Shown here: one piece after another, positions 1 through 36,032 of the stretch | Layout: each line of letters opens with the position of its first letter | How positions within the stretch are numbered: position 1 is the stretch's first letter | Assembly: GCA_963169325.1 (NCBI GenBank) | Contig: CAUJEY010000066.1 | Span: 1 to 36,032, forward strand | DNA: 36,032 nt | Reading direction: 5' to 3' | Origin: Bacteroidota bacterium | Lineage (GTDB): Bacteria > Bacteroidota > Bacteroidia > Chitinophagales > Saprospiraceae | Program-made: the position numbers and the translations under genes | Notes under the pieces: generated by a model | Database searches by the model: none | What the model was told of the DNA's origin: nothing | The model's input: only the letters and a program-made list of their open reading frames with translations

Positions 1-166
1 ACCGTCTACCGTCCACCATCCACCGTCTACCGTCCACCGTCCACCGTCTACCGTCCACCGTCCACCGTCCACCGTCTACCGTCCACCGTCCACCGTCCAC
101 CGTCCACCGTCCACCGTCCACCGTCCACCGTCCACCGTCCACCGTCCACCGTCCACCGTCCACCGT
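1..166. repeat. 7-bp tandem repeat array (CCGTCCA)n
   Basis: About 23 contiguous copies of a 7-nt unit CCGTCCA, with CCGTCTA and one CCATCCA variant, run from the window edge to within 1 nt of the start codon of the next gene. The variants cluster at the left end and the right end is homogeneous, which suggests recent expansion by slippage on that side. No inverted partner is visible, but the array may continue left of the window. It leaves no room for an ordinary promoter or leader directly in front of the transporter gene. Confidence 0.97.
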
Positions 167-167
167 T

Positions 168-1061
168 ATGCACCCCGTCGACACACTCCGCATCAATTTC
201 AATCCCGGCCAAATGGCTGTGCTGAATGCTGCCATGGCTTTCCTGATGTTTGCCGTGGCCCTGGATGTTCGGCCGGCTGATTTCCGAAAGGTGGTGCAAT
301 TTCCCCGTTCCATCGCCGTCGGGTTGGTGGTGCAATACCTTTTGTTCCCGGTTCTGACCCTTGGGATCATTTACCTCTTTCAGCCCCCGGTGAGTATGGC
401 GCTCGGAATGATACTGGTGAGTATGTGCCCTTCGGGCAATATGACCAACTTTTTGGTGCATTTTTCTAAGTCTAACACGGCTTTGTCGGTTACGCTGAAT
501 GCGATTATTATTCTTTCTGCAACGGTGATTACGCCGGCCGGATTTTTATTTTGGTCCCAATTTGTGCCGGAATCGGCGGCGCTGCGCACGACATTCGAGG
601 TGGGTTTCGGCGACATGGCGCTGATTATCGTGCAGCTTATCCTGGCGCCGTTGCTGTTCGGCATGTGGCTGAACGGCCGGTTCCCCGAAGCGGTAGCCCG
701 TATTCGCCTTGTGGTGCAGCGGTTGGCCCTGATTATTTTTTTCTCCATACTCGTACTTGCCTTGCTTGGCAACGGAAAAAACTTAGTCGATTACCTCGGT
801 TATGCTTTTGTTATCGTGCTGGTACACAATGTCGTTGGCCTGAGTACGGGTTATTTTCTGGGCCGTGCCGTGCGGCTTCCAGAACAGGATTGCCGAACGC
901 TGGCGTTCGAATCTGGTGTGCATAATACGGCGCTCGGATTGCTGCTCATTTTCCGTTTTTTCAACGGCCTTGGCGGCATGGCGCTTATTGCAGCCTGGTG
1001 GGGTATCTGGGATTTAGTGACAGGAATGGGTTTGGCTTACTGGTGGAGACGGAGGGGGTGA
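168..1061 (+). CDS. Bile acid:sodium symporter (BASS) family transporter
   Basis: A 297-residue, very hydrophobic protein with about eight or nine membrane segments, the usual size for bacterial BASS/SBF transporters, which move organic anions with sodium across the inner membrane. Family signatures are visible: an early segment with FLMFAVALDV, the CPSGNMTN stretch followed by NTALSVTLNAI near residues 87-115, and the late ESGVHNTALG motif near residue 248, corresponding to the conserved E-x-G-x-Q/H-N sodium-site region. The ATG at 168 lies 1 nt after the tandem array, and no clear ribosome-binding site is visible. The substrate cannot be deduced; besides bile acids, members carry pantoate, pyruvate and other organic anions. 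Family call is firm, function is open. Confidence 0.93.
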   Translation: MHPVDTLRINFNPGQMAVLNAAMAFLMFAVALDVRPADFRKVVQFPRSIAVGLVVQYLLFPVLTLGIIYLFQPPVSMALGMILVSMCPSGNMTNFLVHFSKSNTALSVTLNAIIILSATVITPAGFLFWSQFVPESAALRTTFEVGFGDMALIIVQLILAPLLFGMWLNGRFPEAVARIRLVVQRLALIIFFSILVLALLGNGKNLVDYLGYAFVIVLVHNVVGLSTGYFLGRAVRLPEQDCRTLAFESGVHNTALGLLLIFRFFNGLGGMALIAAWWGIWDLVTGMGLAYWWRRRG

Positions 1062-1062
1062 G

Positions 1063-1172
1063 GTCATTTCGTCATTGTTCGTCATTGTTTAACATCGAGA
1101 AATACCCAATGACGATTAATGATAATCATGAAGCCCAATGACGATTAATGACGATTAATGACGATTAATGAC
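1063..1172. repeat. Intergenic repeat array with inverted copies (GTCATT / AATGAC)
   Basis: Three GTCATT-containing copies at 1063-1086 face a run of AATGACGATT direct repeats (10-nt unit, about three perfect tandem copies at 1137-1172, plus degenerate copies from 1107). The halves are inverse complements (CGTCATTG versus CAATGACG), so the RNA could fold into an imperfect hairpin. The array fills most of the space between the transporter stop and the next start. Confidence 0.85.
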
Positions 1173-1190
1173 ATAATTTAATATCTAAAC

Positions 1191-2006
1191 ATGCTTTACG
1201 ATCAAATACAGGAAACCGTAGCCGCGATCCGTAGCCGCACTACATTTCAACCCCGAACCGGTATTATTCTGGGTACTGGCTTGGGCAACCTTGCCGGCGA
1301 CGTTTCCGTGGAGGCTGTGATACCCTATGGCGAATTGCCGCATTTTGCCGTCAGTACGGTGCAAAGCCACCAGGGAAAGCTAATTTTCGGGCATCTGGAA
1401 GGCCATCCTGTGGTGGTCATGGCCGGCCGGTTGCATTATTACGAAGGCTGGACCATGCAGCAGGTGACGTTCCCGGTGCGTGTGCTGAAAGCCCTTGGTA
1501 TCGAACGGCTTATCATTACCAATGCTTCCGGTGGCATCAATCCACATTTCCGGGGCGGCGATATCGTCGTGGTACGCGACCATATTAATTTGTTGCCGGA
1601 AAATCCGTTGCGCGGCACAAATGACGAACGCCTTGGCCCCCGGTTCCCGGATATGTCGAGGCCTTACGATGAGGCACTACGCGCACGCGCTTTGGCCGCA
1701 GCTCAAAAACACGGTATCCGGGCCTTCGAAGGCGTGTATTCTGCGATGCAAGGCCCTAACCTGGAAACACCCGCTGAGTATATTATGCTGCGCCGGCTGG
1801 GCAGCGACTGCACCGGCATGTCTTCCGTTCCCGAGGTGCTGGTAGCGCGTCACATGGACCTGCCCGTGTTGATGCTGTCTTTGGTCACCAATGTATCCTT
1901 CCCCCCCAGCGTAATCAAAGAAACCAGCGTGGAGGATGTTATTAATATTGCCGCTGCTGCTGAACCGAATCTGAGTTTATTGGTTCGGGAAATTTTAAAA
2001 AGTTAA
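1191..2006 (+). CDS. punA: Purine nucleoside phosphorylase (class II, trimeric type)
   Basis: A 271-residue cytosolic enzyme of purine salvage that cleaves purine (deoxy)nucleosides with phosphate to the free base and (deoxy)ribose-1-phosphate. Visible family landmarks are the phosphate-binding GTGLG near residue 29, the SHQGK and AGRLHYYEG stretches, ITNASGGIN near residue 110, the GPNLETPAEY substrate-site motif and the LVTN segment near residue 245. The conserved Glu and Asn of these last two motifs suggest preference for 6-oxopurines (guanosine, inosine). Length is typical. It ends 2 nt before folA and is probably co-transcribed with it. Confidence 0.95.
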   Translation: MLYDQIQETVAAIRSRTTFQPRTGIILGTGLGNLAGDVSVEAVIPYGELPHFAVSTVQSHQGKLIFGHLEGHPVVVMAGRLHYYEGWTMQQVTFPVRVLKALGIERLIITNASGGINPHFRGGDIVVVRDHINLLPENPLRGTNDERLGPRFPDMSRPYDEALRARALAAAQKHGIRAFEGVYSAMQGPNLETPAEYIMLRRLGSDCTGMSSVPEVLVARHMDLPVLMLSLVTNVSFPPSVIKETSVEDVINIAAAAEPNLSLLVREILKS

Positions 2007-2008
2007 AT

Positions 2009-2524
2009 ATGCTCGTCTCCGCTATCGTCGCCGTCGCAAAAAATGGGGTAATTGGAAAAGACAACCAGATCCCCTGGTACCTGCCTGCCGATTTGGTTTA
2101 TTTCAAGCGCACTACGCTGGGCCATTACGTGCTGATGGGCCGGAACTGTTTTCAAAGTATTGGGCGCCCGTTGCCCAAACGTACCAATGTGGTGATTACC
2201 CGAAATATATTTTTTACTGCCGATGGCGTGCTGGTGGCTCATTCGGTGGAGGAGGCATTAAGTATGGCGTTTGAACACGCCGAGCCGGAGGCTTTTATCA
2301 TTGGCGGCGGTGAAATCTACCAGGCAACGGCAGCGCTTTGGGATAAGGTGTACCTCACCGAAGTGGACATCGAGCCTGAGGGAGATGTCTTTTTTCCGGC
2401 ACTGGTGCCTTCGGAGTGGCGCGAAATCTGGAGTGAAGCACATGCCCCGGATGAGAAAAACAAATTCGCATATACCTACCGAATACTGGAACGTATTGCC
2501 GGAAAAAGACCGGAAAAAGGCTGA
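2009..2524 (+). CDS. folA: Dihydrofolate reductase
   Basis: A 171-residue enzyme reducing dihydrofolate to tetrahydrofolate with NADPH, supplying thymidylate, purine and methionine synthesis. The N-terminus carries the typical core: NGVIG, the IPWYLPADL segment with the catalytic acid at Asp28, and LMGRNCFQSIGRPLP for cofactor and substrate binding. FIIGGGEIYQ near residues 95-105 is the conserved glycine-rich NADPH contact. The ATG follows the phosphorylase stop by 2 nt, so translation may be coupled. Thymidylate synthase, the frequent neighbour, is not present. Confidence 0.96.
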   Translation: MLVSAIVAVAKNGVIGKDNQIPWYLPADLVYFKRTTLGHYVLMGRNCFQSIGRPLPKRTNVVITRNIFFTADGVLVAHSVEEALSMAFEHAEPEAFIIGGGEIYQATAALWDKVYLTEVDIEPEGDVFFPALVPSEWREIWSEAHAPDEKNKFAYTYRILERIAGKRPEKG

Positions 2525-2605
2525 TTTTTAGCCAATAAGAGCGTTTTTTCACTTGTTTTAATTTTCTTGTGTAGAATACACCCATAAAATCTCGTATTTT
2601 TTATA

Positions 2606-2613
2606 TAATTTTG
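2606..2613 (+). promoter_or_regulatory. Candidate Bacteroidota -7 promoter element
   Basis: TAATTTTG matches the Bacteroidota sigma-70 -7 consensus TAnnTTTG and lies 73 nt before the start of the glycogen synthase-like gene in an AT-rich stretch. No clear TTG-type -33 element sits at the expected spacing, so this rests on the -7 match and on position. Confidence 0.4.
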
Positions 2614-2686
2614 CAGCCGATTTTGTCGCGCAAAAGGCGCAGCGAACTCACTGATGGGATTTTACACAAAAGTTAGGTTGACATAA

Positions 2687-3508
2687 ATGGAAAAGAAGCG
2701 CTTGCTTATCGTCACTCAGGAAATGGAACCCTATACAGAAGGCACAGACATTTCCGCGCTGGTGGCGCTATTACCGAAATTTTTACAGGACAACGGGTTT
2801 GAATTGCGGATTCTCATGCCGCGTTATGGAGTAGTAAACGAGCGCCGCCACCGCTTGCACGAAGTAGTTCGACTTTCCGGGATGAACATAATTGTGGACG
2901 ACGACGATTATCCCCTGATCATTAAGGTCGCATCTTTGCCCGGCTCCCGGCTCCAGGTTTATTTTCTCGACAATGAAGATTTTTTCAAACGCAAGTTTGT
3001 CTTCGATGACGTCGATGGTAAACCTTTTGAAGACAACCCCGATCGTGCCGCTTTTTTCTGCAAAGGCGCTATCGAAACGGTGAAAAAATTTGGATGGGCG
3101 CCCGATATCATTCTCTGCCATGGCTGGCTCACCGGGTTGATTCCCTTTTACCTGAAAACCGCATACAAAACGGAAGCATTGTTTGCCAATTCTACCGTGG
3201 TGTACAGCGTTTATCCCGGCGAGCACGAACATGTGGGCGGTGAACAATTTTTTGAAAAAGCCGCCATCAACAACCTCTCTAAAGAAGACCTGGCTGCCTA
3301 CCGCGATGGCGAGGGTTTTTCGATCAACAAAGGTGCTTGTACGTATGCCGATGCTATCGTAATAGGCAGCGAAACGCTAGATACCAGCGTTGATTATCTT
3401 TCCGTTGCACAGGACAAACCCGTGCTTCCCTGGAAAAGTGTAGAAGAATATCAGTCGGCTTCTTTGGAATTCTTCCGCCAATTGACCGAAGCGGAGGTTT
3501 CTCAGTAA
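2687..3508 (+). CDS. Glycogen/starch synthase-like protein, N-terminal GT5 domain only
   Basis: A 273-residue protein that resembles only the N-terminal Rossmann half of GT5 glycogen synthases (usually about 470-500 residues). The similarity runs from the start (LLIVTQEMEPY) through LRILMPRYG near residue 43 and the ILCHGWLTGLIPFYLK segment near residue 142, which matches the synthase H-x-W region. The C-terminal donor-binding half is absent. The ADP-glucose-binding K-x-G-G motif expected right after the N-terminal Glu is replaced by T-E-G-T, so a normal synthase reaction looks unlikely. From what I know of other Bacteroidota, a similar short protein occurs beside DUF4270 and glmS, as here, so this is probably a conserved family rather than a broken gene. 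Its role is unknown; a regulatory or sugar-binding role linked to cell-envelope precursors is possible. Confidence 0.85.
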   Translation: MEKKRLLIVTQEMEPYTEGTDISALVALLPKFLQDNGFELRILMPRYGVVNERRHRLHEVVRLSGMNIIVDDDDYPLIIKVASLPGSRLQVYFLDNEDFFKRKFVFDDVDGKPFEDNPDRAAFFCKGAIETVKKFGWAPDIILCHGWLTGLIPFYLKTAYKTEALFANSTVVYSVYPGEHEHVGGEQFFEKAAINNLSKEDLAAYRDGEGFSINKGACTYADAIVIGSETLDTSVDYLSVAQDKPVLPWKSVEEYQSASLEFFRQLTEAEVSQ

Positions 3509-3539
3509 GTTGCCGACCTTACCGGTCCTTTCCAAACAC

Positions 3540-4898
3540 ATGAAACACATCACTATTCCTGTTCCCTTCCTGCTGCTTTGCGCCTCGTTGGGACTTATGC
3601 TGGGGTATAACTGCTCCAAACCTACGCCCTTTGGGGCCGATTTGCTCGACGATGAAACCGCCGACTATTCTTACCTGGATAGTCTAACGTTGGAATGTAC
3701 ACTATTGCCGGAAGACAGCCTGGTGACGTCGGATATTACCTCTACCGCAGATTATATGATTTGCGGCCAGTTGACCGACCCGGTTTTCGGAAAGGCCCAA
3801 TCGGATATTTATTCCCAGTTACGGTTGAGTGACCTGGGCCCGAATTTTAAAAATGGGGTGGTCGACTCAATTATTCTTTTTCTACGCTACGATGCCCCGG
3901 GTTTCTACGGCGATACTCTGCAACCGCAAACCCTGCGGGTGCATCGGCTCGCCCAGAACGCCCTGGTGCGCTGGGATAAAGTATATTACTCGACCAATTC
4001 CCTCGAAACAGCCGAACAAATCGGTGAGTTGGCAAACTTTTTGCCACAACCTAATGTCGGCCTAACGCTGTTTGATACGGTAGCCAGAGCGCCTTATATC
4101 CGTATTCCGCTCGATAATACCTTCGGACAGGAATTGCTGGGATTCGATAGCCTGACGCTGACATCTGACACCCTGTTTTTTCAAAAGGTACGCGGGCTCC
4201 GGCTTTCCGCCGAATCGCAGGGAACCCCGGGCGCACTAATGGCATTTGATTTGAATAACAGCGCTTTTAGCCGTATACGTCTTTACTACAGACAGGATAC
4301 ATCGTCACGGACGTTCGACTTTTTCTTTTTGGGAGGCAATAAATTTACCCATTTTTCACATGATTACACCGGCTCTATTGTGGAGCCTTATCTGAATAAG
4401 AAGGCTGATGATCGTATGTTCGTTCAGGGGATGGGTGGCTTGCGCATGAAGGTGGAAATTCCGTATGCCCACCTGCTGGACAATATCGCCATCAACAAAG
4501 CAGAACTGGAACTAACCGTGGAAACACTGCCCAACGACAACCCTTTGCTGCAAAGCGCCAGCCAGTTGGTTTTCACTGAATCTATCGGCGATACCATTAC
4601 CACGCTCACGAGCGACGTGTTGTATTCCCTCGGCCCGACCCTGAGCAGCGGATTTAGTGGCTTTGGCGGCTATCCCCTGACAGAAACGGACCAGGGTGTC
4701 AGTGTGCAGCGATACCGCCTTACCCTGACGGAGCGTTTCCAACGGATCGTGGATAACCAGTCCGGAGATATTAAAAACCAAACGGTGTTCTTTAACGTCT
4801 ACCCCCAAAGCCGTTCGGCCATGCGGGCTATCTTTTATGGCCCCCAAAGTGCTACCTTCCCGGCTAAATTAGCCTTAAAATACACCAAAATCAGATGA
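3540..4898 (+). CDS. DUF4270 family exported protein, probable lipoprotein
   Basis: A 452-residue Bacteroidota-specific envelope protein of unknown function. I chose the ATG at 3540 because it gives a signal sequence (MKH followed by a hydrophobic stretch) ending near a cysteine at residue 25. The residues before that Cys (GYN) fit the lipobox poorly, so lipid attachment is likely but not certain. The segment after it, with FGADLLDDE, is the usual start of DUF4270 proteins, and the rest is beta-rich with many short hydrophobic strands. It lies 31 nt after the glycogen synthase-like gene and before glmS, an order I recognise from other Bacteroidota. Confidence 0.82.
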   Translation: MKHITIPVPFLLLCASLGLMLGYNCSKPTPFGADLLDDETADYSYLDSLTLECTLLPEDSLVTSDITSTADYMICGQLTDPVFGKAQSDIYSQLRLSDLGPNFKNGVVDSIILFLRYDAPGFYGDTLQPQTLRVHRLAQNALVRWDKVYYSTNSLETAEQIGELANFLPQPNVGLTLFDTVARAPYIRIPLDNTFGQELLGFDSLTLTSDTLFFQKVRGLRLSAESQGTPGALMAFDLNNSAFSRIRLYYRQDTSSRTFDFFFLGGNKFTHFSHDYTGSIVEPYLNKKADDRMFVQGMGGLRMKVEIPYAHLLDNIAINKAELELTVETLPNDNPLLQSASQLVFTESIGDTITTLTSDVLYSLGPTLSSGFSGFGGYPLTETDQGVSVQRYRLTLTERFQRIVDNQSGDIKNQTVFFNVYPQSRSAMRAIFYGPQSATFPAKLALKYTKIR

Positions 4899-4908
4899 TC
4901 TGTTTTGC

Positions 4909-4968
4909 GTTTTGAGTTGACGTAATAATCCCCCCAACTCAAAACTCAAAACTCAAAACTCAAAACTA
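4909..4968. repeat. Intergenic hairpin plus ACTCAAAA tandem repeats
   Basis: An 11-bp perfect inverted repeat (GTTTTGAGTTG at 4909-4919 with its complement at 4935-4945) encloses a 15-nt loop. The right arm continues as about four copies of an 8-nt unit ACTCAAAA reaching to 2-3 nt before the glmS start codon. The layout matches the other arrays in the window, with a different unit. Confidence 0.88.
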
Positions 4969-4970
4969 AC

Positions 4971-6812
4971 ATGTGTGGTATAATCGCCTACATCGGTTCC
5001 AAAGAGGCCTATCCAATTGTGATTAAAGGCCTGCACCGCCTCGAATACAGGGGTTACGACAGCGCCGGCGTAGCGCTGCAAAACGGATCGTTGAACGTCT
5101 ATAAAAAGAAGGGCAAAGTCTCCGATCTGGAAAATTTTACCCAAGATAAAAACACCAGCGGCACCGTTGGCATGGGGCACACCCGCTGGGCTACACATGG
5201 CAAACCGGATGACCTGAATGCGCACCCACATACCAGTGGCAACAACCGTTTGGTGCTGATCCACAATGGCATTATTGAAAACTACGCTGTGCTTAAAAGC
5301 GCCCTGATCAATCACGGCCACACCTTCAGCAGCGAAACGGACACGGAAGTGTTGGTTCACCTGATCGAAGAAGTGCAGCAACGGGAAAACCTGCCCCTGG
5401 AGGAAGCTGTTCGCCAGGCACTCACCCAGGTACACGGGGCTTATGCCATCGTGGTGATGGATCGGGAAGATCCGGATAAATTGGTGGCCGCGCGCAAATC
5501 CAGCCCGCTGGTCATCGGCATTGGGAAAAACGAATTTCTGATCGCCTCCGATGCAACACCCATCGTGGAGCACACCAAAAAAGTGGTGTACCTGAACGAC
5601 GAAGAAGTCGCTACCGTCACCCATGATGGCCGGCTAACCGTCAAAACGCTCCGCAACGAAGTGATGACGCCCACCATCCAGGAGATCGAACTTGAAATCG
5701 AACAGCTGGAGAAAGGGGGATACGATTATTTCATGCTCAAAGAGATTTTCGAGCAGCCGTCCACCATTGCCGAGTGTATGCGGGGGCGAATGAATGCCGA
5801 AGAAGGCTGGGTACGTCTGGGTGGCATGGAAGAGTATAAAAAACGTATGATCCATGCCCAGCGCATGATTATCCTCGGTTGCGGAACATCCTGGCATGCC
5901 GCCATGATCGCCGAATATCTGTTTGAAGACCTGGCCCGCCTGCCGGTTGAGGTGGAATACGCTTCCGAATTCCGTTACCGCAATCCCGTCGTGGGTGATC
6001 AGGATATTGTGCTGGCCATCTCGCAGTCCGGCGAAACGGCCGACACGCTGGCCGCGCTTAGTTTGGCCAAAGAACGCGGCGCGATCACTTATGGAATCGT
6101 CAACGTAGTCGGTTCTTCCATTGCCCGGGCTACGCATAGCGGCTCTTATATCCACGTTGGTCCCGAAATCGGAGTTGCCTCTACGAAAGCGTTTACCGGC
6201 CAGGTGACGATGCTGACGGTAATGGCCTTGTCCCTGGGCTACGAGCGGGGTTACCTGCCCAAATCACAATACCAAAAATTAGTGCAGGAACTGGCGCTGA
6301 TACCTGGGAAAGTCGACCTTTTGCTCCGGAATTGTCATGAACAGGTGAAATATATTGCCGGCGAATTCAAAGACGCCACCAACGCACTTTACCTGGGACG
6401 CGGCTATAATTTCCCCGTAGCGCTGGAAGGCGCCCTCAAACTGAAAGAAATATCATACATTCACGCCGAAGGATATCCGGCAGCAGAAATGAAACATGGC
6501 CCCATTGCCCTGATTGATGAGAATATGCCGGTGTTCGTGATCGCGACCAACCTGAGCGCCTACGACAAGATCGTGTCCAATATTCAGGAAGTAAAAGCCC
6601 GCAAAGGTGTGGTAGTGGCCGTGGTGACCGAAGGCGATGAGACGATCAAAAAATTAGCCGATTATACCATCGAAATCCCGGATACCGAAGAACCCCTCAC
6701 CCCCCTGCTTTCCGTTGTGCCGCTCCAACTGCTTGCGTATCATATCGCCCTGCTGCGCGGTTGTAATGTGGATCAGCCACGCAATTTAGCTAAATCAGTA
6801 ACCGTTGAATAA
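4971..6812 (+). CDS. glmS: Glutamine--fructose-6-phosphate aminotransferase (isomerizing)
   Basis: A 613-residue enzyme, the normal GlmS length, that makes glucosamine-6-phosphate from fructose-6-phosphate and glutamine, the first committed step to UDP-GlcNAc for peptidoglycan and lipid A. It starts MCGIIAYIG with the catalytic nucleophile Cys2. The amidotransferase domain shows GHTRWATHG near residue 66 and HNGIIENY near residue 93. Two SIS sugar-isomerase domains follow (ISQSGETADT near residue 346, the LKEISYIHAEGYPAAEMKHGP region near 493), ending with the conserved QPRNLAKSVTVE. No GlmS ribozyme is evident: the leader is only a repeat-filled 72-nt gap. Confidence 0.98.
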   Translation: MCGIIAYIGSKEAYPIVIKGLHRLEYRGYDSAGVALQNGSLNVYKKKGKVSDLENFTQDKNTSGTVGMGHTRWATHGKPDDLNAHPHTSGNNRLVLIHNGIIENYAVLKSALINHGHTFSSETDTEVLVHLIEEVQQRENLPLEEAVRQALTQVHGAYAIVVMDREDPDKLVAARKSSPLVIGIGKNEFLIASDATPIVEHTKKVVYLNDEEVATVTHDGRLTVKTLRNEVMTPTIQEIELEIEQLEKGGYDYFMLKEIFEQPSTIAECMRGRMNAEEGWVRLGGMEEYKKRMIHAQRMIILGCGTSWHAAMIAEYLFEDLARLPVEVEYASEFRYRNPVVGDQDIVLAISQSGETADTLAALSLAKERGAITYGIVNVVGSSIARATHSGSYIHVGPEIGVASTKAFTGQVTMLTVMALSLGYERGYLPKSQYQKLVQELALIPGKVDLLLRNCHEQVKYIAGEFKDATNALYLGRGYNFPVALEGALKLKEISYIHAEGYPAAEMKHGPIALIDENMPVFVIATNLSAYDKIVSNIQEVKARKGVVVAVVTEGDETIKKLADYTIEIPDTEEPLTPLLSVVPLQLLAYHIALLRGCNVDQPRNLAKSVTVE

Positions 6813-6898
6813 GTTTAAAGTTTAAAGTTTGAAGTTTGAAGTTCGAAGTCCACGCTCCGAACTTCAAACTTCAAACTTCAAACTTCAAACTCCAAACT
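6813..6898. repeat. Intergenic inverted repeat built from a GAAGTTT 7-mer
   Basis: The left half (6813-6845) has repeats of AGTTTAA/AGTTTGA and the right half (6858-6898) has repeats of the complement ACTTCAA. About 20 bp next to the centre pair perfectly (AGTTTGAAGTTCG-type arm with CGAACTTCAAACT), and pairing continues outward with two mismatches. The loop is about 12 nt. It begins directly after the glmS stop codon and ends about 10 nt before the next start. Confidence 0.92.
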
Positions 6899-6908
6899 AA
6901 AATACGTC

Positions 6909-7625
6909 GTGACTAAAATAGTAAATAAAGTCGAAATCGAATATAACACCGAAAAGGCGACTGTTCGCTACCCGGAATACGGGCGGGCTATCCAGGAAAT
7001 GCTGCAATACGTCAAAACAATCCCGGAGCGGCAAAAGCGACAGAAAACGGTGGAATACATCATTGGATTGATGCAACAACTCAATCCGTCCAGCACCCGC
7101 AGCCTGGAAGATTACCGGGATAAACTCTGGAATCATGCCTACGCCATTGCCGGCTATGACCTGGACGTCACCCCGCCGCCCGGCATTACCTTTCGCCGGG
7201 AGGAAGACAAGCCCAAAGCGGAAAAAATGCCGTACCCGCCCACCACAATGCGGCTGCGACACTATGGTTACAACGTTCAAACGTTGATTAAAAAAGCCAT
7301 AGAAATGCCGGATGGCCCTAAAAAAGAAGGTTTTGCCGAGGTCATCGCATCTTATATGAAACTGGCGTACAAAACCTGGAACAAGGAACACTACGTGAGC
7401 GATGATGTGGTGAAGGACGACCTGGAAATCCTTTCCGACGGTCAGCTGGAACTGCACGAAGGGCATAGTTCGCTCGATATTCTGGCCTTCAGCGCCAATA
7501 AAAAGGACAAAGAGCTCCAACGCATGCAACAGCGCAATCGTAGCAAAAACGGCGGCAAAAACCGCAATCCCACTAGCAGCAATAAGCAACGGAACTACGG
7601 CAATTTCCGGAAACGGAAAAAATAG
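6909..7625 (+). CDS. DUF4290 domain-containing protein
   Basis: A 238-residue cytosolic protein of a Bacteroidota-specific family without known function. The N-terminal segment YNTEKATVRYPEYGRAIQ and the following helical region up to about residue 180 match what I know of DUF4290. The last roughly 30 residues are rich in Lys, Arg, Asn and Gly with a terminal KRKK, which could bind nucleic acid. The start is a GTG at 6909; no ATG gives the conserved N-terminus, so the non-standard start is likely real. The preceding array occupies the normal promoter and leader space. Convergent with mtaB. Confidence 0.85.
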   Translation: MTKIVNKVEIEYNTEKATVRYPEYGRAIQEMLQYVKTIPERQKRQKTVEYIIGLMQQLNPSSTRSLEDYRDKLWNHAYAIAGYDLDVTPPPGITFRREEDKPKAEKMPYPPTTMRLRHYGYNVQTLIKKAIEMPDGPKKEGFAEVIASYMKLAYKTWNKEHYVSDDVVKDDLEILSDGQLELHEGHSSLDILAFSANKKDKELQRMQQRNRSKNGGKNRNPTSSNKQRNYGNFRKRKK

Positions 7626-7647
7626 GCGCCGCGTTTTATTACCGGGT

Positions 7648-9018
7648 TCAGCCCTTCATATCCGCAGCAAACACCCCGCTCATATATTCACAGCTCGTCA
7701 GCACCACTTCTCCATCCGCTGAAAGATTTTCCAGCAACACCGGTGCGATGGTGTTCAGGGCTCCGGCTTCGGCGGGCATTTCCACTTTGATATAGTTGTC
7801 GGTAAATCCGCCAATCAGGCTTGGCGTTTTGTGCTGTTCAAACAGCACCGGGCGCGAGGCGCCGAGGTGTTGGCGGTAAAATTCACGGCGTTTCATTTCC
7901 GAGAGGCCGCGCAGGGCCTGGTTTCGGCGCCGGCGTTCTTCCACGGGTACGGCGCCGGGCATTTCTGCAGCAAGGGTGTTGGCCCGTTCGGAGTACGTAA
8001 ACACGTGGAGGTACGAAATATCGAGGTTTTGCAGAAAACGGTAGGTTTCGAGGAAATCTTCCTCCGTTTCGCCGGGAAAACCGACGATCACATCACAACC
8101 GATACAGGCGTGCGGCATCAAATGTTTGATCATGGCCACACGTTCGGCGTACAAATCGCGGCGATAGCGCCGGCGCATGTCGCGCAGTTGTTTGTCGTTA
8201 CCCGATTGTAAGGGAACATGAAAATGCGGCATAAAACGCCGGCTTTCCGCTACAAACGCAATGACTTCATTGGTCAGTAAATTCGGCTCAATGCTGCTGA
8301 TGCGAAAGCGCGCCACCTCCTCCACACGATCCAATTCCCGGACCAGGTCGATAAAAAGGGCTTCTTTTTGCGGGCGCTCGCCTTCGATAACGGCCGTTCC
8401 GTTGCCGAAGTCGCCGAGGTTGACGCCCGTCAGGACGATCTCGCGGGCGCCCATGGCTGCTATTTGACGGGCATTGGCTACGGCGTTTTCTACAGTGTCG
8501 GAGCGGCTGGCGCCCCGGGCCATCGGAATGGTGCAAAACGAACATTTGTAATCGCAGCCATCCTGCACTTTGAGGAACGAGCGGGTGCGGTCACCAAAGG
8601 AAAAGGATGCGTTGAACGTATTTACATCGCGTACCTCGCCGGCATACACCATGCCTTTGCCATGGGCCTTGGACAGGTCGTCGACGTAATCGAGGATGCG
8701 GAATTTTTCCCCGGCGCCCAAAACCAAGTCAACGCCGGGTATTTCGGCGATTTCAGCAGGTTTCAACTGGGCATAACAACCGGTCACCACCACAAAAGCA
8801 CCGGGCTGCCGGCGCAGGGCCTGACGCACAATCTTTTTGCACTCCTTATCGGCTTGCTCCGTTACAGAGCAAGTGTTGATCACATAAATATCAGCCCCTT
8901 CCTCGAATCGGACAGGCCAATAGCCGTTATCCTCGAACAACCGCGACAAAGCGGAGGTCTCCGAATAATTCAGTTTACAACCGAGCGTATGAAAAGCGAC
9001 AGTACGTGGTGCGGACAT
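7648..9018 (-). CDS. mtaB: tRNA (N6-L-threonylcarbamoyladenosine(37)-C2)-methylthiotransferase MtaB
   Basis: A 456-residue radical-SAM methylthiotransferase that adds a methylthio group to t6A37 of ANN-decoding tRNAs. The three N-terminal cysteines binding the auxiliary iron-sulfur cluster are Cys14 (TLGCKLN), Cys50 (NTCSVT) and Cys81 (GCYAQ). The radical-SAM motif is Cys155-x3-Cys159-x2-Cys162. The C-terminal part has a TRAM-like beta domain ending near residue 450. Length and the TLGCKLN start favour MtaB over MiaB or RimO. Its leader contains the perfect 41-bp palindrome ending 13 nt upstream of the ATG. Confidence 0.95.
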   Translation of the reverse strand: MSAPRTVAFHTLGCKLNYSETSALSRLFEDNGYWPVRFEEGADIYVINTCSVTEQADKECKKIVRQALRRQPGAFVVVTGCYAQLKPAEIAEIPGVDLVLGAGEKFRILDYVDDLSKAHGKGMVYAGEVRDVNTFNASFSFGDRTRSFLKVQDGCDYKCSFCTIPMARGASRSDTVENAVANARQIAAMGAREIVLTGVNLGDFGNGTAVIEGERPQKEALFIDLVRELDRVEEVARFRISSIEPNLLTNEVIAFVAESRRFMPHFHVPLQSGNDKQLRDMRRRYRRDLYAERVAMIKHLMPHACIGCDVIVGFPGETEEDFLETYRFLQNLDISYLHVFTYSERANTLAAEMPGAVPVEERRRRNQALRGLSEMKRREFYRQHLGASRPVLFEQHKTPSLIGGFTDNYIKVEMPAEAGALNTIAPVLLENLSADGEVVLTSCEYMSGVFAADMKG

Positions 9019-9031
9019 GTTTTTTGCCGGG

Positions 9032-9118
9032 AATGGCTTTGTTTAGGGGGAAGGGATTGTTATTTTATTTTTCTGTGAAAAATAAAATAACAATCCCTTC
9101 CCCCTAAACAAAGCCATT
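9032..9118. repeat. Perfect 41-bp palindrome with 5-nt loop
   Basis: Arms at 9032-9072 and 9078-9118 are exact reverse complements over all 41 positions, around the loop CTGTG (9073-9077). The part nearest the loop is AT-rich and the outer part has G/C tracts. Unlike the other arrays it has no tandem unit. It lies between the PagL-like gene and mtaB, both on the minus strand, 13 nt before the mtaB ATG. No T-tract follows the stem on either strand, so it is not a classic intrinsic terminator. Confidence 0.98.
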
Positions 9119-9159
9119 TACAATTTTAAATAACGTGATGCAGAGAACTAATTGACTTG

Positions 9160-9167
9160 CAAAAGTA
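9160..9167 (-). promoter_or_regulatory. Candidate -7 promoter element for mtaB
   Basis: On the minus strand this reads TACTTTTG, a match to TAnnTTTG, about 140 nt upstream of the mtaB ATG. A transcript from here would carry the whole 41-bp palindrome in its 5-prime leader. No convincing -33 element is visible. Confidence 0.4.
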
Positions 9168-9253
9168 TGGCTTTATACGCTCATGTCACCAGATTTTGTA
9201 TCAAAGCGGGATCGTGCCTGCTGTCGTTCCCTTCCAGCGTCACCAAGCGAAAC

Positions 9254-10405
9254 TCATTCCTGTTGCCCAATCTCCGCCCCAACATTCAATGAAATATACT
9301 CTGCGGTTGTCCGGTGCGCTTTCAGCGAAACACCGGCGTGCAGGCGAAAGGGGGCATGCGGCAGCGGCCGAAAATAGTAGCGGGTGGTGAATTTACCATA
9401 CCAGCTATTGGACACCAGTTGGTTTATTGTGCCGCCTGTGTACACCCCCGTCAACACCTGAACGCTCAACGCGCCGAATAAAAACTCGTCGGCCAGGGTA
9501 ACGGCCAGGCGGGTGGCGCCGCGCCGGGCGGCATTTTCGCTGCGAAATTGCGCCGCGCGCAACCCGAAGGTGTACACCGCCCGGTTGTACTCGTAGTCCA
9601 GGCCGGCTTGCAGGCGATTTACCCGGTTGAGGTGAAATAAAACACCTCCCGAAAGCGCCCATACCGGGTAGCGCGGCCCGTCGAAAACGGAATATTCAAT
9701 CATTGCCAGCCCGCCCGAAATGGCAGCGCCCCAGCGCCGGACCTGCCGCTTATTTTCGGGTGCGGGGGCGAAGCCCGCTTCCCGGATACCCTTGGGCGCC
9801 CAGGCGATGGAGAGCAGCCCGCTGGGCAGATTAACGCCGAAATTCGGCAAGGCCGAAGCGCCGTTGGAAAAATGGTTCAGGCTGACACCGGCCTGCAATC
9901 GCCAATGGTCGTTCAGGCGGTATTCGCTGCCCAGCCGGAACTGCGTATAGTTGTTCCAGTGCGAACCGATGGCATTTTCGCCGGGGTTATTGAAATAATC
10001 GTATGGCCTGGTCACGTAGCCCAGGCCGGTTCCGACCCGGAAAACCAGCAGCCAGCGCCCGGTGCGCCATACGGGTACGGAAAGATTGGGCAAGAGCGCC
10101 CAGGCATCGCCATGCGCCTGTTCGCCCAGGTGAAAATGCGCCAGGGCCAGGCCGAACGCCGGGTAGCGCTGCCATTGGTGCCAGGGCTGCCGGCCCTGTG
10201 TTTGCAGGCGCAGGCCCCATTCCTGTCCGAAAACAGGTTGTCCGGTTTTAATTGTGAGTTTTGGCGTATGCCGCCACAGGGCGCTGTAGTGCAGGGTGGT
10301 TTCCCAGGCGATAGTGTTGGCGGGCTGGGTAAATACTTCACTTGTTGGAAAGCAAAAAATGATAGAAACGGAAAGGCGTAAAATTTTGCTGTGCCAGGTT
10401 TTCAA
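9254..10405 (-). CDS. Acyloxyacyl hydrolase / PagL-like lipid A 3-O-deacylase, outer membrane barrel
   Basis: An outer-membrane beta-barrel protein that probably trims acyl chains from lipid A. Its LNHFSNGA...PNFGVN segment matches the PagL active-site signature (His-x-Ser-Asn followed by N-x-G-x-N), supplying the His and Ser of the catalytic site. Alternating hydrophobic strands with aromatic ends run throughout. At about 383 residues it is much longer than enterobacterial PagL, as is common for Bacteroidota members. The start is uncertain: there is no ATG. A TTG at 10405 gives a plausible signal peptide (MKTWHSK plus a hydrophobic core), and a TTG at 10462 would overlap the upstream gene by 14 nt. 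It follows the 477-residue protein gene on the same strand, probably as an operon. Confidence 0.78.
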   Translation of the reverse strand: MKTWHSKILRLSVSIIFCFPTSEVFTQPANTIAWETTLHYSALWRHTPKLTIKTGQPVFGQEWGLRLQTQGRQPWHQWQRYPAFGLALAHFHLGEQAHGDAWALLPNLSVPVWRTGRWLLVFRVGTGLGYVTRPYDYFNNPGENAIGSHWNNYTQFRLGSEYRLNDHWRLQAGVSLNHFSNGASALPNFGVNLPSGLLSIAWAPKGIREAGFAPAPENKRQVRRWGAAISGGLAMIEYSVFDGPRYPVWALSGGVLFHLNRVNRLQAGLDYEYNRAVYTFGLRAAQFRSENAARRGATRLAVTLADEFLFGALSVQVLTGVYTGGTINQLVSNSWYGKFTTRYYFRPLPHAPFRLHAGVSLKAHRTTAEYISLNVGAEIGQQE

Positions 10406-10448
10406 CGTTGCCAAAATGCAGAAATCTTTACATAACAGGTTTGTACAT

Positions 10449-11882
10449 TCACTTCTCTTCAATGTCTTTTATTTTTTCATTCAACCATCTTTTAGGTGTG
10501 GCGTAAGATACCGCGGCTACGCGCTTACGAATCATGGCTATTTCTTTTGGGTTTCTGGTATCAATCGTGGTCAATTTTTTAACAAGATTGAGGAAATTGT
10601 TGTATTCCCGTTTCAGGTTCTTCGACAACACTTTATTGCGCCGTAAGTAAATCCGGAAACTATCTATTAACGATTCCAGCGCCAGGTATTCGCCTAAGTC
10701 ATAGTAGGTTCGGACAAGAATGACTTTGGATCCCAGGGAATAAACGACATCGCTGTATTCAACGTTTCGCAATAGTTCAATGACCTGTGTATGTTTTTTC
10801 TGGTGGGAGTACAAATTGGCTAAATTGAAAATGCGGGCATTTTCTCTAATATTAGCAGGCAAGTACTCAATATATTCATGGATAAAATTTTCTGCCCAGG
10901 CATATTCTCCAAAGCGAAGGCTTACGGTAATAATGTTTTTGAACACCGCCTCCGGCAACTGCCCATCCTCTACCAGGATTCCTTGCGCAACCATACTTTT
11001 AAAAATCCCCAAAACCTCCCAGTAATATTCATTTTTACCCTGGTTAATTTTCAGCGCGCAGTAGTTTTGAGCCATATAATAACATTCCCGAAGGTCGGAA
11101 GGCGTCATCTCGTTGGCATTTTCCTTTAGGTCGGAAAGTAATTGCTGAAAATGCAACTCCTCCTCGGAATCTGTGAAGCAAAGGATCACCTTCCGGTAAA
11201 TCTGGATCAAAGGGACGGCCGTAAATCGTTCTTCTTTCAGGTATTCCCAAAATCCCGGGATAATCGGTACTTCCTGTTCCGTCACGCGAAAGCCGCGGTA
11301 GAGCAACCAGGAGATGTATAATTTAAGTTTTTGAGCGATATAATAACATTCCAGGAAAAAATCGGCCAGGATCAGTTTCTCGGTGTAGCCGGCGGTTGCC
11401 ACAATTTTGGAGGCACGATTGAAGATGTTCCAATGCTGGCGAAACTGTGCGTAATAAAAGTCGGTGGACTTCCCTTCGCTTTGTGCCAGGAGTTTTTCAA
11501 TCTGCCGTTCCGCGCCGGACAAGTGCTTCCGGAGTTCCGGTTTTTCCAATACCTTTTGCAGGTCGAGCGCTTCCGACAAGGGGTCTTTCTGCCGCGCTTC
11601 TTCCACTAAAAAACGTTGGGCAAGCAGAGTCAGATCGGAGGTAAGGCGACGCAAATGCCCATCGTCCAACGCCTGTCTGAGAAATAGCGCTTTCCACACC
11701 GTCGGCTTATCGAGGGCTGCAAGGGCATCGGCGCCTTTACGAATTGCGTCGTTGATCAGTTCGAAAAGCCTGGTCACATCCTCCTGATCGTTGAAGTAGG
11801 GCGATTGCAAAAATTTCCTGAACCGGTTCAGGTCGTACCTGGAAAACGTTTGCAGCAGAGAGAGCAACTTATCGCTGAACAT
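10449..11882 (-). CDS. Helical protein of unknown function (477 residues)
   Basis: I do not recognise a named family. The sequence is almost entirely alpha-helical, with leucine- and tyrosine-rich helices and no signal peptide or membrane segment, so a cytosolic helical-repeat (TPR-like) scaffold is plausible. The N-terminus (LLQTFSRYDLNRFRKFLQSPYFN) has a pattern I associate with hypothetical proteins that recur in Saprospiraceae genomes. The C-terminus is lysine-rich. Its stop lies just before the PagL-like gene, suggesting co-transcription. Function unknown. Confidence 0.8.
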   Translation of the reverse strand: MFSDKLLSLLQTFSRYDLNRFRKFLQSPYFNDQEDVTRLFELINDAIRKGADALAALDKPTVWKALFLRQALDDGHLRRLTSDLTLLAQRFLVEEARQKDPLSEALDLQKVLEKPELRKHLSGAERQIEKLLAQSEGKSTDFYYAQFRQHWNIFNRASKIVATAGYTEKLILADFFLECYYIAQKLKLYISWLLYRGFRVTEQEVPIIPGFWEYLKEERFTAVPLIQIYRKVILCFTDSEEELHFQQLLSDLKENANEMTPSDLRECYYMAQNYCALKINQGKNEYYWEVLGIFKSMVAQGILVEDGQLPEAVFKNIITVSLRFGEYAWAENFIHEYIEYLPANIRENARIFNLANLYSHQKKHTQVIELLRNVEYSDVVYSLGSKVILVRTYYDLGEYLALESLIDSFRIYLRRNKVLSKNLKREYNNFLNLVKKLTTIDTRNPKEIAMIRKRVAAVSYATPKRWLNEKIKDIEEK

Positions 11883-11929
11883 GAAATCAAATTAACGCCG
11901 TTTCATTTTCGCCTTGCATGTTACAGAGG

Positions 11930-11959
11930 CAAGAGTATTTTTAAAAAATTGATAATCAA
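11930..11959 (-). promoter_or_regulatory. Candidate promoter for the 477-residue protein gene
   Basis: On the minus strand a TTG (11957-11959) is followed after 19 nt by TACTCTTG (11930-11937), one mismatch from TAnnTTTG. The spacing matches the Bacteroidota -33/-7 layout, about 47 nt before the start codon. Confidence 0.4.
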
Positions 11960-12014
11960 TTTGTTAATTTCAGGGTTAAACTTTTTTTTCTCCGGCAAGT
12001 TATGAAAAATGTTT

Positions 12015-12045
12015 TTTGATTTGCAGTAGCAAATCCCAATCTTTG
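12015..12045 (+). promoter_or_regulatory. Candidate promoter for the PKD/Kazal T9SS protein
   Basis: TTTG at 12015-12018 is followed after exactly 19 nt by AATCTTTG (12038-12045), one mismatch from TAnnTTTG. It lies 36 nt before the ATG at 12082, and back to back with the minus-strand candidate promoter in the same divergent gap. Confidence 0.45.
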
Positions 12046-12081
12046 TAAGGCAAAGTCACTCCTTGAACATTCCGCTCGATT

Positions 12082-14436
12082 ATGCATCTACCTGTACTAC
12101 CTGATATCTCGCGCACCATACGCCGCTTTTGCCCTGCGGCCGGGCTACTGATTCTGATGTTGTTTGCTACGCAAGTTGCTCTGGCTCAATGTGATAAAGT
12201 TGGTTGGGTGGCCAATGTTACGCCAGGTTGCGGCGCCAAAATTATTAATTTGGACAACGGTGAAATACTTCAGGCCGTGGAAGGCGTCGATCTCCTGACC
12301 AGTGGAAAAACGATCCGGTTTGCATACAAGCTGGCCGCACTTCCTCCGGGCTGCACTGCCGGCGGCACAAAAGTGGTAGCGCTCACCTGTATTTCAGATA
12401 CACTTCCGTGTAAGGCGCAATTCGGCCATGCCGTAAGTCAGTCAAACGCATTCCGGCTTTCCTTTGAAGCCAAAATTTATGACCCCGCCGTTCAATTTTG
12501 TTCCTGGACCTTTGGCGACGGCGCCACGGCTACCGGGTTTTCTGTGCAGCATACGTTTGCCGGTGAGGGTTATTACGATGTATGTCTCACGGTTACAGAT
12601 GCCTGGGGGTGTACGGCGCAACAATGCCAAAAGGTGTTTGTCACCAAACAAAATCCCAACTATTGCGACTATGACGTACAGCTTACCGCCGTGGGCACCA
12701 AGTTATTTGGTAAACTGGTACCGGTAAGCGCCGACGCCGGCATCATCAAATCGGTGAAATGGTTCAATAATAAAACGAACTATATCTATTCCCAATCGCC
12801 CGAATTCACGGCCATCTTGCCCGGAGAGGGCAGTTATTATATTTGTGCGCAATACGAAGTGCAAAGTGTGGAAGACGGTAGCCTTTGCAATACGAGCCGT
12901 TGCCAGTCGCTGACGGTAGCCGCGGCCAATTGTGTTAACCCCGATATGGTCAATGCGGGCGCCATCTGTCCCTCGTTTTTTTCTCCGGTGTGCGGTTGCA
13001 ACGGGGTAACGTACATCAACGAATGTGAAGCAGTCGCGGCCGGCGTTTCGCAGTGGTGGGCCGGTGAGTGCGGCCTTGCTGCGCCGGGCGACTGTGGCGC
13101 CGATATGGATATTGAAATGGTGACCGGTTCGCCCGACAACGGCTATTTAGTCCGGTTTCATAACCTGTCCAGCGGTAGTTATTCGACGGTACAGATCGAT
13201 TTCGGCGATGGCAGCCCTTTGTGGCAAGGCAACCCCAGCGATGCCGTCTGCGAGCACTATTACCCCCACGGCGGGATTTTCCGGACCAATCTGACCGTCT
13301 GGAAAAACAACAGCTGCGTTTCCTCCGTATCCAGATTATTCGTGACGGACGCGCATAACATGTCAGCCGACAATGTGCCGCCATCGACCGACTACGTGCT
13401 GCCCGGCGATGCCAACGGCGATAAAAAAGCCAATGTGTATGACCTGCTGAACCTGGGGCTTGGTTTTTCCGCCTCCGGCGCCCCAAGACCTTTTGCCACC
13501 ACTGCCTGGACCCCACAGTTTGGCGCAAACTGGCCGGCCGCCACCCCTTATAGCATCAATTACAAACACCTGGATTGCGACGGAAACGGTACGGTCAATG
13601 AATTTGACCGGGGCGCCATCGAGCAACATTACACGGCGATAGAGCCAACCCAAACACCTTATATCGACAATGCTCCCAGGGTGCATGTGCGGTTTGCCAA
13701 GGATACGCTGGTTATCGATCCGAACAGTACGGCGCCGATCCAGATAACAGCCGATGTGATGGTCGGATCACCTTCGAAACCGGTATTAGGGCTGTACGGA
13801 CTTGCCTTTGCCCTGCTTTACCCGGAGTCTATGCATCACGACCCGGAAATATTTTACAGCGCGAATTCTTTTTTCGGGTTCCCGACCGATATTTTGCTCC
13901 TGCCTAAAGATAACTACGATCGCCGGCAATACGACCTGGGTTTCTCCCGAAAATACGGGCAACCCGTTTCCGGATACGGTAGTATAGCCAAGGTGAATTT
14001 CACGACGGACTTTATTATCATCATCGATATCATAGATCGGACCGGAGAAAAAGTTATTCCGCTGACGATTCCTGTCGGCGGCATTCAGGCAAACGATGCT
14101 GCCGGAAATCCAATCCTGTTAAATGCTGAGGTACAGGATACGTTATGGATCAAGTTGCAGGACGGTACCACCAATAACTTCGACAGTAATCAGTTGGAAC
14201 AATTGGTCACCCTATACCCCAACCCCGCCGGCGATGTGGCCATACTGACTACCGGAGACCTGCACGTGGAACAAATAGAAATGTTTAATACCCTGGGCCA
14301 ATTGGTTCGTTCCATACCCCCTTCGGGTGAGCGCAGCGTTCGTATTGAAACAAAGACCTTTCCACAAGGGATGTACACCATCCGGGTACATACTGCGGAA
14401 GGGGTTCTGAAAAAACGTCTTTTGGTACAACATTAA
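12082..14436 (+). CDS. Secreted PKD / Kazal-type / dockerin-like protein with T9SS type A sorting domain
   Basis: A 784-residue secreted protein. A signal peptide covers roughly residues 1-37 (ends ...TQVALAQ). A PKD domain lies near 135-187 (WTFGDGATATG...VTDAWGCTA), with a second PKD-like part around 345-420 (DFGDGSP). Residues 284-330 form a Kazal-type fold: six cysteines with the PVCGCNGVTYINEC core, normally a serine-protease inhibitor loop. Residues 443-515 hold two dockerin-like calcium loops (DANGDKKANVYD and DCDGNGTVNEFD). The end (about 705-784) is a T9SS type A domain with LYPNPAGD and a final MYTIRVHT...KRLLVQH, directing export across the outer membrane and cell-surface attachment. 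The substrate is unknown. A candidate promoter lies upstream and a strong terminator follows. Confidence 0.9.
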   Translation: MHLPVLPDISRTIRRFCPAAGLLILMLFATQVALAQCDKVGWVANVTPGCGAKIINLDNGEILQAVEGVDLLTSGKTIRFAYKLAALPPGCTAGGTKVVALTCISDTLPCKAQFGHAVSQSNAFRLSFEAKIYDPAVQFCSWTFGDGATATGFSVQHTFAGEGYYDVCLTVTDAWGCTAQQCQKVFVTKQNPNYCDYDVQLTAVGTKLFGKLVPVSADAGIIKSVKWFNNKTNYIYSQSPEFTAILPGEGSYYICAQYEVQSVEDGSLCNTSRCQSLTVAAANCVNPDMVNAGAICPSFFSPVCGCNGVTYINECEAVAAGVSQWWAGECGLAAPGDCGADMDIEMVTGSPDNGYLVRFHNLSSGSYSTVQIDFGDGSPLWQGNPSDAVCEHYYPHGGIFRTNLTVWKNNSCVSSVSRLFVTDAHNMSADNVPPSTDYVLPGDANGDKKANVYDLLNLGLGFSASGAPRPFATTAWTPQFGANWPAATPYSINYKHLDCDGNGTVNEFDRGAIEQHYTAIEPTQTPYIDNAPRVHVRFAKDTLVIDPNSTAPIQITADVMVGSPSKPVLGLYGLAFALLYPESMHHDPEIFYSANSFFGFPTDILLLPKDNYDRRQYDLGFSRKYGQPVSGYGSIAKVNFTTDFIIIIDIIDRTGEKVIPLTIPVGGIQANDAAGNPILLNAEVQDTLWIKLQDGTTNNFDSNQLEQLVTLYPNPAGDVAILTTGDLHVEQIEMFNTLGQLVRSIPPSGERSVRIETKTFPQGMYTIRVHTAEGVLKKRLLVQH

Positions 14437-14459
14437 CATAACCAACACTGTTTTGCACT

Positions 14460-14494
14460 GCCTTTCCCTGCTTTCGGGAAAGGCTTTTTTATTT
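14460..14494 (+). terminator. Rho-independent terminator
   Basis: A 9-bp perfect stem (GCCTTTCCC / GGGAAAGGC) with a 7-nt loop is followed by TTTTTTATTT. It begins 23 nt after the stop of the PKD/Kazal gene. Confidence 0.9.
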
Positions 14495-14522
14495 CCACTA
14501 CGTTCCTTATCATTGCCCGGCT

Positions 14523-15161
14523 ATGACCCATGTACAGGTTTTTGAATTCAATCCTTTTGCGGAAAACACTTATGTTGTGTACGACGAAAGTGGTGAGTGT
14601 ATCATTTTTGATCCCGGCTGCTATACCCCGGAAGAGCGACATATGTTGCAGTTGTTCATGGAAGAAAAACAGCTGCGCGTGGTGCGTTTGATAAATACAC
14701 ACTGCCATCTGGATCATATTTTCGGCAATAATTTTGTGCATAAAACCTGGTCGCTCTTACCCGAACTGCACCGGGCAGAAATGCCCGTTCTGAAGCAGTA
14801 CCCGGCTATTTGTATGTATTACGGCGTTCCCGCAGAGTCCTCACCCATGCCGGAGCGTTTTATTGAAGCGGGCGATACGGTGGCATTCGGACATACGCGC
14901 TTGGAGGTAATGTTGACGCCCGGGCATTCGCCGGGTAGCTTGTCGTTTTATTGCAGCGAAGGCGGTTTCGTATTATCCGGCGATGTACTGTTTATGGAAG
15001 GTATCGGCAGAACGGATTTGCCCGGCGGCAATTCCGATACCCTTTTGGAAAGTATCCGTAGCCAATTGTTTACTTTGCCGGGCGAAACGCTGGTGTATCC
15101 CGGACATGGGCCGACGACCACTATTCGCCATGAAAAGGAGTACAACCCGTTTTTAACCTGA
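14523..15161 (+). CDS. MBL-fold metallo-hydrolase (glyoxalase II-like)
   Basis: A 212-residue cytosolic metallo-beta-lactamase-fold hydrolase. The metal-binding signature His60-x-His62-x-Asp64-His65 is present (THCHLDH), followed by the PGHSPGS histidine, the SGDVLF aspartate and the YPGHGP histidine that complete a two-metal site. Size and motif order match the small glyoxalase II-like group, which hydrolyses thioesters, but the exact substrate cannot be read from sequence. It is 27 nt upstream of the ABC permease gene and may be co-transcribed. Confidence 0.92.
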   Translation: MTHVQVFEFNPFAENTYVVYDESGECIIFDPGCYTPEERHMLQLFMEEKQLRVVRLINTHCHLDHIFGNNFVHKTWSLLPELHRAEMPVLKQYPAICMYYGVPAESSPMPERFIEAGDTVAFGHTRLEVMLTPGHSPGSLSFYCSEGGFVLSGDVLFMEGIGRTDLPGGNSDTLLESIRSQLFTLPGETLVYPGHGPTTTIRHEKEYNPFLT

Positions 15162-15188
15162 ATTTCAGCTATGTAGATTTATTTCCGG

Positions 15189-16562
15189 ATGTTTCGCTAT
15201 GTAATTCGCCGTTTGCTCTTGGCTTTGCCCACCCTGTTCGTGATCTCCCTGGTGACGTTTGCCATGAGTCGTTACACGGGATCCGGGCTGGAGGGCGAAA
15301 ACTACCTGGAAAAACCGGCAGCATATTTAGACAAGGCAAAAAAACTGGGCTTAGATCAACCCGTCTTTTACTTCAACCTGACCAGCGCGGCCTTCCCCGA
15401 TACCCTGCACCGTGTACTCCCACTCGAAGTGCGCGAACACCTGGAACGGCTGACCCGCCAAACCGGAAACTGGGCGGCTACCGGACGGTTTTGGCAAGCC
15501 GTCACAACTGAGTTAGACCCGGATTTGGACGCCGTCACCGGGCCTGCGCTCATCACCTTTAAAAGCCTGCGCCAAATCCAGGATTTGGAAAAGATTTCAG
15601 CAGCGCTCAAAAAACTCCGGATTCAGGTGGATACGCTGCAAAATGAGGCGCTTCGGGCAACCCTGAAAAGCCGGGCGTCAACGATCAATACCCGTTTTGA
15701 TGAACTTCGGCAACAAAGTCAAATCTGGAAATTATACGTGCCTGCGCTGCATTGGCACGGCACACAAAATCAATATCATCGCTGGGCGGCCGGGTTTGTT
15801 TCGGGAAACCCAGGGTACTCCAGCGTCACCGGCCAACCTCTATTAATCGAGGTTAGGCCCCGGTTGCTGATGACCCTGACTCTGAACGGGGTAGCCATGC
15901 TTCTGGCTTTTCTGATCGGAGTCCCGCTGGGCGTGTGGATGGCCCGCCGGCGCGACCGGCCTTCCGATTTTTGGATGCGTGGACTGCTCTTGTTTCTGCA
16001 CGCTATTCCGGTCATCTGGCTGGGCAGCTTACTGATAATTCTGCTATCCCGCCGCGACATAGGGCTGGGCCTGATCGACGGCCTGAACGCCGAACCCTGG
16101 CTGATGAGCGGAAAAACCTATTGGGTATGGGTGGTGGACAACCGCGAGAAACTAATATTACCTATTCTGACCCTGACGCTGCATTTGCTGGCCCTGATGG
16201 CGATGCAAATGCGAAACGGCATCCTGGAGGTGGTCAAACAGGATTTTATCCGAACGGCACGCGCGAAAGGTTTGAGCGAAAACCTGGTCTTCTGGCGCCA
16301 TGCATTTCGCAATGCCCTGTTCCCTATCATTACGCTGTTTGCCAGTTTTTTCCCGGTAGTTTTCAGCGGCTCTTTAGTGATCGAATACCTTTTCGATTTT
16401 CCGGGCATGGGCATCAAAATGCAGTCCGCCTTTATCAATAACGATTATGCCGTGCTGTTTGCCATGGTGATGTTTGTCGCAATCATAACCATACTCAGCA
16501 GTGTGATGGCCGATTTGTTGTATGCGTGGGCGGATCCGAGGGTTAGGTTTGCGAAAAGGTAG
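15189..16562 (+). CDS. DppB/OppB-type ABC transporter permease with enlarged periplasmic loop
   Basis: A 457-residue inner-membrane permease of the peptide/nickel importer type. The first membrane helix (RYVIRRLLLALPTLFVISLVTF) is the usual DppB start. The five-helix core begins near residue 222 (MTLTLNGVAMLLAFLIGVPLG). The cytoplasmic EAA loop that contacts the ATPase is visible around residues 355-372 (RTARAKGLSENLVFWRHAFRNAL). Between the first helix and the core is a roughly 180-residue extracytoplasmic insertion with predicted helices; typical DppB proteins are about 310-340 residues. Partner permease, ATPase and binding protein are not adjacent: the next gene is on the other strand. Confidence 0.9.
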   Translation: MFRYVIRRLLLALPTLFVISLVTFAMSRYTGSGLEGENYLEKPAAYLDKAKKLGLDQPVFYFNLTSAAFPDTLHRVLPLEVREHLERLTRQTGNWAATGRFWQAVTTELDPDLDAVTGPALITFKSLRQIQDLEKISAALKKLRIQVDTLQNEALRATLKSRASTINTRFDELRQQSQIWKLYVPALHWHGTQNQYHRWAAGFVSGNPGYSSVTGQPLLIEVRPRLLMTLTLNGVAMLLAFLIGVPLGVWMARRRDRPSDFWMRGLLLFLHAIPVIWLGSLLIILLSRRDIGLGLIDGLNAEPWLMSGKTYWVWVVDNREKLILPILTLTLHLLALMAMQMRNGILEVVKQDFIRTARAKGLSENLVFWRHAFRNALFPIITLFASFFPVVFSGSLVIEYLFDFPGMGIKMQSAFINNDYAVLFAMVMFVAIITILSSVMADLLYAWADPRVRFAKR

Positions 16563-16614
16563 GGGGGCATGCTGGCGAGGGGGCGTTGCTACTTTTATTT
16601 CCCTTTGATATGTA

Positions 16615-17799
16615 TTACTGTTGCAGGATATTACACTCTACCCGGCGGTTTTGTTGCCGGCCCATTGTTGAACTATTGGTCGCCACCGGTTGTCCTTCTC
16701 CATACCCCTTCCAGGTGAGTTGCGCTGCACTTACGCCTTTTTCCACCAGATAGTTATAGACTGCCAGAGCCCGCCATTCAGAAAGGGACTGGTTATGAAC
16801 CGGCTCGCCGGAAGTGTCGGTGTGACCACCGATTTCTATTCGTAGGTCCGGCAGTTGAAAGAGCGCAGTGGCGAATTGTTCCAGGGATTCTTTGGCAGCG
16901 GATTTCAGGATGGCTTGATCGACATCGAAAAGCAGTTCGGCGTCGAAAGTCAGTTTTTGTTCTTCCAGGAGGATTTTAGCATAGTCCGCTCCGTCGTACG
17001 CTTCCACGACAAAATCGTCGAAACAATAATAGGCAATCCGCCTGATTTTTGAGGTCATTTGGTCTGTGCCCCGGTTCTCCTCGTCAATACGGGACCGCTC
17101 AGTATCAGTCAGATTCAGCGTTGTAACCGCATCGGAAAAGAAGTTGCCAAACAGGAAATACCGGTAGGGTTGGTCCGCAGTAAATAACATAGAAACTTGT
17201 GTCCACTCACCGGCCGGGGGCGAAACAACCCCTTCCCGGTTAATTTGCGGCTGCACCGGAAATATGATTTGGCTTTGAGCAAAATCTTCGTTTATATTGA
17301 TCTTGTCTTTCGAAAAGTAAAATCCAAAGTTGCCACACTGTACCGGACGAATGTTCTTCATCGTTCCATAAACGCCGGTCAGATGGCGTAAGCCAAGTGA
17401 GTCATCGGTGCGGGTACGGAAACGAACCCGGTAGGTCTTCCCTTTTTCAAGGGGTTTGGCGAGGCTGCCTTGTATCAGTTCATGATAGTCGTACGCATTG
17501 GGACTATCGGTTGACGGGTGATACATAATGAGCCCCACCATTCGATTACCGCTACGTGGCATGGGCATCATCGTGCAGCGGACGGTGCTGTCTGTCACGA
17601 GTAGGTCTGGAGTCATGTTGACGAAGGTTTGCCAGCCCTGAGCGTAATTGTTCAGTATCTCTGGATTTCCGGAAAAGGCGCAAGCCGGAGCAACGCCCTT
17701 TGCAGTAGCCGGAGTGCGTTCAAAACTGCCGTTAATGACATAATTCTGGGAAAAGGAAGTGTAAGAAAACAAAAACAGCAGGATCGTGGTTCGTACCAT
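16615..17799 (-). CDS. OmpA-family outer membrane protein with N-terminal beta-sandwich-like region
   Basis: A 394-residue envelope protein. The ATG at 17799 is chosen because it gives a clean signal peptide (MVRTTILLFLFSYTSFSQ); an upstream in-frame start would add a basic extension. Residues ~20-270 start NYVINGSFER, a pattern common in carbohydrate-binding-like beta-sandwich domains. The last ~110 residues are an OmpA peptidoglycan-binding domain: FDVDQAILK, GGHTDTSG, LSEWRA and GRQQNRRVE. It probably anchors the outer membrane or a surface complex to the cell wall. It is divergent from clpB, and convergent with the permease gene. Confidence 0.9.
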   Translation of the reverse strand: MVRTTILLFLFSYTSFSQNYVINGSFERTPATAKGVAPACAFSGNPEILNNYAQGWQTFVNMTPDLLVTDSTVRCTMMPMPRSGNRMVGLIMYHPSTDSPNAYDYHELIQGSLAKPLEKGKTYRVRFRTRTDDSLGLRHLTGVYGTMKNIRPVQCGNFGFYFSKDKININEDFAQSQIIFPVQPQINREGVVSPPAGEWTQVSMLFTADQPYRYFLFGNFFSDAVTTLNLTDTERSRIDEENRGTDQMTSKIRRIAYYCFDDFVVEAYDGADYAKILLEEQKLTFDAELLFDVDQAILKSAAKESLEQFATALFQLPDLRIEIGGHTDTSGEPVHNQSLSEWRALAVYNYLVEKGVSAAQLTWKGYGEGQPVATNSSTMGRQQNRRVECNILQQ

Positions 17800-17998
17800 A
17801 GTGTAAACAGATTCAATTTTAAACAAGGTGACGTTCTGGCGCAAAATGCTGCATCCGACCTTCATTTTGACATATAGCCGCTTGCATTTCTGCCATTTTT
17901 TCCGAAAAAACAATCTGTTTTAGAACTGGAAATGTATTTGCTGTAGTTTGTTCAAACCAACCTGTTCACCCCAGTGCTAAAACGTAGTTTCACACACC

Positions 17999-20647
17999 AT
18001 GACATACGATAATTTCACCATCAAGGCCCAGGAAGCCATCCTGCAGGCCCAGCAAATCGCCGCCGGCTACGAGCAACAAAGCGTCGACTCTGCCCATATC
18101 GTGAAGGGCATGCTCAACGTGGACGATTCTGTGACCGATTTTCTGCTTAAAAAAGCCGGCGTCAATATGCCCCGTTTCGAGCAGGAACTCGATAAACTCA
18201 TTTGGGAAACCCCCAAAGTGGCAGGCGCCGACAAACAATACCTGACCAACGAAGCCAACAAGGCCATCGCTGCCGCCAAAACCCTGCTCAAAGACTACGG
18301 CGACGAATATATTTCGCTCGAGCTCATGCTGCTCGGCGTGGCTAAAGGCAGCGACAAAGCCGCCCGGCTGTTGCGCGAACAAGGCGCCACCTTCGAAGCC
18401 CTTTCGGCCGCAGTAAAAGAACTGCGTAAAGGCCGCAAGGTGACCGAACAAACCACCGAGCACGTGTACAATGCCCTCCAGAAGTACGCCATCAACCTCA
18501 CGGAAATGGCCGAATCGGGCAAACTCGACCCCGTCATCGGTCGCGACGACGAGATACGCCGGGTGCTGCACATTCTAAGCCGGCGCAAAAAAAACAATCC
18601 GGTCATTATCGGAGACCCCGGCGTGGGTAAAACTGCCATCGTGGAAGGTATTGCCTGGCGTATCGTCAAACACGATGTGCCGGAAAACCTGGCCAGCAAA
18701 AAAATATTCAGCCTCGACCTCTCGTCCCTTATCGCCGGCGCTAAATACAAAGGCGAATTTGAGGAGCGCCTCAAAGCCGTGATCAAGGAAGTGGTGGACT
18801 CCAATGAGCAGGTTATCTTGTTCATCGACGAGATTCATACCCTCGTGGGCGCCGGTGGCGGCCAGGGCGCCATGGACGCCGCCAACATCCTCAAACCCGC
18901 CCTGGCACGCGGCGAATTGCGCACCATCGGGGCTACCACGCTGGACGAATACCAAAAATACTTCGAAAGCGACAAAGCCCTCGAACGCCGTTTCCAATCC
19001 GTATATGTCGACGAACCGAGCCTTGAAGACACCATTTCCATCCTGCGCGGCCTGCGCGAACGCTACGAGAACTACCACAAGGTGCAAATCCTGGATGAGG
19101 CCGTGATTGCAGCCGCCGAACTCTCGCACCGGTATATTACCGAGCGAAAACTGCCCGACAAGGCTATCGACCTGATCGACGAGGCCGGCGCTAAACTCAG
19201 GCTCGAACTCGACTCCGTGCCCGAGGAAGTGGACGAACTCGACCGCAAAATGCGGCAATTAGAGATCGAACGCGAGGCCATCAAACGCGAAAAAGACGAG
19301 CGCAAGCTGGAGGCGATGAATAAACAAATTGCCGAACTGCGTGAAAAATTAGATAGCCTGCGCGGCAAGTGGCAGGAGGAAAAAGAAATCGTGGAGGCCA
19401 TTCAGAACTGTAAACAAAAGATCGAAGACCTGCAACTCCAGTACACACGCGCCGAACGCGAAGGCGGGTTCGAACTGGCGTCAAAACTAAAATTCAACGA
19501 CATACCGGCCCAGGAAGCCATGCTCCGCGCCGCCGAGGAAAAACTCGGCGAACTGGCGCCGGAAAACCGCATGACCACTCAAACGGTCACGGCCAACGAT
19601 ATCGCCGACGTAGTGGCCCGCTGGACGGGTATTCCAATCTCGAAAATGTTGCAGTCGGAGCGCGAGCGCCTGTTGCACCTCGAAGCCGAACTGCACAAAC
19701 GCGTCATCGGGCAGGATATCGCCGTGGGCGCCGTGTCCGACGCTATCCGACGCAACCGCGCCGGCTTGAGCGATCCGGATAAACCCATCGGCTCTTTCAT
19801 CTTCTGCGGCCCCACCGGCGTGGGCAAAACTGAATTGGCGAAAGCCCTGGCCGATGTGCTGTTCGACGACGAAAAGGCGATCACCCGCATCGACATGTCC
19901 GAGTACCAGGAACGCCACTCGGTGAGCCGCCTGGTGGGTGCGCCGCCCGGATACGTCGGATACGACGAAGGCGGCCAGCTCACCGAGGCCGTGCGCAGGC
20001 GCCCCTACACCATTGTGCTGCTCGACGAAATCGAAAAAGCGCACCCCGATGTGTTCAATATCCTGCTTCAGGTACTCGACGACGGGCGCCTGACCGACAA
20101 CAAAGGCCGCACCGCCAGCTTCAAAAACTCGATCATCATCATGACCTCCAACCTGGCCAGCGACCGCATTCAGGAGGTGTTTGAAGATTACAACGACATA
20201 CCCGACAAACGCAAACACGAGGTGCTCGAAACGGCCAAGGCCGAAGTAATGGACGCCCTGCGCATGAGCTTGCGACCCGAATTTCTCAACCGCATCGACG
20301 AGGTGATCGTATTCCACCCGCTGCTGAAAACACAGGTGCGCCAGATACTCGACATCCTGATGTCCGACATTCGCGAAATGCTCGAACGCCAGGAACTGAA
20401 AATGGAACTCACCGACGCCGCGGCCAAAATCCTGGTCGATCACGGCTTCGACCCCAGTTTCGGCGCCCGCCCGCTAAAACGTACACTTCAGCGCGAACTG
20501 ATCAATGAATTAGCCAAATACGTGCTTGCCGGCGACTATGTTAAAGGCGATACGGTGCTGATTGATGCGGATGCCGCGGGGCTGTTGTTCGGCCGGAAAT
20601 CGGTAGTGAATGGAAAGGAAGTGGTCACGAAAAAGTTGGAGGTGTAA
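17999..20647 (+). CDS. clpB: ATP-dependent chaperone ClpB
   Basis: An 882-residue Hsp100 disaggregase that, with DnaK, threads proteins out of aggregates. The N-terminal Clp domain covers about 1-150. The first AAA+ module has Walker A GDPGVGKT (205-212) and Walker B FIDEIH. The coiled-coil middle domain, typical of ClpB and absent from ClpA/ClpX, spans about 410-530. The second AAA+ module has GPTGVGKT (about 604-611) and [12 protein letters not shown], and the C-terminus has the [13 protein letters not shown] substrate-sensing motif. Length is normal. No CIRCE or obvious heat-shock operator is visible in the 199-nt gap before it. Confidence 0.98.
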
Positions 20648-20675
20648 AGGCCATAAAACACGGACCGCGATAAAA

Positions 20676-21362
20676 ATGGTACTTTCCAAAATTCAATCGG
20701 CCGTTGCCGAATATAAATCCTGGTTGCTGGGTGTGCGCCACCATCCTTTCGTGTACAAATGGGAGTCGGTGCAAAACTTCCAGGCGAATTGGAATCCGGA
20801 TGACCCCGACCCGGTGGCCATGTTCGATCGCAGTTTGCAAAACAGCGAGACCCGCCGCCTGTGGCAAACCGAAAACTGGCACCCCAAGCGGTTTATGCTC
20901 GAATGCTGGCGCTTCGCCCCCCGCACGACGCGGGCGATGTTCGACGATCTGTTCAATGAAACCCGCGATACGGAAGCGCGCATCGGCCGCTTTCTTTTCG
21001 GCTGCGACGAACTCCTGCGCGATTACAAGCGCGCGAACGCTACCTCGGTAGAAAACAATCATAACCACGGCGACTACCGCATGATCGCTTTATACCTGGC
21101 TTTCCGCTACCCGGATCAGTATGCACCTTACGATTTCGAGGCGTTTCGCAAAACCCTGATTCGTTTTCAGGCGCGCGATATTCCGACCCAACACGATCCG
21201 GGCCGGTATTTTAAAGTGCTGCGCACCCTGATGACATTTTTGGAAAAAGACCCGGAAGTAGCCGCGGCCATGCAACGCCATTTGCACCCGCGGCGGCATT
21301 ACACCGGAAAAACGTTGTTACTGGCGGAGGATTTTTGTATTCAATGTGGACAAGGAGGCTAA
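20676..21362 (+). CDS. Stand-alone protein resembling the N-terminal domain of McrB-type AAA proteins
   Basis: A 228-residue soluble protein starting at the ATG at 20676, 28 nt after clpB. It has the conserved-looking pattern YKWESVQNFQANW, FMLECWRFAP, MFDDLFNE and NHGDYRMIALYLAFRYPDQY. From memory this closely resembles the helical region before the AAA+ GTPase domain in Bacteroidota McrB-family restriction proteins. Here there is no AAA+ domain, no Walker motifs and no McrC partner: the gene ends straight into a repeat array that overlaps its stop codon. It may be a free-standing domain protein, or a remnant that lost its 3-prime part. Without a search the family assignment is tentative; DNA-related defence is possible but not shown. 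Confidence 0.72.
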   Translation: MVLSKIQSAVAEYKSWLLGVRHHPFVYKWESVQNFQANWNPDDPDPVAMFDRSLQNSETRRLWQTENWHPKRFMLECWRFAPRTTRAMFDDLFNETRDTEARIGRFLFGCDELLRDYKRANATSVENNHNHGDYRMIALYLAFRYPDQYAPYDFEAFRKTLIRFQARDIPTQHDPGRYFKVLRTLMTFLEKDPEVAAAMQRHLHPRRHYTGKTLLLAEDFCIQCGQGG

Positions 21363-21527
21363 ATGTGGTCAATGTGTTTTAAATGTGGTCAATGTGTTTT
21401 AAATGTGGTCAATAAGATCAATGTGGTCAATTCTAAAATTGATCTCATTGACCACATTGATCTTATTGACCACATTTAAAAAACATTGACCACATTTAAA
21501 ACACATTGACCACATTGACCACATTCA
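21361..21527. repeat. Long palindromic array with AATGTGGTCA-type units (copy 1)
   Basis: Repeats of AAATGTGGTCAATGTGTTTT on the left face their complements on the right. The centre is a perfect 31-bp inverted repeat (21401-21431 with 21447-21477) around a 15-nt loop. Pairing extends outward to about 71 bp per arm (21361-21431 with 21447-21517) with two or three mismatches. The array fills the gap between two convergent genes: its left end overlaps the stop of the McrB-like gene and its right end is 1-2 nt from the glycosyltransferase stop. It shares its unit with the array at 25036-25222. Confidence 0.97.
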
Positions 21528-21528
21528 G

Positions 21529-22248
21529 TTACCGCGCCCATAAGTTATATTTCAAAATACAATAAATCGCCCGCACCCCGTCTTTCCAGCCGATCTTTTT
21601 GCCTTCGGCATAAGAACGGCCGTAGTACGAAATCCCGACTTCGTAGATACGCACATTGGGTACCCGGCTCATTTTAGCGGTTACCTCGGGTTCGAAGCCG
21701 AAACGTTTTTCCTGGAGGGGCAACCCCTGTAAAATTTCCGCCCGAAAAAGTTTGTAGCAGGTTTCCATATCGGTCAGGTTGAGGTTGGTGAACAGGTTCG
21801 AGACGGAGGTCAGGAACTTGTTTCCGATGCTGTGCCAGAAGAACAGGATACGGTGCGGGCGCCCGCCCATGAAACGGGAACCGAACACCACATCGGCGTA
21901 GCCATCGAGGATCGGCCGAAGCAGGATGTTGTATTCGGCCGGGTCGTACTCCAGGTCGGCGTCCTGAATAATGATATAATTGCCGGAGGCGTGTTGGATA
22001 CCGGTGTGCAACGCGGCGCCTTTTCCCTTGTTGACTTCGTGTTTCAGGTAGCGGATATTGAGCCCCGGATTGGCTTCCATATAGCGCCGGATTGCGCCTT
22101 CCGTATCGTCTTTGGAGCAGTCGTTGGTGATGATGAGCTCCTTTTGAATACCACCGATAAGTTCCACCGCTTTCACTTTGTCAAGGATGCGGTGTATGGT
22201 GCGTTCTTCGTTGTAAGCAGGGATAACAATGGATAAAGTTTCAGCCAT
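21529..22248 (-). CDS. Family 2 glycosyltransferase (dolichol-phosphate mannosyltransferase-like)
   Basis: A 239-residue GT-A fold transferase. It shows SIVIPAYNEERTI at residues 6-18, TNDCSKDDT, the KGKGAALHTGI nucleotide-sugar motif near residue 75 and the metal-binding DADLEYDP near residue 96. Overall it resembles the DPM1-type group that moves a sugar from a nucleotide donor to a polyprenyl phosphate on the cytoplasmic face. There is no C-terminal membrane segment, as in catalytic-only DPM1 proteins. Substrate is not determinable. Convergent with the McrB-like gene across the palindromic array. Confidence 0.92.
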   Translation of the reverse strand: MAETLSIVIPAYNEERTIHRILDKVKAVELIGGIQKELIITNDCSKDDTEGAIRRYMEANPGLNIRYLKHEVNKGKGAALHTGIQHASGNYIIIQDADLEYDPAEYNILLRPILDGYADVVFGSRFMGGRPHRILFFWHSIGNKFLTSVSNLFTNLNLTDMETCYKLFRAEILQGLPLQEKRFGFEPEVTAKMSRVPNVRIYEVGISYYGRSYAEGKKIGWKDGVRAIYCILKYNLWAR

Positions 22249-22289
22249 GTGTCGGGTAGTTCGATGCGTTTTTATGCTCTAAGGCGCCG

Positions 22290-22297
22290 CAAAAGTA
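22290..22297 (-). promoter_or_regulatory. Candidate -7 promoter element for the glycosyltransferase
   Basis: On the minus strand this reads TACTTTTG, matching TAnnTTTG, 41 nt upstream of the start codon. No good -33 element is seen. Confidence 0.45.
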
Positions 22298-22455
22298 CAG
22301 TTTAGTTTCTGATTCGTATAAAACTGTCAGAATCAGCAAAAAAAGAATCGGTTTAACATTTAATTGGAGTTTTTTGGAAAACTTTTTGCTGATAGATACC
22401 GTTAGGAGTTCAAAATCAATATTTATCTGCTAATCCGGCAAAACTGTTAAACACT

Positions 22456-22626
22456 ATGGCAAATCGTATCCAAAAATTCCGCCGCCTCTGGCGCATATCG
22501 CCGCGTTTGGCGTTTGCGTATCTGCGCCGCAAAGCCAGCCGCCAGGCCAAAAAATTCCTTCCCGTAGACGAGTGGAACATAAACTGGCTGGGTGAAGAAA
22601 TGCGCCCATTCAATAGCCTGCGTTAA
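22456..22626 (+). CDS. Small basic protein of unknown function (56 residues)
   Basis: The ORF runs from ATG to TAA and encodes about 56 residues, with roughly 30% Arg/Lys and a tryptophan-containing C-terminal half (FLPVDEWNINWLGEEM). No membrane segment or signal peptide is visible. Support for a real gene is that it has the only good start in a 500-nt gap, it starts ATGGCAAAT after an AT-rich leader, and a strong intrinsic terminator overlaps its stop codon. I do not recognise the family. It might bind nucleic acid or a ribosomal component given its charge, but this is speculation; a conserved RNA is an alternative reading. Confidence 0.62.
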   Translation: MANRIQKFRRLWRISPRLAFAYLRRKASRQAKKFLPVDEWNINWLGEEMRPFNSLR

Positions 22627-22642
22627 TCGCAGGCTTTTTTTT
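22615..22642 (+). terminator. Intrinsic terminator overlapping the small ORF stop
   Basis: An 8-bp perfect stem (AGCCTGCG / CGCAGGCT) with the 5-nt loop TTAAT is followed by eight T residues. The TAA stop codon of the 56-residue ORF lies in the loop, and the last two codons form the left stem. Confidence 0.9.
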
Positions 22643-22766
22643 ACTCATTCGACTTTTTTCCCCGTATTTGATCAATACGTTGCCGGGGGATGTGCCATAT
22701 TTGTCCGCGCGTTGAACCAGCCAGAAATTATACTGTTAAGGTCTGAGTGCTTCGCGCCTGATAATT

Positions 22767-23819
22767 ATGATAAAAAGACACATCCTGCTCTTCGCCGCCA
22801 TCACGATGATGGCTTCCGCCTGTGATAAAAGTGGCGACAAATCTGCCGCAGGCGCAGCTGGCGGCCGCTCCAGTTACAATGTGGTTTCCGTAGAGGGTTT
22901 TCTGGTAAAACCGGCCACACTTACTGCCACTGTGACGGCCAGTGGCACCCTGTTTCCCTTAGAGGAAACGGCCCTGCATCCTGAAACTTCCGGGCGGGTG
23001 GTTTCGCTGAATTTGCCTGAGGGCAAAACGGTGCGCAAGGGCGATTTGCTGCTCAAAATATTCGACCAGGATCTTCAGGCGCAATTGCGCAAATTAGAGC
23101 CGCAGCTCAAACAGGCAGAAATTACAGAACAACGTCTTGGCGATCTACTCAAAGTTAAAGGGATCAGCCAGCAGGAATACGACCTGGCTGTGCTGCAAAT
23201 ACAAACCCTGAAAAGCGAGATGGAACTCGTGCGGATCAACATTGGGAAAACGGAACTTCGGGCTCCGTACAACGGTGTTATCGGCTTACGCAACATCAGC
23301 CCCGGTGCTTATGTATCGCCGGCCACTGCCGTGGCAACGATCCGTTCCGCCGGCGCGCTCAAATTAGACTTCTCCATTCCGGAAAAATACAGCGCCCTTA
23401 TCCGGCCGGGCCAGACCGTCTCCTTTACCACGGAAGGAAATAAAAAAACAGGGTCAGCGGTAGTACAAGCCACCGAACAAAGTATCACGGCTGATACCCG
23501 CAACCTGCAGGTGCGCGCTTTAGTGCGTGGCAATACCGGCGATTTATTGCCGGGCGCTTTTGCCGAGGTCAACCTCTCCCTGGGCAATAAAACCGAGGCG
23601 CTGCTCATCCCATCACAAGCGATAATTCCACAGGCCCGGGACAAAAAAGTATTTGTCGCGCGCGGCGGAAAAGTGCAGTCCGTGACCGTAAAGACAGGTG
23701 TTCGGCAGGCGGGCCTGGTGGAAATCACAGAAGGTCTTACGGCCGGCGACACAATTGCCATAACCGGGATATTATTTCTGCGTCCAGATATGCCTATGCA
23801 GTTTTCCAAAGTGCAATAA
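22767..23819 (+). CDS. RND efflux periplasmic adaptor lipoprotein (MFP/HlyD family)
   Basis: A 350-residue membrane-fusion protein that normally joins an inner-membrane RND pump to an outer-membrane channel. A signal peptide ends at the lipobox MASAC with Cys19 as the lipidated residue. The lipoyl/barrel-sandwich halves are visible (FPLEETALHPETSGRV near residue 66 and ELRAPYNGVIGLRNISPGAYV near 164), separated by a short alpha hairpin, followed by beta-barrel and membrane-proximal domains. No RND pump gene follows: radC starts 1 nt after the stop. The partner pump must be elsewhere, or the adaptor has another use. Confidence 0.93.
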   Translation: MIKRHILLFAAITMMASACDKSGDKSAAGAAGGRSSYNVVSVEGFLVKPATLTATVTASGTLFPLEETALHPETSGRVVSLNLPEGKTVRKGDLLLKIFDQDLQAQLRKLEPQLKQAEITEQRLGDLLKVKGISQQEYDLAVLQIQTLKSEMELVRINIGKTELRAPYNGVIGLRNISPGAYVSPATAVATIRSAGALKLDFSIPEKYSALIRPGQTVSFTTEGNKKTGSAVVQATEQSITADTRNLQVRALVRGNTGDLLPGAFAEVNLSLGNKTEALLIPSQAIIPQARDKKVFVARGGKVQSVTVKTGVRQAGLVEITEGLTAGDTIAITGILFLRPDMPMQFSKVQ

Positions 23820-23820
23820 C

Positions 23821-24516
23821 ATGTCCAACCCAGTTTACCGTGCCATCACTGCCTGGGCCGAAGAAGACCGTCCCCGGGAGAAACTACTGTTAAAGGGGAA
23901 AAGTGCCTTATCTGACGCCGAATTATTAGCCATCCTGCTGGGGTCCGGAACTGTGGGCGTAAGTGCCGTCAGCCTCGCCCAGGAAATCCTGTCGTCGGTG
24001 GATAACAACCTGCACGAACTGGGTAAACGGTCCGTGTCTGAGTTGAAACGTTTCAAAGGCATGGGGGAAGCAAAAGCGATTACCATTACCGCGGCACTGG
24101 AAATTGGGCGCCGGCGCCAGATATCGGACCTCCGCGAACGTCCGCGCGTCACGGGGAGCCGCGATGCCTTTAACGCGATAGCGCCGTTGCTCACCGACCT
24201 GCACCACGAAGAATTCTGGGTGCTGCTGCTCAACAAAGCCAATGAAGTTTTTTCCCGCGAACGGCTCAGTACCGGTGGCATGTCCGGGACGGTTGTGGAT
24301 GTAAAGATGTTGTTTAAAGTCGCACTCGATGCCCGCGCCGCTGCCGTGATTGCCATACATAATCACCCTTCCGGCAGCCTGCAACCCAGCCAGGCGGATA
24401 TTGACCTGACCAGTCGCCTGCGCAAGGCCGGCGAATTGCTCGATCTGGCTTTATTGGACCACCTTATCGTATCGGAACGCGGCTATTACAGTTTTGCCGA
24501 CGAAGGAATGTTGTAA
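23821..24516 (+). CDS. radC: RadC-family JAB-domain protein
   Basis: A 231-residue protein with an N-terminal helix-hairpin-helix region (about 30-95) and a C-terminal MPN/JAB domain. The JAMM-type metal motif is intact: HNHPSGSLQPSQADIDL near residues 180-197, with the upstream Glu in NEVFSRERLS. RadC was named for DNA repair, but its biochemical role remains unsettled. It starts 1 nt after the adaptor stop and is probably translated from the same message. Confidence 0.95.
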   Translation: MSNPVYRAITAWAEEDRPREKLLLKGKSALSDAELLAILLGSGTVGVSAVSLAQEILSSVDNNLHELGKRSVSELKRFKGMGEAKAITITAALEIGRRRQISDLRERPRVTGSRDAFNAIAPLLTDLHHEEFWVLLLNKANEVFSRERLSTGGMSGTVVDVKMLFKVALDARAAAVIAIHNHPSGSLQPSQADIDLTSRLRKAGELLDLALLDHLIVSERGYYSFADEGML

Positions 24517-24612
24517 AAAAGACCTTGCATCCGTGCTTTTTTAACATTTTTGCCAACCCGAGTGCCGGTGCTTTGTCTTTATATCCGTTACGAGTACAAA
24601 ACGAACAACTTT

Positions 24613-25029
24613 ATGCAGCAGAACGGTACACTTACCAGTGTCGCCCTGGCGGCTATTACCTCCTTTCTATTTTTGTCCTTGTTCAGTTGCAACGACACGC
24701 CTTGTCGCGAACTAAGCGGCCGATGGTCCAACCGGGAAGGTCAGTCATTTTATTTTGAACCAGATGGCAAAGCGCTTTGGCTTGTTCGTTTTGGCAGCCA
24801 GGTCGACACCTTCGTTATGGAATACCGGTACGATTGCAAAAAACAACCGGTCCAACTGGATTTAAGCGGCTTCCAGACGGGGCCGCTCAGCGGAAAAACA
24901 TTGTACGGTATTCTGGAATGGAACAGCGACTCTTCCTTCCGTTTTGATGCCGAAGCCGGTATCGGGCCGGAATCAAGACCGCTCACCTTTGAGACAGATC
25001 AGACGCAGAAGTTCTTTCGGGAAAAATGA
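24613..25029 (+). CDS. Small lipoprotein of unknown function
   Basis: A 138-residue exported protein. The ATG at 24613 is preferred because it gives a signal peptide ending in the lipobox FLFLSLFSC (Cys26). The mature part is beta-rich with conserved-looking aromatic positions (GRWSNREGQSFYFEPDGKALW), like small lipocalin-type lipoproteins of Bacteroidota. No known family recognised. The gene ends at the palindromic array that separates it from the convergent DUF3467 gene. Confidence 0.75.
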   Translation: MQQNGTLTSVALAAITSFLFLSLFSCNDTPCRELSGRWSNREGQSFYFEPDGKALWLVRFGSQVDTFVMEYRYDCKKQPVQLDLSGFQTGPLSGKTLYGILEWNSDSSFRFDAEAGIGPESRPLTFETDQTQKFFREK

Positions 25030-25035
25030 TGTTTT

Positions 25036-25222
25036 TAATGTGGTCAATGAGATCAATGTGGTCAATGTGTTTAAATGTGGTCAATATGTTTCAAATGAGA
25101 TCAATGTGGTCAATGTGTTTTAAATGTGGTCAATTGGAAAAGTTCACATGTAAATGGACCACATTGACCACATTGATCTCATTTAAACACATTGACCACA
25201 TTTAAACACATTGACCACATTT
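25036..25222. repeat. Palindromic array with AATGTGGTCA-type units (copy 2)
   Basis: The same unit family as the array at 21361-21527 (AAATGTGGTCAATGTG and AATGAGATCAATGTGG variants). A perfect 25-bp inverted repeat pairs 25093-25117 with 25160-25184, and looser pairing extends outward. It fills the gap between two convergent genes, starting within 7 nt of the lipoprotein stop and ending 2 nt from the DUF3467 stop. Confidence 0.96.
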
Positions 25223-25224
25223 AA

Positions 25225-25542
25225 TCAAGCTTGCGCCGGTGGCGTATTGAAATTCATCGGCGGGAGTTGGGGTTGTTCGGGCTCGTCTATTTTTCCGAAT
25301 TGCTGTTCGTATTTCTGCACGTTGTCCTTCAGCGCAAACAATAGTCGTTTGGCGTGTTGAGGGGTCAGGATGATACGGGCTTTTACTTTGGCTTTCGGCA
25401 CATTGGGCATCAGGCGGATAAAGTCGACGACAAATTCGGAATTCGAGTGCGAGATAATCGCCAGGTTGGAATAAACGCCCTCTGCTATTTCTTCTGAAAT
25501 CTCAATATTGATGGCCGGTTGCTGATTTTTATTCTCTGCCAT
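25225..25542 (-). CDS. DUF3467 domain-containing protein
   Basis: A 105-residue cytosolic protein of a widespread but uncharacterised family. It has the DUF3467 pattern YSNLAIISHSNSEFVVDF, an invariant-looking proline-basic segment (PKAKVKARIILTPQHAKRLL) and a final YEQQFGKI motif. A proline- and glutamine-rich tail follows. Divergent from fumarylacetoacetase; a -7 element match lies 76 nt upstream. Confidence 0.92.
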   Translation of the reverse strand: MAENKNQQPAINIEISEEIAEGVYSNLAIISHSNSEFVVDFIRLMPNVPKAKVKARIILTPQHAKRLLFALKDNVQKYEQQFGKIDEPEQPQLPPMNFNTPPAQA

Positions 25543-25617
25543 GATAAGGTCAGTATGTAATTAGGTGATTAAATGTTTGTTGTTAAAAATTTACTTTACT
25601 GATTCGATACGGGCGCG

Positions 25618-25625
25618 CAAAGTTA
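25618..25625 (-). promoter_or_regulatory. Candidate -7 promoter element for the DUF3467 gene
   Basis: On the minus strand this reads TAACTTTG followed by CG, the form most often seen at Bacteroidota -7 sites. It is 76 nt upstream of the start. No -33 match at the usual spacing. Confidence 0.5.
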
Positions 25626-25659
25626 CGGGAAAAACCAACGGAATTCCGATTTTTGCCCC

Positions 25660-26907
25660 ATGACAACTTGGCTTTCTATTTCTGCAAATTCTGATTTCTC
25701 CCTTTACAACCTCCCTTTTGGCATATTTGATTCCGGCGACGGCAGGCCAAGAGCCGGTATAGCCATCGGCGATCATATTGTCGATTTGGCGGCTGCCGCC
25801 GAAACCGGCTTGTTTGGCAAACGCCGTTTTTTTAAAAAAATATTCGAACAGCCGGTACTCAACGATTTTATCGCTTTGGGCAAGCCGGTCACGAACCGGG
25901 TGCGCCGCAAGGTACAGGAGTGGCTGTGCCGGCCGGAAACGCCGGACAATGCCGGCAACCTGTTGGCAGACCGCCGGACCGCCCGGATGCACCTGCCGGT
26001 TCGGATCGGCGACTACACCGATTTTTACAGCAGTATCGAACATGCGACCAATGTGGGTAAGATGTTCCGGCCCGACAATCCGTTGCTGCCCAACTGGCGC
26101 TGGCTACCGGTGGGGTACCACGGCCGCTCCTCCAGCATTGTGCCAAGCGGCACACCGGTGCGCCGGCCCTACGGACAAATTTTGCCGAAAGGACAAGAGA
26201 CGCCCGTTTTTTCCGCTTCCCGCCAATTGGATTTCGAGCTCGAAATGGCCTTCATCATTGGAAAAGATACTGCCCTGGGTGAATCGGTACGGGTAGAGAA
26301 CGCCGAAGACTATATTTTTGGATTAGTCTTGTTCAACGACTGGAGCGCGCGCGATATTCAACGCTGGGAATACGTGCCACTGGGGCCTTTCCTGGGTAAA
26401 AATTTTGCCTCCTCCGTCTCCCCCTGGATCGTACCTCTCGAAGCCTTGAAACCTTTTCGCACAAAAGGCCCGAAGCAAACGCCGCCGCCGTTCGAATACC
26501 TCAACGCCCGTGGCGCCCGTAACTATGATATAGCACTGGAGGTAGCCATTCAGGCGGGCGATGCCGAGCCTGCCGTGGTATGCCGTTCCAACATGCGGCA
26601 TCTCTACTGGTCGATGGCCCAGCAATTAGCCCATCACACAATTAACGGATGTAATATCCGGGTGGGCGACCTGATGGCTTCCGGCACGATCAGCGGGCCC
26701 GGGCCGGGCACTTACGGTTCCATGCTCGAGCTGTCCTGGGCCGGCCAGCAACCGATACCATTGGCCGACGGCTCCTCCCGCACATTCCTGCAGGACGGCG
26801 ATACGGTTGTTATGCGCGGTTGGGGCGAAAAACCGGGCATGCGCGTGGGTTTTGGCGAAGTGCGTGGGGAAATCCTGCCGGCGCTTTCCTCGCCTTTTCT
26901 ACCCTGA
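25660..26907 (+). CDS. fahA: Fumarylacetoacetase
   Basis: A 415-residue enzyme hydrolysing fumarylacetoacetate to fumarate and acetoacetate, the last step of tyrosine breakdown. Active-site features are present: DYTDFYSSIEHATNVG near residue 114 with metal-ligand Asp, VGYHGRSSS near 150 with the catalytic His, FELEMAFIIG near 192 with acidic metal ligands, and LFNDWSARDIQRWEYVPLGPFLGKNF near 225. Length matches the eukaryotic-type enzyme. Other tyrosine catabolism genes are not in the window. Confidence 0.96.
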   Translation: MTTWLSISANSDFSLYNLPFGIFDSGDGRPRAGIAIGDHIVDLAAAAETGLFGKRRFFKKIFEQPVLNDFIALGKPVTNRVRRKVQEWLCRPETPDNAGNLLADRRTARMHLPVRIGDYTDFYSSIEHATNVGKMFRPDNPLLPNWRWLPVGYHGRSSSIVPSGTPVRRPYGQILPKGQETPVFSASRQLDFELEMAFIIGKDTALGESVRVENAEDYIFGLVLFNDWSARDIQRWEYVPLGPFLGKNFASSVSPWIVPLEALKPFRTKGPKQTPPPFEYLNARGARNYDIALEVAIQAGDAEPAVVCRSNMRHLYWSMAQQLAHHTINGCNIRVGDLMASGTISGPGPGTYGSMLELSWAGQQPIPLADGSSRTFLQDGDTVVMRGWGEKPGMRVGFGEVRGEILPALSSPFLP

Positions 26908-27029
26908 CAAAGCGCCATTCCCGGTTTTTGGTGTCATTTTTGCTGAAATTATCTTAATCCATTATATAAACCTCCCCAACCCCTTATAATCCCTTCGCTC
27001 TAATCCATTTCATCACCAAAACTATTCCC

Positions 27030-29261
27030 ATGCCGAAATCTTACGCGCTGCTTCTTGGCGGATTGTTGTTCATCACCCTGAATACCTACGGCGTTACCAG
27101 AACCTGGATAGGCGCCGACGGCGATAACTGGAATAATATCGCCAGTTGGGCCCCCGCTGGAGTACCCACAGCGGCCGACGACGTGGTAATCAGCGGCTTT
27201 TATGGCACTATTGTTATTAACACGTCGTCTGCCAATACTTTTGTCCAGTCGTTGAATATCATTAATGGTTCGGATGTCATTTTTGCCGGCAACACCAGCG
27301 GCCGTCGAATGACCATTTCTTGCGCAGGCTGTAGCTCGGGTATAGAAAGTGGCAGTGCCGCCACCTTTTCCGGGATAGCGGGCAGCAGCGCTTGCGACCT
27401 GTTTTTTAGCCAAAGCCCTGCTTTTACGGTGGATGGCACACTGACGTTTTCCGGTGGCGGCAACAGCGATTTGATTGCAGCCAATGCAAGTATTGTAGTC
27501 CAAGGCAGCCTGGTATTTTCCGGCGCCGGCAGCTCTAGGCTGGTCTGTACAGGTGGCATTACCGTAGTGAACGGCGCAATTGTTTACGCCGGCGGCGGCT
27601 CAACGCTGAGCGCGAACCCGTCCAACCTGATTGTCAATGACAATGCCGTCTATGAAATTGCCAAAAATGGCACAAACGTACCCAATGCGAATTGGAGCAA
27701 CAGCTCCACCCTCAAAATCACCGGCATGACCAATGATGACCCGGCCTTTACCAACAATGCCATTTTAGGAAATTTGATATGGGATTGCCCGGGCCAGGTG
27801 GCGCCGGCTGTCCTGAACGTGAACCTGAGTTTTAACCGGGTGGATATTTTTGACACCGGCACCAGTGAAATACGGGTGTCTGCGCAATCCGGCGCCGGGC
27901 AAATGCGCACCTGGGTTATCAACGGTGACTACACCCAAAGCGGTGGGATCGTAAATCTGTCCAGCGGCAACAACGGCAGCGGCAAAATCAATTTTAAAGG
28001 CGGCAGTTTTTATGCTTCGCAAACCCTTACAGAAACCTCCGCTAACGGCAAGGGTATTCTGGAATTTAGCGGATCGCAAGCACAATCGGCCTATTTTGGC
28101 ACACTTGAAAATACGGTGGATATCATCATCAACATGGGTGATGAAGTCATTTTAAACACCCGGTTAACCATAAATGCGCAATCAACCCTGAACCTTGTTT
28201 CCGGCAGGCTGATTACCTCGGCGCAAAACCTGCTGACTATTTCTGCCGGAGGAAATGTTTTGGGCGGCTCTCTGGCGTCACACGTTATCGGGCCCATACG
28301 AAAAGCCGGAAACACGGCTTTTGTCTTTCCGACCGGTAAAAACACCACCTATGCGCCCATTGCTATTTCAGCGCCTCCGGCCGTAACGGATACGTTTACA
28401 GCCGAATATTTCGACGATCCCTTCCCGAATACGACCAGTTATTTGCCTCCTCTGGTGCGCGTCAGCCAATTGGAACACTGGCAATTGGTACGGAGTTCGG
28501 GCGCCGGGCCGGTGCAGGTGACGCTTTACTGGCAAGACGGCAATGCCAGCGGCATTAATGATTTGTCCAGCCTGACCGTGGCGCGATTTGACGGCTCCGA
28601 TTGGATAAACGCCGGCGGCACCGCGAGCGGCATCGTGGCAACCGGCAATATACAATCTGATATAACCTCCGTTTTTGACTGGTTCACCTTCGGCGCCAAA
28701 CAATCGGCCTTCAATCCACTGCCCGTTGAACTGACGGCCTTTAACGCCGTTTCGGCGCGGACGGAAGTCGTTTTGAACTGGACTACCGCCACCGAAAAAA
28801 ATAACGCCTGGTTTGCCATTGAACGCAGTGAAGACGGCAGGCTGTTCGACGAAATCGGCAGGACTCCGGGAGCAGGGAACTCCAGTACGCCCCGTCACTA
28901 CATTTTTACCGACAAATACCCGCTTGCAGGCCTCAACTATTACCGGCTTCGGCAGTTGGACGATGACGGCGGGTTTTCTTTCAGTCCCGTGCGCGCAGCG
29001 ACAATCGGTAATGCGGGTCGTTTGCGACTGTACCCATCGCCGGTCACGGATCTACTTCATATCCGATGGAACGCAGACCATGGGACATCCGCCCAATGGT
29101 ATATTTTCGATGTAGCCGGCCGGCTGACTTTGTCGGGAACCCAGGATGCAGGCGCCCAGGACTGGGAAATTCCCGTTGGGCAATTGCCCGGTGGGACGTA
29201 CATCCTGACCGTTGAAACGGGGCAGGAAAAGGTGAGGGAGCGGTTTGTAAAGAAAAAGTAA
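27030..29261 (+). CDS. T9SS-exported surface protein with beta-rich repeats
   Basis: A 743-residue secreted protein. Signal peptide about 1-21, then WIGADGDNWNNIASWAPAGVPTAADDVVI, a start common in large Bacteroidota surface proteins. Residues 40-560 are Gly/Ser/Thr/Asn-rich with regular short beta strands, probably a beta-helix or stalk. A fibronectin-like linker (LPVELTAFNAVSARTEVVLNW, about 562-655) precedes the T9SS type A domain (LYPSPVTDLLHIRW, about 665-743). No enzyme motif is visible; adhesion or a structural surface role is likely. Confidence 0.88.
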   Translation: MPKSYALLLGGLLFITLNTYGVTRTWIGADGDNWNNIASWAPAGVPTAADDVVISGFYGTIVINTSSANTFVQSLNIINGSDVIFAGNTSGRRMTISCAGCSSGIESGSAATFSGIAGSSACDLFFSQSPAFTVDGTLTFSGGGNSDLIAANASIVVQGSLVFSGAGSSRLVCTGGITVVNGAIVYAGGGSTLSANPSNLIVNDNAVYEIAKNGTNVPNANWSNSSTLKITGMTNDDPAFTNNAILGNLIWDCPGQVAPAVLNVNLSFNRVDIFDTGTSEIRVSAQSGAGQMRTWVINGDYTQSGGIVNLSSGNNGSGKINFKGGSFYASQTLTETSANGKGILEFSGSQAQSAYFGTLENTVDIIINMGDEVILNTRLTINAQSTLNLVSGRLITSAQNLLTISAGGNVLGGSLASHVIGPIRKAGNTAFVFPTGKNTTYAPIAISAPPAVTDTFTAEYFDDPFPNTTSYLPPLVRVSQLEHWQLVRSSGAGPVQVTLYWQDGNASGINDLSSLTVARFDGSDWINAGGTASGIVATGNIQSDITSVFDWFTFGAKQSAFNPLPVELTAFNAVSARTEVVLNWTTATEKNNAWFAIERSEDGRLFDEIGRTPGAGNSSTPRHYIFTDKYPLAGLNYYRLRQLDDDGGFSFSPVRAATIGNAGRLRLYPSPVTDLLHIRWNADHGTSAQWYIFDVAGRLTLSGTQDAGAQDWEIPVGQLPGGTYILTVETGQEKVRERFVKKK

Positions 29262-29273
29262 GCGCAGTTTTGA

Positions 29274-30011
29274 TTACAAGCCTCTCCGTTTAACGGTAAA
29301 GGGGCCGTTCAGGATGTAAGAGCATGTCAAGCCCAGCGAATAATACCAATCGCCGGAGTCCGGGTTACCGTTCAGGCTTACGCCATCCAACATGTCGGAA
29401 TAAGTCGGCCGGATGTTTGCCTCCATTCCAATAGCCAGCCGTTCGCTCAGGATTGTCCTAATGCCGCCTCCAAAAGGTGTTATCAGGAGGATATGGCGGT
29501 CTTTGCCCCCTTCGGGAAAGGGCGCCTGAACGAAATAATCGCGACGCGAAGGATCGCCGTAATATTCTACTTGGGGGCGAATGAATAAAGCGCCTGCGCC
29601 GGAAAAGACATAAGGGGAAATGTAGATGCTCCCGGTGCTAAAAGTCGGGTCATATTGGTAAGTCCCCAGCGCCAGTTCAACTAACCCGGTGCTTTCGAGC
29701 ATAAAACTCGAAAACCGGAAACTTCTGTCTTTATGGTTGGAGGAGTGACGATCATCGCCGGCCACTTTACCGGCAAAAAGTTGGCCCCGTAGCAGGATAA
29801 ACGGCAATATCTGGTACCGGACAAACAGGTTTCCGCCGAAATTGGTTTGGGTTATCTCTATATGCGACTCTGTCATATCACCCGAATAGTTGGTGGCCGC
29901 CAACCCGAAGCCCACTTCAAGGAAACGCTCCGACGGGGTTACCTGAGCCGGCAGTTTCAGCGCCGTACCAATAATCAGAAAGACTGCCGGCAGGAAAAGG
30001 ATTTTATTCAT
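29274..30011 (-). CDS. Outer membrane beta-barrel protein (DUF6089-like)
   Basis: A 245-residue protein with a signal peptide (MNKILFLPAVFLIIGTALKLPAQ) and alternating amphipathic beta strands. The beginning FLEVGFGLAATNYSGDM and the end GDWYYSLGLTCSYIL fit the DUF6089-type barrels of Bacteroidota, some of which are linked to T9SS function. Assignment is by resemblance only. It is convergent with the preceding T9SS gene, with 12 nt between stops. Confidence 0.78.
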   Translation of the reverse strand: MNKILFLPAVFLIIGTALKLPAQVTPSERFLEVGFGLAATNYSGDMTESHIEITQTNFGGNLFVRYQILPFILLRGQLFAGKVAGDDRHSSNHKDRSFRFSSFMLESTGLVELALGTYQYDPTFSTGSIYISPYVFSGAGALFIRPQVEYYGDPSRRDYFVQAPFPEGGKDRHILLITPFGGGIRTILSERLAIGMEANIRPTYSDMLDGVSLNGNPDSGDWYYSLGLTCSYILNGPFTVKRRGL

Positions 30012-30287
30012 GGTCGCATGTTCGGAAAATGAATTTTAGGTGTAAAAATTGACCGGTTCTGCCAGATTTTAATCTTTTGGCGGATAAAAATTCGAGAACA
30101 GACTTTTAAGGTCAATAAATGCATCTCCTGCCTGCGGAAACGGACGGAGGAAATACCATGGCAATATGCCTTAGCCGAGGAATATTTAAACCCACACTGC
30201 TGGGTATTTTCAAACACATAGTGCACATAGATTTTTGATTTTCAAAGGTTTAAATTCTTGGAGGTTGGGGGTTTGGTTTTTTTGGGA
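30012..30287. other. Intergenic stretch with no recognised gene
   Basis: The 276 nt between the barrel gene start and the palindromic array hold no convincing ORF, RNA gene or consensus -33/-7 promoter. A minus-strand ORF at 30008-30226 lacks coding character. An unrecognised promoter for the barrel gene must lie here or upstream. Confidence 0.5.
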
Positions 30288-30488
30288 GGGTTACTGGTTG
30301 GAAGGGTTGAGGGTTACTGGTTAGAAGGTAAGAAGGTTAGAAGGTTACTGGTTGGAACGCGCGCCAACCAGTAACCCTCTAACCTTCCAACCAGTAACCT
30401 TCCAACCAGTAACCCTCAAACCAGTAACCCTCTAACCTTCAAACCAGTAACCCTCTAACCTTCAAACCAGTAACCCTCTAACCTTCTA
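30288..30488. repeat. Palindromic array with GGTTACTGGTT / AACCAGTAACC units
   Basis: Left copies of GGGTTACTGGTT-AGAAGG face many right copies of CCAGTAACCCTCTAACCTTC. A 23-bp arm (30333-30355) pairs with 30364-30386 with one mismatch around an 8-nt loop AACGCGCG. The right side has about six direct copies, so it is strongly asymmetric. Its last unit overlaps the stop codon (30486-30488, minus strand) of the following gene. Confidence 0.96.
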
Positions 30489-33400
30489 AGTTTTAATCAC
30501 CTTCCAAACCCCCACGCGCCCGTTCTCCACAATTTGCAGCAGATATGCGCCTGCCGGCAAATGCGCCGTTTCCAGGCGAGTTTGGTCCGTCACAGAAAAC
30601 TGTTCCGCAATCAACCGGCCCTGCGTATCCATTAGTCGCAGGCGTGTGCCGGGTTCCACCGGCCGGTCGAACAGGATCGTCAGGCGCTCGCCGAAGGGAT
30701 TGGGCATCACCCGCACACCCGGCAGGATGGGCGAAGACGTTCCCACACAAATATTTACCGTGAGGGAAATTACAGCAGAGTCCGGACAGTTATCTGCATT
30801 GGTGAAATGTACCGTTAAGGTATTCGCGCCGGTAGTGGACCAAATTACTGTAGCTGCGTTCGTTCCCTGTCCTTGCGTGATGGCGCCGTTGTTGGAGGCC
30901 GACCATTGGTAGTTAGAGAAGTTCGAGCCAGGCAGGTTGTACTGCACCGGCAGGTTGAGGCAGGCGGAATCGAGGCCGGTAATGGCTGCACCGGAAGGGG
31001 GCGGTGCGTTGATAATGGCATTCAGAATCCGGGTACAACCGTTTGCATCCGTAATGGTGCAAATCGTGATCCCGACAGACAGATTCGTGACTGCGGGTGT
31101 CGTTGCGCCGTTAGACCAGGCAAAGGTATATGGCGGCGTACCGTTGGATGCCGTTACCGACGCCTCGCCATCGGAATTGCCCGGACAAGATACGTTCATC
31201 ACATCCGAAAAGGATGCGGCAAGTGCTGTGGGCTGTGTTACGACTACCGAGGTAGTCGAGGTGCAGCCGTCTTTATCCGTTACCGTTACTGTGTATGTTC
31301 CGGCAAATACATTGGTCAAACCCGAAGTTGTAGGGCCGTTCGACCATTTATACGTATAGGGAGTCCCTGCAGCGCCACTTGCCGTCAAGGCGACCTGGCC
31401 ACTGTTGTCATTGAAACAAAGAGCATTGGTAACGATCGTATTCAGGCTCCAGGGCGGCAAAAACTGAAAACTCATGCCCGTGCTGACTATCGTACAACCG
31501 GCCTGGTCCGTCACCGTGACCGTGTAGTTATCCGAAGGCACACCGGTCAAATCTTTTGTAGTTCCACCGTTCGACCAGTTGTATTGATAGGGCGCCGTTC
31601 CGCCACTCACATCGGTTGATACGTCGCCGGTCAGCGGCATGGCGCCCGTGCAGCCGGTTTGAACAAACGTAAGCATCGGCAGCGACAGAGCTGCCGGCGG
31701 TTGCACCACCGTATTTGTCCGGACTATCGTACATCCGTTCACATCGGTAATGGTCACAGTATAAATACCAGGTGCTACATTGGCCAGATTTTGGGTGGTC
31801 GCATTGGTCGACCACAGGAAGGAATACCCAGGCGTTCCGCCGCCCACCGTTAAGGTTACGGTACCCGTATTCGTTTCACACAAAGTGGCATTCCACACGG
31901 CGCCACCGGTTAGTGCAGCCGGCTGCTCCACCGTAGCCGATGCGGTCTGTGTACACCCTGCATCATCCGTTAGCGTAACGGTGTAGACGCCGGCCGTCAG
32001 GCCGGTAATATTTTCCGTCGTTTGACCATTCGACCACAAGTAAACATAATCCGGCGAGCCGCCGCTGGGCAGCGCGGTAGCACTGCCGTCGGCATTTCCG
32101 AAGCAGGTAGCATCGCCCGGAATGGCTTCGAGCGCCAGGGTCGTGATTTGTAGCACCGTCGCCGAAGCCGTTTGGGTACAACCCGCGGCATCGGTCACCG
32201 TCACCGTGTAAGTGCCGGCGGCCACATCAACCAAGTCCCGTTCGGTCGTTCCGTTCGACCACAGGAAAGAATAGCCGGGCACACCGCTGCTTACCCCGAG
32301 GGTGACACTGCCGTTGGTAGCGCCGGCACAACCGGCATCAGATGCAAGGATTTCGATGGCAATCCCTGGTGGTTCGTTCACCGCAGCATTGGTTGTCTCC
32401 GTGCAACCGTTGCTGTCCGTTGCCGTAACGGAATAGGCGCCTGCCGGAATGTTGGCCAAAAATGAAGTGGTTGCTCCGTTCGACCACAAGTAGGTGTACC
32501 CCGGAGTACCGCCACTGATCGCCAGATTTACGCCGCCGTCGGAAGCGCCGGCACAACCGGCATCCACGGCTGAAAGGTCTACTAAAAGTTCCGAAGGTTC
32601 CGCGACCGTGGCCGAAGCCGTGGCCGTGCATCCGTCGGTATCCGTCAGGGTAACCGTAAAGGTACCCGGGCCTGCGTTGTCGAGGTCTTCCGTATCGTCA
32701 CCCGTGGACCAGTTGAACTGGTAGGGTGGTGTGCCGCCACCCGGTGTCAGACTTATGCTGCCATTGCTCAGGCCGAAGCAGGTAACATCCGCGGCATCGA
32801 CGTTAAGTGTAAGCGCTGCCGGTTCCGTGACCGTGGCGCTTGTCGTGGTGGTGCGAAGCTGCTGATCAGTGACCGTGACGGTGTACGTGCCTGGAGCCAG
32901 TCCACTCAGATTTTGGGTTATCGCACCGTTCGACCACAGATAAGTATAGGTCCCGCCGCCGGTCACCTCCAGATTAATTGCGCCATCGGCGGCGCCGTTA
33001 CAGGAGATATTGATAGCCGAAGCGGAAGCCTCAAGCGGCGTCGAATCAAAGTTGGCTGAGGCAGGGATACCCAGGCTTTGGTTAAAATAAGAGCCGGTCG
33101 GGGTATTTTGCAACACCAGGGCTTTTACCTGGTAAAAATTCTGCCCCTGCAGCGGCAACGTATCCACAAAACCGGTGTCTGCGGCAAAACCGAGCACTTC
33201 GTAAATACTGTCGACCGCCGGTGCGCGGTAAATGCCGTAAGCCAGCACCGGATCCGTGGACGCCGTCCAGTTCAGCCCTATGTTATTAAAATTGGCCGAT
33301 GCGACGACGTTTGACGGTGGGCGTACGGCATGCGCGCGCAAGGTGGGGTCGCCCAGCAGGCCGACATGTATGAGGTCGGCACCCGAATTAGGCGGATATA

Positions 33401-34754
33401 CCGGATTGGATAGGAAACTATTGATCCAGGTCCAGAAAGTACTGGTCAGAATCGGCTCGCCGAGACCCATGTGGTGAAAATACCAGTTCGGTCGGCCCGC
33501 CCAGGCACAGTTCAAAATGCCGCCTTTGGAAGCCAGCGCGCTGGGCATCAGTGGATTATCTTCAAAATCCCAGTCTCCGCTAAGTGGGCCGAACAACATA
33601 GAGAAAACGATATTGAGACTGTCGGTTTTAAAATTATCCGAGGTTGCTACTCCCTGGATGGCGGAATAGTTTCCGTTACCGCAGCCGTAACCCACCAAAT
33701 AACTTTGATTGACGGTGTTAGTCAAAAAGTCGCCCGCTACCACCGAGCTCGTCCCGGTAAGGGCATTACCGTTTGTAAATCCGTTTTGGGCAAATGCTTC
33801 CCCGCCGGCAAACCCCAGGTTGTCGTCTATAAGCGTGTTGTTGGAAGGGCGGTAAGCTCCTGTACGGAAGGCGTGGTTTTTATTCAAATAGCGGCGATAC
33901 AATTCCGTTTGCGACACCGGCCAGTTGTTCAGGTTGGAAAAGTCCACGCGGCTCACCACGAGTTCGGGCGGTGTGGGCGTTTGGCTTGGGTCAAATTTAC
34001 CGTCGCCCGGTATATTCCGGTTGGCCGTCCGGGCGGCCGTATTGTTATTTACGATGTTGTCCGTCCAGGCTGCTTCATCCATATCGCTGTAATAATAGTC
34101 GGTAGGCCAAGCGCCTACGTGGTCTGGAACACCGTCGGGGTTGATCTCTCCGGAATAGGGTACCGGGATATTGCCAAAAAGCAGGGCGGCAACCGTATTG
34201 TTCGGGTCAGTATCGTAGTCGGTCCGAAGCAGGGATTTCACCGATTGAACGGTGCTGGAAGCCACATTGATATCGTGGCGCAACACCTGCCAGCCGTCGC
34301 CGCGCAAATCCTGCACGTAACGGTCCAGTTCGCTTGCCAGTGGCGCAGAGAGGGCATTATCCACAACCAGGAGCATTTTCCCCCGGTACACCGTCGCCGG
34401 AAGTTGAATGCCGGCGTAAACTACGCCGTAGCGGGTGGTCGGCGCCGTACTGGTTTGTTTGATCACGATATATTCGTATCCTACACCTATTTGTATAGAC
34501 GTGTCCGTTACGGAAGTAACACCGGCCGGCAAAACGGAAAAATTCCAGGAAATCTGGTTGAGCAGTTTTTTGCCGATCAGCGTACTAACGGCGTTGGTCG
34601 TAGCCGGAAAACTGAGCTGAATAAACTTCGGATTATCCGAGGTCGTTACCGTGACGGGCACGACGATGTCCGACGCGTTTTGAGCGATGAGTTGAAGGCC
34701 GAAAAACAGGCTCAACAAACAAACCACAATGGGTAAGCGTACCGTTTTACTCAT
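30486..34754 (-). CDS. Giant C25-like / SprB-repeat surface protein with T9SS sorting domain
   Basis: A 1422-residue secreted protein. Signal peptide about 1-24. Residues ~25-570 resemble C25 (gingipain-type) peptidase regions: LLVVDNALSAPLASELDRYVQDLRGDGWQV near 130, the YLVGYGCGNGNYS segment near 355 and VFSMLFGPLSGDWDFEDN near 388, then KGGILNCAWAGRPNWYFHHMGLGE. The usual catalytic His-Cys pair is not obvious in these segments. Residues ~577-1252 are nine SprB-type repeats of about 75 residues (YxYLWSNGxTT...AGTYTVTVTDxxGCT). A PKD-like domain (1252-1335) and a T9SS type A domain (about 1338-1422; MPNPFGERLTILF, YLLQIVENG) finish it. SprB repeats belong to adhesins of gliding Bacteroidota. 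Likely a surface adhesin or processed protein; peptidase activity is doubtful. Confidence 0.9.
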   Translation of the reverse strand: MSKTVRLPIVVCLLSLFFGLQLIAQNASDIVVPVTVTTSDNPKFIQLSFPATTNAVSTLIGKKLLNQISWNFSVLPAGVTSVTDTSIQIGVGYEYIVIKQTSTAPTTRYGVVYAGIQLPATVYRGKMLLVVDNALSAPLASELDRYVQDLRGDGWQVLRHDINVASSTVQSVKSLLRTDYDTDPNNTVAALLFGNIPVPYSGEINPDGVPDHVGAWPTDYYYSDMDEAAWTDNIVNNNTAARTANRNIPGDGKFDPSQTPTPPELVVSRVDFSNLNNWPVSQTELYRRYLNKNHAFRTGAYRPSNNTLIDDNLGFAGGEAFAQNGFTNGNALTGTSSVVAGDFLTNTVNQSYLVGYGCGNGNYSAIQGVATSDNFKTDSLNIVFSMLFGPLSGDWDFEDNPLMPSALASKGGILNCAWAGRPNWYFHHMGLGEPILTSTFWTWINSFLSNPVYPPNSGADLIHVGLLGDPTLRAHAVRPPSNVVASANFNNIGLNWTASTDPVLAYGIYRAPAVDSIYEVLGFAADTGFVDTLPLQGQNFYQVKALVLQNTPTGSYFNQSLGIPASANFDSTPLEASASAINISCNGAADGAINLEVTGGGTYTYLWSNGAITQNLSGLAPGTYTVTVTDQQLRTTTTSATVTEPAALTLNVDAADVTCFGLSNGSISLTPGGGTPPYQFNWSTGDDTEDLDNAGPGTFTVTLTDTDGCTATASATVAEPSELLVDLSAVDAGCAGASDGGVNLAISGGTPGYTYLWSNGATTSFLANIPAGAYSVTATDSNGCTETTNAAVNEPPGIAIEILASDAGCAGATNGSVTLGVSSGVPGYSFLWSNGTTERDLVDVAAGTYTVTVTDAAGCTQTASATVLQITTLALEAIPGDATCFGNADGSATALPSGGSPDYVYLWSNGQTTENITGLTAGVYTVTLTDDAGCTQTASATVEQPAALTGGAVWNATLCETNTGTVTLTVGGGTPGYSFLWSTNATTQNLANVAPGIYTVTITDVNGCTIVRTNTVVQPPAALSLPMLTFVQTGCTGAMPLTGDVSTDVSGGTAPYQYNWSNGGTTKDLTGVPSDNYTVTVTDQAGCTIVSTGMSFQFLPPWSLNTIVTNALCFNDNSGQVALTASGAAGTPYTYKWSNGPTTSGLTNVFAGTYTVTVTDKDGCTSTTSVVVTQPTALAASFSDVMNVSCPGNSDGEASVTASNGTPPYTFAWSNGATTPAVTNLSVGITICTITDANGCTRILNAIINAPPPSGAAITGLDSACLNLPVQYNLPGSNFSNYQWSASNNGAITQGQGTNAATVIWSTTGANTLTVHFTNADNCPDSAVISLTVNICVGTSSPILPGVRVMPNPFGERLTILFDRPVEPGTRLRLMDTQGRLIAEQFSVTDQTRLETAHLPAGAYLLQIVENGRVGVWKVIKT

Positions 34755-34791
34755 ACGATAAATGGGTTTGGCATAGGTGAAAAGATGTAAT

Positions 34792-35934
34792 TCACAATTT
34801 TTGAAACTTCTCCCAGGCTGACAATGCCAGCTGCGCAGTCAGTTTTTCGAGGTAATAACTGCCCGCCGCCGGGTCGGTCAATTCGGCAAACCCGCTTTCC
34901 AATTGCAGCAAATGCTGCACATTGCGGGCCACCCGGCGCGCAAAAGGACGGGGATAAACGGCCTCTGCTTCCCGGCCGGCATCGTACGGCAGCACGGTCA
35001 ACCGGTTGGCGCCGCCCAAAACAGCCGACATGGCCATCGTGGTGGCGCGGATCATATTGGTGTATAAATCACCGGTGTAATCGCCCGAAAAAAAGCGGAC
35101 ATCCTGCACGGGATACACCGGTTCGGCGCCCCAGGCTTTTAAAAAGTTGGCCCAGAGTGTTTTAAAGGCGCGCAACTTGGCAATTTCCACAAAATAACTT
35201 TTGCCGATATACATCGAAAACTGCATCTGGCCGGCCAACTGACCCGGACTTACACCCCGCCCGGTCAATTGTTCGAAATAAACCTTGCTTCGGTTCAACA
35301 GTCCGGCCAATTCGTCGGCAGCGGTGGCCGGGCCGCCGAATTCCGCGCGCCCATCCACCGTAATACATCGAAAACCGGGAAAATCCGCCTGCGTATACTG
35401 CAACAGGTCGGCCAGGTAACGCCAGTCGCGGATCCGGCCGGCATCTGCCCCGGGATCGTAAAACAGCGACCCGCGCAGGGCATACGACGGGATCCCCTGC
35501 GCCTGACCTTTCAAGGCGGCCAGTACCGCAGCCGGCCCTTCCTGTACACCTGTCCCGCAGAAATGCAAACTGATATGATCCAAATAAATCCCGTTCAACA
35601 ATTCTTGCAAAACACCCGAAAATTGCCGCGCCGGAAGCCGGAAACACAAACTGCCTGCGCCGGCATGCAGCGCTTCCAAAGCCTGCCGGTTGGCCGCCGC
35701 AGGCTCCTGTTCGTCTACATCCTCGTTTATTTCCCAGGCGCCGGCCACGGGAAACGGCGCCGGCGGATTCGGCCAATCGTCGGCATGGCCGAATGGATCG
35801 ACGGTTATCTGCTCGTTCAGATGCCAGTACAGGTCATCCAAAGGTTTACCCTTCAGATCCCTGGCGATACGGGCTAACCACTCCTCTTTGCTGATGGGTG
35901 GAAATTCGGCGAAAAAATTGGCGGGCTGATTCAT
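34792..35934 (-). CDS. mutA: Methylmalonyl-CoA mutase small (beta) subunit
   Basis: A 380-residue protein matching the small, non-catalytic subunit of B12-dependent methylmalonyl-CoA mutase, which interconverts succinyl-CoA and methylmalonyl-CoA. It has the TIM-barrel-type segments YIGKSYFVEIAKLRAFKTLW, DLYTNMIRATTMAMSAVLGGANRLTVLPYD and FARRVARNVQHLLQLESGFAELTDPAAGSYYLE. The start at ATG 35934 is preferred to the TTG at 35943. It lacks the C-terminal cobalamin-like domain, like other short Bacteroidota small subunits, and is somewhat shorter (others often 450-620). The large subunit (mutB), normally downstream, is not there: the next gene is the C25-like/SprB gene, 37 nt away, so mutB is unlinked or the locus was rearranged. 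Confidence 0.9.
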   Translation of the reverse strand: MNQPANFFAEFPPISKEEWLARIARDLKGKPLDDLYWHLNEQITVDPFGHADDWPNPPAPFPVAGAWEINEDVDEQEPAAANRQALEALHAGAGSLCFRLPARQFSGVLQELLNGIYLDHISLHFCGTGVQEGPAAVLAALKGQAQGIPSYALRGSLFYDPGADAGRIRDWRYLADLLQYTQADFPGFRCITVDGRAEFGGPATAADELAGLLNRSKVYFEQLTGRGVSPGQLAGQMQFSMYIGKSYFVEIAKLRAFKTLWANFLKAWGAEPVYPVQDVRFFSGDYTGDLYTNMIRATTMAMSAVLGGANRLTVLPYDAGREAEAVYPRPFARRVARNVQHLLQLESGFAELTDPAAGSYYLEKLTAQLALSAWEKFQKL

Positions 35935-36032
35935 TACCGGCAAATATACATTTTTGCCGCGCCGATTCGGTGTTGTCCTTCCGGAAATTACCCGTTTGGC
36001 CGATGGGAAACGTTTGAAATGAAAAGAAAAAA

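Follow-up and report, generated by a model that had tools for sequence, protein, structure and literature searches.

Polarized palindromic tandem arrays with variable repeat units at gene borders in an uncultured Saprospiraceae genome

Repeat arrays between the genes of the window

The window, that is the whole stretch of 36,032 nucleotides analysed here (contig CAUJEY010000066.1), contains repeats in all eight intergenic gaps for which the initial annotation had reported them, with corrections of detail given in the following. Positions 1 to 166 are occupied by a C-rich 7-nt tandem array, (ACCGTCC)23.7 with 94% matches, which stops a single nucleotide short of the start codon of an SBF-family gene at 168. 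No inverted partner of this array is visible and base 1 is the contig end; judging from the polarity rule described below, it is probably the right arm of a larger array cut by the contig end. The co-directional gap after the SBF-family gene (1063 to 1172) holds a 10-nt CGTCATT-family array in both, inverted orientations, whose palindrome is weak, with no ungapped stem scoring at least 16. Between a DUF4270 gene and glmS lies a short palindromic array with 18-nt arms (4909 to 4968), built from the unit TTTTGAG / CTCAAAA with a period of 7 nt, not 8 nt as first described; longer exact palindromes of this unit have nine matches in the genome, some overlapping in one array, and none in reversed polarity. 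On the other side, an array of the 7-nt unit AAGTTTG / CAAACTT (6812 to 6898) begins inside the glmS stop codon, and its arms (6812 to 6848 and 6855 to 6891) are 92% complementary around a 6-nt loop. The exact palindromic pattern of this unit is matched 23 times in the genome (some matches overlapping in one array), again never in reversed polarity. A perfect 42-bp inverted repeat with a 3-nt loop, a G-richer 5' arm and no tandem unit follows at 9032 to 9118. The convergent gap 21361 to 21527 is filled by a palindromic array with a AATGTGGTC/AATGTGTTTT unit (21352 to 21525) that overlaps the end of the left gene, and 70-nt arms in this gap are 99% complementary around a 15-nt loop. Its unit (AATGTGGTC / AATGTGTTT) is shared with the convergent gap 25036 to 25222, where a palindromic array of the same family (25055 to 25221) reaches a stem score of 59. 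Finally, a palindromic array of 23/15/8-nt GGTTACTGGTTAGAAGG units with a stem score of 56 (30250 to 30496; gap 30288 to 30488) reaches the stop codon of an SprB-repeat gene. By inspection, the arm at 30288 diverges outward and the arm at 21362 does not. A scan of the window with Rfam models at curated score gave no matches.

Abundance and strand polarity

Frequencies were obtained from a sample of 1.14 Mb (about 14%) of the window's genome, referred to as G000, which contains 613 intergenic regions; its 61 stretches were picked by contig number and supplemented with contigs known to carry one unit, and array density in it is possibly biased upward. Gene borders were set by a home-made hexamer gene finder, gaps shorter than 15 or longer than 900 nt are excluded from counts by gene context, and "same genus" denotes the kinship label of the comparison tool. 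Gapped stems scoring at least 20 are present in 153/613 intergenic regions as compared to 1/613 shuffles, and ungapped hairpins scoring at least 20 were found 50 times in 348 kb and not at all in an order-3 Markov control. The stems are thus far more frequent than expected by chance, and arrays are also present in near-complete assemblies of the same genus.

In 62 of the 68 inverted array pairs of G000, a G-rich left arm is followed by a C-rich right arm, and the reverse arrangement was never found. Other same-genus genomes contribute 13 such G-left pairs and a single C-left pair, located in G021. Across all gene contexts of G000, 51/53 tandem stems are G-left and one is C-left, including convergent tandem stems (17 versus 0), and divergent arrays are likewise G-left (5 versus 0). 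Even gaps that pair different unit families keep this order, with eight running G then C and none C then G. The rule is confined to tandem arrays: among non-tandem stems of G000 scoring at least 16, subtraction gives 74 G-left, 55 C-left and 9 equal, while all stems of this score are divided 16 to 8 in G007 and 18 to 7 in G009. This polarity is the strongest regularity of the arrays and was absent from the initial annotation.

One possible source of polarity is composition, in that arrays would amplify gene-border sequence and 5' UTRs are rich in C and poor in G from the outset. Agreeing with this, non-array gaps of G000 read outward from start codons contain 0.246 G versus 0.155 C, and one-sided arrays under a strict test are polar on the start side (22 versus 4) and without polarity on the stop side (11 versus 8); earlier hand sums had suggested outward polarity at both starts (47:10) and stops (24:8), of which the stricter test left the start side only. 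Outward from stop codons, however, G000 is unskewed (0.217 versus 0.216, the other three sets leaning slightly towards C), and since this stop-side composition is unskewed, the uniform polarity of the convergent tandem stems is no background effect. A composition effect is therefore refuted for convergent gaps and may contribute in other contexts; as a general account it is unlikely. Regional mutation bias was rejected as the cause because both array loops and stop-proximal non-array DNA are unskewed, and a supply of stop codons was rejected as well, since 17/42 left arms carry stops in three frames versus 21.3 expected from shuffled units. The loops share no motif: a search for a centre motif in 107 loops found none that was convincing, with some 6-mers enriched 5-8-fold at 5-8 occurrences.

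Gene context and comparison with terminators

Arrays are crowded at gene 3' ends. In G000 gaps of 60 to 400 nt, stems scoring at least 16 occur in 50/74 convergent, 90/258 co-directional and 14/103 divergent gaps (Fisher P 1e-13, convergent versus divergent), and the trend is repeated in G022 (12/27 versus 6/47), G007 (6/10 versus 3/18) and G009 (7/15 versus 1/21). For G-left stems of G000 scoring at least 20, the distance to the stop codon has a median of 5 nt and is at most 10 nt in 67/98 cases, overlaps included, as compared to a median of 44 nt and 11/46 cases on the start side. These distances place the arrays close to stop codons.

The convergent excess and the proximity to stop codons favor an explanation, possible but somewhat doubtful, in which RNA hairpins at mRNA 3' ends are selected irrespective of their sequence and act as two-way, T-tract-poor terminators or protectors. 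Units would be free to drift provided that a long stem is kept, and the arm rich in G and U would have to be transcribed first. Unskewed stop-side composition and the paired changes in (non-tandem) stems described below also speak for it. On the other hand, enrichment at 3' ends would also result from promoter depletion alone, and no stem was found in five same-genus genomes, each sampled over 20-40 kb; such stems therefore look dispensable in the genus. The G-left divergent arrays do not fit either, though the baseline start-side skew could account for them. A general G-left bias of terminators was tried and rejected as a cause of polarity, as the ordinary terminator-like stems of G000 are balanced (125 G-left versus 123, in a scan that includes coding DNA), unlike the strictly G-first arrays; among seven stem sets, a G-left lean appears in "poor genus" only (24 versus 9, P 0.01). 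The hairpins resemble intrinsic terminators in their position directly after stop codons and their crowding in convergent gaps, and differ from them in their tandem units, in arms of 18 to 70 nt in the window and in the rarity of T-tracts. With TTTT no more than 10 nt away from the 3' arm at 4/42 gene ends with tandem arrays in G000 and 0/9 in G022, the canonical form of intrinsic terminator, one of the functions initially suggested, is unsupported.

Unit families and same-site comparison

The units had been set apart by their differing sequences, but unrelated they are not: 163/177 array-bearing gaps of G000 have words in common with another gap (clusters are single-linkage, and the vocabulary control is rough, as it permutes letters in steps of seven regardless of array period), one 20-mer has 96 partly overlapping matches in the genome, and two arrays of the window share one unit. 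Families are nevertheless many, unit, arm length and loop all vary, and 68 homologous pairs are inverted. Intergenic periods are led by 7 (73) and 14 (39), whereas in coding DNA a period of 12 (23) leads and 7 (20) is second. As to the claim that the arrays, unlike REP, BIME or MITE elements, lack a common sequence, the absence of a conserved element or central motif stands, but the units form shared families.

At the glmS flanks of relatives, stems scoring at least 13 (a threshold lower than elsewhere and used without shuffle control) occur at 12/40 upstream and 16/38 downstream sites; 24 of these 28 are G-left and none is C-left, and units differ between relatives. One architecture with changing units, as initially proposed, thus applies both within the genome and at orthologous positions. 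Closer comparison was possible between the same-genus genomes G007 (9 contigs) and G009 (7 contigs), with about 95% identity in the longest aligned blocks and 86-98% in the local flanks of the compared sites. One convergent gap, occupied by a GGGGTCATT palindrome, measures 94 versus 225 nt (86 versus 215 in the reverse comparison), its loop being similar in both genomes and both arms changed. Further differences concern a GGTTGATGA gap (289 versus 77 nt) and a GGTTTGAGG gap (520 versus 194 nt), whereas several gaps are without length change (e.g. 80 versus 81 and 403 versus 403 nt). Site by site, the tandem arrays compared have thus either altered their length or stayed as they were.

Stems of G007, with 454 base pairs in total, show 8 double changes that are still paired, 45 one-sided changes and 1 double change that is unpaired, whereas independent change would predict about 2 double changes, most of them unpaired (an arithmetic estimate). 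The paired changes sit in five stems, three of the eight in one, and by inspection none of these is a tandem array. The two genomes carry the loop of one non-tandem stem in opposite orientations, an outcome expected from template switching or from cruciform processing. Judging from the coordinates of the G007/G009 alignment, non-tandem palindromes of about 160-165 nt are also cleanly inserted in one genome only. In this respect some of the non-tandem stems resemble mobile palindromic elements (REP/BIME/REPIN or MITE) moved by a transposase. For the arrays this origin is highly improbable: they have neither a shared centre nor a fixed length, and Y1-transposase matches number 4 in G008 and 6 in G012, both stem-free, versus 3 in G000 and 2 in G016 (the stem state of G008, G012 and G016 being taken from samples of about 20 kb). 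Moreover, because loops are unskewed and without a shared motif, transposition of the arrays as a fixed cassette is not indicated.

Possible origins of the arrays

The best available explanation, which is put forward tentatively, is that palindromic tandem arrays are amplified locally, growing and changing in place at gene borders. It draws on the altered gap lengths and double changes between G007 and G009, on the shared unit vocabulary and on the glmS flanks, and the gaps of constant length speak against it. Units would expand within an arm by replication slippage, and template switching across the hairpin would exchange sequence between arms in any repeat register, so that both arms keep one unit family but not one order of units. 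Repeats from other genome positions may seed new loci, and arrays would survive mainly at gene ends, where a hairpin is harmless and may also serve as a two-way 3'-end structure. As a guess, polarity might arise if only the G-rich nascent strand folds back and primes productively. The G-rich strand of the arms does have a slight advantage over its complement in self-folding (better in 33 and worse in 5 of 67; mean -1.8 versus -0.9 kcal/mol). This advantage is small, however, and A-rich units also occur, which makes the polarity step weak. Neither arm is a simple fold-back copy of the other, because a fair test found no mirroring in how variant units are ordered (15 versus 12 of 30 testable among 67 pairs, Fisher P 0.38); a second unit-order test gave 0/40 at P<0.05, and a reversed-order test that favored mirroring (39 versus 9, 16 ties) is discounted on the view that errors in unit length confound it. 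The lengths of the two arms are only weakly correlated (rho 0.29). Amplification in place is further weakened because the paired changes and the inverted loop occur in non-tandem stems, and copying between arms gives no account of the eight heterologous G-then-C gaps. Either local rewriting or hairpin selection may underlie the arrays.

The strand polarity of the arrays resembles head-to-head telomere fusion. In a telomere-like birth, which is decidedly unlikely, both 3' ends at an intergenic break would gain G-rich repeats from a shared template, provided by a reverse transcriptase with template RNA or by a small circle, and would be rejoined head to head. Such a process predicts polarity in every gene context, one family with independent unit order in both arms, unique unskewed junction loops and the heterologous G-then-C pairs, all of which are observed, and tandem-repeat synthesis of telomerase type is known in bacteria from DRT10, in the accessible part of its description (PMC12632851). 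According to the same part of that source, however, DRT10 is protein-primed. In addition, one-sided arrays at stop codons are without polarity, the loop of the GGGGTCATT gap looks similar in G007 and G009 while the arms change, and a search of G016, a 96%-complete draft, found no RVT_1 match, yet 8/14 sampled gaps of this genome bear tandem arrays. By inspection, neither reverse-transcriptase nor Y1-transposase counts correlate with stem density in the genomes searched (G021 and G022 are outside both family searches), which leaves the suggested dedicated repeat-generating enzyme unproven. It is more improbable still that this bacterial lineage adds short G-rich repeats in telomere style at intergenic breaks from interchangeable templates and rejoins them head to head, the unit being rewritten per species. 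A weak lead concerns SbcD, for which strong matches (about 200 bits) were obtained in G004, G008 and G012 only, among 25 genus genomes searched. These three have 0 stems in 20-22 kb each, as compared to stems in 11/15 other genomes with samples of at least 14 kb (P 0.04, one-sided). G014, however, has 2 stems and lies marginally above the SbcD family cut-off (78.3 bits, with neighbours), and when it is counted as SbcD-bearing the contrast becomes 1/4 versus 10/14 (P 0.14); both P values are uncorrected for kinship.

Relation to known repeat systems

Cyanobacterial STRRs are intergenic heptamer direct repeats. TAACTGA heptamer repeats occur in Beggiatoaceae, Cyanobacteria and some Bacteroidetes, and some Bacteroidetes have long heptamer sets missing from close relatives; as far as the accessible text of that study goes, TAACTGA is one fixed heptamer that mostly precedes start codons in direct orientation, and the main genome has just one inverted case (MacGregor, 2015; PMC4679880). 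The arrays share with both systems intergenic tandem repeats near gene borders with a dominant period of 7, and differ by many unit families, palindromic pairs, G-first order and a location mostly at gene ends. With REP, BIME and REPIN elements and their RAYT transposases (PMC3733652, PMC3116915), they have high-copy intergenic palindromes in common, but they show no conserved element sequence and, by inspection, no relation to Y1-transposase counts. Quasipalindrome correction is not known to create tandem vocabularies or fixed strand polarity. The paired arm changes and the one loop inversion, both in non-tandem stems, do resemble such correction by template switching (PMC7999016, PMC7954356). 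DRT10 and telomerase likewise synthesize short tandem repeats (PMC12632851, accessible part), whereas the arrays are chromosomal, change in place and have no reverse-transcriptase correlate. Borg tandem repeats are similarly fast-changing and independently arising, but Borgs are extrachromosomal archaeal elements with direct repeats, according to the available section of their description (PMC9879509). A literature search, judged by titles and with subscription journals mostly outside its coverage, found no paper describing such arrays.

Implications

The arrays belong to one group of uncultured Saprospiraceae and are found above all in gaps between convergent genes. Their shape seems to be kept by a DNA-copying process or by selection while the repeated word can change between related species. 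The 62 versus 0 array pairs together with the 24 versus 0 glmS stems represent a strong constraint on the origin or selection of bacterial palindromic repeats, and the arrays offer a testable case of structure without fixed sequence that is maintained by mutation or selection, the turnover of which can be followed in the near-complete sister genomes G007 and G009. They may also account for some metagenome assemblies breaking between genes.

Palindromic arrays in the intergenic gaps

The sequence analyzed is an entire 36,032-base contig of a draft genome (8.07 Mb in 349 contigs), and the nearest relatives of its GlmS come from metagenome genomes, most of which carry the label Saprospiraceae or Bacteroidetes. 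Of 26 window genes scanned against Pfam, three are without a match; most of the genes fall into ordinary families (SBF symporter, PNP, DHFR, glmS, Clp-type ATPase, RadC, DUF3467, SprB-repeat protein and others). An Rfam search of the window gave no matches. The repeats that the initial annotation placed in eight intergenic gaps are present in all eight, with details amended. The array at 4909 exists with a period of 7, not the one first assigned; the palindrome at 9032 has no tandem units and consists of a perfect 42-bp inverted repeat; and the units are not all different, as those at 21361 and 25036 are one and the same. Only one arm of array 1-166 is visible because the array begins at the contig end. 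The contig thus starts within an array, and arrays may account for some of the 349 contig breaks.

In a first sample of this genome (348 kb), 50 ungapped hairpins scoring at least 20 were found, vs none in a Markov control. In a larger sample (1.14 Mb in 61 stretches), where a hexamer gene finder set the gene borders and the stem finder allowed gaps, stems scoring at least 20 occurred in 153 of 613 intergenic regions vs 1 of 613 dinucleotide shuffles, which disposes of chance, one of two refutations initially envisaged. The other, assembly artefact, fails since the near-complete assemblies of the same-genus G007 and G009 also carry tandem arrays. Gene context matters: among gaps of 60-400 nt, stems of at least 16 were present in 50/74 convergent, 90/258 co-directional and 14/103 divergent gaps (convergent vs divergent, P ~1e-13), with 1, 0 and 1 in the respective shuffled controls. 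The same-genus G022 (70 contigs) gave 12/27, 20/123 and 6/47 (shuffles 0, 1 and 1), while stems were found in 6/10 convergent vs 3/18 divergent gaps of G007 (9 contigs) and in 7/15 vs 1/21 of G009 (7 contigs). This gene-end enrichment is compatible with tolerance, a 3'-end role or both; selection at the RNA level as the main driver is considered less likely than not.

Strand polarity of tandem arrays

Tandem arrays follow a strong strand rule, in which the 5' arm is G-rich and the 3' arm C-rich (G-left). Of 53 tandem-arm stems in the window's genome, 51 are G-left, one is C-left and one equal, with G-left to C-left ratios of 17:0 in convergent, 29:1 in co-directional and 5:0 in divergent gaps; G022 adds nine G-left and no C-left stems. 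Among 68 homologous inverted array pairs from both genomes, 62 run G then C and none C then G; in the remaining six, one arm or both are unskewed, and in one of these six the right arm is G-rich. Sampling of 16 other genus genomes yielded 14 inverted pairs in seven of them, 13 G-left and one C-left (G021). In whole-genome searches, the arm-exchanged versions of two palindromic patterns had no matches, vs 23 and 9 for the forward forms. A second pass over 67 pairs found G>C in 65 left arms but T>A in 52 (A>T in 14), so the rule concerns G, not T. Gaps with two unrelated arrays (n=21) were G-C in eight cases, C-G in none, G-G in five and C-C in four, with one side unskewed in four. One such convergent gap (L044:1068-1158) carries AATGTGGTC on the left and an array of the AACTTCA family on the right, unrelated and still G-rich then C-rich.

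Non-array gaps of this genome show no skew outward from stop codons and are G-rich outward from start codons; convergent gaps are therefore the clean test of polarity, and the unskewed stop side rules out background composition as its source there. One-sided arrays were polar on the start side only under a strict test, although a looser impression had suggested otherwise. Polarity is weak at most in non-tandem stems (by subtraction, 74 G-left, 55 C-left and nine equal), and all G007 stems together give 16 G-left vs 8 C-left. Ordinary terminator-like stems showed no G-left bias in this genome; of seven sets scanned, one leaned that way. A second repeated palindrome family in the same genome is C-left and contains CTTGTCATCCCGSAGGGAACYGTCCGCTCTA or a close variant (L032:9336-9446, L036:8106-8218, L044:11486-11641 and L050:5255-5361; one of the copies reaches the end of its contig). 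At L150:7177-7352, a hairpin resembling an intrinsic terminator, with A- and T-tracts, is enclosed in the loop that separates two arms of an array.

Shared units and distribution among relatives

The array units form a genome-wide vocabulary. One 20-mer of AACTTCA units has 96 partly overlapping matches in the genome, and in 163 of 177 sampled array-bearing gaps at least four 10-mers are common to another gap. The largest single-linkage cluster comprises 140 gaps; in a rough control with permuted units, the largest cluster had 11 members and 112 gaps were singletons. The leading repeat period is 7 in gaps and 12 in coding DNA. Exact palindromic patterns of two units matched 23 and 9 times in this genome, some matches overlapping inside one array, and were absent from 297 other sampled genomes of the order and 394 of the phylum, respectively; as the patterns are strict, the absence shows no more than that the other genomes lack these words in precisely this form.

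Borders of glmS were compared in 41 loci (the window and L051-L090, leaving out L091-L130), of which 40 had enough flanking DNA upstream and 38 downstream. At a stem cut-off of at least 13, stems were present in 12/40 and 16/38, with 24 G-left, none C-left and four equal. Not all are tandem, and those that are have clearly different units across loci, including AAGTTTG, GATGAGT, GTTTTAGTGTTTTGG, GAGTATTTGAGGAT, GAGGATTCGAG, GAGTTTTGAGTTTCGGG and others. One of these loci, L051 (JAKLJF010000074.1), is titled Thermoanaerobaculia; its GlmS is 95% identical to that of the window and the flanking coding sequence appears similar, so the record is probably mislabelled or from a mixed bin. At the glycosyltransferase border (window 21529), where the adjoining gene often differs, stems with recognisable units occur in four of 23 same-genus relatives (L152, L153, L155 and L164), none matching the window's unit, and AT-rich stems in three more (L165, L166 and L173). 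Stem density is patchy across genomes: 35 per 100 kb in G016, 22 in G022, 17 in the window's genome, 10 in G021, 7.5 in G007, 5 in G009 and 2.5 in G005, with none in G001, G008, G011, G012 and G018, each sampled over 20-40 kb. Among eight other families (10-20 kb each), seven had no stems and one a single unskewed hairpin.

Turnover and possible mechanism

G007 and G009 are collinear, with ~95% identity in the longest aligned blocks. Three array gaps differ 2.4- to 3.8-fold in length between them and other compared gaps are unchanged (8 gaps compared from one side and 12 from the other, with some overlap). Among 454 stem base pairs, both members had changed yet still paired in eight, a single member had changed in 45, and both had changed with pairing broken in one; by inspection, the paired changes lie in non-tandem stems. 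In a co-directional gap, the loop of a 27-pair hairpin with AGTGGCACACGTCTCGCCGTG arms is reverse-complemented between the two genomes. The alignment also showed some non-tandem palindromes to be clean insertions, which belong to a separate, MITE-like class. Two of ~160-165 nt (G007 55593-55757 and G009 101006-101171 in the concatenated samples L181-L190 and L191-L200, respectively) are each, judged by alignment coordinates, absent from the orthologous site of the sister genome; one begins TAGACTTGTTGCGGTGGAGG. Further copies lie nearby, and a similar one occurs in the window's genome (L131:19168-19253).

Local amplification with template switching is put forward tentatively, overlaps other explanations and loses some weight because the paired changes sit in non-tandem stems. 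Arrays would grow in place, as the gap-length differences support, and arms may exchange sequence, as suggested by the paired changes and the loop inversion, both in non-tandem stems. Unit order in tandem arrays gives no support to exchange between arms, so that any exchange there would be in any register. The G-rich strand of an arm has a slight folding advantage over its complement, which might allow a newly made G-rich strand to fold back and prime, though the effect is small. Polarity is the least explained step of this proposal. Telomere-like addition is regarded as improbable; the telomerase-like DRT10 (PMC12632851) is a parallel in mechanism only.

Strong SbcD matches (~200 bits) were found only in G004, G008 and G012 of 25 genus genomes, and the samples of these three are stem-free; the stem-bearing G014 scores barely above the cut-off, and with G014 included the association with stem absence falls short of significance. 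Most other genus genomes have a weaker SbcD-like match, in several genomes with an SbcC-like Walker B match close by, as on contig C298 of the window's genome (at 792 and 4091).

Relation to known repeats

The arrays lack a defining feature tested for REP elements and, likewise, one tested for intrinsic terminators. The nearest published case is the TAACTGA heptamers (PMC4679880), intergenic and in some cases from Bacteroidetes, which are described there as one fixed word, mostly in direct orientation and near start codons. The arrays are a real, lineage-specific class of intergenic palindromes with a strong strand rule, and a variant of known intergenic repeats.
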